This document shows, piece after piece, positions 1 to 64,000 of a DNA stretch of 64,000 bases. Position 1 is the first letter of the stretch. Each line of letters begins with the position of its first letter. The notes below the pieces were generated by a model. It was not told the DNA's origin and did no database searches. It saw nothing but the letters and a program-made list of their open reading frames with translations. The DNA comes from Gammaproteobacteria bacterium (GTDB lineage: Bacteria; Pseudomonadota; Gammaproteobacteria; Pseudomonadales; Halieaceae), in contig JAUHYL010000001.1 in assembly GCA_030426545.1 (NCBI GenBank), forward strand, positions 124,001 to 188,000, given 5' to 3'. The translations under genes were made by a program, and so were the position numbers.

Positions 1-1429
1 CAAACTCCCTGCTGTCGAGTGCGCCGCTGACATCGATGGCTGCGCCGTTTTCCCGCGTCCGGAACGTACCCAGCCCGTCGTAGTGCTCCAGTGCCAGCCC
101 CGCCGGGTCCATCAGCCAGTGGCATCCTTTGCACTGCGTCTCGGTGGCATGGGCGCGCAATCGGTCGCGCGCGGTTGGTCGCGCGGTGCTGGTGTCGTCA
201 TTGATGCCAGTGAAGTCCACGTCCACTGGCGGGTCCGGCATGTGCTGACACAGGAACACCTCTCGGATAGCCTTCCCGCGCAGCGTCGGCGAGGAGCGGC
301 CGGGGTGCGAGTGCAGCGCCAGGAAACTGACGTGGGACTGGATCCCGGCGCGACCGCTGCGCGCACTGAACTCACCCTCTTGCCAGTCGTTACGCATCGG
401 CACGGGCTGACGGTAGACGATGCCGAGCGAGCGCGTGAGCGGCGCCGCCCGGGTAGTGAAAAGTTCGCGGTAATCGCCTTCGTTCACGAGCAGGTGATCG
501 GTAATCGTCCGCAGCGTCTGTTCCTGCGCGTCAGCCGCGACAGTGGGATTGAAGGCAGGGTAGATAAGCGGGTCCTTCGCCAGGTCGTCGAACAGGTCAA
601 AGCGCAACATGTCAGTGAAAAACTCCCGCACTGCGCCGGTATAGCGCGGACCGGACATCAACCGGTCAACCTGACGTGCCAGTTCTTCGTGCGCGTCCAG
701 CGAGCCATCCGCTGCTGCTTGCAGGAGTTCCTCGTCCGGCGCAGATCCGGTGAGAAAGTAGCTCAGGCGTGTCGCCCGGGTAAATATGTCCAGCCGCGAA
801 TGGCCAGCTTCCGCCGGTTGCCCCTGCACCTGCTCGATGCGCAGCAGGAAGTCCGGCGCCACGAGCATACCGACGAGCGTAAATTCCAGCGCCGCGTAAA
901 AATCGTTGAGCCGCGCGTGCGCCGACCGGGCAACGTCGAGCAATCCCCCGACCTCCCCTGCCTCCAGAGTGCGGCGATACAGGCGGGCGCCGTAGCGCTG
1001 TACGAACTTCCGCGCGCAGTGAGCGTTGAACGCTTCCGCGACCACGGGAGCACAGGGCACGAAGCGCTGGCGCTGCTCTGCACTTAACACGACGGCAGCG
1101 ATGCTGCTGGCTGCCGTGTTGTACTGTTCCATGGCAAATGCCGAGAGACCCGCCTCGCTGGTACCCATGGCAATCAGCCCCTCGGCACGCAGCGCGCGCT
1201 CAAACCGCGCGGGAATAGGAATGTCGGGGCCGAACACGTCGGCTATCGTAGCGCGATACTGAGCCTCGGTTAGCCGGCGTAGCATTGCGGGCCCGCCGGA
1301 ACTCTGTGGTTCTGCCAGGAGTTGCGGCGCCGCATTTGACGCACCGGCACTGGTCGCCGCAATAAGCCACAGCGCGAGCGCCGCGCCCATAACGTATCGA
1401 GCGAATGTACCCACAGGCTTGACGAACAC
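1..1429 (-). CDS. DUF1592/DUF1588/DUF1585-type secreted protein, 3' end outside the window
   Basis: The minus strand stays open from 1429 to the window edge, giving 476 codons without the C-terminus. The likely start is GTG at 1429, with GGAGGG eight bases upstream and one base after the stop of the preceding gene; ATG at 1390 is an alternative. The N-terminus is a signal peptide (hydrophobic MGAALALWLIAATSAGA). The body shows the order typical of Planctomycete-cytochrome-associated DUF1587/1592/1588/1585 proteins: an early LRRLTEAQYRATIADVFG, a middle LRIEQVQG...RATRLSYFLTGSAPDEEL block, and a late CKGCHWLMDPAGLALEHYD block resembling a haem-binding CxxCH motif. Family members are exported and of unknown biochemical function, often next to DUF1552 partners. 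It is probably co-transcribed with the secreted protein upstream. The family call rests on motif recall only. Confidence 0.75.
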   Translation of the reverse strand, partial: MFVKPVGTFARYVMGAALALWLIAATSAGASNAAPQLLAEPQSSGGPAMLRRLTEAQYRATIADVFGPDIPIPARFERALRAEGLIAMGTSEAGLSAFAMEQYNTAASSIAAVVLSAEQRQRFVPCAPVVAEAFNAHCARKFVQRYGARLYRRTLEAGEVGGLLDVARSAHARLNDFYAALEFTLVGMLVAPDFLLRIEQVQGQPAEAGHSRLDIFTRATRLSYFLTGSAPDEELLQAAADGSLDAHEELARQVDRLMSGPRYTGAVREFFTDMLRFDLFDDLAKDPLIYPAFNPTVAADAQEQTLRTITDHLLVNEGDYRELFTTRAAPLTRSLGIVYRQPVPMRNDWQEGEFSARSGRAGIQSHVSFLALHSHPGRSSPTLRGKAIREVFLCQHMPDPPVDVDFTGINDDTSTARPTARDRLRAHATETQCKGCHWLMDPAGLALEHYDGLGTFRTRENGAAIDVSGALDSREF

Positions 1430-1430
1430 C

Positions 1431-2699
1431 TTAACGTCCCTCCGCTTCGGACGCCGGCCTGGCATCATAAACACCTGTGCGCCCGAAGCCAGCGGCATCC
1501 AGCTCGGCATTGCTACTCGCGGTCGCCTCATTTACCACGAAAGCCGGAAGCGCGGAGATCTGATATTGCGTGGAGATGGAGCGACAGCGGCCCGTAGCGG
1601 GATCGGGGTCCGCATCGGCGAATTCGTATAGGGCCTGATAGGCCCCCTCACAGGTATATCCAAGGACAAACGCCTTGCCGATGGCCGAACCGGCGCGCAG
1701 CCGCAGCGGCGCAAGGTTGCCGGTGCCGTCAGTGCCGTTGCGAAAACTGTAATTGTAGTTGTAGAGGTCTTCGACATTGGTATACCCAGCGAGGTAACCG
1801 TCCATGACACCCTCATCATCGAGGATCATGTGCAGGCGCGCATCGTCCAGCGGCCTGTCGAGCCGGATGCTGTTGACCACCCACTCAATGCGCACATCTA
1901 CTGGATCGGTAGTAAGCACACCGCCGCTAATCCGCCCAGTTGTACGCGCCTGGAAGCGCGGGTCCTGATGCAGTGCGTAAGTAGCGTAGGGCAACGGCTC
2001 GCGGTTGGGACTGAGCTGAATGGGGTCGGCACTGGCGAAGATACCAACCTGCACCTCGTCGTCATTCGCGATGTCATCGACGCCGTCCAGTGTAATCAGC
2101 ATGCCCCAGGAGCCTGAGAGCATCTCAAGTTCAAACGAGTTAGACAGCCCGGTTGACTGGTACTGCGCGGAACACCCCACAACGCGGTAGTACTGATTGT
2201 CGATACCGCTCTCACCGTTCATGCCGGCAAAATCGTCGTGTGGGCAGGCATCTTGCACAGCGGGTCCGTCGACAGAGGACGTTGCTCCATCCATATCAAT
2301 ACCGAACACGGGCACGTTCTCGCCGGTTACGACGCGGAATCCAGGGTCCTCTCTGCCCAACTCGGGATTCATGCAGAGATTGCGCACGGACTCAGCGCCG
2401 AAAGCCACGCCGAATAAGCGTTTGAGATGCTCGTCCTCGCTTTCGCCGTCACGCTGTTGCAACCCATCATGCACGATAAACACCTCGCTCTTATCGGCGT
2501 AGCCGGTTGTCATCCCCTCTGGACAGCCGGCGTTTTCTTCCGCATCCGCGGCGAGCGCGTAGCGAATACTGGACACGACAAAGCCCGCTGAGCCATCGAC
2601 CAGGAACTCAGCTTCTGCCCGTGCCTGGACCGTTGTGAACAACAACGCGCACAACAATGCGCAGAACAATGATTTAGCGCATATGACGTTACTGATCAT
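1431..2699 (-). CDS. secreted protein of unknown function, 422 aa
   Basis: This protein begins with a clear signal peptide (residues 1 to about 29, hydrophobic core LFCALLCALLFTTVQARA) and is otherwise acidic and soluble with several cysteines (for example CPEG, CMNP, CPHD, CEGAY, CRS), suggesting a periplasmic or extracellular disulfide-bonded protein. No domain is recognised. It lies one base upstream of the DUF1592-like gene, so the two are almost certainly one operon. The start ATG at 2697-2699 overlaps a copy of the island-wide palindrome, so operator binding could cover the start region. The role in the island is unknown; binding or presentation of a hydrophobic substrate is only a guess. 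Confidence 0.7.
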   Translation of the reverse strand: MISNVICAKSLFCALLCALLFTTVQARAEAEFLVDGSAGFVVSSIRYALAADAEENAGCPEGMTTGYADKSEVFIVHDGLQQRDGESEDEHLKRLFGVAFGAESVRNLCMNPELGREDPGFRVVTGENVPVFGIDMDGATSSVDGPAVQDACPHDDFAGMNGESGIDNQYYRVVGCSAQYQSTGLSNSFELEMLSGSWGMLITLDGVDDIANDDEVQVGIFASADPIQLSPNREPLPYATYALHQDPRFQARTTGRISGGVLTTDPVDVRIEWVVNSIRLDRPLDDARLHMILDDEGVMDGYLAGYTNVEDLYNYNYSFRNGTDGTGNLAPLRLRAGSAIGKAFVLGYTCEGAYQALYEFADADPDPATGRCRSISTQYQISALPAFVVNEATASSNAELDAAGFGRTGVYDARPASEAEGR

Positions 2700-2734
2700 T
2701 CAACACCACTATTCATTTCATTCAACACCACTAT
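2698..2734. promoter_or_regulatory. TetR-type operator copy plus a repeated half-site
   Basis: Positions 2698-2720 fit the 23-bp palindrome seen throughout the island: left half ATTCAACACCA, centre C, degenerate right half TATTCATTTCA. The 15-mer ATTCAACACCACTAT is repeated exactly at 2698-2712 and 2720-2734, a direct repeat with a 22-bp period. It overlaps the start codon of the secreted-protein gene. The regulatory role is inferred from recurrence elsewhere. Confidence 0.5.
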
Positions 2735-2869
2735 GTCGGCGGCATCCGCCGCGTGCCAATAGATACCTGTCATACCGAGCTTTCAACGCAACGGCGAGCC
2801 GCGGGTAAAGTCGATCGTCGTAAGGTCGATCTGCAGCGCACTGATACACGATTTTGCAGCACTCGATGA

Positions 2870-3274
2870 CTAGTGGAGTCCGACCACCTCGTAGTCGCGC
2901 GATTGAAATAGCCATTCACCGTCGACCTTCACGTACTCGTCGTGAAAACAACCGATCAATAGTTTCTGTTCACCATCTTTCGGGAAAATAAGCTCGCGGC
3001 AGTAGGTCGCACCGCTCGCACGGTCGCCCTGAAAGTCAAGGTTATCTGGAAAACCGACCATATGGATGTGCTCGACATAGCCTAGCTTCTCGCTAAACAC
3101 CTCGCGGATCTTGTCGCGGCCGCGCGTGCCGTCTGGCACCGACGGCAGTGTCCACACGCCGTCCTGCGCGAACGTGCCCGCGAAACGCTCCGCATCGATG
3201 CGAATTACCGCGGCGCTGAAACGTTCGATCAGCTCGCGTATTGCAAGCCTGTCCTCCACAGAACCTTTACTCAT
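2870..3274 (-). CDS. SnoaL-like (NTF2-fold) protein
   Basis: This 134-aa protein has the SnoaL_4 layout: helical start EDRLAIRELIERFSAAV, then IDAERFAGTFAQDGVW, a central GRDKIREVF helix and a final WLFQSRDYEVVGLH strand. The fold is used by small isomerases, cyclases and dehydratases, and also by beta subunits of ring-hydroxylating oxygenases. The gene follows the Rieske alpha-subunit gene by 21 bp in the same operon. It may be a minimal structural partner of that oxygenase or an enzyme acting on its product; at 134 aa it is shorter than classical beta subunits (about 160-190 aa). Family call confident, role not. Confidence 0.8.
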   Translation of the reverse strand: MSKGSVEDRLAIRELIERFSAAVIRIDAERFAGTFAQDGVWTLPSVPDGTRGRDKIREVFSEKLGYVEHIHMVGFPDNLDFQGDRASGATYCRELIFPKDGEQKLLIGCFHDEYVKVDGEWLFQSRDYEVVGLH

Positions 3275-3295
3275 TATTCCCCCTACAGTGCGCAG

Positions 3296-4696
3296 TCAGT
3301 CGACCAGGTAGCGGTCCAGCTCCTGGTGCATGTTCAAAATGATCTTCTCATTGTATGAAGCGAGCCAGTTCTGCTTCATTGCGCCCGTTCGCATCCCCCG
3401 TTGCAAGCGCGGAATATTGCCAAGGTCCTGGCGGGGAATTTCGTACACCTGCTCGGGGTCGTCAGTATCAGTAACCTGTATCTGCTCGGCGCGCTGGCGG
3501 GGAGCGCTGGCCGGCAGCGTGCGCGTGGAGAAGATCTCAAATGTGCAGCGATTTGGATCATTGCGGTGTGGAATCGCGCGGTACATCATCATATTCCCGC
3601 CGTGAAACAACATACAGATATTGGGGAACATGAAGATTTCGCCGCCCCACATTTCCAGGACATCCGGTTCGGGCGCGCCCAGAGGTCTTTCTTTGGCAGC
3701 CGCGTCGCCGTACAGCGCTTTGACATACTCAGCACCGAGCGTAGACCCCTCCGGGATCTCCTTCCCCTTCATCGAACGCACAATATCCACATCCGGCTGC
3801 AATACCTGGGCGTCCATACCGTCAACCAACAGCTGCAGACGATCCGCCATCGCATCGACCGGGTCGACGGGATTGACCATACGCATCTCACCCTGCATCG
3901 CCGTTTGCTTACCGGCATAGAAGCGGCCGTGCCCGCGCTCAAAAGCGTCGTAAGCAACGGCGTGGTGGCTGAAGTGAAAGTCACCCTCAATGTTCTCGCC
4001 GTAGATGAATTCGGCGCCATCCGGCTCTAGCTGTGGATGCGTTGCCGGCACATGGTAGCCTTCAAAAAACGCTTCCTGTGCGGTCTTCCAGTTGGCCTCC
4101 ACATCGATTTTTTTCCACCAATAATGGCGCATCTCACCGACAATCAACTTCTCCATCAACTCCTTAATCGGTGCGATAAAGTGCTCGAAGGGCTGCGGCT
4201 CCTCGGCAAAATTGATGAACACCATGCCCTCGTACTCAACACAGTGTATGGCGGCCAGCGGCACATCACTGGCCAGCAACTTGCCCTGCTTGAATTCTTC
4301 ACGCGCTAACACGTACTGGTTTTCGCCCGCGGTGTTCCAGCGCCAACCGTGGAAGGGGCAAATAATATTCCCATGGGGAAAGGTACCCTGTTCTTCCGCC
4401 AGCGCAGTGCCGCGGTGCGGACAGAAATTGTGATAGGCGCGAATAGTGTTCGCATTCTCACGCACCACGATGACGGAGCTATCGCCAATCTCGTACAGCG
4501 TGTAATCGTTGGGCTCGGGTATCGCATCCACCCGGCAGGCAACCTGCCAGACCTTACTCCAGAGTTTCTCGTATTCGAGTTTCAAAAAGTCGGCGTCGGT
4601 GTAACGGCCGATGCGAATTCCGTGGGGCATCGTACGCCAGTCGGGGGGCAGTTCCTCGCCGGAACCGCGTTTCTTGTCTATTGCTTCAACGCTCAT
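3296..4696 (-). CDS. Rieske non-haem iron oxygenase, alpha subunit (first of three)
   Basis: A 466-aa ring-hydroxylating oxygenase large subunit. The Rieske [2Fe-2S] ligands are C92, H94, C113 and H116 (CPHRG ... CPFHGW), and the mononuclear iron histidines are H215 and H220 in EGYHVPATH. Such enzymes insert oxygen from O2 using electrons from a ferredoxin/reductase chain. No ferredoxin, reductase or classical beta-subunit gene lies in the window, so electrons must come from elsewhere and the enzyme may be a homo-oligomer. The C-terminal half is diverged from the other two Rieske proteins here, so it probably acts on a different intermediate. A copy of the shared operator lies 34 bp upstream, and a SnoaL-like gene follows. 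Confidence 0.93.
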   Translation of the reverse strand: MSVEAIDKKRGSGEELPPDWRTMPHGIRIGRYTDADFLKLEYEKLWSKVWQVACRVDAIPEPNDYTLYEIGDSSVIVVRENANTIRAYHNFCPHRGTALAEEQGTFPHGNIICPFHGWRWNTAGENQYVLAREEFKQGKLLASDVPLAAIHCVEYEGMVFINFAEEPQPFEHFIAPIKELMEKLIVGEMRHYWWKKIDVEANWKTAQEAFFEGYHVPATHPQLEPDGAEFIYGENIEGDFHFSHHAVAYDAFERGHGRFYAGKQTAMQGEMRMVNPVDPVDAMADRLQLLVDGMDAQVLQPDVDIVRSMKGKEIPEGSTLGAEYVKALYGDAAAKERPLGAPEPDVLEMWGGEIFMFPNICMLFHGGNMMMYRAIPHRNDPNRCTFEIFSTRTLPASAPRQRAEQIQVTDTDDPEQVYEIPRQDLGNIPRLQRGMRTGAMKQNWLASYNEKIILNMHQELDRYLVD

Positions 4697-4729
4697 AGCC
4701 TACTCCAGGTCCCTTCAATACGGCCCTTT

Positions 4730-4752
4730 ATTGAACACCACTGTTGTATTAA
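4730..4752. promoter_or_regulatory. TetR-type operator copy upstream of the first Rieske gene
   Basis: The 23-bp core reads ATTGAACACCA, C, TGTTGTATTAA, matching the recurrent half-site WATAAWCAnCA and its complement with a one-base spacer. It lies 34 bp before the ATG of the minus-strand Rieske gene, a usual position for a repressor overlapping a promoter. Confidence 0.6.
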
Positions 4753-4839
4753 ATATCAAGGGAAACCCCATTGTGCCCGGCCACTCGCTCCAGTAAAGCC
4801 CGGACGCGTGATCGGCAAAAGCCGCTAACAATCCGCACA

Positions 4840-4869
4840 CGGCCACGTCGTTCGATAACGACGTGGCCG
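4840..4869 (-). terminator. perfect 13-bp hairpin downstream of the TonB receptor gene
   Basis: A perfect inverted repeat (CGGCCACGTCGTT, loop CGAT, AACGACGTGGCCG) lies about 37 bp after the receptor stop codon. Its stem is GC-rich, as in an intrinsic terminator, but no clean T-run follows on the minus strand, so it may instead be an mRNA-stabilising hairpin or work with Rho. Confidence 0.6.
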
Positions 4870-4905
4870 CTGTATCAACCAGACGGAAAGGACCCCGATC
4901 GGCAA

Positions 4906-7530
4906 TCAGAACTCGTAGGAAATACCGAGCTTGTAGACGCGGCCAAGAGTAAAGCCGGTTTCGGAGTAGCTGAGCTGCTGATTGCGACGGTACTGGGGCG
5001 GATCATCATCAAACACGTTGTCCACGTTCAAGCTAAGAGACAGGCCCTCGGTCAGCTGAGAACCGCCTCGAAAGTCATACCCGAGGTAAAGGTCTGTGAC
5101 GATAAAGTCATTGACGTCATTCTGGTTAACGGCAAGCGACGGATCAGCATCGTACTCGTCCGTGTACCTTACCGAAAGACGAGCCCGGGCGTTGTCTTTT
5201 CTCCACCCGACATTAGCAGACACGAACAAGTCCGGGGCAAACTCCAGCTGATCGACCGCGTTGCCGCTTTGCGTGAGCTCGAAGTCCATCTGGTAATTAC
5301 CGAGCACGCCATAGCTCAATGTGCCGATACCTGTGTCGTGAACGTACTCGATACCAAAGTCCAGACCTTCAAGGGTTGCCTCCTCCGTGTTGGCTACCCT
5401 GCGGTCGACGATGACGCCCACGTTTTCCGGACTGTTGCTAGCAAACTGCTCTGAGTTTTCTACCGCGGACACGAAGGCGTCCCACTCTTCCTGAGTTGGC
5501 TCAAAAATGAACTTTTCAGGATTTAACAGCACCGCCATGCTAGATTGCGGGTTCGGCGCACCCAGCAACTGCTTGAAGTCGATCTCGTAGTAGTAAGCGT
5601 GCACGCGCAGGCCATCCAGGGGACGCAATTCGAAGCCCAGGCCCCACGTATCAGCTGTCTGTGGCTGGAGAGCGCCGCTGGCGCCCTCCAGCAGTAAAGC
5701 GTCGCTGCGCGAGGGGTTGGTGCGCTCCATATTCGGGTCCGGAACGATGCCGGCCGCGCCGACAAAGTAACTGCCTGTGGCCACACCGAGACTATCGAGT
5801 ACTGTGGGCGCATTGAAGGACTCGCCGTACTTGCCGTAAATCTCTACCCACTCCAAAGGCCGGTAGGAAAAGCCAAATTGCGGATTGGTGGTGTCGCCAA
5901 AGTCACTGTAGTCGTCGTAACGCACTGACAGCGACAGATCCAGCGATTCCAAAACGGGAATGGAAAGCTCGGCGAACGCTGAGGTCACATCGCGATCGGC
6001 GGAATTTGTCGGCAAGCTGCCCTTGTTGGTCCGCTCTATGGAGCCGTTCTTCTTACTGGTCTCGTCCTCAGAGTATTCCAGCCCAACAGCCGCACGCAAC
6101 ATACCGGCCGGTAGTTCGAACAATTCGCCGTCCGCAATGGAACGGATGAAAAACAATTCCTGCTCTACCTCGTCGTAAATCGTCCAGTCGAGGATGTCTG
6201 TAATGACAGCAGGGTCCGCGGCGGCAATATTCGTCGCGCTCACCAACCCGTCGTCTACATAGCCGTTTAGTTTTTCGACATTGACGTCGGGCTGGTCAAC
6301 CGTATTCTCAGACTTGCCGTAATGCAGTGTGTTGCGCAGCTGCCAGCTATTGCCGAGGTCGATAGTCAGCTCGGGAGTTATACCCCAGGTCTCGATATCC
6401 AGCTCCAGATCACGCTCGCGATACGCTGCGTTGGGCGCGAAGGAAAACCCCGCCTGCGAGGTTTCGAACAGGTCACCCGAGTTCTCGCCGACCAGCCCTA
6501 GCTGCGTCGGCGTCGGCTCCGCCACCGTTGCACCCAGCGGGTAGCTAGAGTAGGACGTTGTACGGTTCATGTAGTAGCTCTTGACGTTCAGCGTCATGTT
6601 GTCGCCGAAGTTCTGGGTTATACCCGCGTAAATGTTGTCGCGCTCCTGCTCAGGCAACAGCGCGCCCGCGCCTTCGATATCGCAGGGGTCGCCCACTGGC
6701 GTGACACCCGCGCCCGGCGCCGCGGGGTTGTCTGTCCAACCGGCGCCATACCAGAACCAGGTCGTGATGGCACCAACGGGCTCTATACACTCCGTGCCGG
6801 AAGGTGTCAGGGTATTTCCCAGTTCATCCCAGTCACCCTGAGCGCTCCAGTCCCTGTCGCTGTTGAGCACTTCATCCCGATCGGTGGTCGCAAACGAGAT
6901 AAAGCCGGAGCCATCTTTCCACTCGGTGCCCGCTAGAATTGATGTTTGCCAGCCGTCATAGTCGTCGCCCATATCGTACCCGACGTCCACCTTTACGCCG
7001 TCGTATTCATTGATGGTATTGAAGTTAATAACACCGCCTACTGCATCGGCGCCGTAAATCGCGGAGCCACCGTCGGTGACAATCTCCACGCGGCGCATGA
7101 CGTTGGCCGGAACGACATCAGGATCCAGGGAGGACTGATCAGTGCCCACTGGTGTGAGTCGATGGCCATCCACCAGCACAAGCGTGGTAGCGCCCGAACC
7201 CGAGTTGATGCCCGGTAGATTGCGCAGGTTGGGTCGATTTACCTGCAAGCGGTCGGCGCCGCGCGGGTCCTGTTCGGCGCGCTGGTTGAAGAAGTTAGCA
7301 ATCTGCGGAATGGTAGCCAGCAGTTCATTGGTTGTAACGGCTCCCGACTCGACAATAGCCTCCTCTTCGAGGCCCAGGGTTTGAGACCCCGTGGGCTGGA
7401 CGCCGCGGATCAGCGTACCGGTGACCAACACCTCTTCCAGCGCCAACGCACTCATGGACGAAGTGGCCAGGACTGTACACACACCGGCAACGGCATGTGG
7501 CAGCACTTTACGGGCAAATTTTTTCTTCAT
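4906..7530 (-). CDS. TonB-dependent outer-membrane receptor
   Basis: The start is ATG at 7530 behind AGGAG, giving an 874-aa protein with a signal peptide (KKKFARKVLPHAVAGV...). The TonB-box region precedes EEVLVTGTLIRG; the plug runs through NLRNLPGINSGSGATTLVLVDG and RRVEIVTDGGSAIYGADA, typical of receptors that import large organic molecules; the rest is a 22-strand beta-barrel ending in the aromatic signature YKLGISYEF. Such receptors bring substrates too large or rare for porins across the outer membrane, powered by TonB-ExbBD (not encoded here). Its place inside a catabolic island points to uptake of the island's substrate. A strong hairpin follows the gene. It is the one major transport unit without a clear copy of the shared palindrome upstream, so the adjacent divergent regulator region or another factor may control it. 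Confidence 0.93.
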   Translation of the reverse strand: MKKKFARKVLPHAVAGVCTVLATSSMSALALEEVLVTGTLIRGVQPTGSQTLGLEEEAIVESGAVTTNELLATIPQIANFFNQRAEQDPRGADRLQVNRPNLRNLPGINSGSGATTLVLVDGHRLTPVGTDQSSLDPDVVPANVMRRVEIVTDGGSAIYGADAVGGVINFNTINEYDGVKVDVGYDMGDDYDGWQTSILAGTEWKDGSGFISFATTDRDEVLNSDRDWSAQGDWDELGNTLTPSGTECIEPVGAITTWFWYGAGWTDNPAAPGAGVTPVGDPCDIEGAGALLPEQERDNIYAGITQNFGDNMTLNVKSYYMNRTTSYSSYPLGATVAEPTPTQLGLVGENSGDLFETSQAGFSFAPNAAYRERDLELDIETWGITPELTIDLGNSWQLRNTLHYGKSENTVDQPDVNVEKLNGYVDDGLVSATNIAAADPAVITDILDWTIYDEVEQELFFIRSIADGELFELPAGMLRAAVGLEYSEDETSKKNGSIERTNKGSLPTNSADRDVTSAFAELSIPVLESLDLSLSVRYDDYSDFGDTTNPQFGFSYRPLEWVEIYGKYGESFNAPTVLDSLGVATGSYFVGAAGIVPDPNMERTNPSRSDALLLEGASGALQPQTADTWGLGFELRPLDGLRVHAYYYEIDFKQLLGAPNPQSSMAVLLNPEKFIFEPTQEEWDAFVSAVENSEQFASNSPENVGVIVDRRVANTEEATLEGLDFGIEYVHDTGIGTLSYGVLGNYQMDFELTQSGNAVDQLEFAPDLFVSANVGWRKDNARARLSVRYTDEYDADPSLAVNQNDVNDFIVTDLYLGYDFRGGSQLTEGLSLSLNVDNVFDDDPPQYRRNQQLSYSETGFTLGRVYKLGISYEF

Positions 7531-7783
7531 TTTATTCTCCTGTAGTCGAATCGTTTCTGCGGTAGTCAACGACCAGCCGATTACTTACTCATATAGCGTG
7601 CAAGACTGCGACATCTCTGCACAACAACAGCATTACACTCGCGGGCACTGCCTCCTATCCAGTCACGCCGCCCTTCGCGGCACAGCCCGACCAATTACGA
7701 CATTCCCTGTCCGCACCGCCCGAACAAAACAAGCCGGGCATGCATCTTCATTTAAATGGAAGAGACGGGACTCTTCATGCGCG

Positions 7784-8590
7784 TTACGCACCCAACTTCT
7801 GTGACAACCCCCGCGCAGCTTCCGATAACGATTCGCCAATAAGCTCCACCCGCCCCGCCTCAAGGTCCGCACCAAGCGCCAGCGCAACAACAGCGTGAGC
7901 AGGCACGTCCTGATCCTTCCAGACTGGCGCGGCCAGCACGGAAATTCCTTCGATGTAATTTCCGGCGTCCAGCGCAAAGCCCCGTTGCCGGGTTTCGGCA
8001 ACCTGCAAAAGCCAGCTTTCGAACAAGGGCGGGTTGTCCCAGCGCAAATTCGTGAAGCGCTGGCCAAGTTCCGCCTCGGAATAACTGCCAAAAGCGGCAA
8101 TACAACGACCGGTCGCGCTGATAAGAGCGGGAAAGCGGCTGCCAACATCGGCACTCAGATGAAAATTACCCGACGCTTTAGCCGTTGCAACGACAACTAT
8201 GTGATCAAGTCCTACAATCTGCACACCGAGCGTGGTCACACCCAGATCGCGGCTCAGTTCGTTCAGATACGGCTGTACAAGGTCGGGAAATGAGTTTTGC
8301 TTAAGCCACTGCCGCGCGAGCGTTAACACGCCCGCTTCCAGGCTGTAGCGTTTGGTTTCAGCCTCAACCGCTACCATCTCCTCCGCGACCAGAGCACGCA
8401 GGGTGTAGAGGCAAGTACTTGGCACGAGACCCAGCGCGGAAGCAATGGCCTGCAGCGTGAGGGGCCCTTCGCTTTTGCCCAGCAGGCGCAAAATGGCTGC
8501 CGCGCGGGAAATAGCGGGCGCCTTGCTTTCGCGCACGCTCTTGTCCAACCGGCGTCGGTCGCGAGCGCTGCCTGACACGACTGCTGTCAT
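7784..8590 (-). CDS. IclR-family transcriptional regulator
   Basis: A 268-aa protein with an N-terminal winged helix (residues about 27-95: AISRAAAILRLLGKSEGPLTLQAIASALG, then STCLYTLRALV) and a C-terminal effector-binding domain (SRFPALISATGRCIAAFG, RGFALDAGNYIEGISVLAAPVW). IclR proteins sense small carbon compounds such as aromatic acids or their catabolites. The gene starts at ATG 8590 with a GGAGAAG ribosome site and is divergent from the acyl-CoA ligase operon at 8762. The 171-bp gap holds AT-rich direct repeats that could be its operator and one copy of the TetR-type palindrome, so that operon may answer to two regulators. It could also control the TonB receptor downstream. Confidence 0.9.
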   Translation of the reverse strand: MTAVVSGSARDRRRLDKSVRESKAPAISRAAAILRLLGKSEGPLTLQAIASALGLVPSTCLYTLRALVAEEMVAVEAETKRYSLEAGVLTLARQWLKQNSFPDLVQPYLNELSRDLGVTTLGVQIVGLDHIVVVATAKASGNFHLSADVGSRFPALISATGRCIAAFGSYSEAELGQRFTNLRWDNPPLFESWLLQVAETRQRGFALDAGNYIEGISVLAAPVWKDQDVPAHAVVALALGADLEAGRVELIGESLSEAARGLSQKLGA

Positions 8591-8651
8591 CGTTGGAGCT
8601 TCTCCTGTCTGGGCTGCAAGCGTGAACCCAACTGCACAACGGACTCACTTT

Positions 8652-8690
8652 AAATTCAACATATAAAATTAAATTCGATATATACAAATT
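8652..8690. promoter_or_regulatory. candidate IclR operator (AT-rich direct repeat)
   Basis: Two adjacent near-copies lie in the divergent promoter region: AAATTCAACATATAAAATT at 8652-8670 and AAATTCGATATATACAAATT at 8671-8690. They lie 62 to 100 bp before the regulator's own start codon. IclR proteins commonly bind AT-rich repeated sites near their own gene; assignment is by position. Confidence 0.4.
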
Positions 8691-8708
8691 ATACTAACCT
8701 ATGCCACA

Positions 8709-8731
8709 ATTCAACACCACTGCTGATTAAT
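8709..8731. promoter_or_regulatory. TetR-type operator copy upstream of the first ligase operon
   Basis: The core reads ATTCAACACCA, C, TGCTGATTAAT, the same left half as at 2698. It ends 30 bp before the ATG at 8762. Confidence 0.55.
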
Positions 8732-8761
8732 AACTTATTTTTCTAACCACGCCCATCGAAT

Positions 8762-10312
8762 ATGCTGACCAAGTTCACCGCCTACGCCGACGCCCAGACC
8801 CACGCCAGTTCCGCAGCCCTGTGGGACCTGTTCGAAGGTGACCGCGACTACCTGAATATCGCCCGCGAATGTATCGGCCGCCATGCCGACGGATCCGGGC
8901 GCACCGCCGTACGCATTGCCCACGCCGACGGCATTAACGAGATACTGAGCTTCGACGAGATCGCCACCGGCTCCGCCCGCTTTGCGCACTGGCTCGACGA
9001 AAATGGCATTGAGCCCGGCGACCGCATCGCGTTCATGCTGGAGCCTTCACTACCTTTCTACGCGTGCCTGTTCGGCGCCATGATGACCGGCGCGATCAGC
9101 GTGCCGCTCTTCACCCTGTTCGGGCTCGACGGCCTGCGCCTGCGCGTGGATGACTGTAAACCGCGCCTGTTGATTACCAACGCGGAAAAAGCCGACATGG
9201 CGCGACAGGTGAAAGGTACGCGGGTGATCGTGGCGGATCAGGCATTGCTCGACGAGATCGCGCGTTTTGCAGACCGCTACGACACCAAGACACGCGCCAG
9301 CGACATGGCGGTATTCCAGTACACCTCGGGCACCACGCGCGAACTACCCGAAGCCGTCAAGCACACACATCGCTCCCTCGTCACACTGATGTTCGCCGCG
9401 TTGTACGGCACGGGCATTCGCCCCGGCGATGAGTTCTTCTGCCCCTCCTCACCCGCCTGGGGCCACGGCCTGTGGCACGGCACCCTTGCGCCGCTGGCGA
9501 TGGGCGTTACGACAGGCACCTTTGCCGGGCGCTTCGACGCCACGCGACTCATGCAGGCACTGGCGGATTTCGGTATCACCAACATGTCCGCGGCCGCCAC
9601 CCACTATCGCATGATGAACAACACCGGCTGCGCGGAGGATTTCAACTTCGCAATCGAGAAGCTGTCCTACACCGGCGAACCGATCGACTCAGCGACCCTG
9701 GAATTCATCGACACGATATTTAAAGTACCCGCGTGCAGCATGTATGGCACAACAGAGATCGGTGTGGTGCTGGTCAATTACCCGGGCGCCACCGATTTCA
9801 CTGTAAAACCAGGCTCGCTGGGCAAGCCGGTACCCGGCCTCAAACTCCAGGTTCAGCGACCCGACCGCAGACCCACAGACCCGGGTGAGGTCGGCGAACT
9901 GATGTTGTGGCGCCGCGACCGCTGGGAAACCACCAAGGACCGCGCGCATATCGATGAAGACGGCTACTTCTACCATGACGGTCGCGCTGACGACGTCATT
10001 ATCTCGGCGGGCTGGACCATGAGCGCGGTCGAAATTGAGAACTCGCTGCTAAAGCACGAGAACGTACAGGAAGCCGCCGTAATCGGTGTGCCCGACGAGA
10101 AACGGGGCCAGGTGGTCAAGGCTTTCATAGTGTCAGACCGCCAACCGGAAGAGAATTTCACCCGCGAATTGCAGGACTTCACGCGCGAGCGCCTGAGCCA
10201 GCACGAATTCCCGCGTTTAATTGAATTCGTGGACGAATTGCCCAAAACACCGGCCGGCAAGGTGCACCGCAAGGTGCTACGCGATCGCGAAGCCGCCGCA
10301 CAAAACAAATGA
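8762..10312 (+). CDS. AMP-forming acyl-CoA ligase with a variant P-loop
   Basis: A 516-aa member of the ANL superfamily that should activate a carboxylic acid to its CoA thioester. Visible motifs are YTSGTTRELPEAV near residue 184 (the P-loop position), SMYGTTEIG, a hinge region YFYHDGRADDVIISAGW, and the catalytic C-terminal lysine in PKTPAGKVHRKVLR. The P-loop lacks the usual TGxPKG; a subgroup of acyl/acetyl-CoA-type ligases shares such a variant, so it is probably active but with changed nucleotide contacts. It heads an operon of ligase, MaoC, CoA-transferase, SDR and second ligase, all closely spaced on the plus strand. Substrate unknown. Confidence 0.9.
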   Translation: MLTKFTAYADAQTHASSAALWDLFEGDRDYLNIARECIGRHADGSGRTAVRIAHADGINEILSFDEIATGSARFAHWLDENGIEPGDRIAFMLEPSLPFYACLFGAMMTGAISVPLFTLFGLDGLRLRVDDCKPRLLITNAEKADMARQVKGTRVIVADQALLDEIARFADRYDTKTRASDMAVFQYTSGTTRELPEAVKHTHRSLVTLMFAALYGTGIRPGDEFFCPSSPAWGHGLWHGTLAPLAMGVTTGTFAGRFDATRLMQALADFGITNMSAAATHYRMMNNTGCAEDFNFAIEKLSYTGEPIDSATLEFIDTIFKVPACSMYGTTEIGVVLVNYPGATDFTVKPGSLGKPVPGLKLQVQRPDRRPTDPGEVGELMLWRRDRWETTKDRAHIDEDGYFYHDGRADDVIISAGWTMSAVEIENSLLKHENVQEAAVIGVPDEKRGQVVKAFIVSDRQPEENFTRELQDFTRERLSQHEFPRLIEFVDELPKTPAGKVHRKVLRDREAAAQNK

Positions 10313-10332
10313 ACACAATGGAGTAAAACGTA

Positions 10333-11463
10333 ATGACTGCCGCAAACAAATTTCCCACAATTACCGAGAAAGGTCTCGACGACCTGCGCAAGCGAATCGG
10401 CGTGCCGATCACAGACTCAATAGAACCGTGGAACTACGAAGCATCTCGTGATGCTATCCGCCACTACGCACATGGTATCGGCGACGACAACCCGCTGTGG
10501 TGCGATCCCGACTATGCGGAGAAAACCCAGCACGGAAGCATCGTGGCACTGCCCAGCTTCCTATTCTCCACAAACCGCTTTATCTCCGGTTATTGCGGCG
10601 GCCTGTCCGGCGTACACGCCATGTGGGCGGGCGCGGACTGGACCTGGCATAAGCCGGTATTGCGTAACGACACTATCACCACAGAGGCACACCTCAAGGA
10701 TCTTGTCGAACACCAGACTCGCTTTGCAGGACGCTCAATTCAGCAGATCTACCACGTGGACTTCTACAACCAGCAGGGCGACCACGTGGCCGGCGCCGAC
10801 AGCTGGGTGTTCCGCACCGAGCGCGACGAAGCACGCGAGCGCGGCACCAAATACGATGACGTAAAGGGCAAGGTTGAGCAGATCAGCGACGAGGATCTGG
10901 CCGAGTGGGGCCAGCTCTACGCCGATGAAGAGATTCGCGGCGCCACACCACGCTTCTGGGAGGACGTACAGGAGGGTGACGAACTGCCACGCATGATGAA
11001 AGGTCCGATGACAGTGACCGGCTTTATCTGTTATGCACAGGGCTGGGGAGGACTGTATATCCGCGCCAATAAAATTGCCTGGCAAATGCAACAGGCCCAC
11101 CCGGGGCTAGGCATCAAGAACCGCTTCAACATTCCCGACTGTCCCGAGCGCGTACACTGGGACGACGATTTCGCCCGCGAGGTCGGCACCCCGGGTGCTT
11201 ATGACTACGGCCCTGAGCGCTGCTCCTGGCTCACGCACCATCTGACCAACTGGATGGGGGACGACGGCTTCCTGCACAAGAGCAAGTGCCAGATCCGCCG
11301 GCATAATCCAGACGGCGATGTGATTTTTATTGACGGCACCGTCACACGCAAATATGAAGAAGACGGCCGCCATTATGTGGAGATAAGCCAACGTGCAGAG
11401 ACGCACCGCGGTGAACTGTCCGCAAGCGGCGCCGCTGTGGTGCAGCTGCCCAGCCGAGGTTGA
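10333..11463 (+). CDS. two-domain MaoC-like hydratase/dehydratase
   Basis: A 376-aa protein resembling the FAS1-type dehydratase region/MaoC family: an N-terminal hotdog-like domain (RHYAHGIGDDNPLWCDPDYA, ALPSFLFSTNRF) and a second one from about residue 200 (DVQEGDELPRMMKGPMTVTGF ... YGPERCSWLTHHLTNWMGDDGF). These enzymes add water to enoyl-CoA or remove it from hydroxyacyl-CoA. It starts 20 bp after the ligase behind GGAG and shares family and organisation with the product of 32891-34054, so the pathway probably has two such hydration steps or two substrate branches. The specific reaction is inferred. Confidence 0.83.
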   Translation: MTAANKFPTITEKGLDDLRKRIGVPITDSIEPWNYEASRDAIRHYAHGIGDDNPLWCDPDYAEKTQHGSIVALPSFLFSTNRFISGYCGGLSGVHAMWAGADWTWHKPVLRNDTITTEAHLKDLVEHQTRFAGRSIQQIYHVDFYNQQGDHVAGADSWVFRTERDEARERGTKYDDVKGKVEQISDEDLAEWGQLYADEEIRGATPRFWEDVQEGDELPRMMKGPMTVTGFICYAQGWGGLYIRANKIAWQMQQAHPGLGIKNRFNIPDCPERVHWDDDFAREVGTPGAYDYGPERCSWLTHHLTNWMGDDGFLHKSKCQIRRHNPDGDVIFIDGTVTRKYEEDGRHYVEISQRAETHRGELSASGAAVVQLPSRG

Positions 11464-11494
11464 GCCGGTCAGGGTCGCAGGCCATACTCACAGC

Positions 11495-12709
11495 ATGAGC
11501 GACAACGACACGCCTAACTGGGCCGGCCCACTGGCCGACATCCGCGTGCTGGACTTTACGCGTGTGCTGGCCGGTCCCGCTGCGTCGTTAGCGTTGGCTG
11601 ACCTGGGCGCGGAGGTGCTCAAGGTCGAACCGCCAGGCAGCGGCGACGAGACGCGCACGTTCCCGCCATTTCGCGAAGGCGAGAGCCACTACTTCCTCGC
11701 CGTGAACCGCGGCAAAAAAAGTATCGTTATTGATCTCAAGTCCGAGGCCGGCGCGCAACTCGCGCGAGACCTTGCATCAAAGAGCGACATCGTCATCGAG
11801 AATTATCGACCGGGCGTTATGGACAAGTTGGGACTCGGCTACGAGACACTCTGTGCTGATAACCCTGCGCTGATCTACTGCTCCATATCTGGCTTCGGAC
11901 AAGATGGCCCGCTGCGCGACAAGCCCTCCTTCGACATCGTTTTACAGGCCCTGTCCGGCGCACTCTCCGTTAATGGAGAGCAAGACGGCCCTCCAATGAA
12001 ACTCGGCATACCGCTGGGCGACCTGGTCGGCGGAATTAACGGCCCGATGGGTATCCTCGCGGCATTGCATGAGCGCCACCGCACAGGCCGGGGGCGCCAC
12101 ATCGACGTGAGTCTTCTCGACGGAATGGTAGGTATGCTGGGGTATCTGGCACAACTGGCCTTTTTCACCGGCGAGGACCCGCAGCCGCAGGGTTCGCAAC
12201 ACCCCAATCTCGTGCCCTATGGACAATTCCCAGCGGCCGACGGCGCGATCATCATCGCGTGTCTTACCAATGCCTTCTGGGGACGAATCTGCCGCGCGCT
12301 GGACGTCCCAGAACTCGCGGACGACCCAAGATACAACTCACTGGAGAAACGCCGCGCCGCACGCGAGGAAGTGAATGAGATTGTGGCACGCTTCACGCAG
12401 TCGAGGTCGGTGAGCGAACTGGAGGCCCTGCTTGGTGCCCACGAGGTACCCAATGCGCCAATACTGGGTATTCTGGAGGCCTTGTCACAACCGCAAGTGA
12501 CAGCGCGCGAGATGGTGGTAAACACAAAGCACAGTACGCTCGGCAGTATTCCCATCGTCAATAGACCGATCAAGTATACGGGCGAGTCACAGGCAGCGCC
12601 GGGCGCACCCGCTGTGCTGGGTGAACACACCGACGAGATTCTCGCGGATGTACTCGGCCTGGACGCCGAGGACATCGCACAGCTGCGCGACGCCAACATC
12701 GTCGCCTGA
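11495..12709 (+). CDS. CaiB/BaiF family CoA-transferase (first)
   Basis: The preferred start is ATG 11495, 31 bp after the MaoC stop, because the product then begins MSDNDTPNWAGPLADIRVLDF, the usual N-terminus of class III CoA-transferases; an upstream start at 11393 would overlap the MaoC gene. The 404-aa protein carries LDFTRVLAGPAASLALADLG, EVLKVEPPGSGDETR and the middle GLGYETLCADNPALIYCSISG block. Enzymes of this family move CoA between carboxylic acids through an aspartyl intermediate or act as racemases or lyases. In this operon it offers an ATP-free way to charge a pathway acid, complementing the AMP-forming ligases. Confidence 0.92.
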   Translation: MSDNDTPNWAGPLADIRVLDFTRVLAGPAASLALADLGAEVLKVEPPGSGDETRTFPPFREGESHYFLAVNRGKKSIVIDLKSEAGAQLARDLASKSDIVIENYRPGVMDKLGLGYETLCADNPALIYCSISGFGQDGPLRDKPSFDIVLQALSGALSVNGEQDGPPMKLGIPLGDLVGGINGPMGILAALHERHRTGRGRHIDVSLLDGMVGMLGYLAQLAFFTGEDPQPQGSQHPNLVPYGQFPAADGAIIIACLTNAFWGRICRALDVPELADDPRYNSLEKRRAAREEVNEIVARFTQSRSVSELEALLGAHEVPNAPILGILEALSQPQVTAREMVVNTKHSTLGSIPIVNRPIKYTGESQAAPGAPAVLGEHTDEILADVLGLDAEDIAQLRDANIVA

Positions 12710-12730
12710 ATACGCAAAAGGAGAGCAAGC

Positions 12731-13648
12731 ATGTCAGAGCTGCGATTCGACGACCGCGTAGCGGTCATCACCGGCGGCGGCCGCGGGTTGGGGCGCGCCT
12801 ACGCGCTACTATTGGCTGAGCGCGGCGCCAAAGTCGTGGTCAACGACCCGGGCGTCAGTCTTACCGGTGACGGCACAGACATTGGCCCCGCCGAGGAGGT
12901 GGCAGAAGTAATAAAAGCTGCCGGCGGCGAAGCCGTTGCGAACACGAATTCAGTCGCTACACCCGAAGGTGGGCAGGCCATCATCGATGCAGCCATGGAA
13001 CATTTTGGCCGCATCGATATCCTGATACACAACGCCGGCATTGTAAGACGCTCAACACTCGCCGAGATGAGCTACGCTGACTTCAATGATGTGCTCGACG
13101 TGCACCTGGTCGGTGGCTTTAACGTGGTCCGTGCCGCTCTGCCACACATGAGCGAGGCTGGCTACGGACGCATTGTGCTGACCAGTTCCTGCAGCGGCCT
13201 GTACGGCAACGCCCTGGTCGGGAATTACGCAACCGCGAAGACCGGCCTGATCGGTCTGTCCAATGTCGCGGCCATCGAGGGTGCAGAACACGGCGTAAAG
13301 TGCAACCTGGTACTACCCGGCGCAGTGACGCGCATGGCAGAGGGCCTGGACACGAGCGCCTACCCGCCCATGGACCCGGAACTGGTGGCCCCCGCCGTCG
13401 GCTGGCTCGCGCACGAGTCCTGTTCGATAACGGGCGAGTGGTTAGTGGCTATTGCCGGGCGCATAGCGATGGCCTATGCCGCCGAGACACGAGGCGTATA
13501 CCGCGGAGAGTGGAGCATCGAGGATGTAGAGCGCGAGATGGATTCCATTCGCGACCGCTCGCAATCTGTCACCTTCGACGTTGTTCCCCAGGGACAGGCG
13601 GAACATATCGGCTTCAGTTTTGGCATGGCGAAGGAAGGCAACTTCTGA
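12731..13648 (+). CDS. short-chain dehydrogenase similar to the 17beta-HSD4 / MFE-2 type
   Basis: A 305-aa SDR with the NAD-binding motif TGGGRGLG at residues about 15-22, NNAG-type IHNAGIVRR, active-site S and YxxxK in SSCSG...NYATAKTGL. The opening DDRVAVITGGGRGLGRAYAL and the extra C-terminal segment of about 50 residues resemble the dehydrogenase domain of peroxisomal multifunctional enzyme type 2, which oxidises 3-hydroxyacyl-CoA. That fits a beta-oxidation step after the MaoC-type hydration encoded two genes upstream. RBS GGAGAGC precedes ATG 12731. Confidence 0.88.
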   Translation: MSELRFDDRVAVITGGGRGLGRAYALLLAERGAKVVVNDPGVSLTGDGTDIGPAEEVAEVIKAAGGEAVANTNSVATPEGGQAIIDAAMEHFGRIDILIHNAGIVRRSTLAEMSYADFNDVLDVHLVGGFNVVRAALPHMSEAGYGRIVLTSSCSGLYGNALVGNYATAKTGLIGLSNVAAIEGAEHGVKCNLVLPGAVTRMAEGLDTSAYPPMDPELVAPAVGWLAHESCSITGEWLVAIAGRIAMAYAAETRGVYRGEWSIEDVEREMDSIRDRSQSVTFDVVPQGQAEHIGFSFGMAKEGNF

Positions 13649-13676
13649 GAGAGGCCTGCAGCCGGCCGGAAAAAAG

Positions 13677-15377
13677 ATGAGATACATTATGAGCGATAAC
13701 GACAAAGGTCTTTCTATAATTCGCGGCGTGCCGCTGTCCAAGGAACAAGGCATCGGCGCGCTGACGCTCGGTGGCTACCTGCAAGAGGTGCGCGCGCGGT
13801 TTGGGCCCAATGAGGCGGCTTGCTTCCGCCACGGTGACGGCGTGGAACGCTGGACATATGAGGAGTTGCATACGCGCTCGCTGGAAGTCGCCCGCGCACT
13901 GCTCGCATGCGGCATCAGCAAAGGCACCCGCGTGGGCATCCTCATGACAAATCGGCTGGAGTTTCTATCCTCGCTGTTTGGCACAGCGTTGGCGGGCGGG
14001 GTCGCGACACCCATGAGCACGTTTTCCACGGCGGCCGAACTGGAACTACTACTGCGCAACTCAGCTTGCTCTGTGCTGTTACTTGAGCGCGATGTACTGA
14101 AAAAAGATTTTGTATCGGTTGTGGCGGAACTCGTACCGGAGAGCGCAACGGCCGCACCCGGGAGCATCAGCTCGCGCGACTTCCCGTTCCTGAGACACGT
14201 TGCAGTGGTCGGCAGCAGTGAACTGCCGGGTGCCATGGAATACTGGAGTGACTTTCTCGCGCGCGGCGAATCGATTCCATCCGAGCTCGTTGCGGCGGCG
14301 GCAGCCACCGTTGCGCCCGCCGATCCGGGGCTGCTGCTATTCTCCTCGGGATCCACGGGCAAACCCAAGGGCATCATCAATGCACACCGCGGCGCCTGCC
14401 TGCAGTTGTGGCGCTGGCGCAACTGGTTGGGTCTCGATCAGGAAGTACGCAGCCTGTCTGCCAATGGCTTTTTCTTTTCAGGCAATTTTGCATGGGCGCT
14501 CGGCTCGACACTGTCGGCCGGTGGCACAGTTGTGATGCTGCCCACCTTCCAGGCTGAGGCCGCACTGACACTTATGCAGGCCGAACGCGTAACATTCCTC
14601 GCCGCATGGCCACACCAGTGGGCACAACTCACCGATGCGGACAACTGGCAGGAAGTCGACCTGTCTGCACTCACCTACATCGACCGAAAATCGCCAATTG
14701 CCGCGCACCCCACGGTCAACAGCGACTGGATCGATGCCCAGCACGCCTATGGCAGCACCGAGACATTCACGTTGAGTACGGTCTATCCCGCCAACACTCC
14801 CGAAGACATTTCGGGCGAAAGCCACGGTGTTCCAGTAGCCGGCATGACCTTCAAGATTGTCGAACCGCTGACGGGAGCGATTGTGCCAATCGGCACGCGC
14901 GGTGAGATCGCCGTGAAAGGTCCCACCCTGATGTTGGGCTACCTCGGCATTCCACTCGACGAAACGCTCGATGAAGACGGATTTTTCCGCACGGGAGATG
15001 GCGGCTACTTTGACAAAGAGGGCCGCCTGTTCTGGGAGGGGCGCCTCAACGACATCATCAAGACTGGCGGTGCCAACGTCTCGCCGGTGGAAGTCGATGC
15101 CGTGCTCAGCACCATGCCCGGCGTAAAGGTCACCAAGACCGTGGGCGTGCCGGAGGAACTACTCGGCGAGTTGGTGGTTGCCTGCATCGTGTCCATGGAA
15201 GAAGCGTCACTTACTGAAGCCGCTGTTCGCGACTTCGCCAAGGCACAACTGGCGAGCTACAAAGTGCCACGCCGTGTCCTATTTTTCGACGAGAGTGATT
15301 TGGCCACAACGGGCAGCGCGAAGATTAAGACGGCGGAGCTGCGCGAAATGGCTGCGGCACGTATTGCTGACGACTAA
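13677..15377 (+). CDS. AMP-forming acyl-CoA ligase (second)
   Basis: ANL-superfamily ligase of 566 aa. The P-loop FSSGSTGKPKGIINAH is canonical, followed by AYGSTETFTLSTVYPANTP, the hinge FFRTGDGGYFDKEGRLFWEGR, and a C-terminal lysine in TTGSAKIKTAELRE. ATG 13677 follows GGAAAAAAG; ATG 13689 would give a product beginning MSDNDKGLS. Upstream in-frame starts overlap the SDR gene and are unlikely. It closes the operon that begins at 8762. It is not a near-duplicate of the first ligase, so it probably activates a different intermediate. Confidence 0.9.
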   Translation: MRYIMSDNDKGLSIIRGVPLSKEQGIGALTLGGYLQEVRARFGPNEAACFRHGDGVERWTYEELHTRSLEVARALLACGISKGTRVGILMTNRLEFLSSLFGTALAGGVATPMSTFSTAAELELLLRNSACSVLLLERDVLKKDFVSVVAELVPESATAAPGSISSRDFPFLRHVAVVGSSELPGAMEYWSDFLARGESIPSELVAAAAATVAPADPGLLLFSSGSTGKPKGIINAHRGACLQLWRWRNWLGLDQEVRSLSANGFFFSGNFAWALGSTLSAGGTVVMLPTFQAEAALTLMQAERVTFLAAWPHQWAQLTDADNWQEVDLSALTYIDRKSPIAAHPTVNSDWIDAQHAYGSTETFTLSTVYPANTPEDISGESHGVPVAGMTFKIVEPLTGAIVPIGTRGEIAVKGPTLMLGYLGIPLDETLDEDGFFRTGDGGYFDKEGRLFWEGRLNDIIKTGGANVSPVEVDAVLSTMPGVKVTKTVGVPEELLGELVVACIVSMEEASLTEAAVRDFAKAQLASYKVPRRVLFFDESDLATTGSAKIKTAELREMAAARIADD

Positions 15378-15430
15378 TTCCTTGAACAGGATGCAGCCCG
15401 CATTTGCCGCGCGACTGTCCATCATTGTAT

Positions 15431-15453
15431 TATAAACATCACTGTTGATTATA
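15431..15453. promoter_or_regulatory. TetR-type operator, best copy in the window
   Basis: TATAAACATCA, centre C, TGTTGATTATA: 9 of 11 positions of the half-sites are symmetric. It lies 22 bp before the ATG of the flavoprotein monooxygenase gene. It serves as the reference for all other copies. Confidence 0.7.
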
Positions 15454-15475
15454 TTACCACGGCCGGAGCTCGAGA

Positions 15476-17329
15476 ATGATCAATGCCAAATACCCTGGCC
15501 TGCCCGACGCAACCGAGATCGATATCAACGCGTTAAAGGCAAAATACCGGGTTGAACGCGATAAACGCATGCGCGGCGACGGCCAGAACCAGTACGTGGA
15601 GCGCGTCGATGAAGTTGCCCTCACCTACGAAGCCGACCCCTACACCCCGGACACGCCGCGCGAGCCACTGGACGAGGACATCGATGTCGCAGTACTCGGC
15701 GGTGGCTGGTCTGGCATTATGGCCGGCGTGCAGTTGCGCAAGAGGGGATTCACCAATTTTCGCAATATCGACCACGCGGGGGACTTCGGTGGCGTGTGGT
15801 ACTGGAATCGCTACCCTGGCCTGCAGTGTGACAACGACGCGTACTGTTACCTGCCAATGCTGGAAGAAATGGGCTTCATGCCGTCGAAGAAGTTTACCGA
15901 CGGCCGTGAAATTCGCGAGTACGCGCAGAGCATCTGCCGCCGCTTCGAGCTGTACCAAAACGCCCTCTTCCACACCATAGTGCAGTCCGTACGCTGGGAC
16001 GAAAGCATCAAGCGCTGGCGTATCAGCACCCAGCAGGGTGACGACATCCGCGCGCGTTTTGTCATTCTGGCGAACGGACTGTTGAACATCCCGAAGCTGC
16101 CCGGCATTCCCGGCATCGACAAGTACCAGGGCAAAATGTTCCACACCGCGCGTTTCGATTACGACTACACGGGGGGCAGCGAAGAAGAGCCCGTACTCGA
16201 CCAACTCGCCGACAAGCGCGTGGCGCTGGTTGGCACCGGCGCGACCGCTATACAGCTCACACCCTTCCTCGGTCGTTATGCGAAGCAGTTCTACCTGTTA
16301 CAGCGCACGCCCTCCTGCGTCGACTCGCGCAGGAACACCGAAACCGATCCCGAGTGGGTGAAAACCCTGCAACCTGGCTGGCAGGCGGAGCGGCGCGCGA
16401 ATTTCCACCGCGGCGCTAATGAATCGCTGCTGCCCGGCGAAATGGACCTTATTCGTGACATCTGGACCGAGGTGAACTGCAACCTCTCCGCCGAGCTGGA
16501 AGAGCAGGACTGGCCGGAACTCAGCATGGAAGAGTTTATGGCGCGTTACGAGGAGATGGACTTTCGCGTAATGGAACGCCTGCGCCACCGCGTCGACGAG
16601 ATCGTCGACGACCCCGCAACCGCACAATTGCTCAAGCCCTGGTACCGCTACCAGTGCAAGCGCCCCACCTCCAACGATGAGTACTACCAGACTTTTAACC
16701 GGCCCAACGTCAAACTTATCGACGTGTCCGAGACACAGGGAGTGGAGCGACTCACCGAGAGCGGCTTTATCGCGGGCGGCGTGGAGTACGAGGTCGACTG
16801 CATCATGTTCGCCAGCGGCTATGAGGTAACCAGCGACCTGGAACGCCGCTGGGGCATACCGGTATTTGAAGGACGCGATGGTGTGTCCATTTACGACCAC
16901 TGGCGCGGCGGCTACAAAACACTGCACGGCATGATGACGAGCGGCTTTCCCAACCTGTTCACCTGCGGCCTGTACCAGGGTTCACTCAACTCCACCTTTA
17001 CCTACAACTTCGAGGCGCAGGTCGAGCACATGGTCCACATCATGCAGGCCGTATTGGATCGGGGCGCCGTTGCAGCCGAAGTGACGGAAGAAGCGCAGGA
17101 TGCTTATGTCTCGCACCTTCGCGCCACGGAGGTTGACCGCACAGAATGGATTCGGGACTGCACGCCAAGCTACTTCAACAACGAGGGGAAGCCGGACGTT
17201 GACGAAAACGGCAACGAGAAGTACCGTTTTTACCTCGGCGAACTCTATGGCCCCGGCTGGGACGCCTTCATGCAGTTGCTACAGGACTGGCGTGACGCGG
17301 GGGATCTTGCCGGGCTTTCTCTGGACTAG
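15476..17329 (+). CDS. FAD/NAD(P)H-dependent monooxygenase, Baeyer-Villiger-like
   Basis: A 617-aa flavoprotein with two Rossmann motifs, GGGWSG (residues 75-80) for FAD and GTGATA (253-258) for NADPH, flanking a Baeyer-Villiger-type signature at about 217-228, YQGKMFHTARFD. The signature keeps G and H but has phenylalanine where W is usual. A 70-residue N-terminal extension resembles the long-chain/steroid and macrocyclic ketone monooxygenase branch. The expected reaction is insertion of oxygen next to a ketone to make an ester or lactone, a classic ring-opening step; N- or S-oxygenation cannot be excluded. ATG 15476 has GGAG upstream. It is a single-gene unit under the best operator copy. 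Confidence 0.88.
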   Translation: MINAKYPGLPDATEIDINALKAKYRVERDKRMRGDGQNQYVERVDEVALTYEADPYTPDTPREPLDEDIDVAVLGGGWSGIMAGVQLRKRGFTNFRNIDHAGDFGGVWYWNRYPGLQCDNDAYCYLPMLEEMGFMPSKKFTDGREIREYAQSICRRFELYQNALFHTIVQSVRWDESIKRWRISTQQGDDIRARFVILANGLLNIPKLPGIPGIDKYQGKMFHTARFDYDYTGGSEEEPVLDQLADKRVALVGTGATAIQLTPFLGRYAKQFYLLQRTPSCVDSRRNTETDPEWVKTLQPGWQAERRANFHRGANESLLPGEMDLIRDIWTEVNCNLSAELEEQDWPELSMEEFMARYEEMDFRVMERLRHRVDEIVDDPATAQLLKPWYRYQCKRPTSNDEYYQTFNRPNVKLIDVSETQGVERLTESGFIAGGVEYEVDCIMFASGYEVTSDLERRWGIPVFEGRDGVSIYDHWRGGYKTLHGMMTSGFPNLFTCGLYQGSLNSTFTYNFEAQVEHMVHIMQAVLDRGAVAAEVTEEAQDAYVSHLRATEVDRTEWIRDCTPSYFNNEGKPDVDENGNEKYRFYLGELYGPGWDAFMQLLQDWRDAGDLAGLSLD

Positions 17330-17402
17330 AGCACAACCTCGTAGATGCGCGAATGACCGATCAGGCTAACGCCGGCAGCATGCTGCTGGCCACCAAACTT
17401 CT

Positions 17403-17425
17403 AGTAGACACCGTTGTTGATTATA
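17403..17425. promoter_or_regulatory. TetR-type operator copy upstream of the second Rieske operon
   Basis: The right half TGTTGATTATA is exact; the left half AGTAGACACCG is weaker; the centre base is T. It sits about 240 bp before the gene start, an unusual distance because a tandem-repeat tract lies between. Confidence 0.55.
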
Positions 17426-17474
17426 GTCGATTTGTGCTATCGTCAAAACTAATGCCCCGGCAGTTTTCGCCTAT

Positions 17475-17600
17475 GCTTTTCGGGCAAGGCTTTTCGGGCA
17501 AGGCTTTTCGGGCAAGGCTTTTCGGGCAAGGCTTTTCGGGCAAGGCTTTTCGGGCAAGGCTTTTCGGGCAAGGCTTTTCGGGCAAGGCTTTTCGGGCAGG
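17475..17600 (+). repeat. nine tandem copies of a 14-bp unit (minisatellite)
   Basis: The unit GCTTTTCGGGCAAG starts at 17475 and recurs every 14 bp through 17587; eight copies are exact and the ninth loses one A. The array lies between a TetR-type operator and the ATG of the Rieske gene at 17666, so it is probably transcribed as untranslated leader. Because 14 is not a multiple of three, all frames stay open and create spurious repeat-peptide reading frames. Such arrays change length by slippage and could tune leader structure or spacing. Confidence 0.95.
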
Positions 17601-17665
17601 CTTGGGCTGCACGACCCCAACCACCCAAGACGCCGTTTCCCGGCAGGTGATGACGAGAGGGAACC

Positions 17666-19039
17666 ATGGACAAACGCATTGAAATTAGTGAAAGAGACCT
17701 TGAAGAAGCATTGACCTACCCCGTCGATGCCTTCATCTGCCCCGAGTACGCAAGGGCGGAGCAGGAACTGCTGTGGCCCAAAATTTGGCAGATGGCCGGT
17801 CGCGAGGAGGACCTGCCGGAAGTCGGCAGTTTTTTCACGTACAACATCGCAGATGAATCGATAATCATCCTGCGCTCCGCACCAGAGACGCTCAAGGCTT
17901 TCTACAACGTCTGCCCGCACCGGGGACGCCAACTGATCAACACACCGGACGATTGCAACCAGGTTCGCGGTCGCAAGCCCAACTTCGTCTGCGGCTTCCA
18001 CGGTTGGAGCTATGACCTGGACGGCCAGAACTGCTTCGTGCTTGACCCGGAAGACTGGAAGGGTGCGCTGAATGCCGAGCGCACCTGTCTGTCGGAATTG
18101 AAGGTCGACACCTGGGGCGGCTGGATCTACATCAACATGGACCCGGACTGCGAACCATTGCGGGATTTCCTGGAACCGGCCGCCGGCATACTGGATCACT
18201 TTCAATTCGAGAAGATGCGTTACAAGTGGCGACAGTGGTCCGTCTACCCCTGCAACTGGAAGACGGCTATTGAAGCCTTCATGGAGCCGTACCATGTTAC
18301 TGGCACGCACAGTCAACTGTTAAAGTACGGCGAGTACTACGCCTACAGCAAAGCCTTCGGCATGCACAGCGTCAGCGGCTTCGACGAGCGCGACTCTTCG
18401 CGGAAGAACAGCCAGAGCACTTCCGTTACGCGCGCAGGTTCCGGCTCAGACCCACGCATCTCAACGTACGAACTGATACGCGAAAACTATGAAACCCTGA
18501 ACTACTCTGCAGGGACCGATACTCTCGTTGCCGCAGCCAGTCGACTGGCGGATGAACTGCCGGAGGGCACCCCCGCCGACCAGGTTATCGCGCACATGAT
18601 GGCGTCGGCAAAAGCCGATGATGCCGAGCGCGGCATCATCTGGCCGGAAATTCCGCCGGAGGTCATGGCAGAAGCCGGCCTGGCGTGGACACTATTTCCC
18701 AACCAGACAATCCTGCAGGGTGTGACTTTCGCGTTGTGTTATCGCACACGACCGTACGGTGATGACCCGAATAAGTGCATCTTCGAATCCTACGCGCTGG
18801 AGCGCTACCCTGAGGGCGAGGAGCCTACCACCGAGTGGGTACAGGCCGAACCTACCGCCGAGAAGTGGGGCGCAGTGCTGGCGCAGGATTTTTCCAACAT
18901 GGAGTGGGTGCAGCGCGGCATGAAATCACGCGGTTTTCGCGGCACGCTACCCAATCCGCACCAGGAACGCAAAATTACCAATTTCCACCGCGTCCTGTCG
19001 CAGTACATGGGGCGCGGCCATCTCAGCCACCTGGAGTAG
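17666..19039 (+). CDS. Rieske non-haem iron oxygenase, alpha subunit (second)
   Basis: A 457-aa oxygenase large subunit with Rieske ligands C83, H85, C109, H112 (a longer-than-usual loop, RGRKPNFVCGFHGW) and iron-site H210 and H215 in EPYHVTGTH. It shares layout, the long Rieske loop and a similar C-terminus (LAQDFSNMEWVQRGMKSRG) with the third Rieske protein, so the two are paralogues; the first is more distant. ATG 17666 follows AGAGGGAACC. It is first in an operon with a ThDP enzyme and a VOC protein. Regulation probably involves the upstream operator and perhaps the 14-bp array in its leader. No dedicated ferredoxin or reductase is seen. Confidence 0.93.
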   Translation: MDKRIEISERDLEEALTYPVDAFICPEYARAEQELLWPKIWQMAGREEDLPEVGSFFTYNIADESIIILRSAPETLKAFYNVCPHRGRQLINTPDDCNQVRGRKPNFVCGFHGWSYDLDGQNCFVLDPEDWKGALNAERTCLSELKVDTWGGWIYINMDPDCEPLRDFLEPAAGILDHFQFEKMRYKWRQWSVYPCNWKTAIEAFMEPYHVTGTHSQLLKYGEYYAYSKAFGMHSVSGFDERDSSRKNSQSTSVTRAGSGSDPRISTYELIRENYETLNYSAGTDTLVAAASRLADELPEGTPADQVIAHMMASAKADDAERGIIWPEIPPEVMAEAGLAWTLFPNQTILQGVTFALCYRTRPYGDDPNKCIFESYALERYPEGEEPTTEWVQAEPTAEKWGAVLAQDFSNMEWVQRGMKSRGFRGTLPNPHQERKITNFHRVLSQYMGRGHLSHLE

Positions 19040-19132
19040 CAAAGGGGCAAAGCGCTTCCCACCACACTTTTTTTTGAACGAGTGCGGAGCCAATCCCCGC
19101 TCAGAATCGAATCACACAGAGGAACCACAACG

Positions 19133-20860
19133 ATGTCGGTAAAAGTCTACGAGAGAATCCTGGACCTGTTTGAGGCCGAAGGCGTACGGGCGGTGTTCGG
19201 CATTCCCGATCCCAATTTCGTGCACCTGTTCGTTGCAGCCGAAGAGCGCGGTTGGGACGTGATCACCCCGCACCATGAACTGGCAGCGGGATTCATGGCG
19301 GAAGCGTACACGCGTATGAACGGCACGCCGGCCCTGTGCGTTGCTACACTCGGACCGGGAGTTGCACTGTCCGCCGGCTCCATGATGAATTCGCTGGTGG
19401 AAAACTCCCCTGTTATCTACCTCGGGGGCCAGCGTGGGCGCATCACCGAACGCCGCGTGCGCCGCGGCCGCATCCAGTTCATCCAGCAAGAAGACCTGTT
19501 CAAGAACTCGGTGAAGTGGAGTAGCAGCATCGAGTACGCCTACCAGACTGATGAGATTATCCGCCATGCGCTGCGTGTGAGCCAGTCTGGCACACCCGGC
19601 CCGGTGTACATCGAGTACCCGTCGCACGTGATCCTGGAAGAGCTCGACGTGCCGTCCGCCCTACCCCCTTCGCACTATCGCCTGGTGGAGCCCGGTGCAG
19701 ACGCCCGGATGGTTGCGCAGGCGGCCGAATTGATCAAAGGCGCCGAGTGTCCCGTACTGCTGGTGGGCCATGCCGTGCAGTGCACGCGCTCGGGCCAGAA
19801 AGTTCGCGAATTGGCCGAGCTCATGGGCTGTCCGGTACTGCAAACGTCCGGAGGCACGGCTTTTATCGAGGGGCTTGAGGAGCGCACATTTCCCTACCTG
19901 TTTGCCGAGGTCGGCGACGAAATCGTGGCGAAGTCCGACGTGGTCGTTTCTATCGGCACCGAGTTGGGCGAACCTTCACACTACGGTCGCGGCTTTTTAT
20001 GGGCGGAAGGCAAAACCGACCGCAAGTGGATCAGCATCGAACTGGACCCGGAAGCCATAGGCCAGAACCGACCCATCGACGTACCGCTGGTGGGCGACCT
20101 GCGCACCGTTGTGCCGCAACTGAGCGCGGCACTCAAAGATAATCCGCGGGCCGAACACCCGGACCTTGCGCGCTGGATACAGGAAGACAAGGACCGGCTA
20201 GCTGCACTCGCGCAGCAGGACTTCAGCACAGACAGCGGCCGGGTACACACAGCACAGTGGGTAGTCGAAGCGACCGGCGCCATGCCCGAGAATGCAATAC
20301 ACGCGCGCGACGGCGGCGGCACGGTGATCTTTACCTGGACCTACCTGCAGAGCAAGCCGCACGATGTCGTGTGGAACCAGAATTTTGGCTGTCTCGGCAC
20401 CGGCCTGCCCTATGCCATTGGTGCTTCCATCGCGGACGGACAAAAACGGCCTGTGCTACTCACGACAAGCGATTCCTCTTTCCTGTATCACATCGGCGAA
20501 CTGGAAGTCGCAAAGCGCTTCAACCTGCCCCTGGTGGTGGTGGTGGCCGTGGACAACGCCTGGGGGCTGGAGGTCGGCGTGTACAAGCGCACCTTCGGTC
20601 ACGGCAACACCAACGAGCCGGGCGTGCACTGGAGCAAGGATGTGCGCTTCGACAAGATTGCCGAAGGTTATGGCTGCCAGGGCATGTACGTAGAAAAAGG
20701 TGAGGAGTTGGGCGCCGCCGTCGAGCAGGCCTTTGCCAGCGGCAAGCCAACGGTGATCCACGTACCCATAGACCCCGTGGTCAACCACGGCGGACTGGAA
20801 AACCTCGACACGCCGAACTATGACCGCTTCCGCACGTGGTACGCGGAAGGCACACAATAA
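19133..20860 (+). CDS. thiamine diphosphate-dependent enzyme of the acetolactate synthase / benzoylformate decarboxylase group
   Basis: The start ATG 19133 behind AGAGGA gives 575 aa. The N-terminal Pyr domain has the catalytic-glutamate region TPHHELAAGFMAEAY; the middle domain follows; the C-terminal PP domain has TSDSSF...VDNAWG where the family usually has GDGxF...NN. The conserved aspartate is kept but the flanking glycines are serines, an unusual cofactor site. Likely reactions are decarboxylation of a 2-oxo acid or carbon-carbon cleavage/ligation of a 2-hydroxyacyl-CoA. Sitting between a Rieske oxygenase and a VOC protein suggests it processes an oxygenated product. Substrate unknown. 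Confidence 0.85.
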   Translation: MSVKVYERILDLFEAEGVRAVFGIPDPNFVHLFVAAEERGWDVITPHHELAAGFMAEAYTRMNGTPALCVATLGPGVALSAGSMMNSLVENSPVIYLGGQRGRITERRVRRGRIQFIQQEDLFKNSVKWSSSIEYAYQTDEIIRHALRVSQSGTPGPVYIEYPSHVILEELDVPSALPPSHYRLVEPGADARMVAQAAELIKGAECPVLLVGHAVQCTRSGQKVRELAELMGCPVLQTSGGTAFIEGLEERTFPYLFAEVGDEIVAKSDVVVSIGTELGEPSHYGRGFLWAEGKTDRKWISIELDPEAIGQNRPIDVPLVGDLRTVVPQLSAALKDNPRAEHPDLARWIQEDKDRLAALAQQDFSTDSGRVHTAQWVVEATGAMPENAIHARDGGGTVIFTWTYLQSKPHDVVWNQNFGCLGTGLPYAIGASIADGQKRPVLLTTSDSSFLYHIGELEVAKRFNLPLVVVVAVDNAWGLEVGVYKRTFGHGNTNEPGVHWSKDVRFDKIAEGYGCQGMYVEKGEELGAAVEQAFASGKPTVIHVPIDPVVNHGGLENLDTPNYDRFRTWYAEGTQ

Positions 20861-20885
20861 CCGTCACGGCGCGAGGCGCAGCGCA

Positions 20886-21320
20886 ATGAGCTCTGTAGCA
20901 ATCCGGCACATCGGTCTGTGCGTGGCAGACATCGAGGCCTCCTCCCGTTTCTACCGCGAGGGGTTGGGTTTCGAACTGCTGATGAAAATCACTGAGATGA
21001 GCGCACCGTTCGACGACCTCCTCGAACAGCCCGGCGCGACGCTACAGGTGCAGCAACTGCGCTCCGGTGACGTCACCATTGAATTGCTTGGCTTCAAGGA
21101 TGTAGCTGTGACCGGTACGGGCGAACGCGGCGCCATGAACACACGGGGATTCACGCACATGACACTGGTGGTCGACGATGTAGACGCCGTGGCCGCGCGC
21201 ATCGTTGATCACGGTGGTAACGTGCACCCCCAGACAAGGATTGATTCAGATTTCGGTCCCCTCGTATTCTGCACAGACCCGGACGGCGTACGCATTGAAT
21301 TGATGCAGAGCCGGAGCTAA
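20886..21320 (+). CDS. VOC-superfamily (glyoxalase/dioxygenase fold) protein
   Basis: A 144-aa protein with two beta-alpha-beta-beta-beta modules: IRHIGLCVADIEASSRFYREGLGF at the start and a second module with FTHMTLVVDDVDAVAARIVDHG, ending FCTDPDGVRIELMQS. Metal ligands typical of the fold appear possible at H9, E in TIELLGF, H in FTHM and E in RIELM. Members include methylmalonyl-CoA epimerases, lactoylglutathione lyases and extradiol dioxygenases; at this length an epimerase or isomerase is more likely than a ring-cleaving dioxygenase. It ends the operon started at 17666 and overlaps a convergent pseudogene by 4 bp. Confidence 0.85.
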   Translation: MSSVAIRHIGLCVADIEASSRFYREGLGFELLMKITEMSAPFDDLLEQPGATLQVQQLRSGDVTIELLGFKDVAVTGTGERGAMNTRGFTHMTLVVDDVDAVAARIVDHGGNVHPQTRIDSDFGPLVFCTDPDGVRIELMQSRS

Positions 21321-21738
21321 TCCTCGGTCGGGCCGGGAACTCGCTCTCCCCTGCCGTTAACCAGCGGACGCAGGTACGAGATATCATCCGGTCCACGCGC
21401 AATAACTCCGTTCTCATCACGGTTGCGGCCAACGAACAGGTAGTTGGTCTCGCTGTGCGCCAAGTCACCGTCGATCTCGCAGGTGTGATTGAGCATGTCG
21501 TGCTGGGTAGCCACCTGCCCCTGTTCGTGCAGCGCATAGACCCAGTCGTACAACGCGGGCCGCCCACAAAGTCGCCGGCCGAAATGGTCGCGTCGGTGTG
21601 GAAGCTTGAAAGAAACAGTTCGCGGTCGAAGCGGTCAATTCCGCGACTGAAGCGCAACAGGCAGCCCCGGATGTCCTGGCGGGCCAGCAGCTTTTCAAGC
21701 CGGGCATTGTGTAGGTTTGCATCGTCCGTGCTACCCAT
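21317..21738 (-). pseudogene. frameshifted SnoaL-like gene
   Basis: The N-terminal part (MGSTDDANLHNARLEKLL, RQDIRGCLLRFSRGIDRFDR, up to GDFVGG) and the C-terminal part (YDWVYALHEQGQVATQHD, through ISYLRPLVNGRG) are in different minus-strand frames, switching near 21553-21565. Joined, they make one SnoaL-like protein of about 140 aa. A one-base indel explains it; sequencing error is possible, but the neighbouring SDR remnant suggests real decay. ATG 21738 follows AGAGGA. Confidence 0.75.
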
Positions 21739-21829
21739 GACCATCCTCTGGTGCCGGCGTGCCCGGATGGGCTCGTAGTTGGGTGCACCGCGCTCGTCAC
21801 GCAGTGATGTCATGACAGGATACAAAGTG

Positions 21830-22128
21830 CGCTGGAGAGTTTGGCATTTTCAGGTGGTCCTCCTTGTCCAGCCGCACGGCCATCCAGGGCGAGCCACTCA
21901 AAGCCAGAGATGTAGATGAGTTTGGGCGCTCGCCTTGAGGCTTTGATCGCGTCAACTATGTGCCGCGTGGCGAAGTAGTTCACGTCCCAGCAGTACTCCC
22001 ATTCCTTCTCGTAGTGCGTAGGCAGTGCGTAGCCAGCGTCATGGCGGCGAGTTTCAGTGCAGCGGCCCGACCGAGTCCGCTTGCGGCCCCTGTCACGATG
22101 ACCGCCTTTCAGTTCATATCACCCGCTA
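21830..22128 (-). pseudogene. remnant of a short-chain dehydrogenase
   Basis: After ATG AAC there is an immediate TGA, then an in-frame SDR nucleotide-binding start, KAVIVTGAASGLGRAAALKL. The next recognisable stretch, in another frame, is CWDVNYFATRHIVDAIKAS followed by a KLIYISG strand, typical of the middle of an SDR-like fold. The segment between is missing. The remnant therefore has a nonsense codon and an internal deletion with a frame change. Confidence 0.7.
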
Positions 22129-22182
22129 CTGGCATATTGTTCTTCCTTCTTTACATATAAAAATCACCTGACCCCGCTTACT

Positions 22183-23790
22183 TCAACCGTCCAGCAATTC
22201 GCGCAGTTCGGTCTTAAGAATCTTCCCGTAATTATTTTTCGGTAGTGCGTCGACAAACACATAGCGCTTCGGCCGCTTGAAGCGGGCGATCCTGTCGAGG
22301 CAGAACTGATCCAGCACCTTTTCGGAAACTGTCTTCCCGGGCAATGGAACCACAAAGGCAACTACCACCTCACCCCATTCAGCATCGGGTTCACCCACTA
22401 CCGATACCTCCGCGACGAGGGCATGTGCCAGCAGTACCTCTTCGACCTCACGAGGATAGATATTGCTGCCGCCGCTGATGACGACGTCCTTGGATCGATC
22501 TTTAAGACTGAGGAACCCATCGGCATCGAACGCGCCCATGTCGCCGGTATGGAGCCAGCCGTTGCGCACGGCGGCGACAGTCGCGTCGGGCCGATTCCAG
22601 TAACCCTCCATTACCACGTCCGAGCGCACACAAATTTCTCCGACGGCGCCCGGCGGCAGGGCATCTCCACTATCGTCCACTACCTGCACTTCCACCACCG
22701 AGTGCGGAACGCCCACAGAGGTAAGCCGTGCATCAGTGGCGGACTCATGCATAGTCCTACCCAGTGTGGTTATGGTCATGGGACACTCGCCCTGGCCATA
22801 GATCTGGCCCAGTTTATAGCCGAACAGGTTCAGCGCCGCTCGCAAGTCCGCAAGATACATAGGGCCGCCACCGTAAACGATGTTTTTCAGGTTCGTCGTG
22901 TCCGCTGCGGCACCCTGGGGTGCCTCCACCAACCGTTTCACCATGGTGGGTGCCGCGAAGAAAAACGCGCCCGGGTAGGCCGCTATCAGCTCGTAAATCT
23001 CGCCCGGTTCGAATTGACCGGAAGCGGGCACCACCTGATTCGAACCGGCCTGCACCGCCGCTATGCTGTACAGACCCGAACCATGTGACAGCGGTGCCGG
23101 GTGCAACATGCTGTCTCCGGGCAGCAACTGCTCGACATCGACGAAGAACGCCAGCACCATCACGCGCAGGTTGCTGTGGCTGAGCATCGCTCCTTTCGGC
23201 TGGCCGGTGGTGCCACTGGTATAGAAGAGCCAGGCGATATCTTCACTCCGCACCGGCGCAAGAGCGACGGGCCGTGCGTCCTGCAACGCAGTCCACTCCC
23301 GCGCACCGACAACCACCCTGGGTAGGGCATTGTCGATCGCACCTGCCAACTCGGCTGACACAAAGCACAGCGCGGCGCCACAGTCTTCCAGGATGTAGGC
23401 GATCTCGCGCGCATGCAGTTTGGCATTGACCGGAACAGCGACCAGCCCGGCGTACCAGAGGCCATACAGAACCTCCAGGTATTCGGGACTGTTCTTCATG
23501 ACGATCGCCACGCGATCACCCGCGGCAAGGCCGAACGTTGTGCGCAAGGCACCGCCGATCCGCGCGGCCTGTTGCGCAAACTCAGTGTAGGTCGCGTGTT
23601 CGTCACGGCCACAACTCAGCGCTCGGCCGCGCGGCCAGATACGGCTCGCCCGCTCCAAAAAGTATGCGAGGTTTTTCGTGCGAGTTGGCGGGCCCACCGG
23701 CGGCTGCACGCTAGGAGTCGAGCCGACGCAGGGTAAGGGCGTGCTGGAAGCACTTGGCGGAGCCCACACCGTGCAGAATGTCTTCCCCAA
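22183..23790 (-). CDS. AMP-forming acyl-CoA ligase (third), start uncertain
   Basis: An ANL-superfamily ligase of up to 535 aa with a canonical P-loop FYTSGTTGQPKGAMLSH, YGQGECPMTITTLG (A5-like), GWLHTGDMGAFDADGFLSL and a C-terminal KNNYGKILKTELREL with the catalytic lysine. The first in-frame start is TTG 23790 with no good ribosome site, and the first 30 residues look unlike a normal N-terminus; homology-like sequence begins at TKNLAYFLERASRIWP. A GTG near 23710 may be the real start, or the 5' end may be damaged. It diverges from the third Rieske operon, with one operator copy between them. Confidence 0.85.
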   Translation of the reverse strand: MGKTFCTVWAPPSASSTPLPCVGSTPSVQPPVGPPTRTKNLAYFLERASRIWPRGRALSCGRDEHATYTEFAQQAARIGGALRTTFGLAAGDRVAIVMKNSPEYLEVLYGLWYAGLVAVPVNAKLHAREIAYILEDCGAALCFVSAELAGAIDNALPRVVVGAREWTALQDARPVALAPVRSEDIAWLFYTSGTTGQPKGAMLSHSNLRVMVLAFFVDVEQLLPGDSMLHPAPLSHGSGLYSIAAVQAGSNQVVPASGQFEPGEIYELIAAYPGAFFFAAPTMVKRLVEAPQGAAADTTNLKNIVYGGGPMYLADLRAALNLFGYKLGQIYGQGECPMTITTLGRTMHESATDARLTSVGVPHSVVEVQVVDDSGDALPPGAVGEICVRSDVVMEGYWNRPDATVAAVRNGWLHTGDMGAFDADGFLSLKDRSKDVVISGGSNIYPREVEEVLLAHALVAEVSVVGEPDAEWGEVVVAFVVPLPGKTVSEKVLDQFCLDRIARFKRPKRYVFVDALPKNNYGKILKTELRELLDG

Positions 23791-23884
23791 AGACTCCCGA
23801 AACCTGCCAATGTAGCGTTGCCGACCACGCTTTGTGTTCTACTTCCATCACTTTGTCCGTACAACTGGCTGCTGATAGCCTTAT

Positions 23885-23907
23885 TATAAGCAGCATTGTT
23901 GATTATT
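23885..23907. promoter_or_regulatory. TetR-type operator copy in the divergent ligase/Rieske promoter
   Basis: TATAAGCAGCA, centre T, TGTTGATTATT; 8 of 11 half-site positions are symmetric. It is about 75 bp before the Rieske start and could govern both directions. Confidence 0.65.
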
Positions 23908-23981
23908 TACGAGTGCTATGCGATCTTGAATGTCTGGGCGAGTTTCCATAATTGTCATGCCGCACGCTGAGGACTTTAGCG

Positions 23982-25349
23982 ATGAATGATTCAGGCAAGA
24001 TCGTCGTGTCCGCCGATGACCTTGATCAACCCGTTGTTATTCCTGTCGAGGCCTACCTGTCCGCCGACTACGCCCGCGCCGAATGCGACCGTTTGTGGCG
24101 CAAGGTGTGGCTGCAGGCAGGCCGCGTCGAGGACATTCCCGAACCTGGCGACTACCTGACATTCGACCTTCTCGATGACTCGGCATTGCTGGTGCGCTCC
24201 GAACAGGGCGGAATCAATGCCTTTCACAACGTGTGCGCACACCGCGGCAGGCGCCTCGTTGACACACCGGCGGGCGCGAGAAACGCGAGCGGCCGCCGAC
24301 CACAGTTCATGTGCGCCTACCACGGTTGGCAGTACGACCTGGACGGCAAGTCGCTGAATATCATCCACAAGGACGACTGGCAGGGCCAACTGACGGAAGA
24401 GTGCACCAGCCTTACACCAGTCAGAGTGGAGACATGGGGCGGCTGGATCTGGATTAACTTCGACCGCGACTGCGAACCGCTGGCGGATTACCTCGCACCT
24501 ATCCCGGAAATGCTGGACCCTTTCCAGTTGCACAACATGCGAGTGCGCTGGCGCAAGTGGGGCATCTTCGACTGCAACTGGAAAGTCGCGATGGAAGCTT
24601 TCAACGAAACCTATCACGTGCAAACCACCCATCCGGAGTTCAACAAGTTTGGCGAGTTCCGTGGCTGGGCCAGGGCGCAGGGCAAGCACAGTCATATAGG
24701 GTATGAGGCGGCCAAGGCCGACGACGACAACCAGAAGGCCAAGCTACGAGTCGGCACCGGTGATGCCCGCCTGTCCACCGCCGAAATGCAGGTATTCACC
24801 TGGGAGAAAGCCAATACCAATACCACGCAAACCCTGGTGAACGCCGCCCTGCGGCTGAAAGACGAATTATCCGAGGGCACGGCATCGGGTGAGGTCCTGC
24901 AGCACTGGCTCGCAAGTGCGCGCGCGGACGACGAGGCGCGCGGCGTGGTCTGGCCAACGATCGACGCTGAACACGTGGGCAAAACCGGCACCGCCTGGCA
25001 GGTATTCCCGAACTTCCAGATCGGCCATGCCGTGAACAACATGCTGTGCTACAGCGCCCGCCCCTATGGTTACGACCCGGATAAATGCATTTTCGAGGGC
25101 GCCGTGTACGAGCTCTACCCCGAGGGCGAGGAGCCACAACCGGGGTGGGAGTATTGCGAGGCGACCGCAGATGCCTGGTGTTACGTGCTCGGCCAGGACT
25201 TCTCCAATATGGCGGCCGTACAGCAGGGCATGAAGTCAGCGGGATTCACCGGTCCCAAGCCCAATCCGTACATGGAGCGCAGCACCGCCAACCTGCACCG
25301 CAACCTGGCCCAGTACATGGGTACCGGCCAGGTGCGTAAACTGCGCTGA
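23982..25349 (+). CDS. Rieske non-haem iron oxygenase, alpha subunit (third)
   Basis: ATG 23982 behind TGAGGA gives 455 aa. Rieske ligands are C85, H87, C111, H114 (the pattern CAHRG...CAYHGW) and iron-site histidines H212 and H217 in NETYHVQTTH. It is paralogous to the second Rieske protein, sharing the extended Rieske loop, the TWGGWIWINFDRDCEPL block and the C-terminal QDFSNMAAVQQGMKS. It leads an operon with CoA-transferase, acyl-CoA dehydrogenase, enoyl-CoA hydratase and MFS genes, so its product or a downstream acid is apparently fed straight into beta-oxidation. Confidence 0.93.
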   Translation: MNDSGKIVVSADDLDQPVVIPVEAYLSADYARAECDRLWRKVWLQAGRVEDIPEPGDYLTFDLLDDSALLVRSEQGGINAFHNVCAHRGRRLVDTPAGARNASGRRPQFMCAYHGWQYDLDGKSLNIIHKDDWQGQLTEECTSLTPVRVETWGGWIWINFDRDCEPLADYLAPIPEMLDPFQLHNMRVRWRKWGIFDCNWKVAMEAFNETYHVQTTHPEFNKFGEFRGWARAQGKHSHIGYEAAKADDDNQKAKLRVGTGDARLSTAEMQVFTWEKANTNTTQTLVNAALRLKDELSEGTASGEVLQHWLASARADDEARGVVWPTIDAEHVGKTGTAWQVFPNFQIGHAVNNMLCYSARPYGYDPDKCIFEGAVYELYPEGEEPQPGWEYCEATADAWCYVLGQDFSNMAAVQQGMKSAGFTGPKPNPYMERSTANLHRNLAQYMGTGQVRKLR

Positions 25350-25358
25350 GGGCAGACC

Positions 25359-26540
25359 GTGTCAAACAACGCATCTCAGGGGCCATTGGCGGGGGTTCGG
25401 GTGATCGACCTGACCGCAATGGTAATGGGTCCCTATTGCACACAGATCATGGCTGACATGGGCGCCGATGTGATCAAGATTGAGCCGCCGGGCGGCGACG
25501 CCACACGCTTCGTCTGTGACGGACCGGAGCCCGGCATGAGTGGCGTGTTCGTAAACGTGAACCGCGGTAAGCGTAGCGTCGAATTGGACCTGCGCTCAGA
25601 CGCAGGTAAAGATGCCCTGCATGCCCTCCTCGCGACGGCCGACGTCTTCATTCACTCCATGCGCGCGAGTGCGGTGGCACGGCTGGGCTTCGATTACGTT
25701 TCCGTTGCCGCGATTAACCCGGCGATCGTCTATACGAACTGTTATGGCTACGGTCATCGCGGCCCTAAACGCGATTTGCCCGCTTACGACGACACAATAC
25801 AGGCGGAGTGCGGTCTCACCGCAGTACAGCAAATGCTTACCGGCGAGGCCAACTACGTGGGCAGCATCATGGCGGACAAAGTAGCCGGCATGACCGCCCT
25901 CTACGCCACGATGATGGCGCTGTTTCACCGCGAGCGCACCGGTGAAGGCCAGGAGGTAGAAGTCAGCATGTTCGAAACCATGGCCTCCTTCATGTTGGTG
26001 GAACACGCCAACGGCGCAATGTTCGACCCGCCGCTCGGTCCCGCGAATTACCATCGCGCGGTCGCGCCTAACCGCCGACCTTACCGCACGAAAGACAGCC
26101 ATATTTCGGCGCTCGTCTACAATGACAAACACTGGGATGCCTTTATGGCCGCCGTACAGCCCGAGTGGGCCACCGACGAATTCGCAACACTGGAACTGCG
26201 AGCGAAGCAGATCAACAGGGTCTATGGCCTGCTTGCCAAAACATTCCTCGAGCGCACAACGGACGAGTGGCTGACCATGCTGCGGGAACTGCATATCCCC
26301 TGTGCGCCGCTGCGCACGCCAGACGAGCTGTTTGAAGACGAACACCTGGCTGCCGTGGAATTCTTCGAGACTGTCGACAGCCCCAACGGTCCCGTTCGCT
26401 TCCCGGGCGTACCCACTTGGTTTTCCCGCACACCTGGCCACGTTCGTGGCCCCGCCCCGCGCGCGGGAGAACATACGCAAGAGGTGCTGAACGAAGTCGA
26501 CGTTGAGCTTCCCGGCGGCGCAATGAACACCAACGACTGA
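25359..26540 (+). CDS. CaiB/BaiF family CoA-transferase (second)
   Basis: A GTG start at 25359 follows GAGGG, nine bases after the Rieske stop. The 393-aa protein begins PLAGVRVIDLTAMVMGPYC and contains ADVIKIEPPGGDATRF and the GFDYVSVAAINPAIVYTNCYG block of class III CoA-transferases. It has the same role class as the gene at 11495 but is clearly diverged. In this operon it likely makes the CoA ester that the next gene, an acyl-CoA dehydrogenase, oxidises. Confidence 0.92.
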   Translation: MSNNASQGPLAGVRVIDLTAMVMGPYCTQIMADMGADVIKIEPPGGDATRFVCDGPEPGMSGVFVNVNRGKRSVELDLRSDAGKDALHALLATADVFIHSMRASAVARLGFDYVSVAAINPAIVYTNCYGYGHRGPKRDLPAYDDTIQAECGLTAVQQMLTGEANYVGSIMADKVAGMTALYATMMALFHRERTGEGQEVEVSMFETMASFMLVEHANGAMFDPPLGPANYHRAVAPNRRPYRTKDSHISALVYNDKHWDAFMAAVQPEWATDEFATLELRAKQINRVYGLLAKTFLERTTDEWLTMLRELHIPCAPLRTPDELFEDEHLAAVEFFETVDSPNGPVRFPGVPTWFSRTPGHVRGPAPRAGEHTQEVLNEVDVELPGGAMNTND

Positions 26541-26554
26541 TAGGGAGTCGCAAC

Positions 26555-27721
26555 GTGGATTTTTCGCTCACCGAGGACCAACAGAGCATCCGCGAAGCGG
26601 TGCTACGGCACTGCTCACAGTTCAACGATGACTACTGGCTGGACCGTGACCGTACGGCCGACTTCCCACTCGACTTTCACCAGTCCATGGCGGATGCAGG
26701 CTGGCTGGGCATCGCTATGCCAGAGGCACTGGGCGGTTCAGGCCTTGGCATTACGGAGGCCGCGATCATGATGCAGGCGGTGGCAGAGGCCGGCGGCGGA
26801 ATGACCGCAGCGTCCAGTATTCACGGCCCCGTATTCAGCATGCAACCCGTCGCACTGTTTGGTACCGAGGATCAGCGACAGCGCATGATTCCTCCAGTTT
26901 TGCGCGGCGAGGACCGCATCTGCTTCGCCGTGACAGAACCCAATACCGGCCTGGACACAACGAAACTGAAAACACGCGCCGAGCGCTGCGAAGGCGGCTA
27001 CCGCATGAACGGCGAGAAGATTTGGATCTCCGTCGCTCAAGTGGCAAACAAGATGATGATCCTCGCGCGCACCACACCGCTCGAAGAGGTCAAGCACAAA
27101 ACCCAGGGGCTTTCACTCTTCTACACCGATCTGAACCGCGCCAACATCGAGGTGCGGATGATCCACAAGATGGGCAGGCACGCCGTCGACTCCAACATGC
27201 TCTTCATCAACGATCTCTTCATCCCCGAGGAAGACCGCATAGGCGAGGAAGGCGAGGGGTTCAAAATAATCCTGCACGGTCTCAACCCGGAACGCGTACT
27301 GCTGGGCGCCGAGGCTGTCGGGCTTGGTCGCGCGGCCATAACGCGCGCGGCCAGCTACGCGCGAGAGCGAATCGTATTTGACCGACCCATCGGTATGAAC
27401 CAGGGCATACAGCACCCGCTGGCAAAGTGTTGGATGCAACTCGAGTCCGCCAACCTTATGGTAATGAAGGCGGCCACCTTGTTCGACGCAGGCAAGGAGT
27501 GCGGTGTCGAGGCCAACGCGGGCAAATACCTGGCGGCGGAAAATGGGTTCGAAGCCTGCCACACCGCCATGCTGACACTTGGCGGGATGGGTTATGCGCA
27601 GGAGTACCACGTGGAGCGCTACCTCCGAGAGGTGTTGATTCCCCGCACCGCGCCGGTCAGCCCGCACATGATCCTGAACTTTATTGCGGAAAAAGTCCTG
27701 GAACTACCGAAATCCTATTGA
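26555..27721 (+). CDS. acyl-CoA dehydrogenase
   Basis: GTG 26555 behind GGGAG gives 388 aa. The three-part acyl-CoA dehydrogenase fold is visible: N-terminal helices (MDFSLTEDQQSIREAVLRHC), the FAD-contacting CFAVTEPNTGLDTTKLKT strand region, and C-terminal helices ending in the signature GGMGYAQEYHVERYLREV. It makes an alpha,beta double bond in an acyl-CoA, passing electrons to ETF. The next gene is an enoyl-CoA hydratase, completing two steps of a beta-oxidation round in one operon. Confidence 0.94.
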   Translation: MDFSLTEDQQSIREAVLRHCSQFNDDYWLDRDRTADFPLDFHQSMADAGWLGIAMPEALGGSGLGITEAAIMMQAVAEAGGGMTAASSIHGPVFSMQPVALFGTEDQRQRMIPPVLRGEDRICFAVTEPNTGLDTTKLKTRAERCEGGYRMNGEKIWISVAQVANKMMILARTTPLEEVKHKTQGLSLFYTDLNRANIEVRMIHKMGRHAVDSNMLFINDLFIPEEDRIGEEGEGFKIILHGLNPERVLLGAEAVGLGRAAITRAASYARERIVFDRPIGMNQGIQHPLAKCWMQLESANLMVMKAATLFDAGKECGVEANAGKYLAAENGFEACHTAMLTLGGMGYAQEYHVERYLREVLIPRTAPVSPHMILNFIAEKVLELPKSY

Positions 27722-27738
27722 AAGGGAGCCCCTGCACC

Positions 27739-28506
27739 GTGACCGAGGCCGTACTTTTCGACGCACGTGATGACGGTATAGCCGTAATCACGCTAAATCG
27801 CCCAGAGACTCGTAACGCACTCACACTTGAAATTCGTGAGGGCTTGTTCGCCGCGTGGGACCGGTTTGAAAACGATGAGGCACTGCACATTGCCATTCTT
27901 ACAGGCGCAGGCGACAAAGCCTTCTGCGCGGGGGGTGATCTCAAAGAGATGGTAGAGCGCAACATTACTGTACCGCCACGAGTCATGTTCCCCCTGCCCT
28001 ATGACACTATCGAACTATCCAAGCCCACGATTGCCGCAGTCAATGGAGCAGCCTTCGCTGGTGGCTGGATGATCGCGCAGGCATGTGATCTGTGCGTCGC
28101 CGCCACATCGGCGAAATTCGCGGTCACAGAGGTAAAAGTCGGGCGCAGCTCGCCGTGGGCGGCACCGCTAATTCACATGATTCCACAGCGCATCATGATG
28201 GAGATTCTGCTAACGGGGAAGCCGATTTCGGCGCAGCGCGCGTACGAGATCGGCCTCGTCAATCGCATAGCGGAGCCGGGTACCGTGCTGGACAGCGCCA
28301 TTGAACTCGCCGCTGACGTACTGGCCGGTGCACCACTGTCAGTGCGCGCGGCGCGTGAGACAGTCATGTTGTCTACCGAGATGGGACGATCAGCCGCGCT
28401 ACAGGCGGCACGGCACGCGTCCGAATTTTGCTACAACAGCGCGGATGCGCAAGAAGGGCCGCAGGCGTTCGCAGATAAACGTACACCCGTGTGGCGGGGC
28501 AAATAA
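27739..28506 (+). CDS. enoyl-CoA hydratase/isomerase (crotonase family)
   Basis: The chosen start is GTG 27739 behind GGGAG, 17 bp after the dehydrogenase stop, giving 255 aa beginning with TEAVLFDARDDGIAVITLNR; a longer in-frame reading extends back inside the dehydrogenase gene and is not credible. Crotonase features are the oxyanion-hole segments AFCAGGDLKEM and NGAAFAGGWMIAQACDL. The second catalytic glutamate position has sequence FAVTEVKVGRSS. It probably hydrates the enoyl-CoA made by the preceding enzyme, although isomerase or hydrolase activity is possible in this family. Confidence 0.92.
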   Translation: MTEAVLFDARDDGIAVITLNRPETRNALTLEIREGLFAAWDRFENDEALHIAILTGAGDKAFCAGGDLKEMVERNITVPPRVMFPLPYDTIELSKPTIAAVNGAAFAGGWMIAQACDLCVAATSAKFAVTEVKVGRSSPWAAPLIHMIPQRIMMEILLTGKPISAQRAYEIGLVNRIAEPGTVLDSAIELAADVLAGAPLSVRAARETVMLSTEMGRSAALQAARHASEFCYNSADAQEGPQAFADKRTPVWRGK

Positions 28507-28582
28507 ACTGTCATCACGCGCGTTTTCTAACAACACGTTACGCACATATGGAGAAGAATAAAAATTGCAGGAGAACAAAGAA

Positions 28583-29884
28583 ATGATCACGGCACGCGAA
28601 GATCAAACAGATGGTTCGCCCACAAGTAAAGGCTACGCGAACTACGTGTTGGGTGTCTTGTTCGTCGTCTACATCTTCAATTTTGTGGACAGACAAGTCC
28701 TGTCCGTCTTCATCGGGCCCATCAAGGAGGAATTCGGCGCCTCCGACACGCAAATGGGTCTGCTGGTGGGCTTCGCCTTTGCATTGCTGTACACCATAGC
28801 CGGCATACCTATCGCGCGGTGGGCAGACAAGGGCAACCGGCGCAACATCATCGCTCTGGGCCTGCTCGTGTGGAGTGCAATGACTGTGCTCTCGGGCTTT
28901 GCGCGGAGTTTTATGCAACTGGCCCTCGCCCGGGTCGGTGTGGGCATTGGCGAGGCCGCCGGCTCACCGCCTGCGCACTCGCTGATAGCCGATTATTTCA
29001 CGCTCGACAAACGCGGCACCGCGCTGGCGATCTACGCCTCGGGCGCATTCGTCGGCGGTGCACTCGCTTTCCTGGCAGGTGGTTACCTGCGGGAGTTCTT
29101 CAACTGGCGCACTGCGTTCATCGTAGTGGGCGCTCCGGGCATACTGATGGCGCTGATTGTACGATTCACCGTAAAGGAACCTCCGCGAGGCATGTCAGAG
29201 CAGCGCACCGGACCGGCGGCGAGTTCCACTTTCATGGATACGCTACGCTTTCTTCTGGGCAGCCGCGCGTGGGTGATCATGATGGCGGGTTACTCGCTGC
29301 TTTCGCTCACAGGGTACGCCATACTTATGTGGGCCTTCGAGTTCCTGATTCGCGTGCATGAAATGGACTCAGTTTCTGCGGGCACGCTGATGGGTATCGT
29401 CGTCGGAGCGGGTGGCTGCCTGGGTTCGTTACTCGGCGGCGCACTGGTCGACAGGGCGGGTGCCACGCGCGTGTCGCGCGCAGTGAGCTTTCCCGCGTTG
29501 GTGACGATCACAGCCATTCCTTTCGGCGCGGCGTTCCTGCTATCCGACGACCTGAACGTCGGTCGCTGGTGCTTCGTCGCCTTCTTTCTCCTGCTGAACG
29601 TGTACATTCCTGCGATGTTCAGCGCCAATCAGAACCTGGCGAAGCTCGACATGCGCGCTACCGCGTCCGCGTTAATGCTGTTCTGCGCCAACATCGTGGG
29701 CGCTGGAGCTGGACCACTGCTGGTCGGAGCGCTAAGCGATTCGTTCGCAGATACCTACGGCACAGAGTCCATTCGCTATGCGTTGTTGTGCTGCCTTGGC
29801 ATCGGTGGCATTGGCAGCCTACTACTGCTGCTCTGCAGCCGCTTCCTGGAAGCAGATATAGAGCGCGCCAAGTCATCCGCCTGA
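28583..29884 (+). CDS. MFS transporter (spinster-like branch)
   Basis: ATG 28583 after AGGAG gives 433 aa with about 12 membrane helices. The first helix pair carries FNFVDRQVLSVFIGPIKEEF and the loop 2-3 motif resembles GIPIARWADKGNRRN, typical of the Spns/ExuT-like MFS branch for organic anions and lipids. It is last in the operon of the third Rieske oxygenase, so it probably imports the substrate or a pathway acid across the inner membrane, taking over after the TonB receptor. Direction of transport is inferred. Confidence 0.9.
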   Translation: MITAREDQTDGSPTSKGYANYVLGVLFVVYIFNFVDRQVLSVFIGPIKEEFGASDTQMGLLVGFAFALLYTIAGIPIARWADKGNRRNIIALGLLVWSAMTVLSGFARSFMQLALARVGVGIGEAAGSPPAHSLIADYFTLDKRGTALAIYASGAFVGGALAFLAGGYLREFFNWRTAFIVVGAPGILMALIVRFTVKEPPRGMSEQRTGPAASSTFMDTLRFLLGSRAWVIMMAGYSLLSLTGYAILMWAFEFLIRVHEMDSVSAGTLMGIVVGAGGCLGSLLGGALVDRAGATRVSRAVSFPALVTITAIPFGAAFLLSDDLNVGRWCFVAFFLLLNVYIPAMFSANQNLAKLDMRATASALMLFCANIVGAGAGPLLVGALSDSFADTYGTESIRYALLCCLGIGGIGSLLLLLCSRFLEADIERAKSSA

Positions 29885-29967
29885 CTCCGGCCTTCGTTGT
29901 GACAGATTGTGTAAGGCCCTGCCCCTGTAGCGCAGGCGCCTATTTACATTGTGTCCCTCACGTGCAT

Positions 29968-29990
29968 AATGAACAACGCTGTTGGATATG
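29968..29990. promoter_or_regulatory. TetR-type operator copy upstream of the E1/lipoyl operon
   Basis: AATGAACAACG, centre C, TGTTGGATATG: a weaker copy, 80 bp before ATG 30071. Confidence 0.45.
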
Positions 29991-30070
29991 AGTGATGCTG
30001 CCCCCGGGCCGCAGAGCGGTCGTTCCGGCCGCGATAAACACACGGAAATGACAGGCTGGAGACCACTGCG

Positions 30071-32086
30071 ATGTCACATGACCTTGGGATAGACAACGAT
30101 ACCCTGTGCGAGATCTACACCCAGGTAGCGCGCATTCACCAGGTGGACAGGGCTATCCAGTCCGGCCTCTCCAGCGGCAAGTTCCAGTTCACCTACTGGC
30201 CCCTGACCGGCCAGGAAGGCATCCCGGCCTCGATTGCCCCTCTGGTGACCAGCGACGACCACATGGTGACCATCTACCGCGGTATTCACGACCAGGTCGC
30301 GAAGGGTGTGCCGCTAAAAGGGCTTTTCGCCGAGGCGCTGGGCCGCATCGACGGCGTGAACAAGGGCAAGGGCGGCTCGCCGCATATCTCCGACCCCGAC
30401 TCCGGCTCGATGTTGACCACTGCAATCGTGGGCGCCGGCGCGCCGATAGCCAACGGCATCGCGCTAGCCAGCAAGATGCGCGGCACCGATGCGGTCACCA
30501 TCGTGAACTTCGGTGACGGCGCCACCAGCATCGGTGCGGTACACGAGGCCATGAACCTGGCCGGACTCTGGAAGCTTCCCGTGATCTTCCTGTGCCAGAA
30601 CAACCAGATGGGCGAATACACGCGCATTCCCGACTACACCGCCAGCGAGGACTTCGCCAGTCGCGCCGCAGGGTACGGCTTCAGGGGCGTTATTCTCGAC
30701 GGCAACGATGTCGTCGCATTCCACAAGGGCATGAAGGAGGCTATCGCCGACGCACGCTCGGGCAACGGCCCTGTGTTCGTCGAGGCCCGCACCATTCGCC
30801 TGGGCCTCCACGCCGGCGTGGGCGACACCAACCACCTGTCGGAAGAAGATCTGGCGGCAGCAAAGGAAACCTGGCCCGTGCCGCGCACCCGCAAACTCCT
30901 GTTGGACAACAGCATCTGCACTGAGGAGGAACTCGCGGCAATCGACGCGGCGGCGGAGACTGAGGTCAAGGAGGCAATCGAGTGGGCCATGAACTGCGAG
31001 CCCACTGGCGCAGATGAGATGCTGCTGGACGTGTATGCCGACCCGACAGTTGCGCCGCGCCGCGGCCAACGCGAACAACGCGCAGCGGAAGAAACCCACA
31101 CCGGCGAAACGCGCGAGCTGCCCATGTTCCAGGCCATCCAGGATGCCCAGGAAACGGCGCTGGAACTGGACCCCGACGTGTTTTTCCTGGGTGAGGACAT
31201 CGGAGAATCCGGCGGCGTGTTCCGCTGCTTCCAGGGCCTGCAGGAAAAGTACGGCGAACGAATTCGTCCCACTCCAATCGCCGAGCAGGCCATCATGGGC
31301 GCGGCCACTGGCGCCGCGATCATGGGCCTGCGGCCCGTCGCGGAGATCATGTTCTGCGACTTCATGGGCGTGGCCATGGACCAGATCGCCAACCACACCG
31401 CGAAGCAGCGCTACATGTCCGGCGGCAAGACACACGTACCGCTGACGGTACGCACGGTGGCCGGCGCCGGCATCGGTGGCTTCGGCGCGCAGCACTCACA
31501 ATCGACGGAGGCCTGGCTATTGCACACGCCCGGGCTCAAGGTCGTTTACCCGAGCACACCCAGCGAGGCCAAGGGCCTGCTCCTGAGCTGTATTTTCGAC
31601 GACGATCCGTGTGTGCAGTATGAATCCATGATGCTGACTTATTCAACGCAGGAGGAGGTGCCGGTAGGCGACTACCGCGTCCCCATCGGCGTGGCCAAAG
31701 TGAAACGCGAGGGCGCAGACATTTCACTGATTACGTATGGCTGGCAGGTCATGCAGTGCCTGAGTGCGGCCGAGGAACTCGCCAAGGAAGGCATCAGCGC
31801 CGAGGTTCTGGACCTCCGCACTTTGATGCCTCTCGACTACGACCGCATTTTCGCATCGGTGGAGAAAACCGGCAGGGCACTGGTCGTACACGCGGCAACG
31901 GAGTTCTGCGGCCTCGGCGCCGAGATCGCCTGCACGCTGAATGATACCCTGCAAGGCCAGCTAAAGACTCCCGCGTCGCGCTTTGGCGCTGCCTACGCAC
32001 CCATCGCTTTTGCCAAGCCCATTGAAACAGAGCAGATTCCACACGCTGGCACCATCGCCGCGCGGGTGCGTGAGATGCTGAAGTAA
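30071..32086 (+). CDS. fused alpha-beta ThDP dehydrogenase E1 component
   Basis: This 671-aa protein joins two usually separate E1 subunits. Residues 1 to about 330 are the alpha part with the ThDP motif GDGATSIGAVHEAMN...QNN; residues about 345-671 are the beta part with FLGEDIGESGGVFRCF, RPTPIAEQAIMGAATG and the transketolase C-terminal domain. Such E1 enzymes (pyruvate, acetoin, branched-chain type) decarboxylate a 2-oxo acid or cleave an acyloin and transfer the acyl group to lipoyl-lysine. The next gene encodes just a lipoyl domain, and no E2 catalytic core or E3 lies in the window. Which oxo acid is used is unknown; related fused E1s serve acetoin and similar substrates. Confidence 0.92.
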   Translation: MSHDLGIDNDTLCEIYTQVARIHQVDRAIQSGLSSGKFQFTYWPLTGQEGIPASIAPLVTSDDHMVTIYRGIHDQVAKGVPLKGLFAEALGRIDGVNKGKGGSPHISDPDSGSMLTTAIVGAGAPIANGIALASKMRGTDAVTIVNFGDGATSIGAVHEAMNLAGLWKLPVIFLCQNNQMGEYTRIPDYTASEDFASRAAGYGFRGVILDGNDVVAFHKGMKEAIADARSGNGPVFVEARTIRLGLHAGVGDTNHLSEEDLAAAKETWPVPRTRKLLLDNSICTEEELAAIDAAAETEVKEAIEWAMNCEPTGADEMLLDVYADPTVAPRRGQREQRAAEETHTGETRELPMFQAIQDAQETALELDPDVFFLGEDIGESGGVFRCFQGLQEKYGERIRPTPIAEQAIMGAATGAAIMGLRPVAEIMFCDFMGVAMDQIANHTAKQRYMSGGKTHVPLTVRTVAGAGIGGFGAQHSQSTEAWLLHTPGLKVVYPSTPSEAKGLLLSCIFDDDPCVQYESMMLTYSTQEEVPVGDYRVPIGVAKVKREGADISLITYGWQVMQCLSAAEELAKEGISAEVLDLRTLMPLDYDRIFASVEKTGRALVVHAATEFCGLGAEIACTLNDTLQGQLKTPASRFGAAYAPIAFAKPIETEQIPHAGTIAARVREMLK

Positions 32087-32103
32087 CGCTCGAGGAACTC
32101 CCC

Positions 32104-32340
32104 ATGTCGACAACACTGACCATTCCCAAGCTGCAAATGTCCACCACTGAAGGCACCCTGATCGAATGGCTGGTGGACGATGGGGCGGTGGTGGAGGAAG
32201 GCCAGCCCATTTATTCCTTCGAGACCGATAAGTCAGTGCAGGACATCGGGGCACCCGTATCGGGCAAGCTCACGCAGAAGTTGACCGCGGGAGAAACCTA
32301 CCCGGTCGGCACGGAGATCGGTGAGATAGTCCCCGCCTAG
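32104..32340 (+). CDS. free-standing lipoyl-carrier domain
   Basis: A 78-aa protein made up of one biotinyl/lipoyl domain, with the modifiable lysine in FETDKSVQDIGAP near residue 43 and a typical C-terminal TEIGEIVPA. It begins 17 bp after the E1 gene. In ordinary 2-oxo acid dehydrogenases this domain is the N-terminal arm of the E2 acyltransferase; here the protein stops right after the domain and no E2 core follows. It is probably the acyl or electron carrier for the fused E1, with an E2 or E3 encoded elsewhere. Confidence 0.92.
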   Translation: MSTTLTIPKLQMSTTEGTLIEWLVDDGAVVEEGQPIYSFETDKSVQDIGAPVSGKLTQKLTAGETYPVGTEIGEIVPA

Positions 32341-32348
32341 CGGATCGC

Positions 32349-32890
32349 ATGGCCGATCCCCGCACGACTGCGCCCCAACCACGCAACCTATTTAATAACT
32401 CGCAGTATCGCTGGCTGCTCGCCGGCAATGAGGCATCAGACTCGGCCTCATGATGGCCGCCACGGGCGTCGGCGGCATGCTGGGATCGTTGTCGATGGCG
32501 TTGGCGCGCGAGGGCAGTCTTGTCGGACCCATGCTCCTGGGCAGCCTGGTTGTAGGAGCCGTACTACTGGTGTTTGGTCACGCGCCCTGGTTCTGGCTTG
32601 CTGTCACCGCAGCGGGCATTGTGTTCGCGGCATCGGTACTCACAAATACGGCAGTTCAGATTGCGGTGCAGTTTTTGTCGGAGGACTACATCCGCGGCCG
32701 CGTGACCACGATTACCATGAGTGTCGCACCCATGGGAACCCTCTTACGCGCATACGCCACGCAGGCGTTCGGGGCACCCTGGGCAATCACCTGGTCCGGG
32801 GTCGCCCTTATCCTCATTTCACTGTTGCTCTGGGTGTTGCTGCCTGCATTTCGCCGCATAGATGAACTATGCGGACGGGGCACACGCTGA
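32349..32890 (+). pseudogene. MFS transporter with an internal deletion
   Basis: From ATG 32349 the reading begins as an MFS N-terminus, RNLFNNSQYRWLLAGN, then reaches a stop near 32451. The C-terminal half of an MFS protein continues in another frame from about 32450 (ATGVGGMLGSLSMALARE, four to five hydrophobic helices) to 32890. The central helices are absent, so most of the gene was deleted and the frame shifted. It lies right after the lipoyl gene and is probably non-functional. Confidence 0.75.
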
Positions 32891-34054
32891 CTAGCGAACA
32901 GGCAACTCGATTTCGGCCTTGGCGGTCGCCATCACCGCCCCGAGCTGGTCGGACATTTTGCAGTCTACCTGCACCACGTTGCGCCCCTCCTCATCCACCA
33001 GCTTGTCGATGACGGTAGCGCGCATGTAGGTGGCATCGCCCGTGAGCGCGGGGCTGCGATAGGAAGCTGTGCTGTGCACCACACCACCCCATTCCCCTGC
33101 CCAGCCAGCGCAGTAGTCCAGGATCCACGCGCCCATCGAGGCACCGTAGCCGTAACCGCGGGGCATGCCGACGCGGCGCGCCCAATCCACGAAAAGGTGG
33201 CCGCGCGATGGACCGAAATACGCACCGTCGGTAAGTTCCGGGTTGTCTCGTTCCATGACCGGGTCATTCTCGTGCCCTGCAAACTCCTCAGTGAAGCCCA
33301 TCGCGGCCATGTCCATGCCCGGCCGGTGGGTGCCACCCCAAATGGTAAACAGATAGGCGCGCCACTCGGTGGCGAAACTCGCCACGCTGTGCGGCCCGAT
33401 CACACGCACCGGCAGTTCGTCACCCACCGACACATCGTCCCAGTAGCGCTTGCCGTGGCCCAACTCATGCATCATGCGCACGTAATCGTACTTGCGTTCC
33501 TCCAACTCGCGCAGCGCTTCGTCGCTCCACTCGGGATCTTCCGAGGGGTCGATGGCGCCCATCTCCACCGCCGCGTCACGGCTGTAGCGGATCGAAGTGG
33601 AGCGCTGCCGGGCGATAAAGTCGCCGTCCTGGTTGTAGTAATTGTTGTCGCCGCGCTGAAAGCAGGTGGGGCCGGCAAAGCCCGTCTCTTTGACCGCGTA
33701 GTCGAACGGTATCTTCTCATTGACGATTTCATCTCCACCGAAAATGCGCGGACCATAGAACCACCACTCATCGCCGCCGAAGATCAGGTGCGAGTCCGGG
33801 ATGCAGCCGACGCACGCCGGGCCCGCCCCGTGGCCATCGTCGGTGGAAACAGCAAAAGACTGCGGTGCTACCAGCCGACCGTAGCGCCCCTCCGCCGCGT
33901 AGTCGTGATCATAGTGCAGCAGGTTCGGGTAGTGCATGGCTTGCACCCAGCGTCGGAAATCGTTGTTGTGCAGCGGCTCCTTCATCCGTGCCGGTGCAAT
34001 CGGCACCCCCATTAGGCTATCGAGTTCGGAGGTATCCAGTGTTTTGTTGCTCAT
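32891..34054 (-). CDS. two-domain MaoC-like hydratase/dehydratase (second)
   Basis: A 387-aa protein with the same plan as the product of 10333-11463: first hotdog-like domain (WVQAMHYPNLLHYDHDYAAE, RLVAPQSFAVSTDD) and second domain from about residue 205 (DDVSVGDELPVRVIGPHSVAS ... DWARRVGMPRGYGYGASMGAW). It probably hydrates an enoyl-CoA of the pathway. It is the last gene of a minus-strand operon with an SMP-30-like gene and an SDR. Its stop codon abuts the end of the MFS pseudogene. Confidence 0.83.
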   Translation of the reverse strand: MSNKTLDTSELDSLMGVPIAPARMKEPLHNNDFRRWVQAMHYPNLLHYDHDYAAEGRYGRLVAPQSFAVSTDDGHGAGPACVGCIPDSHLIFGGDEWWFYGPRIFGGDEIVNEKIPFDYAVKETGFAGPTCFQRGDNNYYNQDGDFIARQRSTSIRYSRDAAVEMGAIDPSEDPEWSDEALRELEERKYDYVRMMHELGHGKRYWDDVSVGDELPVRVIGPHSVASFATEWRAYLFTIWGGTHRPGMDMAAMGFTEEFAGHENDPVMERDNPELTDGAYFGPSRGHLFVDWARRVGMPRGYGYGASMGAWILDYCAGWAGEWGGVVHSTASYRSPALTGDATYMRATVIDKLVDEEGRNVVQVDCKMSDQLGAVMATAKAEIELPVR

Positions 34055-34091
34055 GTGCCACTCCAGTCAGCTGCGTAAAGTGTATGCGTGT

Positions 34092-35678
34092 TTATAGGTC
34101 TGCCGACGGGCGCAGACACATCACACTGCCCTCCGCGTCCGCCGAGTGATACAGGGCACCGTCCGGTGCGGCGACTATATCTGCGAAGGGCCCCATGGGG
34201 CCGGACAGCGTGCCGATGGGGCCGAGAAACTTGGGCTGCACACCGGGAGGCGCGCCAACAGGCAGTCCCGTGGCAAGTGTCTGCCGCACGTTGCTGTCCA
34301 GATCGTAGGCAAGCAACTCCTTTTTACCGACATCGACGATGTAAAGCGTGCTGTTGCGTACCGCTATGCCCTGGGGCGCGCCCAGGCCATCAATGACGGT
34401 ATCCACTTGCTGACCGATACGAATCACGCGACCCGCGCCCTCCTCCGCCACCAGGCAGTTGTCGCCGTGCAGCGCCACCCCGGAGGGACGATCGAGATGC
34501 GCGGCCAACTCGGTCACCGTTGTTCCTTCCAGAGACAGCAGGCGGCCAGTCGCCCTGTCTGCGAATACCGCTCCGCCAGCCGTGCGGTCGATGCCATATA
34601 ATTGCTCGAAACCGTCGGCGAGAATCTCACTCTCACCCCGCGCTGGCCACCAGCGCGCCACGTGTCCGTTGGCAGAAGTGATGAGGTACTCGCCCTGCCC
34701 CCCGGCCACCACGCCACGCACGTAACCTGGAAAACCCGGCGTGAACAGCATTCCGGCTATCGCCGGCGAACCGCCCGGCGCAAGCGTGTAGGTAAAGCCG
34801 CCGTCGGCAACGAACAGCACACCGTCATCATCGAGCGCGAGGCCCAGTGGCCAATTGAGGCCATCCGGCACCAGCGACTGCACGACACCGCCCGGCAGTA
34901 TTTCGTTCACCTGTCCGGAGATGCTGGACACGAATAGGCGCTCGCCGATAAACGCGAGATTGTCGAGACCGGGAGCGACGTCAGCCAGAACCGTGCGCTC
35001 GCCGGTGTGCGGATCAATGGACAACACCTGCCCACTCGCCACCTGCGTAGACACGATGTGCCCGCGGGCATCGAACTTAACTGCATCTGGCACGCCCAGT
35101 TCGCTCGCCACGACTTCCGGCGCGCCACCTGCAAGCGGCACGCGCCAGATTTCATTGGCGCCCATCACGGGGAAGTAGAGCATGCCGTCTGGGCCAACCT
35201 GCATGGCGTTGGGCATGGGCACATCTGCAACGAGAACGCGCGGAGCGCCACCGTTGAGGTCCAGTTCCATGATGTGGCCGCCCACGCGGCACTCGCCTGC
35301 AAACAGGCGGCCTTCGTGGAAAGTGATCGGGTTCGCGCAGGGCATATCGTCGTACACCACACGCGTGTCGCCGCGCGGCGTCCGCATACAAACGCGTCCC
35401 TCGGTGATCTCGGTGGCGTAGAAGTTGCCCGCCTTGTCAAACACAAGATCATCCGGCGCGACTATATCGCCGCCCTTGGGACTGATAGTTTCGAGAACGC
35501 CGCTATCGATATCGATGGCACTGACCTGGCTGCCGGAGACCTGCGCGACATAGAGCCGCCCGTCCGGCCCGGCGCAGACGCCGTTGGCGCCGAATAAGCG
35601 GCTTGGCGGCGTGAGCCGGTCCAGCGTCCAGCCCTCGGCCACAGTGGTATCGGAGGCGCTGTACCGAGCGTTCAGCAT
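34092..35678 (-). CDS. SMP-30/gluconolactonase-like beta-propeller protein
   Basis: A 528-aa protein of repeated strands of the form GPDGRLYVAQVSGSQVSAID, GPDGMLYFPVMGANEIWRVP and LDDDGVLFVADGGFTYTL, a six-bladed or double beta-propeller of the SMP-30/NHL/Vgb group. SMP-30 enzymes are metal-dependent lactonases; in a pathway with a Baeyer-Villiger-like enzyme, opening a lactone is an attractive role. The length is about twice a single SMP-30 propeller, which hints at two propellers or a binding role. No signal peptide is seen. The start at 35678 has a weak ribosome site. Confidence 0.8.
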   Translation of the reverse strand: MLNARYSASDTTVAEGWTLDRLTPPSRLFGANGVCAGPDGRLYVAQVSGSQVSAIDIDSGVLETISPKGGDIVAPDDLVFDKAGNFYATEITEGRVCMRTPRGDTRVVYDDMPCANPITFHEGRLFAGECRVGGHIMELDLNGGAPRVLVADVPMPNAMQVGPDGMLYFPVMGANEIWRVPLAGGAPEVVASELGVPDAVKFDARGHIVSTQVASGQVLSIDPHTGERTVLADVAPGLDNLAFIGERLFVSSISGQVNEILPGGVVQSLVPDGLNWPLGLALDDDGVLFVADGGFTYTLAPGGSPAIAGMLFTPGFPGYVRGVVAGGQGEYLITSANGHVARWWPARGESEILADGFEQLYGIDRTAGGAVFADRATGRLLSLEGTTVTELAAHLDRPSGVALHGDNCLVAEEGAGRVIRIGQQVDTVIDGLGAPQGIAVRNSTLYIVDVGKKELLAYDLDSNVRQTLATGLPVGAPPGVQPKFLGPIGTLSGPMGPFADIVAAPDGALYHSADAEGSVMCLRPSADL

Positions 35679-35691
35679 CGCGACTGCTCAA

Positions 35692-36468
35692 TCATTCCGC
35701 GGGAATCCATTGCGCGCTCATGGCCTCGGGTGACAGGTACTTGGTCGTGGACCAACCACCGTCCACCACAATAGTCTGGCCGTTGATGTGAGTCGCCCCA
35801 GGTGAACAGAGAAACGCAATCGTACTCGCCACGTCATCGACAGTGCCGAGTCGCGGCGACGGGGTCATCTCGGTATTCATGCGGCGAAAGCCCTCGTCGT
35901 CCAGCCGCGTCCGCACCATATCGGTCACGGTAACGCCGGGAGCTACACAGTTCGAGCGGATGCCCTGCGCGCCGTACTCGCATGCCATGTGCAGGGTAAG
36001 GGAGGTGAGGCCACCCTTGGCCGCTGAGTAGGCGCCGCCACGGCGGCCGCCCACCACCGCGAAGGTGGATGTAACGTTGACTATCGCGGAACCGGGCTGC
36101 ATGTGCACAATGGCATCCCGCGCAAGGCGGAACGGAGCCCGCAGCATCACGCCCAGGAAGTTGTCCAGCATGGCATCGTCGGTTTCGTGCAGAGGTTTGG
36201 GACTGCCAAGTCCCGCGTTATTAATCAGCAAGTCGATGCTGCCGAAGCGAGTGAGGGCCAGGTCCACGATGGCCTCCGGCGCTTCATCGACGGCAATATC
36301 GACAGCGAGTGTCGCCAAGCGCTCCGGGTCGCCTATTTCGGCTTCAAGGGTGGCAAGTTTGCCTGCGTCGCGACCGACGCCCACGATCGCGGCGCCGTTG
36401 TCGTACAGTTGCCTGGCGGTTGCCAGGCCGATACCGCTACCCGCACCCGTGATGATGGCTACCTGCAT
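35692..36468 (-). CDS. short-chain dehydrogenase/reductase (second intact)
   Basis: A classical 258-aa SDR: TGAGSGIG at residues about 7-14, LLINNAGLG, catalytic serine in NVTSTFA and YSAAKGG (YxxxK), and a C-terminal INGQTIVVDGG. The family oxidises alcohols or reduces ketones with NAD(P). It is the first gene of a minus-strand operon with SMP-30-like and MaoC-like genes, divergent from a ligase gene. Supplying the ketone for the monooxygenase is a possible role. Confidence 0.92.
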   Translation of the reverse strand: MQVAIITGAGSGIGLATARQLYDNGAAIVGVGRDAGKLATLEAEIGDPERLATLAVDIAVDEAPEAIVDLALTRFGSIDLLINNAGLGSPKPLHETDDAMLDNFLGVMLRAPFRLARDAIVHMQPGSAIVNVTSTFAVVGGRRGGAYSAAKGGLTSLTLHMACEYGAQGIRSNCVAPGVTVTDMVRTRLDDEGFRRMNTEMTPSPRLGTVDDVASTIAFLCSPGATHINGQTIVVDGGWSTTKYLSPEAMSAQWIPAE

Positions 36469-36533
36469 AAAACCCTATCCTCCATGGCTACAGACCCCAG
36501 CCCGGGCTGGGCTACACCTGCGCCGAGTTGTAG

Positions 36534-36556
36534 TATAGTCACCGGTGTTGATTATT
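36534..36556. promoter_or_regulatory. TetR-type operator copy in the SDR/ligase divergent promoter
   Basis: TATAGTCACCG, centre G, TGTTGATTATT. It lies 66 bp from the SDR start and 60 bp from the ligase start, so it could control both operons. A perfect 16-bp palindrome CCCAGCCCGGGCTGGG (36496-36511) lies beside it. Confidence 0.6.
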
Positions 36557-36595
36557 ACTAGCAGGCGAGACAGAGTCTCCAGGGAGCCAAGAACC

Positions 36596-36628
36596 ATGAA
36601 TGAAAACGTACGGCAATGGACACATTGA
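36596..36628 (+). other. short leader reading frame overlapping the ligase start
   Basis: ATG 36596, placed 8 to 12 bp after a good AGGGAG, begins a ten-residue frame ending TGA at 36628. It overlaps the ligase ATG at 36616 in another frame. The best ribosome site thus serves this frame, suggesting translational coupling or a frameshift in the original N-terminus of the ligase. Confidence 0.3.
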
Positions 36629-38226
36629 CAGCTGAGCGGCGTGAAATAGCGGGGTACTCAGTCCGCTGGGACGGTGCGCGTGCCGCGAACGCTTACGCGG
36701 CGGGGCACTGGGTTCGCGGGACTCTGGTAGTGGCCTTGGAGAGGGCCGCGCGCGAGGAACCGCAACGCGTGCTGGTCATTGAGGGCGATACCGCGCTGAA
36801 CGCGGGGACCCTGTACCGCCGGGCGACCGCCCTTGCCGGTGTGCTGGCCTCGCGTTTTCCCGCAGGCAGCGTCGTGTCCTTCATGCTGCCTAACTGGCAC
36901 GAGGCGGCCATCATTTACCTTGCCACTACACTGGCGGATATGGTCGCGCACCCGGTGCTGCCGTCGCTGCGCGAACGCGACCTGACCTTTATGCTCGCCG
37001 ATGTGAAGAGCCGCATGCTGTTCATCCCCGCTCGGTTTCGCGGCCACGACTACGTAGCGATGCTGGACACTGTGGTAAGCAATCTCGAAACACCGCCAGA
37101 GGTGGTGGTGTTGCGCGGTGACTACGGTACGCACTCAAAGTTCAACGACCTGATCATTGATGCGCGCGCTGACATCAAACCGTCACTCGATCCGGATGCC
37201 GTGCGCATGATCATGCACACCTCTGGCACGACGGGCAGGCCGAAGGGCGTGATGCACAGCCACAATTCCCTGCATGCATTGATCCGGCAGATCGGTGACC
37301 ACTGGCAGGTCGAAATGCGCGACCGCTTCCTGGTGGCCTCTCCCATCAGCCATATAGGCGGTTCGATCTACGCTTTCGAATGCCCGCTGCTACTCGGCAC
37401 AACTGCGGTTTTGATGGAACAGTGGAACGCGACGGACGGCATTGAACTACTTCGAGACAAACGCTGCACGCACTTCGCCGGTGCAACGCCGTTCCTGGTG
37501 CAAACATTGGAAGCCGCTCGGATGGCAGGAACAAGACTACCTGAACTGAAGGTGTTCATTTGCGGAGGCGCCTCGGTACCGCCTTCGTTAGTGCGCGAGG
37601 CGGCCGACTACTTTGATCGGGCGGTCGTCACGCGCGTCTACGGTTCCACCGAGGTACCCGTGACGACGGTAGGCGTACTGGAGCCAGCTGACACCGAGCA
37701 CGCCGCAGAGACCGATGGCAGGACCGCCATCGCCGACATTCAGCTCGTGGAGGGTGAGGTCTGTGTAAAAGGACCGCAAATGTTCCTCGGGTATCTGCAC
37801 AGCGAGGACGAAGACGGCGCGTTCAACGACAATGGCTACTATCGCACGGGTGACATGGGACAATGGGTGGACGAGCACTACCTGGTGATTACGGGACGCA
37901 GCAAGGACATCATCATCCGCAACGGCGAAAACATCGCGCCCAAGGAAGTGGAGGATCTGCTGGTACAGCACCCGGACATCAAACAGGTCGCGATAATCGG
38001 CGTGCCCGACCCTGACACGGGCGAGCGCGCGTGCGCAGTGATCGTGCCTAGCGGTGACCGGAGTCCGAGACTTGAGGAACTGGGCGTGTTCCTGTCAGAC
38101 CTCGGCATCGCGCGCTTTAAAATCCCTGAACGTCTGGAACTGCGTGATACCTTGCCCACGAATGACGCGGGCAAGGTGCTCAAGCATCGACTGAAGGACA
38201 TGCTCGTAGAAAATCAGAGCCCGTAA
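36616..38226 (+). CDS. AMP-forming acyl-CoA ligase (fourth)
   Basis: A 536-aa ANL ligase with canonical MHTSGTTGRPKGVMHSH, VTRVYGSTEVPVTTVG, NGYYRTGDMGQWVDEHYLV and the C-terminal PTNDAGKVLKHRLKDML. The arrangement is reminiscent of ligases for alicyclic acids (cyclohexanecarboxylate type), but substrate cannot be read from sequence. ATG 36616 lacks its own ribosome site and overlaps a short upstream frame. The 3' end overlaps the convergent gene at 38214 by 13 bp. Confidence 0.9.
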   Translation: MDTLTAERREIAGYSVRWDGARAANAYAAGHWVRGTLVVALERAAREEPQRVLVIEGDTALNAGTLYRRATALAGVLASRFPAGSVVSFMLPNWHEAAIIYLATTLADMVAHPVLPSLRERDLTFMLADVKSRMLFIPARFRGHDYVAMLDTVVSNLETPPEVVVLRGDYGTHSKFNDLIIDARADIKPSLDPDAVRMIMHTSGTTGRPKGVMHSHNSLHALIRQIGDHWQVEMRDRFLVASPISHIGGSIYAFECPLLLGTTAVLMEQWNATDGIELLRDKRCTHFAGATPFLVQTLEAARMAGTRLPELKVFICGGASVPPSLVREAADYFDRAVVTRVYGSTEVPVTTVGVLEPADTEHAAETDGRTAIADIQLVEGEVCVKGPQMFLGYLHSEDEDGAFNDNGYYRTGDMGQWVDEHYLVITGRSKDIIIRNGENIAPKEVEDLLVQHPDIKQVAIIGVPDPDTGERACAVIVPSGDRSPRLEELGVFLSDLGIARFKIPERLELRDTLPTNDAGKVLKHRLKDMLVENQSP

Positions 38227-39449
38227 CGTCTACGGATGGCGTTGGTGCGCACCTTCATCTGTGTGATTCGTTCGCCTCGCGAGGTCTTTGCGCTGCCGGG
38301 CGGCAGCACTTGCGACAGTTCATCACGCTGCACCAATTGTGTTCGAAAATTCGGCACCATACTCGCGTTCATGCAGCGCCAGGTCAGGTTGCCCGCCGCG
38401 AATCCCTGAGTGTCCAGCCAGTTGTGATAACCCGGATCGATGGCCGACAGAATCAGCCTGATCCTGCCGTCGCTGTCCACGTTAGTCCGGGCGGGCGTAT
38501 AACTCACAGGCCGATACAGGTAATCCAGGCTGTTCATAAATGCGCCGCCCAGAGACGCCATCCAGAATTCGTCGCCGCCATCAAACTCCACCACCAGCAC
38601 CTGCTCCGGCGTCAGTTCCCAGCACAAATGCGCCGCCTGTCGACCACGTTTTTTATCCTCTGCGGTATTGGCGGTATGCTCTTGTGGGAAAACGTTCAAG
38701 CAGCCTGGATCCACGACCCCCCCGCTGTATTGATACGGATGGTCAGGCCAGTCGCGCATCATGCCGGTGAGAAAGCCACCGGCCCAATCCATCGCCTCGC
38801 AGATTTGCGCGGGCGACGGCAGCGGTCGCGGCTCCTTCAAGCCAAGGCGTTCGATCGTGAGTTGTGCGGGCGTTTCTTCCCATGCGTCGAAACCCTGGCG
38901 GATGAACAGCTTGCGTGTATCCGGCGTGGTGGCCAGCCAGTTGCCCGCGCGGGATTCGCCGCCGAGAAATAACTCGAAACTGCCGTCGTCACCCACCTCC
39001 AACTGCTGACCCAACACGTTCTGCTCGGGAATATCGCCAAAGGGTTCGTGCAGGCTCGGCCAGCCAGTACCTGGCTGCACTTCGGGCCGCGCGCCCTGCA
39101 CGGTGATATTGAAAAAACGCGCGGTTCCCACGACGCCGCTTACGCGGTAGGTGTGCGCGCCGTCTATCCACGCCTGGTGGTAGGTTAGATCTGCTGCGTC
39201 TGCGCCCAGCTTGCGCGAGGGCGTGCAGAATGCGTGTAGCATGGGAAAGGCTGGATCACGGGTTTCAAGCGCCAGGTCGAAGGCCTGCCCCAGGTTCTGG
39301 GTGAGGAAGCGCATGGCGTCCGCCCGCTGTAGCGGGTTCGCCGGGTTGGGGTCCTTGAACACCAGGTCGCCAGCATCCTCCAGGCGCGCACAGAACGCGC
39401 GCCACGCCTCGCGCAGCTGCAGATCTTCGGAGCTGTCACCAAAAGCCAT
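38214..39449 (-). CDS. DUF1214-like protein of unknown function
   Basis: The start is ATG 39449 behind GGGAGAG, giving a 411-aa soluble protein (MAFGDSSEDLQLREAWRAFC). The C-terminal region (YTPARTNVDSDGRIRLILSA, NWLDTQGFAAGNLTWRCMN) resembles DUF1214-type proteins, which occur in lipid and steroid catabolic clusters without a known reaction. It is last in a minus-strand operon of luciferase-like oxidoreductase, sulfotransferase, isomerase-like protein and this gene. Family call tentative. Confidence 0.65.
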   Translation of the reverse strand: MAFGDSSEDLQLREAWRAFCARLEDAGDLVFKDPNPANPLQRADAMRFLTQNLGQAFDLALETRDPAFPMLHAFCTPSRKLGADAADLTYHQAWIDGAHTYRVSGVVGTARFFNITVQGARPEVQPGTGWPSLHEPFGDIPEQNVLGQQLEVGDDGSFELFLGGESRAGNWLATTPDTRKLFIRQGFDAWEETPAQLTIERLGLKEPRPLPSPAQICEAMDWAGGFLTGMMRDWPDHPYQYSGGVVDPGCLNVFPQEHTANTAEDKKRGRQAAHLCWELTPEQVLVVEFDGGDEFWMASLGGAFMNSLDYLYRPVSYTPARTNVDSDGRIRLILSAIDPGYHNWLDTQGFAAGNLTWRCMNASMVPNFRTQLVQRDELSQVLPPGSAKTSRGERITQMKVRTNAIRRRYGL

Positions 39450-39459
39450 GGGCTCTCCC

Positions 39460-40275
39460 TCAGGCGCCGTGTGTGCGCAGTGTTTCGCCCAGCGCCTGGG
39501 CGGCGCGCGCCACTGCTTGCGCAGCACCCTCGGTCTCGATACGCGGACCCAGTAATTCCAAATCGAATGCACCCCCGTAGCCGGCATCGAGCAACATCGC
39601 CACAATACTGCCAAGCGGCACAGCGCCATCGCCAGGCACTGCCCTGGCTGGCAATGCGCGATCGCCCAGCACGTAATCTGACACCTGTACAAGCTGCAGT
39701 CGCGGCAGCGCTCGTGTGACCAGGTCGGACAGGTTTGCCTCGGCCCAGCAAAAAAACAACTCCATACAAACGCCGATACCAGCGCGCTCGGCAAGCTGCA
39801 CCGTGTCAGACAGTGTATGCGCTATGTGCAGCTCGGCATACAACGATGACGCGTTCTCCACCGCGAGCTCTACACCGGCAGAACGGGCACGCTCCGTACA
39901 GGGGTGAAGCGCCGTGCAAAAGGCGTCGGCATTTTCGTTCCAGTCGCCCACGCCGTGACCGCCGGTGAGCATATAAATGGAGCGAGCCCCCACCTCGGCG
40001 GCAGCATCAATTGCACGATTCAGGTTGTCGCGCGCAGCCTGCACAGGACCGTCTGCGCGGGAGAGCGGCTCCGCAAAAAAAACGTGAGTGATACTCTCGA
40101 CGGCGAGGTCAGTATCCGCCAGCACCGCTGTCGCTCGCGCCGGCACGCCAGCGGATAACAAATCGTGACTAATAAAACCCACCCGTCGCGCACCAAGCGA
40201 GAGGCACTGACCGATGTAGTCTTCCACGGACATGCCCATAAAGCACACCGGATGAATCGCGATTCTCTCGTGCAT
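39460..40275 (-). CDS. sugar-phosphate isomerase/epimerase-like TIM-barrel protein
   Basis: The start ATG 40275 behind GGGGGG gives 271 aa. The AP-endonuclease-2/xylose-isomerase-like barrel is visible in IDAAAEVGARSIYMLTGG, GVELAVENASS, GIGVCMELFF, LVQVSDYVLGD and GGAFDLELLGPR. Metal-binding E, H and D residues of such barrels are plausible in these strands. Members isomerise sugars, inosose and various small hydroxy-ketones. Ten bases separate it from the following gene, so the operon is tight. The role here is unknown. Confidence 0.82.
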   Translation of the reverse strand: MHERIAIHPVCFMGMSVEDYIGQCLSLGARRVGFISHDLLSAGVPARATAVLADTDLAVESITHVFFAEPLSRADGPVQAARDNLNRAIDAAAEVGARSIYMLTGGHGVGDWNENADAFCTALHPCTERARSAGVELAVENASSLYAELHIAHTLSDTVQLAERAGIGVCMELFFCWAEANLSDLVTRALPRLQLVQVSDYVLGDRALPARAVPGDGAVPLGSIVAMLLDAGYGGAFDLELLGPRIETEGAAQAVARAAQALGETLRTHGA

Positions 40276-40291
40276 TGGCCCCCCTGTTCGT

Positions 40292-41449
40292 TCAGCGGCG
40301 CTCAATATCCAGACCGAACCGTTCACGGTACGGCGCGAATTCCGCGTGCAGATCTTCAAGGTTCCCGTCAATCAGCTGTGTCGAATATACAAACTTGCCA
40401 TGCCGGTCACCGCGATTGTGTGCCAAGTAGTGCTGCATCGCAGCGGCGGCATCGACCGAAAGCTCGCGCCCCGCGAACGCGTAAAAACCGCGTATAACCT
40501 CAATTTGGTCCGCCATAAAATCCGGGTAGTGGACGTGGTGAACTCGTGGGTCGTCTATCATCGGGTTGTCGAGCACAGCATGGAAACCGGCGCGCCCAAG
40601 TTCCGTGTGAATCCGCGCCTGCTCGGCCATATCCACCGCGCCCGTAAGCCCCTCGGTAAGGTCCCCCGCCATCTGTATACGCGAGGCAATACTTTGCACC
40701 GGGTCGCGGTGGATATAGAGCACGCGCGCGTCGGGGTAACAGTCAAACAGCGCTGGGAAACGAGACGCATGGAAGCCTTTAAGAACCCAGTACCGCTGTG
40801 GCCGTCCGTGCTGGATGGCCTGCAGCATCATCTTGTGTATGCGGTACTGGGCCGGGGCATCCGGCGGGAGGCTCGCCACCACCATACCCATGGGCACACG
40901 CCACCAGGCGGTGGGTGTCATTACGCGAAAATCGAATGCCCAAGTGCGTTCATCTTCGGGTAGGCCGTTTCCCAGCATGTCGTTGTAGGGGTGACAGTGC
41001 AGCCACTTCGGCAGTCGCGCGTTGATCTCCTGCCACTCCTCATCCGCCTGGGCGCGACGCGCATCGCCCTCCCCCGCCAGGCCCGGCGGTGGCGACGGGT
41101 GCATCACCTCCCAAAAACGCAACGCGCGTGCATCCGGGTCCACCGACAACAGCGCGTGCAACAGCGTGGTGCCGGAGCGCGGCTCGCCTGTCACGAACAG
41201 CGGTCGGTCGATTATCTCGGCGTCAAGGTCGTAGGTTTTGTGGTCGTTAAAGAAGCACAGGCGATCGGTCAGCAGCCAGTGCGTATTTTCCACCGCTGTC
41301 CGCTGGCCGTCCGCGTCCATACCGGCGTCACGTATGGCTGCCATCGACACGGCGAATCGTTCGCGAAAACCAGGCTCTCCCCAATCGGATAAACCAGTCG
41401 CCGCTTCCGCTGTCGCGAGCAACGCCTCCGGGTCGAGCAGGTCGGTCAC
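40292..41449 (-). CDS. sulfotransferase-family protein
   Basis: A 385-aa protein with the PAPS 5'-phosphosulfate loop RPLFVTGEPRSGTTLLHALL near residue 80 and a downstream VLYIHRDPVQSIASRI matching the 3'-phosphate-binding motif. Such enzymes transfer a sulfuryl group from PAPS to an alcohol or amine. Similar proteins are frequent in mycobacteria and in sphingomonad or marine catabolic clusters, where true acceptors are mostly unknown. It starts with GTG at 41449, two bases after the stop of the upstream gene. A role in conjugating or handling a sulfated substrate is inference. Confidence 0.87.
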   Translation of the reverse strand: MTDLLDPEALLATAEAATGLSDWGEPGFRERFAVSMAAIRDAGMDADGQRTAVENTHWLLTDRLCFFNDHKTYDLDAEIIDRPLFVTGEPRSGTTLLHALLSVDPDARALRFWEVMHPSPPPGLAGEGDARRAQADEEWQEINARLPKWLHCHPYNDMLGNGLPEDERTWAFDFRVMTPTAWWRVPMGMVVASLPPDAPAQYRIHKMMLQAIQHGRPQRYWVLKGFHASRFPALFDCYPDARVLYIHRDPVQSIASRIQMAGDLTEGLTGAVDMAEQARIHTELGRAGFHAVLDNPMIDDPRVHHVHYPDFMADQIEVIRGFYAFAGRELSVDAAAAMQHYLAHNRGDRHGKFVYSTQLIDGNLEDLHAEFAPYRERFGLDIERR

Positions 41450-41451
41450 CC

Positions 41452-42573
41452 TCAGCCCCCCGTCGTGAGTCGCAGCAGTTCATCCTCGGCCGCGCGCACG
41501 TTGTCCGGCGAATGCGCGCCGTAGGCCAGGCCCGCCATACCGCCATAGTCCAGGATTTTCGGTACGCGCAAGCCCGCATCACAGTAACCCTTGACGATTC
41601 GCGCCACCTCCTTCGGGGTACCGTGGGGCACCATATCCAGCACGGCCTGTGGCTCGACCTTGTCGAGGAAGTCCAGGATGCGCTCTCGGGTCAGCTCGCC
41701 CGGATCAATGTCCTGGTAACCGCGCCAGCCGTCGCCCATCGGATGCGCGTGGCCGAGCTTCGCGAGTTCCGCCGCCGAGATCTGCAGCAGGATTGCCTTT
41801 ACCAACGGCGCTTTAAGAATTTCGTGCAGTTCATCCTCGTCGCCAATCAGGCAGGTCATGATAAACGCGGGCACGATGGCTTCGGGGTCACGGCCGGCGC
41901 GCTCTGCCGACGCGTGAATTACCCCCAGCTTGGCCGCGTAGTCCTCGGGCGACCATGCACCCGCCGGCCACCAACCGTCGGCGTAGCGGCCAGTAATGTC
42001 GAGCATGCGCGGCCCGCTCGCACCAATCCAGATCGGCGGACAGCGGCCGCCACAGAGTTCGGTATCCAGTCGCGCGTGGCGCAGTTCGAAAAACTGCCCT
42101 GTAAAATCTACCGGACCTTCGCTCTCCCACAACATCCGAATGACGCGCAGGGCTTCCTCGAACCGACTGACGGGTTTGTTGAAGTCAAAACCGTAAGGAA
42201 CGGTATTTTCCGTCTCTCCGCTGCCCAGGCCCAGGATAAAACGCCCGCCCGAGAGGTGATCGATGGTCAGCGCCGTCTGCGCCAGCAGCGACGGATGACG
42301 CCGCACCGTGTCTACGACACTCGTTGCAATCGGCACGTTCTGTGTGAGCACGGCGGCCGCACCCGCGACAGCCATAGCATCGAGATGGCGGTGAGGAGAC
42401 GGCGACACGGTCGCGAGGTCGGTGAACTCCTCGGTCCAGATCGAGTCCGGCCAAAAGCTCACCATGTGGTCGGGCAGCCAGATGGAGTGGTAGCGCCCAC
42501 TATCCAGGGCATCGATCTGGTCGATACCCAGCGGCAAAGTGGTGCGCAGGAATGCGGCGGGCTGGACCTTCAT
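41452..42573 (-). CDS. luciferase-like (LLM) flavin/F420-dependent oxidoreductase
   Basis: ATG 42573 behind GAGGAGG gives 373 aa. Bacterial-luciferase-like barrel features are SIWLPDHMVSF, TALTIDHLSGGRFILGLGSG and SRFEEALRVIRMLWES. Proteins with this GLGSGE-type pattern include F420-dependent ketoreductases of mycobacteria and FMN-dependent monooxygenases; both cofactors are possible. F420 use would be unusual for a gammaproteobacterium and no F420 biosynthesis gene is here. It heads the operon with the sulfotransferase and has an operator copy 87 bp upstream. Confidence 0.88.
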   Translation of the reverse strand: MKVQPAAFLRTTLPLGIDQIDALDSGRYHSIWLPDHMVSFWPDSIWTEEFTDLATVSPSPHRHLDAMAVAGAAAVLTQNVPIATSVVDTVRRHPSLLAQTALTIDHLSGGRFILGLGSGETENTVPYGFDFNKPVSRFEEALRVIRMLWESEGPVDFTGQFFELRHARLDTELCGGRCPPIWIGASGPRMLDITGRYADGWWPAGAWSPEDYAAKLGVIHASAERAGRDPEAIVPAFIMTCLIGDEDELHEILKAPLVKAILLQISAAELAKLGHAHPMGDGWRGYQDIDPGELTRERILDFLDKVEPQAVLDMVPHGTPKEVARIVKGYCDAGLRVPKILDYGGMAGLAYGAHSPDNVRAAEDELLRLTTGG

Positions 42574-42659
42574 GGCGGCCTCCTCATTGATAGTTACATC
42601 CCGGGACTGAACGGGCACCCCGCGAAGAACTGGCAAGCGCAGGAAGCAAAAACGATAAT

Positions 42660-42682
42660 ACAAATCAACAGTGATGTATATC
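42660..42682. promoter_or_regulatory. TetR-type operator copy in the LLM/phosphoesterase divergent promoter
   Basis: On the plus strand ACAAATCAACA, centre G, TGATGTATATC. It lies between two divergent units and could control both. Confidence 0.6.
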
Positions 42683-42737
42683 TGGGTTCATAGCGGTACA
42701 ATCACTGCCTTCACTTATAACCTTGCGCAGGCACTTC

Positions 42738-43790
42738 ATGTTGACTCTCATGCAAACCAGAGTTGGCCTGGCAGGCACATTGCTTGTTTTGTTCACGGCT
42801 CTGGGCGCCTGCAGCACCCGGCACTACTCCATCGAGGCGGACATACCCTACTCGGGCGGTCAATTCCCCACGGACGAAGACGCCTTCCAGTTCGCGATCG
42901 TGGGCGACCGCACCGGCGGACACCGCCCCGGTGTATTTGAACGAGCAGTAGCGCAGATTAACCTGCTGCAGCCCGAGTTCGTGGTGGGCGTTGGTGACCT
43001 GATCGAGGGCTACAGCGATGACCGGCAAAAACTCGAGCGTGAATGGGATGAGTCCGACGCCATCGTGGAACGCCTGGATATGCCCTTCTTCTATACTGTA
43101 GGCAATCACGATATCGGCAACGAACTGAGCCGCAACATGTGGCGAGAACGCCTCGGTCGCGACTACTACGCCTTTATATATCGGGACGTATTGTTCCTGT
43201 CACTGAATACAGAGGACCCGCCGGTAATCCTGCCGCCGGAGGCTCTTGCCGGACAGACGCGGCTGGAGGCAATGATGCGCAAAGATCCTGCCAGTGTGAT
43301 GGAGATGCTGCGCAGGCGGCGCGCGGAAATCGGCACCACCACCGCCCCACCCCGACTGCCGGGTTCTGTTGCCATCAGCGACGCCCAGATCGATTGGGTC
43401 GCCGCGACGCTGGCGCGCCACGCGAACGTCCGCTGGACGATAATCCTGATGCACAAACCCGCGTGGGAATATGACAGTGTGGCCTTCGAGCGCATCGAGG
43501 CGCTACTGGCCGAACGGCCCTATACGGTCGTCGCAGGCCACGAACACTATTACAACTACACCAAACGAAGGGATCGCGATTACATCACCATGGCGACGAC
43601 TGCAGGCATCTGGCTCAACGAAGACGGCGGCGCATTCGATCACATTGCCTGGGTGACGATGACCGGAAACGGCCCGTTGATTACCAACATCGCACTGTGT
43701 GGCCTTCTGGGAACTCCAGAGCAGACGCAGGAACTAATCACATCGGAAACGGCGGACAGGTATTGCTTGAGGCCCAGTGCAGTGTATTAG
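42738..43790 (+). CDS. calcineurin-like metallophosphoesterase lipoprotein
   Basis: ATG 42738 gives 350 aa with a lipoprotein signal (LFTALGAC lipobox, cysteine near residue 21). Metallophosphoesterase motifs follow: FAIVGDRTGGH, GVGDLIEGY, TVGNHDI, ILMHKPAW and VVAGHEHYYNY, the dimetal-binding D, H, N and H residues. It is exported and lipid-anchored, probably hydrolysing phosphate esters at the envelope. It may serve substrate release or phosphate handling; the link to the pathway is only by shared promoter region. Confidence 0.9.
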   Translation: MLTLMQTRVGLAGTLLVLFTALGACSTRHYSIEADIPYSGGQFPTDEDAFQFAIVGDRTGGHRPGVFERAVAQINLLQPEFVVGVGDLIEGYSDDRQKLEREWDESDAIVERLDMPFFYTVGNHDIGNELSRNMWRERLGRDYYAFIYRDVLFLSLNTEDPPVILPPEALAGQTRLEAMMRKDPASVMEMLRRRRAEIGTTTAPPRLPGSVAISDAQIDWVAATLARHANVRWTIILMHKPAWEYDSVAFERIEALLAERPYTVVAGHEHYYNYTKRRDRDYITMATTAGIWLNEDGGAFDHIAWVTMTGNGPLITNIALCGLLGTPEQTQELITSETADRYCLRPSAVY

Positions 43791-43808
43791 CACCTCGGGA
43801 CAGGTGGT

Positions 43809-44480
43809 TCACCCTTCGTCGAGCAGGGCCTGTAGTTCTGGAAACGCCTCCGCGCGCATAGTGCCATGCAATGTCAGCCGCAGCACCTCCCGGCTCATTC
43901 TGTGCGACATGGCGTTGCGCTCCTTTTTTGTCCTGGCCTTGGAACGCACCCACACCGGCCACAGGAAATAACCCGCGAGCATCAACACGGACAAAACTTC
44001 GGCGTCGACCCCCGGTTCACTGACATCAGATGCTGTCATCGCTGCCGTGGACTTATGGAAGTGACTGAAAAACACGTCGTCTTCAGGGTTGTCACTGGAG
44101 AGCATTTCAAACAACCAGATCCTGCCCAGCTCGGGGTTTTCGACGGCAAACGTCGCAAGACCATTGATAACCTCGTACATTGCCTTCGGATTATCAGCGA
44201 TTGACGTGTCCGGTCGTGCCTCGCCACCTAGAATGTTCTCAGACAGATGCCGGCTCACCCACTGTACCGTAGCCTTGATTAGATCTTCGCGGGTTTCGAA
44301 ATGCTGGTAGGCAGTGCCGCGGTTTACGCCTGCGAGGTGGGCGACCTTCGAGAGGCTGAGACCGTCAGGGCCGTCTGAGGCCAGCACCGTGCGTGCGGCA
44401 GCTATTATGTCCTCACGTGTCGCCTCGGGGTCGCGGCGCCTTCTGCCAGTCGCGGAACGCTCTGCCAAATTAATCACCAA
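43809..44480 (-). CDS. TetR-family regulator, candidate master repressor of the island
   Basis: A 223-aa protein with an N-terminal helix-turn-helix (SLSKVAHLAGVNRGTAYQHF, residues about 42-61) and a helical ligand domain ending in a segment with YFLWPVWVRSKARTKKER. The first available start is TTG 44480; an in-frame TAA lies just upstream, and GTG 44477 or a later codon may be used. A copy of the island palindrome (44469-44491) overlaps this start, typical of autorepression. The same palindrome is in front of most catabolic units, so this protein or its paralogue next door probably binds them, released by a pathway CoA ester or substrate. Confidence 0.92.
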   Translation of the reverse strand: MVINLAERSATGRRRRDPEATREDIIAAARTVLASDGPDGLSLSKVAHLAGVNRGTAYQHFETREDLIKATVQWVSRHLSENILGGEARPDTSIADNPKAMYEVINGLATFAVENPELGRIWLFEMLSSDNPEDDVFFSHFHKSTAAMTASDVSEPGVDAEVLSVLMLAGYFLWPVWVRSKARTKKERNAMSHRMSREVLRLTLHGTMRAEAFPELQALLDEG

Positions 44481-44491
44481 TGATGTTTATT
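44469..44491. promoter_or_regulatory. TetR-type operator overlapping the regulator's own start
   Basis: ATTAATCACCA, centre A, TGATGTTTATT on the plus strand; read on the minus strand the half AATAAACATCA matches the reference site at 15431 in 10 of 11 bases. This links the palindrome to the TetR gene. Confidence 0.65.
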
Positions 44492-44544
44492 ACATCATGG
44501 TGCCCCTGCATATGGAGAAAGTCAACTCCCGCACAGTGGGTGAC

Positions 44545-45246
44545 CTAGGATTTCTTGATAAGATTGCTTTTGAGATAAGCTTGCATCAAAGCGTGACTGT
44601 CTGCCCGCAACACACCGTGCATGGATAAGCGTAGAACCTCTGCCGCGAATCGTGCCGCCATCTCCTTGCGCGCTTTTTTGCTGCGCGTGTGGGCGCGAAC
44701 CCAGACGGGCCAGAGGAAATACCCTGTTAACATCAGGACCGCTAGGACCTCGACATCCAAATCGTCCAGGCTGGCATCACTCTCAGCGAGTGTCTGCAGG
44801 GCCTGTGCAAAGCGCTTGTAAAAAACATCCTGTCGCGGATTTTCTAGGGACAAAACATCGTACAACCAGATACGCCCTATATCAGGGTTCTCTATGGCGT
44901 ACTCTGCAAGGCGGAGATTAAACTCAGCCATCCCATTAATAACTTCCGGGAGATGGGCCAAATCTGGCAGCAGCAAACCATCAGGCGGGTCTCCGCCCAG
45001 GTCTCCGCCTACGAAAACAGCATCCAATAGTTGATGACTAACCCAGTCCAACGTTGCCCGGATAAGATCCTCCTTGACCTGAAAATGTTGATAGGCAGTT
45101 CCCCTATTAACACCTGCCAATTTTGCGACGCTGGAGACACTGAGACCCTCGGCACCGTCCTTTGCCAATATCGTCTTTGCTGCTTCCAGTATCGCTACCC
45201 GAGTCGCATCGGGATCACGTTTTCGTTGGCCTTTTTTTACGGCCAT
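44545..45246 (-). CDS. second TetR-family regulator, paralogue of its neighbour
   Basis: The start is ATG 45246, with GGAGGGGC well placed; ATG 45258 is less likely. The 233-aa protein has the helix-turn-helix SVSSVAKLAGVNRGTAYQHF and shares recognisable stretches with the neighbouring TetR (VNRGTAYQHF, EDLI.AT, YFLWPVWVR). The near-identical recognition helix suggests overlapping DNA targets, while the ligand domain is more diverged, so the two may sense different pathway compounds. No good copy of the palindrome lies before this gene. It marks the end of the catabolic island. Confidence 0.9.
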   Translation of the reverse strand: MAVKKGQRKRDPDATRVAILEAAKTILAKDGAEGLSVSSVAKLAGVNRGTAYQHFQVKEDLIRATLDWVSHQLLDAVFVGGDLGGDPPDGLLLPDLAHLPEVINGMAEFNLRLAEYAIENPDIGRIWLYDVLSLENPRQDVFYKRFAQALQTLAESDASLDDLDVEVLAVLMLTGYFLWPVWVRAHTRSKKARKEMAARFAAEVLRLSMHGVLRADSHALMQAYLKSNLIKKS

Positions 45247-45824
45247 TAGCCCCTCCATTAAATATTGAAATCGCCCTCAACAGCAGCCAGGCAAGTATAT
45301 TACCTCATTTATCACGGAAATATGCCGAGCTATTAGTGGCTGGCCCCAGCGATGGTGCCAAAATCTCGTTTCCCGTATTCACACACCCGTCAATCACACC
45401 AATCACCTCAGACATCACTTCCCGATAAGCGGCTGGACAAACGCACAAAATTGTTCGTCGCAATATCCCCAAGTATACCAACATGTTCACTACTTTAATG
45501 ATCCGAATAACTGCATAACTCCCGCCGCCTCGTATTGCCTGCAAGAAAACATCAAGGATGTTCAACATGCTCACTATAATTGGCAATGATTGTCCGTGTT
45601 TTTCAAAGCGATAACTTCATAAATTGTTATAGCATTCTCAGGGCTTCAGTTTCCAGCACCCATTCTCAAACGAAAACTTGAGTGCCATTTTCTGACAATC
45701 GAGCAGATGAGTTTCGATTCTCATCCTAACGAAGATGTTTTCCGTCAGAGCATGAGAGACCTATTTGAGCTAAATCCTAAGGGAGACTTTTGATACGTTT
45801 ATCACTGTATGAAGAAGTCTCACA
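45247..45824. other. gene-poor junction between the catabolic island and the ICE
   Basis: About 580 bp with no convincing gene. A 93-codon minus-strand reading (45305-45586) has no recognisable features. The DNA is AT-richer than the island. No tRNA or att-like repeat was identified. The last 40 bp before 45825 may belong to the end of the IS3-family element. Confidence 0.5.
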
Positions 45825-45989
45825 ATGACTGATACACCCGAAAATCTGGTCCAGACCAACCGTCGCAAGGCCCGCAAGAAGCACCATCCCGAAGAAAAAA
45901 TTCGCATCTTCCTGGAAGGCCTACGTGGCGAAGAATCCATCGCTGAACTGTGCCGTCGAGAAGGCATCACCAAGAGCCAATACTGCAGC
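45825..45989 (+). pseudogene. IS3-family transposase orfA, 5' fragment
   Basis: From ATG 45825 the reading gives an IS3-type orfA N-terminus with the helix-turn-helix signature HHPEEKIRIFLEGLRGEESI and ELCRREGITKSQYCSWS. After about 55 residues the similarity stops and foreign sequence begins at about 45990. orfB, the rest of orfA and the second terminal repeat are missing, so it cannot move on its own. Confidence 0.85.
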
Positions 45990-46594
45990 TGGAGCACTAC
46001 CTGTACCTGCCTCGGCTTGATAACGACAATGTCTACCGCAGGGCCATCAACCAGGGGATTGAGGGTGAAGACTCCTTCTTCTCCTTCGCCTCCGGCAAGG
46101 AAGGTGACCGTTACCTCGGGTTCACATTCGGAAAAAGCTCTATTGCCACTGTGGATAAATCCTCTCTCTTGGTAGATCGCGCGGCGGCAGTCGCTTACCG
46201 CGAACGTACGCAACAACCGCCTCAGCCAGGCCCGGAGCCTGGTACTCCAGGCACAGTCGGGGGCGCAGCAGCACCATCCGATGGGCCGGGTGGCACAACG
46301 GCGCCTACCCCCACCCGGTGCGCAGGGAGATACGGATACACTTACAGCCGTGGCAACCAAGAAACAATTTTATGGAACCATTTCCCTCGACCCGGTCAAA
46401 GCTAAAATACACTTTCCCACCATCATGGATGAAGTCGTACAGCAGTTCACAGCCAAGCTCGGCGTCAATGTCAGGATATCCGCGGAGATTGAGGCCAATA
46501 GCCAGGAAGGCTTCAATGAGTCAATGCGGCGAACTGTCAAAGAGAACTGTAATATTTTAAAATTTAGCTCAGCGGAATTTGAGGAAGAGTCGTG
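45990..46594 (+). pseudogene. 3' fragment of a DUF499 ATPase gene (anti-phage-associated type)
   Basis: Starting exactly where the IS3 fragment ends, one frame reads LEHYLYLPRLDNDNVYRRAI and DRYLGFTFGK...SLLVDRAAA; after a proline-rich linker a second frame carries QFYGTISLDPVKAKIHFPTI and RISAEIEANSQEGFNES to TGA 46594. Together these match the C-terminal third of DUF499/Swt1-like ATPases, found in defence modules with DUF1156 methyltransferases and helicases. The N-terminal ATPase region is lost and a frameshift near 46300-46325 separates the halves. The gene is dead. Family assignment is from recall. Confidence 0.7.
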
Positions 46595-46822
46595 AACACG
46601 GTAAAAGAAAAGCCTCGTTTGCAGAATGTGTTGCTAGCCGTCCTCGCTGCTTTTACAGTGGTAGGCCAATTACTGCGCACTATGCTCGGTATGCTGGCTG
46701 AAGCCGCTGAAACCGAATCCGATGATGCAGTCTCAAGTGCCGTTAGAGGCGGAGCTCTGAATTACAGAACAGGTAAACTCGACGACGGCACCGATGCTAC
46801 TGGCTGGTACGAAAAGGACTAA
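46592..46822 (+). CDS. small membrane-associated protein of unknown function
   Basis: A GTG start at 46592 overlaps the stop of the DUF499 fragment in GTGA, so the two were translationally coupled. The 76-aa product has a hydrophobic segment (VLLAVLAAFTVVGQLL, residues about 13-28) and an acidic tail. It is not recognised. It may be a small member of the former defence module left without its partners. It converges on traG with a 4-bp overlap. Confidence 0.5.
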   Translation: MNTVKEKPRLQNVLLAVLAAFTVVGQLLRTMLGMLAEAAETESDDAVSSAVRGGALNYRTGKLDDGTDATGWYEKD

Positions 46823-48384
46823 CGCTTCTTACCTCTGGTCAGCGCCATTTTCCCGATACTTCCCCCCTGATTTCCCGCGTCCTGCGCGGGAGCCTTGATG
46901 GGACTCGTCGCAGCATCAATCGACCGCCCTACTTTTACCCCCGCCCACGCCATCATCCCACTCCAAAGTATCGGCAATCCCAGATAGAGGCTGGTGGTAA
47001 TCATATTCAGCAGCATGCGCTTGGCATCATGCTCGCCCGGGTTGGCGAATATCTGTAGAAAGGTGTTTACGTCCGGGTACATGGACAAAATCAGGTTCTG
47101 ATCCACCCACATGGCCAAATACCAAAGCACACTCCAGAATTTAATGGTAAAGATGGCCATGCCACCCACAACCATCATGGCAATGGAATATCGGGATAAC
47201 ACGACCACCAGCGGCAGTAGTGAGTAGATGCCCAACAGCATGATAGCCTGCACCATGGGCAGAGACTGAAGTACCGCGGTCATAGTCACGGAAAACAGGG
47301 CGGATGCCGTAATCATACCACCGGCGGCAAGCCCGCCTTTGACAATGGACCCAGCCGCGTTGACAAGCCCTGAGCCGGAAGCGTTGTTGGCAATTAGCTC
47401 ATTATTTGACCAGGAGGGTGGCGCGTTGTCGAGTACAGTTTTGGCGACGGCGTCGTTTTGTTGTTCGCTGGCTAGCGCCGGTGCAATGGCGACGACCAGC
47501 CCAGAAAACCCGGCGGATGTGGCATCGGCTTCATTGATCAGCTTCTGCCGCAAACCAATGGCGGCGTCCTCCCACCATTGTTTACAATAAGGCTTGCCCC
47601 AGGCCGGTGGTGTAGCGGCGTCATATTCCGTATCTCTGGCCGCGTTGTACGCCCAGCCTGTGACCTGATTGGCGGGACGCAGAGTGTCGTAGTAACCCGC
47701 GGTATCCCGGTAGACATGTGATCCCATCCAGTCCGGGTCATCTGCTCCATACGTTGCGAGACTGCCATTGATCGCTGCTGTGTCTGGCCGTTCCGCCTGA
47801 TACTTGGAGCGAGCCGGAATGTAGCATTGGCTGAAAAAATCACTTACTTCTTGTCTGAGGCGCGGATCGGCGATAGTGGCCAGGCGTGCCTGCTGTTCGA
47901 ATGTCCGCATATCTGCCACGGTTGGCAGGCCTTCGACGATGGCGTGGTTCAAGCCGGAGCTGAGGGCGATCACGCCGTACCACCAGACGGGAACATTGAC
48001 GGTTGCGGCAGAACCCGTGAAGCCGGTCGTGCCATAGGTGCTCTGAGGGGCAGCGACGGTCGCTGTGGCTGGCGTTGGGTCCAACAGTGTGGGCGGTGGC
48101 GAATAGGACAAAGTGCCGGCGTTGAGCGGTGTCAGCGCAGCGGGCTGCCCAGCCAGCACAACCACCAGTAGTGCGATAAACAGCTCGATCTCCATGCGCC
48201 GCAGTGAGAGGCCACTGGCATGACCCACTTCACCGCCTTGAGCAGGCTCGCGCCAGGTGTCGATCAGGATGCCCAGAAACGGCAAAAAGACGATACCGGT
48301 ACTGATCAGTACATCCCACAGAATACCGTAAAAGGTCCACCCAAAAAGCGATGTAAAGAGCTCCAGGTAGCTATCGACACTCAC
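46819..48384 (-). CDS. TraG N-terminal-domain conjugation protein
   Basis: A 521-aa inner-membrane protein with several helices (VLISTGIVFLPFLGILIDTW, VVLSRYSIAMMVVGGMAIF, ILWSGMMAWAGVKVG) separated by a large periplasmic region. This is the TraG_N layout of MPF-G integrative elements, where the protein helps mating-pair stabilisation or entry exclusion. Its start overlaps the stop of the upstream gene by 4 bp. It is the last transfer gene in the window on this side; relaxase and further ICE genes are absent downstream. Confidence 0.88.
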   Translation of the reverse strand: MSVDSYLELFTSLFGWTFYGILWDVLISTGIVFLPFLGILIDTWREPAQGGEVGHASGLSLRRMEIELFIALLVVVLAGQPAALTPLNAGTLSYSPPPTLLDPTPATATVAAPQSTYGTTGFTGSAATVNVPVWWYGVIALSSGLNHAIVEGLPTVADMRTFEQQARLATIADPRLRQEVSDFFSQCYIPARSKYQAERPDTAAINGSLATYGADDPDWMGSHVYRDTAGYYDTLRPANQVTGWAYNAARDTEYDAATPPAWGKPYCKQWWEDAAIGLRQKLINEADATSAGFSGLVVAIAPALASEQQNDAVAKTVLDNAPPSWSNNELIANNASGSGLVNAAGSIVKGGLAAGGMITASALFSVTMTAVLQSLPMVQAIMLLGIYSLLPLVVVLSRYSIAMMVVGGMAIFTIKFWSVLWYLAMWVDQNLILSMYPDVNTFLQIFANPGEHDAKRMLLNMITTSLYLGLPILWSGMMAWAGVKVGRSIDAATSPIKAPAQDAGNQGGSIGKMALTRGKKR

Positions 48385-48755
48385 GGTAGTGTACCGGCCA
48401 ACAGGCTCAGGGCTTTGACCAGTGCGCCCTGCCCTAATACCAGTTCCAATAGCACTAGCCAGGTGACGGTCCGCCAGCGCAGCGCCGCTAGCGACGTGAC
48501 CTTGCTATGAGTGATCATGCCTGCACTCGCCAACCTCGTGATCAGATGATTCCAACCGAGTGCAACAAAGGCGATCAGTGTCCAACGAAGCAGTGTGAGC
48601 GCCATCCGCCATGCATTGATACTGTGCTGGACGGATTGTACGGATTGAGTCTGTAGCTGGTGCATAAGTAGATAGCCAACCACTCCAGTCAGCAGTGTGG
48701 CCAAGGTAGTCAATACCAGAAAACTTTTTCGCCTTTCGAGATGTTTATTGAACAC
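48381..48755 (-). CDS. small ICE membrane protein
   Basis: GTG 48755, 11 bp inside the upstream gene, gives 124 aa with three hydrophobic helices (VLTTLATLLTGVVGYLLM, LRWTLIAFVALGW, WLVLLELVLGQGALV). A small membrane gene is usual between the PFL_4711-type and TraG genes of this ICE class. Function unknown; longer upstream readings are out of register with the operon. Confidence 0.72.
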   Translation of the reverse strand: MFNKHLERRKSFLVLTTLATLLTGVVGYLLMHQLQTQSVQSVQHSINAWRMALTLLRWTLIAFVALGWNHLITRLASAGMITHSKVTSLAALRWRTVTWLVLLELVLGQGALVKALSLLAGTLP

Positions 48756-50085
48756 GCCCACCTCGCAATGGGTTGGGATCAATAGCGGGCACTTCAGGCA
48801 CCGTAAGGGAGCTTTGCCGCCTGGCAGCTGCTCGCTCGAGTAATGTGGCAACGGTATCGGAGACCACCTCCTTGCGTACACGGGTTTCAAATAGCAGGTT
48901 CTCGATTTCTTTGTCGAGCTCGGCAATGGAATTGTCGGCATGCTCTCGGGCCACTTCGGTGGCATAGACCTCGGGCACCTGTCGTCCTGACAACAGTAAC
49001 CTGCGGGCAAATAGCGCCTTCTCTACCGTGCGCGCGGTACTGATTTCAGATACTAGGCGACCCATGATCAGACTTTGCTCCGAAGCAGGCATTTCGCGAA
49101 TCGCTTCGATGACTTGCCGGGTAATGGCCACACCGGGTGCGGTGATCTTATCGAGGTTGGCAAGCGTTAGCGGTGTTGCGCCACTGACCAGATTCTGGAT
49201 GTCGGTGGTGACGGCCGCGGACTCCTGGTAGAGCTTGGGTAACAGCCCCGTGCCAGGAATGCTGTCCTTGCGGCAAGTGTCGCAGGTGGTAACGATATTC
49301 TCGCCCACCACTTCGACCGTCCAATCGCGCGCATCAGCCGGTGATGGCCAGACCTCGGATAACCGTGTCGATGACGCTGCCGGCACCGGGCTCGGATCCG
49401 TAACAGGCCGATTCATATTGATGTTGTAGCCGGCCTCGACGATATCGCCTGTAAACTCCAGCACCGGTTGCCCACTGCCACCGGCCTGGCCGCCAATCCA
49501 GGGCACGCCGTTATTGCCATTGGACGACTCCACCGTGGTTTTTGCGGTGACGGCATCATTTCCACCGACCCCCATCTGCACTTTCCAGTCGTTGCCTTTA
49601 GATAAGGTAATCAAGTCAGCATAGGGGTTCTTGCCCTGAGCGATTTCCGCTTCCATCTGCTCACAGGATTTGGTGGCCAACTGCATGGTCTCTTCCGCTT
49701 TGAGCAGGGCGTTTTGAAACAGGTCATACAAACCAGGGTTGGCTCGTTGCAGTATCAGTGCTGGCAAGGCAGCAATAGCACTGCTAGCGGCTGCCGTCAT
49801 CGCGTTCATCATATTATCGACACCGGCCCCAATGTCATTCAGGGTGTTGGTGACCGCCGCCACCGGATCGAATTTGCCGCAGCTATAACCCAAGCCTAAT
49901 TGAGCGGATCCACCCAGAGTCACAGATACTACAGAGGGATTGGCCGGTACCGAGACAGGCTCTGCTCCGCCGATTTCGTAGTACCACAAGCCATCTTCGG
50001 TGGGTGCTTGCGCTGCAAAAACGCTAGTGGTCCATAGGAGTGAGCAACCACAGAGTACCGACATGCATCGAATATGGATTTTCAT
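48745..50085 (-). CDS. ICE protein of the PFL_4711/TIGR03755 family (TraH-like)
   Basis: A 446-aa exported protein with a signal peptide (MKIHIRCMSVLCGCSLLWTT). The early GSAQLGLGYSCGKFDP and the tail with RVRKEVVSDTVATLLERAAAR fit the conserved ICE family found after the TraU-like gene. These proteins belong to the MPF-G type IV secretion apparatus; by position this one corresponds to a TraH-like component for pilus assembly. Coupled to the upstream gene through an ATGA overlap. Confidence 0.83.
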   Translation of the reverse strand: MKIHIRCMSVLCGCSLLWTTSVFAAQAPTEDGLWYYEIGGAEPVSVPANPSVVSVTLGGSAQLGLGYSCGKFDPVAAVTNTLNDIGAGVDNMMNAMTAAASSAIAALPALILQRANPGLYDLFQNALLKAEETMQLATKSCEQMEAEIAQGKNPYADLITLSKGNDWKVQMGVGGNDAVTAKTTVESSNGNNGVPWIGGQAGGSGQPVLEFTGDIVEAGYNINMNRPVTDPSPVPAASSTRLSEVWPSPADARDWTVEVVGENIVTTCDTCRKDSIPGTGLLPKLYQESAAVTTDIQNLVSGATPLTLANLDKITAPGVAITRQVIEAIREMPASEQSLIMGRLVSEISTARTVEKALFARRLLLSGRQVPEVYATEVAREHADNSIAELDKEIENLLFETRVRKEVVSDTVATLLERAAARRQSSLTVPEVPAIDPNPLRGGRVQ

Positions 50086-51107
50086 GGGGGATAATCTATC
50101 CAGTTAATGTCGATTAAAAAGAACTGGCCTTCCCTCTCGCAACATTGGTAGGGCCTCCAGAGGTTCCACGCGTAATCACCACCGGCATCAACCCTCCCTC
50201 CGCCCCAACCATTGGCACTAGCGAGATCATTGGTACCGAAAACAGCGCAGCTCGACTCTGCTTTGGGGAGCAACATCTGCCATTCCCCGGTTGTTGGGTC
50301 ATGCTCTTTAAGAGCGCCAGGCGACCACACCCGTTGATCCGAACTGGAGGATGGTTCGATCTGTTCGTAAATGTGCGGCTGATTGTCTCGAGTCACGATA
50401 TCCCCAGCTCTCTGGGCATTGATCGCTGCCGCTTTGGGTTCTTCGGCCTGTGTTGTCCAGCCTGTTCTCGGGTAAACACCACCCCAAGTTTGCGATGGCC
50501 AGTCGCCAATTTCGCGTAGGCCGGGTATCAGGCTGGCGGTATAAAACATCTCAGGGATTTCCATGCGCCAGGACAGCGCATCCAGCCCTGACAGAAAGTA
50601 GGGATAGAACGATGTGCTTTCCGATTCGCACAAATAGCCAGTGCCCGCCAAGACACCAGACAAGGAACCTAAAGGGTGGCCTATCACATCCGTTTCCCGG
50701 AATATCAAATTGCGATGATCCCGATTGCCGTAAGATCCTTCGGTGCGATTGCCTGCGCTATCAATAGGTACGGATAGCAGACTACTCAATAAACCATTCG
50801 CGGCCGACTGTTGTGCCGCTCCCAGTAGGCTGCGAATTTCCGTCCAGGGGTTGCCTCCCAGTTCGTTATAACTGCTCACGACGGCATCCGGTTGATAGTG
50901 CCCCACCTTTATCGAGGTCTCGACGCTGCATTCAAAGTAGGAACAGCGCAGCCAAAAACAAATACCCACAGGCATCCATCGCATGCAACTTAGAGCCGCT
51001 GAAGTGGTTTGAGAGACAATGTCAGTCGTGCTGATACTCCCCGCATTCCCACCCAATGGAATGCAGAGGATAAGGAGAATCCAACGACGCAGTATTACGT
51101 TACGCAT
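50082..51107 (-). CDS. ICE protein of the PFL_4710/TIGR03756 family (TraU-like)
   Basis: A 341-aa secreted, cysteine-rich protein (LSCMRWMPVGICFWLRCSYF; FECSVETSIKVGHYQPDAVV) typical of TraU-like transfer proteins. It acts in the periplasm or outer membrane in pilus assembly or DNA transfer. Start and stop overlap with its neighbours by one and four bases. Confidence 0.86.
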   Translation of the reverse strand: MRNVILRRWILLILCIPLGGNAGSISTTDIVSQTTSAALSCMRWMPVGICFWLRCSYFECSVETSIKVGHYQPDAVVSSYNELGGNPWTEIRSLLGAAQQSAANGLLSSLLSVPIDSAGNRTEGSYGNRDHRNLIFRETDVIGHPLGSLSGVLAGTGYLCESESTSFYPYFLSGLDALSWRMEIPEMFYTASLIPGLREIGDWPSQTWGGVYPRTGWTTQAEEPKAAAINAQRAGDIVTRDNQPHIYEQIEPSSSSDQRVWSPGALKEHDPTTGEWQMLLPKAESSCAVFGTNDLASANGWGGGRVDAGGDYAWNLWRPYQCCEREGQFFLIDINWIDYPP

Positions 51108-51535
51108 TAACGATTCTGCTCCATCCAGTGATCGTAGAGTCGAAGCCCCGTCTCGATGTCGGTGACGCCATAGACAACTGCCTGCCCTTCGAACACGATG
51201 GCCGGATATCGATTGATACCGTACTGGAGCGCCTGCACCAGCCCCTTGGCTGCGTTTTCAAGTTGATGACTAATCTGGGCATCCATTCGCTCAAAGCGTC
51301 GCAAAGCCAATTGCTTGGCTTTCTCTGGGTCGCCGGGTAATTGATACGAGAGCTCGTTCTGTAATTCGTAAATTCGATCGAGCCTGTAGACGGTCGTGTG
51401 CCTCAGACGGTTGATAGGCTGAAACGTCGAGTCGGCAAACACTTCGATAGATTCAGGGTCTTCGTTGGCCCATGTGGAGCTACACAACATTGCTGTTAAC
51501 GCCACGGAGGCGATGCAGAACTTCGGTATATTCAC
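51107..51535 (-). CDS. ICE protein of the PFL_4709/TIGR03757 family (TrbC/TraW-like, thioredoxin fold)
   Basis: A 142-aa exported protein (signal MNIPKFCIASVALTAMLCSS from a GTG start at 51535). RYPAIVFEGQAVVYGVTDIE near the C-terminus is the hallmark of this family, which pairs with the TraU-like protein encoded next. It lies at the upstream edge of the TraU/TraH/TraG sub-operon; the cargo NERD gene separates it from the VirB4 gene. Confidence 0.84.
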   Translation of the reverse strand: MNIPKFCIASVALTAMLCSSTWANEDPESIEVFADSTFQPINRLRHTTVYRLDRIYELQNELSYQLPGDPEKAKQLALRRFERMDAQISHQLENAAKGLVQALQYGINRYPAIVFEGQAVVYGVTDIETGLRLYDHWMEQNR

Positions 51536-51663
51536 GTTTCGTCACCCGGATCCAGGAATCGTTGGTAAGGCATTCATCCTGAGAGATTGATGAGCCTGAA
51601 TAAACGGTTTATTCAGACAGGAGTGGTCGATGTTTCTGGCAGAGCGGCGGCACGGTTTCTATA

Positions 51664-52527
51664 ATGGCGGCTAGTTGGTTACGTCGAATGCAAACAGCAA
51701 TAGGTTTCAGCCCCATCATCCAACCGGTCTACAGCGTACTGTGGTCCCTCATACCTCTCGCTATCCTGGCAGGTATTCTCAAGTCACCCTGGTTCAAAGG
51801 CATTACCGGTGAGTTTCTGGTCAATACGGCCGCACGGCTATTTCTTGCAAAGGACGAATACCATCTGATCAAGGATGTGACTTTACAAACCGATGATGGC
51901 ACCACACAGATCGACCACATCATTGTGTCGCGTTACGGGGTGTTCGTAATTGAAACCAAAAACATGAAGGGCTGGATATTCGGCTCGGCCAACTAGAAGA
52001 CCTGGACCCAGAAAATCTACAAACACACCCATAAATTTCAGAATCCACTGCACCAAAACTATAAGCACGTCAAAACGCTGGAAGCTTTGCTGGATATTCC
52101 CGCTTCCGCAATTCACTCGCTGGTGGTGTTTGTCGGTGATTCGACGTTCAAGACGGAGTTACCCGACAATGTGGTTTATGCCGGTGGGTATATCCGGTAT
52201 ATCAAAGCGCGGCACGAAGTGATCCTCAGCCAGGCGGACGTGGAGACCGTGACGGCAGAAATCGAACAGCTGAGATTACAGCGGGGGTTTACCACCAACC
52301 GAAAGCACGTCAATCATCTGCGCCAGAAGAAGGCCCCCTCACCTCCAGTCACCCCCGCAATCGTTCCGCCAATCACTGCGTCGACGACATCAAAAAGTCA
52401 AAAGCAGTGCCCAAAGTGTGGCGGCACGATGGTACTAAGAACGGCCAGAAAGGGACAAAACGCGGGCAATCAATTTTGGGGATGCACAACCTATCCGGCC
52501 TGCCGTGGGGTCGTGAAACACCCCTGA
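51664..52527 (+). pseudogene. NERD nuclease-like gene with C4 zinc finger, broken by an amber codon
   Basis: ATG 51664 begins a membrane-anchored NERD domain (DEYHLIKDVTLQTDDGTTQI, HIIVSRYGVFVIETKNMKGW). An in-frame TAG at 51994 is followed without frame change by KTWTQKIYKHTHKFQNPLHQ, the rest of NERD, and a topoisomerase-type zinc finger CPKCGGTM...GCTTYPACRG. Intact length would be about 287 residues; the stop probably replaces a glutamine codon. It lies on the strand opposite to the transfer operon, as cargo between the VirB4 and PFL_4709-type genes. Confidence 0.82.
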
Positions 52528-52541
52528 TATCAGTAAAACTG

Positions 52542-55268
52542 CTACGCACGAGACTGTTCGATACGCTTGGCGATCTCGTAAACCGCCTCCAGCTCAGAGC
52601 AGTTCTTCTCACGCATAATGGCTGCGCGCTCAGCCTTCTCATGCTTTTCGGTCATCGCCAGGGCGAGCGATAAGGCTGGCGGTACGTTGCGGAATAACGC
52701 TTCGACCTTGTCGGCCAGAACCACCCCTTCCACGTACTTGCCGGGCTCCTTGCGGGCGGACAGCAGCAGGTTTCGTTGCTCATCATTGAGATCCTTAAAA
52801 CGGGCGATCTGCTCCACCTCCTCTTTCGGCATTACCAGACATAACCACCACTCCATCATATTGAGCATCTTGCGACTGGCGTCGGGAAAGTCCTCCAAAT
52901 TCTGGGTTGCGATCCAGAACCAGGCACCGAGTTTGCGCCACATTTTGGTAATCTTGACCACGTAACGGGCCAGTAAGGGGTTGGTGGTAATGATATGGCC
53001 TTCGTCGGTAACTACCAGAGTGGGCCGGTCATCATGCTGGTGGCGTTCCACCAGGTCGTTGATGTGGCCCATCATGGACAGATAGGCGACGGTCAGCTGA
53101 TCTTCGTAGCCCTCTCTGGCCAACATACCCATTTCCAGAATAGTGACATCAGCCTCTGGCCAGGACTGCCCCGGCCGGTTGAAGAAGTGGCCTGCCAGAC
53201 CCGAGCAGAACAACGCCATGCCGTCACCCATTTCGAGAGCGCGATTGCGACGATGCTCGGGCAACTCAGTGTTGGTGGCGATGGTCTGAAAGGCATTGAC
53301 CACATCCTGGGTAATCACTTGGGTTCTGGCTGTCTCTTTCACGGTTCTTGCGGCCAGGAATATGGCGTTGCGAATCAATAGTCGATCCGCGCGAGTCAAC
53401 CGCGCATCTTCGCGATCCTCGCCGCCGGTGATCATGATGCGTGCGGCGATCTCCATTTCACCGAGAATATCGCGACCGCCCCCCTCTTCTTCGACCTCAT
53501 CGTCATCACCTAATATTGCCTCCAAGCTACTTTCATCGACATCGAGCGGATTAAACGCATGTCCCCGATCAAGCAACCGCAACGCAGCGGCAAAGGGCGG
53601 TAGGCTGACATCGACATTAGGGTTTAGCGTGATCTGGTTAACCGACAGGCCGTGGTGGGCAAAATATTGTCCCAACAGCGAAAACGAAGCCCCGGCCTCG
53701 ATGATAAAAATGCGTGGTCGATGCCGTGCCATCATCTGCTGCAACAGATACACCAACAACGCCGACTTACCTGCCCCCGTGGGCCCCAGTATCAGCATGT
53801 GGGCATTCTTCTTGCGGTCATCTTGGTGCAGCGGGTCGAAGACCAGCGGTTCGGCTCCTCGGTTGTAGAACACCAGGCCCGGATGGCCAGTCCCACGCGA
53901 ACGACCGTAGAACGGCATTAGATTGGCAATGTGGCGAGAAAAGACCAGACGTGAGCGACGCCGGGATTTGTCCAGGTCGGCGTCATAGGCCATGGGCAAG
54001 TTGCGGATATAGCTGTCTAGCGATAGTAAGTCCGCTTCCTGAGTAATGGGCTGCAGGCCGTTGGGCAAGAGTAGCGCGTGAAGTCGATTCAAATTACCGC
54101 GCAGCCCCTTCTGATTATCTCCCCGCACATAGAAGGCCATGCTCACGGGATACAGCTTGTTGCCCTGAGCCATCTCCCGCTCCACTTGCTCGGCATCTTC
54201 CCGAGTAATCGACGCCTCAGCGGAATCGCCCACTGATGCGCGCTTGATCTGGGCAATATGATTGCGGGTGGTGTCCTGGGGCCTGAGCGTGAGGGTGATC
54301 GCCATGATGGTGTGTTCAGGCAGACGATCGAACAGCGAAAATACCTGATCCCCAGCCTGGCGCTCTGCCGTAAAATGCCCAATGTCCGGTGCCCGCCGCA
54401 AGCTTTGAATACTCACGACAGTATGAGGCATATTATCGAAAACCCAGCTCGCCGTTGCCTGGTCCGAACGGGGCATCGACAGGGCCAACTGTTCCGCAAA
54501 GTCATGACCGAATGGCAAGTTGTCATCACCCGGGTATGGCGCGAACTGCAGAAGAGCTTCAGGATTACCCTCTGCTAACGGTGGGTTGGGATTGAACCAG
54601 CTCAGCAACCATTGATAGAACGCCTGACCGTCAGCGCGTTGGGCCGTGATCCCGGCGGCGGCTAATGAAGTGATCCATTTGGTTGCCACATCATTGAGCG
54701 CCTCTTCCACCTCGATAGCTGCTGGAGTATTCCCATTGCTCTTCAAGCGACGGTATAACACTACACGGACCCTACGTTGTTGCCCCTGCCAACGCGAACC
54801 GGTGACGGTGGTATCGTCAAACAAGCCTCCTGGTCGAGAAATTGCCTGCAAGTGTTTCGTCATCACCGAGTGGTAGTGTTGTGAATACTCCGAGGCACGA
54901 ACCTTCGAAGACGGATAACTGGCCAGCAACGTATCAAACTGGGTGAGCTTGGGCTCATCCTGCACATATATCTGCAATATCCAGGGCGCGTCATCGTGCT
55001 CGGGGATAGCCTCGTTGATTGCGGTTTGAATCGAGTCGCGCAGCTGTGTCATAAACGCTGGCGTGCGGGCTTCGCACCCGACCGGCTGAACCTCGAATAG
55101 GGCCCCCAGACTAACGCCATCCTCCAACAAGAAGGCTTTGCTCTCAGGCAGATATTCCATCCAGGGCAACAGGTCGGTAAACGACGGCGGACGATGGTAC
55201 TGCTTTTCTACCGATTCGGAAGTTAATGGCGAAGCGTCCGAAGGATCGAGGGATTTTGAGTTCGTCAT
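52542..55268 (-). CDS. conjugative transfer ATPase, VirB4/TraC type (TIGR03744)
   Basis: The start is ATG 55268 behind AGGGA; 908 aa. The Walker A motif GPTGAGKSALL and Walker B LVVTDEGHIITT frame a large RecA-like C-terminal domain, with an N-terminal domain typical of VirB4 proteins. It powers assembly of the MPF-G type IV secretion system at the inner membrane. The protein looks complete, so this part of the element may still encode working machinery. Confidence 0.93.
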   Translation of the reverse strand: MTNSKSLDPSDASPLTSESVEKQYHRPPSFTDLLPWMEYLPESKAFLLEDGVSLGALFEVQPVGCEARTPAFMTQLRDSIQTAINEAIPEHDDAPWILQIYVQDEPKLTQFDTLLASYPSSKVRASEYSQHYHSVMTKHLQAISRPGGLFDDTTVTGSRWQGQQRRVRVVLYRRLKSNGNTPAAIEVEEALNDVATKWITSLAAAGITAQRADGQAFYQWLLSWFNPNPPLAEGNPEALLQFAPYPGDDNLPFGHDFAEQLALSMPRSDQATASWVFDNMPHTVVSIQSLRRAPDIGHFTAERQAGDQVFSLFDRLPEHTIMAITLTLRPQDTTRNHIAQIKRASVGDSAEASITREDAEQVEREMAQGNKLYPVSMAFYVRGDNQKGLRGNLNRLHALLLPNGLQPITQEADLLSLDSYIRNLPMAYDADLDKSRRRSRLVFSRHIANLMPFYGRSRGTGHPGLVFYNRGAEPLVFDPLHQDDRKKNAHMLILGPTGAGKSALLVYLLQQMMARHRPRIFIIEAGASFSLLGQYFAHHGLSVNQITLNPNVDVSLPPFAAALRLLDRGHAFNPLDVDESSLEAILGDDDEVEEEGGGRDILGEMEIAARIMITGGEDREDARLTRADRLLIRNAIFLAARTVKETARTQVITQDVVNAFQTIATNTELPEHRRNRALEMGDGMALFCSGLAGHFFNRPGQSWPEADVTILEMGMLAREGYEDQLTVAYLSMMGHINDLVERHQHDDRPTLVVTDEGHIITTNPLLARYVVKITKMWRKLGAWFWIATQNLEDFPDASRKMLNMMEWWLCLVMPKEEVEQIARFKDLNDEQRNLLLSARKEPGKYVEGVVLADKVEALFRNVPPALSLALAMTEKHEKAERAAIMREKNCSELEAVYEIAKRIEQSRA

Positions 55269-55275
55269 GAATTCC

Positions 55276-55722
55276 CTACTGCTTGTCGGCCGAAGGTACG
55301 GCCGCTGCCGGCACCTCACCGGGCACTTCCCCCGGTAACGCATACTCCGCCTTTTCGTAAAACGGAAATGTGGTCACATAGCCCGGTACCGGCGTGCGCT
55401 CACTGCCCGATAGGTGAGGAAAGATATACATCACCAGTGTGGGGTTCGGTAGTCGGGGAAATATCGTATCGATTTCATTGGCGGCCTCTCGAACGAAGCC
55501 CTGGTAGTGGTCAATACCGGATTGCGGTAACGGCTGACCAGCGATTGTTCGACGATAGTCAGACCTCTGAACATCAACCATGTGCTGATCGTAAATGGAC
55601 TTCATGGTGGGGCCGTCCTGCGGTAACACCGATTCCTTGGTGCTAGCACAGCCGACCATCAGCACACTAGTCCAGACCAGAACCAGTGGTAATCGTTGCG
55701 TGTTCAAAAAGATTCGTTTCAT
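55276..55722 (-). CDS. conjugative transfer lipoprotein (TIGR03751 family)
   Basis: A 148-aa lipoprotein with lipobox LMVGC near residue 24, followed by PTMKSIYDQHMVDVQRSD and the LPNPTLVMYIFPHLSG segment characteristic of this family. It is an outer-membrane component of the MPF-G channel, TraV-like by position. The start overlaps the end of the upstream gene by 56 bp. Confidence 0.85.
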   Translation of the reverse strand: MKRIFLNTQRLPLVLVWTSVLMVGCASTKESVLPQDGPTMKSIYDQHMVDVQRSDYRRTIAGQPLPQSGIDHYQGFVREAANEIDTIFPRLPNPTLVMYIFPHLSGSERTPVPGYVTTFPFYEKAEYALPGEVPGEVPAAAVPSADKQ

Positions 55723-57088
55723 GATGGAGTTTCCTGCCGTTGGAATGGAAATCAATGGGGAGTTCATGATTGACATGGATCGCCAGCTCAATGCCGGCGG
55801 GCACAAATACCGCATCGAAGCTCTGAGCCTGACGCTCCCGCAACCACTGAGCGACTTCGTCGCTGCCCCCGCCTACTGTTTTGCCCAATACGTATTTACC
55901 CGTCTCACCAGAGACCACGCTAGTGGCCGTACCCGAATCGCTGATCAGGGTTGTGGTTTCAGACTGCGCCGCCGCTTCACCGGCAGCTTCGAGCGCCATC
56001 ACGCCAATGCGCTGGGCCAGAAACGCCGGTGCGTTGGTCTTGCGCTCTCCCGTAATACAGGGAATACCGCGCGCATCGGAAATCCAGCCGAGCGGTCTAT
56101 CGCTGTTTCCACTGGAACCACCCAACTGATTATCGTCACTGGATAGCGTCTGGATGGTGCCGTCCTCAAACACAAAGGTCACCGATTCCAGTTTCCCGGT
56201 CACGCAGGAGAGCGTCCAATCGCCGATCGCCGTGCCGCTCCAGATCATGCCTTCAACACCTGGAATGCGCAGACCATTGGCGGCCAAGTTTTCCTTGCCG
56301 GTAATCACCTTGAACGGCATGGGGTCGCGGACCTGCCCTTGGATAGGCACCCTGCCCACCAATGCGGTCATACCGGTGGATCCAATCAGTGTGGCGTTGC
56401 GAGGCACTGTGTAGACGGGGAGCGCCGTATTGAGGGCATCGGACCCTTTCGACACAAGCGATTGCACCTCCGGCCGGGTAGTGTCTAACCCAATGCGGCT
56501 GGTGCGAGTGAACCGGTTGATCAACGTCTCCTTATCACCATCAGGCGATGGCGTGAACTCCAGGGGAGTAACCCACACCAGCGACTCCGATTCCTCCGTT
56601 GGTGCTCCAATGCCATCCAGACCGAGTCCGATCGGAATATCAGAACCGATGGACGACGCCTGTGACGATGGAGTTACAAACCGATTGGTCAGCGAATCCA
56701 CCTTCGCTGTCAGTACGGCGATCGCTGACGTAGTTTCGGTAGGTGCTACGTCCATGCGCTTTGTTTCCAATACTGTCTGCACTCTCGATAACACGTTGTT
56801 CTCGATCTGTTTTCTATCGTCTACAAGGCCGCGATTCTCCAGTTTGAGGGCGGTGTTATCCCGACGCAGGGCATTGAGTTCCGAGGTCATGGCACTGACA
56901 TTCGCCGTCAGTGTCTTGATGGTGTCTGCGGGTGTATCGGCATCCGGTTTCGGCGCCCGCGGTACGGCTTCCAACAGCTGAGGTTGCCCTTCTTTCGGGG
57001 AGCAGGACTTCAGCGCAACTAGCACTGCCATCAACACAACAGAGCCGGCAAGAATCGGCAACAAACGATTGCTGGTGACCATCGACAT
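55667..57088 (-). CDS. ICE protein of the PFL_4705/TIGR03752 family (TraB/VirB10-like)
   Basis: A 473-aa protein with one N-terminal membrane helix (LPILAGSVVLMAVLVALK), a coiled-coil (residues about 55-115, with NALRRDNTALKLENRGLVDD) and a VirB10-like periplasmic C-terminal domain (SGTAIGDWTLSCVTGKLESV, PAGIELAIHVNHELPIDF). It spans the envelope to connect inner and outer membrane parts of the secretion channel. The C-terminus runs 56 bp into the lipoprotein gene, longer than expected. Confidence 0.88.
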   Translation of the reverse strand: MSMVTSNRLLPILAGSVVLMAVLVALKSCSPKEGQPQLLEAVPRAPKPDADTPADTIKTLTANVSAMTSELNALRRDNTALKLENRGLVDDRKQIENNVLSRVQTVLETKRMDVAPTETTSAIAVLTAKVDSLTNRFVTPSSQASSIGSDIPIGLGLDGIGAPTEESESLVWVTPLEFTPSPDGDKETLINRFTRTSRIGLDTTRPEVQSLVSKGSDALNTALPVYTVPRNATLIGSTGMTALVGRVPIQGQVRDPMPFKVITGKENLAANGLRIPGVEGMIWSGTAIGDWTLSCVTGKLESVTFVFEDGTIQTLSSDDNQLGGSSGNSDRPLGWISDARGIPCITGERKTNAPAFLAQRIGVMALEAAGEAAAQSETTTLISDSGTATSVVSGETGKYVLGKTVGGGSDEVAQWLRERQAQSFDAVFVPAGIELAIHVNHELPIDFHSNGRKLHHETNLFEHATITTGSGLD

Positions 57089-57107
57089 GATTGATTCCTA
57101 TCCTCTC

Positions 57108-57917
57108 TCAAAGCGCCACATCGAAGGGCCGGTCAGAGACCAGATAGACGACTGTCGTATCGGCCTCGTTGCCGACGGGTAACAGGCGATTATGTTGAAA
57201 CGTGGCGGCCAGCCATGACCCGCGCAGTTCCCGCGGATCCAGCACCACCGCTGTTTGAGTACGATTGGTCAGTTTTACGGCGGTGACGTACTGCAGACCT
57301 ACCTTCCAGGCGGCGACTGGCACGGCCTCAACCTTGGCGCCATACACCAGATCGACCGGTTTGCCAGTTACCGGCATGGCAACCACACCCGACTGACGGG
57401 GGATCAGTCGCGTTGGCGCAAAGAGTTGTTGAGCCGCATATCGGGTTAACGCAGCATAGCCCCATGAATGTGATCGAGTGCCATATTTCGACTCAGCTGC
57501 ACCTGTATCTTGCGGTGATTCCAGCAGTAGCTGCACATCAGGCAGTGAGCGCCCCTCTGCCTCGTCAGGCGCTGCTGAAATATCGAGGACGTACATCGGA
57601 CCATCGGTTTCCGATCGCACCATGACACGGCTAGGCTCAAAAGACTGTCTGGCCAGCAGGTAAACGGTGCCGTTGATGCTTTGAGTACGTAGCAATGGCG
57701 TCAGCGTCTGCGGCAAGCCGATACTCACCGAATCAGGGAAATGAACAAGACGCTCTTCGCCCACGACCAACGGGATGGCAATGGGTGCTTTGTTCCAGAC
57801 AACTCTTTCAGGACCATTCGAGGCCGCGTCATCGGCTTGCGCAAAGCACACCACGAAAAAACATAACCCTAGAAGAGCAACCCATTGGGCTGGAGAGTAA
57901 CAATTCGGTGCTTTCAT
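57108..57917 (-). CDS. ICE protein of the PFL_4704/TIGR03749 family (TraK-like)
   Basis: A 269-aa periplasmic protein with a signal peptide (WVALLGLCFFVVCFAQA) and WNKAPIAIPLVVGEERLVHF, the start of the TraK/VirB9-like beta domain, with a C-terminal region ending TVVYLVSDRPFDVAL. It should form the outer-membrane core complex with the lipoprotein and the VirB10-like protein. Confidence 0.86.
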   Translation of the reverse strand: MKAPNCYSPAQWVALLGLCFFVVCFAQADDAASNGPERVVWNKAPIAIPLVVGEERLVHFPDSVSIGLPQTLTPLLRTQSINGTVYLLARQSFEPSRVMVRSETDGPMYVLDISAAPDEAEGRSLPDVQLLLESPQDTGAAESKYGTRSHSWGYAALTRYAAQQLFAPTRLIPRQSGVVAMPVTGKPVDLVYGAKVEAVPVAAWKVGLQYVTAVKLTNRTQTAVVLDPRELRGSWLAATFQHNRLLPVGNEADTTVVYLVSDRPFDVAL

Positions 57918-58591
57918 CTAGAGGATTCCTCTTCAGTGCTGGTACCCTTTGCACCGGGATCAGCCAGTTCGGCATCGGTTAATCGACGCGGGCCTTCACT
58001 TCCGTACCCATCAAGAGCCATGCCCCAGGGATTAGTTTCAGGATCGATCGCTTGCCTCACCACGCGAATCGGATATCGAATAGTCGTCTGCTTAACGGTC
58101 ATGCCTTTCACGGACTCCATCAAATCCAGATCCAGCCATACGATCCAAGCGTCGGAGGACAACACGTCAACGCGGCGTTCCTCAAAACCATGCCCCGGAA
58201 CTTCATGCACACCCCGTACCCGGTAAGCCAGCTCACCGCGCCTGGCTTTTAGCTCCATATCCTCAATCAGATCGTTGCGGTAGCGAGGCGTCAGATAAGG
58301 TGAGATCCGAAAAATCGCACTGCCATAATCAGTCGCACCGTTATCGGGCCAGCGATTGAGTTGCTGGAAAATGTAGAACGCGAACGCATAGACATTCGCT
58401 GGAGGCACTTCCTCGGCGGCCAGCACTGCGCCGGAGCGCAGATCGGGCGGCACATAGACACGCAGCTGTTTAGGGGCCTGACTCCAGCCAACCCAGAGCG
58501 CGAGAATGATCAGTCCTTGTAGGGCGATGACGGCCCACAGGGAGCGCAAATGCGAACGTACGTTATCGATTTCGAGACGGTAGCGGCGCAT
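57914..58591 (-). CDS. ICE protein of the PFL_4703/TIGR03746 family (TraE/VirB8-like)
   Basis: The start ATG 58591 behind GGGAG gives 225 aa: one membrane helix (LWAVIALQGLIILALWVGW) and a periplasmic domain with FAFYIFQQLNRWPDNGATDY, the family hallmark. It is a VirB8-like scaffold of the inner-membrane complex. It overlaps both neighbours (4 bp downstream, 29 bp upstream). Confidence 0.88.
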   Translation of the reverse strand: MRRYRLEIDNVRSHLRSLWAVIALQGLIILALWVGWSQAPKQLRVYVPPDLRSGAVLAAEEVPPANVYAFAFYIFQQLNRWPDNGATDYGSAIFRISPYLTPRYRNDLIEDMELKARRGELAYRVRGVHEVPGHGFEERRVDVLSSDAWIVWLDLDLMESVKGMTVKQTTIRYPIRVVRQAIDPETNPWGMALDGYGSEGPRRLTDAELADPGAKGTSTEEESSR

Positions 58592-58943
58592 GCTGCGTTC
58601 TCCCGATATCCCACGACCCACTCCGTAGCACCCAGGGGATACGATACAGCCCCATGGTCTGCAGGCGGATACGTAGCCATTGCTGGTAATAACCTTCTGG
58701 CCGCCCACGTTTGATACGCTGGAACAGCGTCGCCATGACCACGACTGTGGCCACCACGCCGACACCGGCGATCCCAAAACCCATAGTGATAGCGCCCAGC
58801 AACCAGGCCAGCAATAGACTGAGGGGCAGCCATATCATAATGGCCAACCCCACAATCATGCCCAGCTCAGAGGATGAGCAGCCTTTAAAGATGGCGGGCT
58901 CGGCATTGAGCCGATCCGCCAGAATTTCATGGACGTTGCGCAC
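58563..58943 (-). CDS. conjugative transfer region protein (TIGR03750, TraL-like)
   Basis: A GTG start at 58943, with AGGAG six bases before it, gives 126 aa. ADRLNAEPAIFKGCSSSELG precedes two membrane helices (GMIVGLAIMIWLPLSLLLAW and a glycine-rich second one), then GRPEGYYQQWLRIRL. This VirB3/TraL-like protein is an inner-membrane partner of the VirB4 ATPase. Confidence 0.87.
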   Translation of the reverse strand: MRNVHEILADRLNAEPAIFKGCSSSELGMIVGLAIMIWLPLSLLLAWLLGAITMGFGIAGVGVVATVVVMATLFQRIKRGRPEGYYQQWLRIRLQTMGLYRIPWVLRSGSWDIGRTQHAPLPSRNR

Positions 58944-58981
58944 TCATGTCTCCTATCGCAGTCAATTGTTGATGTCAGCCA

Positions 58982-59359
58982 TTAGATGACGCCTGCCGCT
59001 TCAGTGAGCAGATAACTGGCGAATATCAACACGATCGCACCGACAATCCCGAGCACACCCACTTCGGCCCATTCAGCCTTGCCCTGGCGAGCTTCATTGA
59101 ATTTTGCAAAGCCCAAATACGCGATCCAGAGAAATCCCAAAACCGCAATGGCCAACCCAAGCACCAGGCCACCATCTTTGATATAGCCCTGAATCAGGCC
59201 AATCCAGTCCCCTGCTGGCGGACCGGTACTCGGCGCGACCGGCGTCGGCAATGCCGCCCAGAGAGGGAGTGGTACAACCATCGCTGCCGTTGCCAATAAC
59301 GACCTGCGGATGGCAGTAGTCTTTTTGCTGAAACTGATTTCTGTATTTGATGTACCCAT
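58982..59359 (-). CDS. ICE membrane protein of the PFL_4702/TIGR03745 family
   Basis: A 125-aa protein with a long signal peptide (SLLATAAMVVPLPLWA) and two hydrophobic helices (GLVLGLAIAVLGFLWIAYLG, GVLGIVGAIVLIFASYLL), a pilin-like layout. It is probably a pilin or pilin-like channel subunit of the MPF-G system. RBS GAGGA precedes ATG 59359. Confidence 0.87.
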   Translation of the reverse strand: MGTSNTEISFSKKTTAIRRSLLATAAMVVPLPLWAALPTPVAPSTGPPAGDWIGLIQGYIKDGGLVLGLAIAVLGFLWIAYLGFAKFNEARQGKAEWAEVGVLGIVGAIVLIFASYLLTEAAGVI

Positions 59360-59459
59360 AAAAACTGTCCTCTTCTATAACGCTGATAAAAATGGGGACT
59401 ATCCCCGCATCCCACTGCGATGCTCCGCCGCTTGCCCTTGCGGGACTTTTTCGATTGAC

Positions 59460-59690
59460 TCACCGCAAATAGAAACCCAACACCATCAAAACAATGCTTG
59501 CCCGCAGAGTGCTCCAGGTCAGATCAAAGACCGTGGCTTGCCCGTCCTGCCAAGCCCGAAATGTGCCTAAAGCCACCCAAATCACCCAAACAAACGCCAA
59601 CACCAAAACCATCGACGCGATTGCCGTCAGCATGGTGGCTGGGGTAATACCGGAACCGGCTTGAAAAGCTGTTTGTTGTGCGGCGTTCAT
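59460..59690 (-). CDS. ICE protein of the PFL_4701/TIGR03758 family
   Basis: A 76-aa membrane protein, MNAAQQTAFQAGSGITPATM followed by two hydrophobic segments (VLVLAFVWVIWVALGTF, IVLMVLGFYL). This tiny conserved protein always lies between the RAQPRD and pilin-like genes in this ICE class; its role is unassigned. Confidence 0.85.
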   Translation of the reverse strand: MNAAQQTAFQAGSGITPATMLTAIASMVLVLAFVWVIWVALGTFRAWQDGQATVFDLTWSTLRASIVLMVLGFYLR

Positions 59691-59698
59691 GACGAGAC

Positions 59699-60001
59699 CT
59701 ATCGACGGTAATCGCCGTGCAATGGCGGAAATAAGCGAGGCTGAGCACGGGGAGAGTCGATGTGTGACTGGATGCCGTCCTTGATCTGCTTCAGGTCCTG
59801 ACGCAGCCAGTCATAGCGAAATCGGATACGGGAATCCTGCTCGGCGTTGGCCTCTGCACGCTTAATTAGTGGCTCGAGGGCATTGAGTTCATGGATGATT
59901 TTCGCGAGTGTCTCACGCTCAGCGCCGGCATCGGCAAGCGCCGCTGACGTGACTGACAAACCTATAACCAGAAAAGTAGATGGCCAGAATTGGCGTTTCA
60001 T
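59699..60001 (-). CDS. RAQPRD-family ICE protein (TIGR01690)
   Basis: A 100-aa exported protein whose C-terminus carries the name-giving motif as DSPRAQPRLF (D at the end replaced by L). The signal peptide is WPSTFLVIGLSVTSAALADA. RAQPRD proteins are conserved in MPF-G ICEs; function unknown. In related elements the TIGR03747 and TraD genes come next upstream, but here unrelated genes do. Confidence 0.86.
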   Translation of the reverse strand: MKRQFWPSTFLVIGLSVTSAALADAGAERETLAKIIHELNALEPLIKRAEANAEQDSRIRFRYDWLRQDLKQIKDGIQSHIDSPRAQPRLFPPLHGDYRR

Positions 60002-60116
60002 GGCACTGCTGCTCCCGTGAGTTAGTACGGGGCATAGTGCGAGAATTAGAGGCGGTGGACGATGGGAAATCTATTCGGTGTGTGGGGTGGTTCTTGAATT
60101 CCTAAGGATACTCTGA

Positions 60117-62729
60117 TTAAGGCCTAGCGGCCGCAACTTGCTTCCGCCGCTGAATGATCGCATTCCGCCATTTGTCCAACTTCTCAATGTCATTGCTTAG
60201 CTCATCCGGATCGGGAACAGGTAATCGGCCTATGCGCATGGCAGGATCGTGCTTAAACTTTGAGCTCTTTGTCATGCCAGCATCGATCTCGCGGTAGTCA
60301 TCGTCAGTGACGACAACTTGCCTGAGGCGCTGGGTTGAGATTCCTTCGCCGAACCGTTGGACAGCCTCATTGAAAAGGACTTCTTCAATGCAACGCTCCC
60401 AGGCGAGACGCAGATCGCTATAGGCTTCCACCGTCAATTTACGGTAGCTGTCATCGTCGCCAGCCTTATGGGCCCTCCGGATATCCTCAAGGACGCGCCG
60501 CAAACGCCCAATCCGCTCCTTGGTTCCAAGCACGTCAAACGGCAGATCCTCCGAATGCGCACCGAATCCTGCTGAGGTTCTCCGAATGTAGTTCTTGGCC
60601 AAGCCGGCTCCCAACTCTTGAGCCTTTTGCTCCAAAATGGCAAGGAAATAGATATCGTGAGTGAAAACAATCACCTGCCGAACCAGTGACTCTTCAGCCA
60701 AACGTTCTGCAACTTCCCATCTTCGGCGATGATCAAGTGACGAAACAGGATCGTCGAAAACAACTCCACCACGCCCTCTCGCGAGTTTTATCTCAGCAAG
60801 GAAGGAGGCAATGGCAATCGCCCGTTGCTCGCCTTCGCTGAGTATCGCGGCCGGCGTTCCGCCTCCCGGCAACTGAAGAGTGAGCTTGAACTGCGTGCGT
60901 CCGCCAGGCGATTCCGGCTTCATCACAACCCTGAGCTCATGAACATTGAGCCGCTTGAGCTCATCGTTCAATGCATTGGCCAGCTCCTCACTTGCCATAG
61001 CTCTAGATAGCTCCGTCGACTTCCTAGAAATGCCTCGGGCGTCCGTGCCATCGATACACTTCTGTAGCTTGCGGCTGTATTCATGCTTATCTATCTCCAT
61101 TAGGACTGCCGCCTTTACATCACCAAGTCTTCGCCTGGCGTCAAGTTCGAGGCGCTCGGCAACCATTGCAGCCTTGGCTTTTTCGTCGGCGGTGGCTTCA
61201 AAAGCCTCTGCGTTCTCCTGCAGTATCGCGATCCTGGTGGCCAGCGCCACTCGAGGATCATTGGGAATCTTGTCCACTTCATTCCACGACAGTTTTCCTC
61301 CGGCGGCCCGTATCGCCGCTTTTTGGCGTGCCTTGAGTCCCGTCTGCATATCTACGCACACCGCAGCAAGCGACGGATCGATTTCGATTAGTTCCTGAAT
61401 CAAGGCTTCATCGATGTGCAATTCAAGATTCGCGTTCTCGACAGTTCTATAGACTGTAACGGCCGCTTCTCGAGCGTCCTTCGCAGACTTCTCGGCCGCC
61501 TGTTTGACAAAATCTTCGAATCGAACCAGCCTCTTGGATCCATCTTCTCCGAGAGGGTTCTGACACAGGGGGCACGCCGATGTCACCGGAAAATTGGGAA
61601 ACTCGTGCTTAGAATGCGAGATCTTCGCGAACTCTCGAGCAGCTTCGAATAAGGCTTTCCATTCCTCCCCGCCAGTGCCAGGTAACTGACCTGGTGTTTG
61701 TTTAAAATCAGCAGAAGCAAGTTCAGCGGCAGTCTTCGCCGCGTTCGACTTGTCGATCAATTCGCTTAGCTCGTTGATCTTGTCGTCGCTGACCAAGGCG
61801 ACAGCGGCGGCGACCCTCTCCTTCAGTCCATTGAAACGCGCGGCCTTCTGGCGTAGAGCCTGCGCTTTCTGCTTCGGGTCCGCCTCCGTCAAGGTCTTGT
61901 CCAAGAGGGCTAAACGCTCTTGCTCAACGTCGGACATCGTTGCGAGAACTTCAATATCTTCCGACTTAGTCTTCGCAGGAATGTTGTTGAGCGCTTTTGC
62001 TACAGCCGTCTGCTCGCTCGCTAGCACCGAGTAAGCGGCATCACTGGGGGCGTTCGCGGTCTTCTCCTGTAGAGCTTTCGCCTTCAGCGCGCTACAGACT
62101 CCCACCAAGCCCTCTAAGATGTCCAAACCGTAGGGTATATAGGCGAAATCCCCATGGTTATCGATATAGGCCCTCGCGCAGTGGGTATCGAAAATGGAGA
62201 TATCCGACAGAGGCTCCGGCGCTTCAGTCGCATATTTCCACGCGAGATCGACCGATCGGCCATCGATGAGTACCTCAAAAACTGCTTGAGCTATGCCGGC
62301 TGTCTTGGGGTCCAGCCTGGCATCTGGCAGGATTGGCTCACGACGGTCCCTGGCCCGACATGCGTGTTTGAACACTCGCGAATAGCCAGATTTGCCTGCC
62401 CCATTCTCCCCGTAGATGACCGTCAAGCCTACCGAAGCGATGGGTAGCCGCGCTCCGCGAACCAGCGCATTGACGTTGTTCATGTCTTTGATAGCCGTAA
62501 TCTGCACGAGCCTTGCAGGATCGGGCGGCAGAGTGACTTCCGCACCCTGCAGCTTCTTAGGTGCGCGCCCTTCTGGATCAAGAATGCCGGCCTCAGCCTT
62601 CGCAATAGCGTATAGATCGTCGAGATCGCTGGGACTTAGCGTCCGGTTAGCATAGAGCCGGGCGATGGCGTCCTGTTGCCAATCGGCGAGGCCCGCAGAC
62701 AACTTATGGATTTCTTGAAGAATTGTCAC
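60117..62729 (-). CDS. SMC/AAA_13-like ATPase, candidate defence protein with a possible anticodon-nuclease-like C-terminus
   Basis: An 870-aa protein from a GTG start with AGGTGG upstream. Walker A GENGAGKS is at 107-114, ABC signature LSEGEQ at 630-635, Walker B VVFDD at 656-660, D-loop SSLD at 663-666 and H-loop H691: an ABC/SMC-type head split by a helical arm. The arm carries CPLC (C386, C389), like a zinc hook. The C-terminal region shows R774-x3-E778 (LRLAWERC) and H827, the same residue order as the catalytic R, E, H of PrrC/RloC tRNA anticodon nucleases, although spacing is longer. Such single-gene ATPase-nucleases act in phage defence. It is inserted beside the ICE transfer operon. 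The nuclease idea is a hypothesis; the ATPase call is firm. Confidence 0.85.
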   Translation of the reverse strand: MTILQEIHKLSAGLADWQQDAIARLYANRTLSPSDLDDLYAIAKAEAGILDPEGRAPKKLQGAEVTLPPDPARLVQITAIKDMNNVNALVRGARLPIASVGLTVIYGENGAGKSGYSRVFKHACRARDRREPILPDARLDPKTAGIAQAVFEVLIDGRSVDLAWKYATEAPEPLSDISIFDTHCARAYIDNHGDFAYIPYGLDILEGLVGVCSALKAKALQEKTANAPSDAAYSVLASEQTAVAKALNNIPAKTKSEDIEVLATMSDVEQERLALLDKTLTEADPKQKAQALRQKAARFNGLKERVAAAVALVSDDKINELSELIDKSNAAKTAAELASADFKQTPGQLPGTGGEEWKALFEAAREFAKISHSKHEFPNFPVTSACPLCQNPLGEDGSKRLVRFEDFVKQAAEKSAKDAREAAVTVYRTVENANLELHIDEALIQELIEIDPSLAAVCVDMQTGLKARQKAAIRAAGGKLSWNEVDKIPNDPRVALATRIAILQENAEAFEATADEKAKAAMVAERLELDARRRLGDVKAAVLMEIDKHEYSRKLQKCIDGTDARGISRKSTELSRAMASEELANALNDELKRLNVHELRVVMKPESPGGRTQFKLTLQLPGGGTPAAILSEGEQRAIAIASFLAEIKLARGRGGVVFDDPVSSLDHRRRWEVAERLAEESLVRQVIVFTHDIYFLAILEQKAQELGAGLAKNYIRRTSAGFGAHSEDLPFDVLGTKERIGRLRRVLEDIRRAHKAGDDDSYRKLTVEAYSDLRLAWERCIEEVLFNEAVQRFGEGISTQRLRQVVVTDDDYREIDAGMTKSSKFKHDPAMRIGRLPVPDPDELSNDIEKLDKWRNAIIQRRKQVAAARP

Positions 62730-63004
62730 ATGCCACCTATTTCATTAGTGTGAGCTTTTCCGAACAGACCTACCTGAGTTTCTGGTTTGACAGCGGGATG
62801 CCAACTAGACACCACCGCGTAGCCAAACACTGCACCCCCATGCCGTTGAATCATTTCCGCTTAGCGTCTCAGTACATTTCTTAGCCGACTCCACAAACGC
62901 ACACTCGGCATCTGGTGCCCGAGTTACATCAACCCATCAGGCTATGCTAGCAAGAGAGGCTTACGTCTGCTTCGTGAGCTGCACAACTATGCAGCTTCGA
63001 ACCA

Positions 63005-63607
63005 TCACGATTTATAGTTTAAAGCCACGCCATATTGTCTCAACACTTCTGTCACCATAGAGGCCTGCTGGCTATCAATCTTCGCACCATGAATCCCACC
63101 CCTCTTGCCTCTGATGTCGTCTACACCAAGCACTTTCGCTAACGTATCTAGCGATGGACCCCTTTGGCTGCACGGTAGATTCATCGCTTGCGCCCAAGGT
63201 ATGGCTGCTTTCTGGCTACAAAATACGCCTTGAATTTCCGGCATTGCCAATCCGTGTCGTACAACATGGTCAAGCAGGATGGGCCAGTCATAGCTCGCGT
63301 TGTGAATTACGATAAGCTGATCGTTTAGGTATTCAGCCATCTGGCTCCACTGGGTTTCGAAGGATTTGAATTCGGCAGCCTGTTCGTTGGTAATGCCGTG
63401 TATCGACTGCGCTTCTTCTGTAATGCGTTTTTGTGGTCTTGTCTTGAACTCGACGGATTCCGCAATCTCTCGATTGCTCACCACGGTGATGCCAAGTGTC
63501 ACGATATCCGGCAGTCCGTTTTCGTCAGGCAGTCCGGTGGTTTCGGTATCGATGACGATGTAATCGTCTGGTAGTTGGGTAAAGGCCCACAGTAACTCTT
63601 TATACAT
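63005..63607 (-). CDS. DnaQ-like 3'-5' exonuclease
   Basis: ATG 63607, eight bases after AGGAGG, gives about 200 aa; an ATG at 63613 is nearer the ribosome site. The DEDDh exonuclease motifs are visible: Exo I VIDTETTGL (D and E), Exo II IHNASYDWPIL (D), Exo III GIHGAKIDSQ (H and D). The family removes nucleotides from DNA or RNA 3' ends; stand-alone forms occur in mobile elements and may act with a neighbouring toxin or in element replication. It begins five bases after the RES-domain gene, so the two are co-expressed. Confidence 0.9.
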   Translation of the reverse strand: MYKELLWAFTQLPDDYIVIDTETTGLPDENGLPDIVTLGITVVSNREIAESVEFKTRPQKRITEEAQSIHGITNEQAAEFKSFETQWSQMAEYLNDQLIVIHNASYDWPILLDHVVRHGLAMPEIQGVFCSQKAAIPWAQAMNLPCSQRGPSLDTLAKVLGVDDIRGKRGGIHGAKIDSQQASMVTEVLRQYGVALNYKS

Positions 63608-63612
63608 TGCCA

Positions 63613-64000
63613 TCACCTCCTGCCACTGCCGTCCAGGGATTCAACATTCACGACTGCCCCCTGTTCATAGTGGTAGCGCAGATAGCGCCAGTGGATGGCA
63701 TCCGTGAGCACCTTGGGCCGCATCACCCCGTAGCACTCCCCTTTCGCTCTCACGCTTTGGTAGTGAATGCCGAAGCTATTAGCAGCCCGCAGCGTATAGC
63801 CAAGTGTCTGTGCTTCGCCGTAATCATCGGGATCGTATATGGCATCTCCGACCAGGTGCCGCACATCCTGGAGGGTTGTCGACCCCAGCTGCGCGCGGAT
63901 AACGCGCATCTCCTGGGTGGTCTCGTCGATTCTGGATTCACGTAGGAATCGTGCCCGATGGAAGGAGGATTCGGCGATGGCCACCGATTCATCTGCGGCG
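63613..64000 (-). CDS. RES-domain protein, 5' end outside the window
   Basis: The minus-strand frame is open to the window edge, 128 codons to TGA 63613. Sequence such as VAIAESSFHRARFLRESRID, DAIYDPDDYGEAQTLGYTLR and FGIHYQSVRAKGECYGVMRP matches the C-terminal part of RES-domain proteins. Intact RES proteins are ADP-ribosyltransferase-fold toxins that consume NAD+, normally paired with an Xre antitoxin encoded upstream, here outside the window. It may alternatively be a RES protein repurposed in a defence module, given the exonuclease directly downstream. Confidence 0.78.
   Translation of the reverse strand, partial: AADESVAIAESSFHRARFLRESRIDETTQEMRVIRAQLGSTTLQDVRHLVGDAIYDPDDYGEAQTLGYTLRAANSFGIHYQSVRAKGECYGVMRPKVLTDAIHWRYLRYHYEQGAVVNVESLDGSGRR

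Follow-up and report, generated by a model that had tools for sequence, protein, structure and literature searches.

A 23-bp palindrome recurs at promoters of catabolic genes in the window analysed here, which is a stretch of 64,000 nt (positions 124,001 to 188,000 of JAUHYL010000001.1) forming part of a 196-kb contig, and this raises the questions of which protein reads the palindrome and how far the corresponding set of genes extends. The answer considered to be most probable, at roughly 0.8 and judged from sequence, is that the palindrome serves as the operator for a catabolic regulon under TetR repression, with autoregulation. The best reading of this regulon is a KstR-like logic with a different operator, such that the regulon would be new while the kind of system is already known.

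All ten of the 23-mers given in a preliminary description of the window were found at their coordinates. The highest-scoring copy (15431–15453; score 32.4) is located upstream of a flavin monooxygenase gene (15476–17329, +), and the copy at 44469–44491 (31.9) lies over the start of the gene for TetR regulator 1, between two TetR genes; its position is kept in relatives, and it is presumed to be the autoregulatory copy for this regulator. Copies in divergent gaps are located at 8709–8731 (27.5), between an IclR gene (−) and an AMP-binding ligase gene (+), at 23885–23907 (28.6), between a ligase gene (22183–23709, −) and a Rieske gene (23982–25349, +), at 36534–36556 (26.3), between a gene at 35692–36468 (−) and an acyl-CoA ligase gene (36616–38226, +), and at 42660–42682 (24.5), between an LLM-class oxidoreductase gene (41452–42573, −) and a gene at 42738–43790 (+). 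Further copies are found upstream of a Rieske-type gene (3296–4696, −; copy at 4730–4752, score 25.8), of a Rieske oxygenase gene (17666–19039, +) that is followed by a TPP enzyme gene (copy at 17403–17425, score 23.7) and of an E1-type dehydrogenase gene (30071–32086, +; copy at 29968–29990, score 19.2). The weakest copy (2698–2720; 15.9 with the 22-site matrix described below) is at the start of a gene at 1431–2699 (−); six of its 22 possible positions are self-complementary, and 22 bases further on its half-site occurs again as a direct repeat. A possible weak copy at 45544–45566 (13.8), some 300 bp upstream of the regulator 2 gene (TetR), is kept outside the set of 22.

Leave-one-out scanning of the window gave ten positions that scored better than the 2698 site, nine better than each of the 29968 and 42660 sites and between one and seven better than each of the other seven, and these better-scoring positions were mostly other palindrome sites. 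A matrix trained on the ten window sites only then predicted 12 further sites (score of at least 16) in the 124 kb outside the window, all to the left of 2698 on the same contig, compared with none in the reversed sequence; as a measure of chance, the same matrix was run on 2 Mb of first-order Markov sequence, in which five positions exceeded 14, two exceeded 16 and one exceeded 20. Read both ways, the 22 sites have a consensus near (A/T)(A/T)TAA(A/T)CAnCA-n-TGnTG(A/T)TTA(A/T)(A/T), with a total of 24.6 bits. All 22 lie between genes and ahead of a gene start, in space of a kind that constitutes 5.9% of the island, and the median distance from the site centre to the nearest start codon is 59 bp. 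Predicted promoter boxes overlap the palindrome in 29 of 35 site–gene pairs, a count that lacks a control and was not used as evidence. Since all 22 sites are intergenic and lie at gene starts, the regulon is taken to span about 169 kb of the contig rather than the 40 kb or so that had been proposed.

The preliminary description would have lost its basis if the motif were equally common in unrelated DNA; this is not what was observed. The final matrix was applied to the contig itself and to 407 kb from the remaining contigs of the genome; in the latter, no position reached 14 and two reached 12. Furthermore, the full 23-letter consensus with at most three mismatches occurs at seven places in the 4.35-Mb genome, all seven on the island contig, and its reversed control at none.

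The most likely readers of the motif are encoded by the two TetR genes. Regulator 1 (43809–44477, −; 222 aa), the presumed repressor, is supported by a TetR_N match of 42.8 bits and by a comparative footprint, and regulator 2 (44545–45246, −; 233 aa) has a TetR_N match of 43.8 bits, both above the cut-off of 24. They are tandem paralogues with 53% identity and the same recognition helix, and regulator 2 carries an insert in its C-terminal domain. Regulator 1, which alone was modelled, shows the all-helical two-domain fold (mean pLDDT 89.2, with helices for all main elements), and its best PDB matches in Foldseek are TetR proteins with a TM score of about 0.6. No link at the level of single residues was found between the recognition helix and the half-site, the helix being nearly constant.

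A single autoregulatory position, on which the motif had initially been tied to the TetR protein, is a thin argument; the co-occurrence of the motif with the TetR subfamily in other species, however, makes a strong case for this assignment. In 80 loci of other species, for which the TetR subfamily was the sole selection criterion, 102 sites with scores of at least 16 were found, compared with none in the reversed sequences. When a 540-bp stretch ending 60 bp before the recognition-helix codons was scanned, sites of at least 14 were present upstream of 43 of 87 subfamily genes and absent from the other 44. With another gene call, a site of at least 14 was found just upstream of 26 of 54 subfamily genes, compared with one of 54 in the reversed sequence and with 87 among 1158 further genes in these loci. 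The subfamily genes that lack an upstream site, about half, count against the assignment, as do the genomes G261 and G052, in each of which the 3.6-kb locus around a subfamily gene contains no site of at least 11. Dimer binding to the palindromic operator and release by a ligand are predictions, for which the observation to date is this co-occurrence of motif and gene. Regulator 2 is likely to be a second reader of the motif. In text searches of an open-access library, no description of this widespread subfamily was found, nor was any paper found by searching the motif words as text.

Shorter letter patterns were less discriminating. The looser 19-letter pattern matched 51 places genome-wide, compared with 19 for its reversed control, and 19 of the 50 places listed (of 51 in total) are on the island contig; these counts indicate that loose patterns have a background. 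Genome G201 belongs to the same genus and has no subfamily hit; a loose 19-letter pattern matched 33 places in it, compared with 12 for the reversed control, which indicates that palindromic patterns carry a background that a reversed control leaves in. Loose patterns were rejected as tests, and the matrix and the full-length pattern were relied on instead. The strict 19-letter pattern has six matches in the source genome, all six on the island contig, and none in any of the other 17 genomes sampled from the family; it has no match in five of 14 genomes that have the TetR subfamily. Within the order, 146 of 390 genomes have at least one match to it, and genomes without a subfamily hit can contain several (seven in G100 and four in G173); the 146 matched genomes and the seven matches in G100 show that this pattern is not specific across the order.

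The following mechanism is proposed. The TetR subfamily, represented here by the two tandem paralogues, would read the palindrome as its operator, possibly with both paralogues on the same site. Without inducer, dimers would occupy the 23-bp sites and block the catabolic units across some 169 kb of the contig, as well as transcription of the regulator 1 gene. Binding of a pathway substrate or a CoA-thioester intermediate to the C-terminal domain would then release the dimers, and the units would be switched on together.

Site positions alone cannot separate such repression from activation, and the TetR pair might activate the units, or activate some and repress others, in the manner of HapR/LuxR-type proteins; PMC9736018 mentions LuxR as a precedent for activation, and LuxR/HapR-type proteins rank among the many TetR structures retrieved by Foldseek. 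However, the median of 59 bp to the start codon and the copies over gene starts (2698 and 44469) fit blocking better, and most studied TetR proteins are repressors according to PMC3511530, so that activation is considered to be improbable. Slightly less credit is given to the idea that a different regulator encoded on the island, such as the TetR-like protein at 26035–26667 of the contig or an IclR, AraC, GntR or DeoR-type protein (the GntR and DeoR assignments were made by eye), reads the motif, with the TetR pair as no more than a target. Sites at 25930 and 26807 of the contig do flank the TetR-like gene, and the 8709 site is common to the IclR gene; yet the motif-rich loci of other species were gathered through the TetR subfamily and are richest upstream of the subfamily gene, while the TetR-like protein has no Pfam match at 1e-5 and only a weak match to the KstR model (19.2 bits, with a cut-off of 280). 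It is very unlikely indeed that the copies represent an intergenic repeat element dispersed across a mobile island and free of any regulatory role. Their number on a single contig that also carries conjugation genes would suit such an element, but they diverge at many positions and retain both half-sites, stand upstream of gene starts in 22 of 22 cases and recur at the TetR gene in distant genera.

For the TetR-repressed regulon, coverage of the units is incomplete. A site is present at 34 of the 60 unit heads of the whole island and absent from 26; the window has sites at 13 of 18 heads and the rest of the island at 21 of 42. The TetR gene at 43809–44477 bears a site and is not counted as a unit head. 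The central idea of the preliminary description is supported, namely that one palindrome stands at many catabolic promoters and is most likely read by the TetR protein with a copy at the start of its gene. Its statement that almost every unit has a copy becomes 13 of 18 heads plus the TetR gene in the window and about half of the heads in the rest of the island. Besides the size of the regulon, its exclusion of the IclR unit has to be corrected: the IclR-family gene (7784–8590, −; IclR_C 54 bits) shares the gap containing the 8709 site with the divergent ligase gene.

Among known systems, the KstR and KstR2 cholesterol regulons of actinobacteria, as described in PMC3068626, are similar: their TetR repressors are negatively autoregulated, inverted-repeat operators stand at numerous catabolic promoters, and one pathway region has two regulators. 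They differ in that their operators are 14-bp palindromes (KstR2, AnCAAGnnCTTGnT) and in that KstR and KstR2 act independently on separate gene sets. The 22-site consensus does not match the published KstR2 operator, and against the KstR protein model (NCBIfam NF033703; cut-off 280) regulator 2 scores 16.5 bits and regulator 1 is unlisted. EdcR, the oestradiol repressor of Caenibius tardaugens (PMC8700777), is likewise of the TetR type and controls a catabolic cluster in which several promoters, its own included, bear palindromes; however, its proposed palindrome, TnnCnnTACnAnTnGTAnnGnnA, at four promoters, does not agree with the present consensus when the consensus sequences alone are compared. 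PA3973 of Pseudomonas aeruginosa (PMC9736018) is TetR-like, regulates genes of acyl-CoA metabolism and binds at its own promoter; it differs in its motif (SAAGRNMTGAACG). PheR is an IclR protein.

An operator code and a candidate regulator are now available for a widespread TetR subfamily, and the matrix can be tried on Halieaceae, Spongiibacteraceae, Ketobacter, Solimonas and sphingomonads. The 34 marked unit heads are likely to be co-regulated and offer a means of sorting genes within a large, uncharacterised catabolic pathway. As a tentative extension, which is rather doubted at present, the paralogous sensors, with the same recognition helix and different ligand domains, could form a two-input switch on one operator and thereby control a 169-kb catabolic super-regulon, on a contig that also bears conjugation genes. 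In this extension, the operator code would be kept from Gamma- to Alphaproteobacteria, so that pathway modules moving between hosts would arrive pre-wired. The substrate class considered was that of steroid catabolism; two flavoproteins resembling 3-ketosteroid dehydrogenase score below the cut-off (614.9 and 648.9, compared with 789), and a Baeyer–Villiger-type enzyme resembles terpenoid lactone synthase, also below the cut-off (608.5, compared with 1100).

All ten of the 23-bp palindromes named in the preliminary description were present at their coordinates. In leave-one-out scoring, one to seven window positions scored better than the omitted site for seven of the ten and nine or ten positions for the other three; these better-scoring positions were mostly other sites of the motif. 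The least secure sites are those at window 2698, 29968 and 42660. At the weakest operator (window 2698-2735), the half-site ATTCAACACCACTAT is directly repeated 22 bases apart. The window covers bases 124001-188000 of a 196,281-base contig that belongs to a 4.35 Mb genome in 141 contigs, and this contig was annotated with a simple ORF caller of our own (169 ORFs, with approximate gene starts). In the 124 kb to the left of the window, a matrix built from the ten sites found 12 sites scoring at least 16 versus none in the reversed sequence, which yielded one match at a threshold of 14. The core of the preliminary interpretation, a catabolic regulon tied to a TetR protein, was right, but its extent of about 40 kb was too small.

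The 22 sites scoring at least 16 with the ten-site matrix lie at contig positions 1233, 5102, 12738, 20223, 25930, 26807, 40812, 57378, 90754, 92348, 106046, 112017, 126698, 128730, 132709, 139431, 141403, 147885, 153968, 160534, 166660 and 168469. The site at 126698 (window 2698) falls to 15.9 under the final matrix built from all 22, and three positions were excluded: 77994, which lies within a gene (14.9), and the weak 169544 (14.0) and 195706 (14.5). All 22 sites are intergenic, in an island of which 7.9% is intergenic DNA; 13 occupy divergent gaps, and site centres are at a median distance of 59 bp from the closest start codon. A site lies within 270 bp of 34 of the 60 heads of presumed transcription units (13/18 in the window and 21/42 to its left), a count in which the regulator-1 gene (window 43809-44477, minus strand), 67 bp behind the gene of its paralogue regulator 2 (44545-45246, minus strand), is not a unit head by the rule used, even though the 44469 site lies at its start. 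Elsewhere in the genome, 407 kb in 21 stretches of six other contigs contained no site scoring at least 14 and two scoring at least 12. The full consensus with up to three mismatches gave seven matches genome-wide, all on this contig, and none in the control, while looser patterns of the palindrome carry background matches.

Among the products of genes at or behind the sites are CoA ligases, Rieske oxygenases, a TPP enzyme, a flavin monooxygenase, an SDR, a family III CoA-transferase, an LLM-class oxidoreductase, a fused acyl-CoA dehydrogenase, a thiolase, malonyl-CoA decarboxylase and a TauD-type dioxygenase. The island also encodes a Baeyer-Villiger-like enzyme and two 3-ketosteroid dehydrogenase-like flavoproteins, one of the two in a site-bearing unit; these enzymes hint weakly at a polycyclic isoprenoid substrate. 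A protein pair with DUF1592/DUF1588-type and DUF1552 domains is encoded at contig 62641-65627, and a second copy, alike by eye, at 122395-125429.

The genome holds two close members of the TetR subfamily, the adjacent regulators 1 and 2, which are 53% identical and share the recognition helix VNRGTAYQHF, together with two distant partial matches. The subfamily is accessory: among 390 genomes sampled from the order, 14 have it at 1e-20 (top seven candidates scored per genome), as do 13 of 100 genomes of the family at 1e-40. One genome per species was scanned for relatives, giving 135, of which the best 80 were taken; these belong to Halieaceae, Spongiibacteraceae, Cellvibrionaceae, Nevskiaceae, Steroidobacteraceae and sphingomonads, with a few in bins labelled Rhodospirillaceae, Myxococcales or Verrucomicrobia, some of the latter perhaps through erroneous binning. 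Across the 80 loci (1.42 Mb), 102 sites scored at least 16 with the final matrix, versus none in reversed sequence. A site of at least 14 was present for 43 of 87 helix-signature genes, in the 540-bp stretch ending 60 bp before the helix codons. The ORF caller found only 55 of these 87 genes, 54 with sufficient upstream DNA; 26 of the 54 had an upstream site of at least 14, versus 1/54 in reversed sequence and 87 of 1158 other genes in the same loci, a set that may include many targets. Related strains are not independent, so that such counts overstate the number of events; the sites at subfamily genes nevertheless have differing sequences and turn up repeatedly in separate parts of the tree. 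About half of the subfamily genes, including most regulator-2-like genes of Halieaceae, are without an upstream site.

Regulators 1 and 2 fall in separate supported groups of a tree built from 96 distinct proteins of the subfamily. A cut on an insert in the C-terminal domain was passed by 16 of the 18 regulator-2-group rows. Adjacent pairs occur in five more genomes of the family (G394, G421, G431, G438 and G461), in all of which the regulator-1 start carries a site scoring 22.5 to 26.8. Six genomes of family f29, one of them Ketobacter by its contig, have one scored subfamily match each; five of these proteins pass the insert cut, the sixth clusters with them, and each of the six loci carries a site scoring at least 25 near the subfamily gene. 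The single match of genome G095 falls on the regulator-1 side, with a site of 21.0. Since each form alone can accompany the motif, these sequence comparisons suggest that both paralogues read it. However, genome G261, which has a regulator-2-like gene, counts against this, with no site of at least 11 in its 3.7-kb locus; a longer locus (L100) shows a site 2.6 kb upstream. A confident structure model of regulator 1 resembles TetR proteins; a profile search returned no close solved relative, with matches mainly to the DNA-binding domain.

Genomes G173 and G100 have four and seven strict motif matches, respectively, and no subfamily TetR match at 1e-20; they may reflect a different motif-reading protein, chance occurrence in AT-rich DNA or an overlooked gene. 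On the island, a divergent TetR-like gene at contig 26035-26667, with only a weak match to a KstR model, lies between two operator copies and is perhaps a second-tier regulator controlled by the same operator.

Text searches of an open-access library, which covers few subscription papers, brought up no description of the motif or the subfamily. The operators of KstR2, EdcR and PA3973 differ from this palindrome. Systems of this kind are already known; the regulon adds to them a new member that is large and widely distributed.

Relatives of island genes lie beside a subfamily TetR gene on plasmid pBSY17_1 (636155-676784) of the algal-phycosphere strain Sphingobium sp. RAC03. Of its 36 annotated genes in this stretch, 25 were compared, the other 11, among them genes for glycosyltransferases and catalase, lying at its far end; 20 of the 25 have relatives on the Halieaceae contig at 1e-8, 16 with at least 50% identity, and their partners are scattered over the island. 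With the matrix, a site of 26.2 lies upstream of the TetR gene and one of 18.0 before a TonB receptor, but the IclR/ligase gap, the counterpart of window 8709, reaches only 10.2. Pathway genes and regulator thus occur in two classes, although the 40 kb examined of Sphingobium has fewer operators.

Conjugation genes (TraG_N, TraC_F_IV and TraD-like) adjoin the island at the right contig end (window 46819-55268; contig 189522-191144, or 1522-3144 of stretch L024), and the island may be carried by a conjugative element. The conjugation region also encodes a putative anti-phage defence protein (PADLOC PDC-S06, E 3.9e-222; window 60117-62729) and a DEDDh-type exonuclease-like protein (window 63005-63613).
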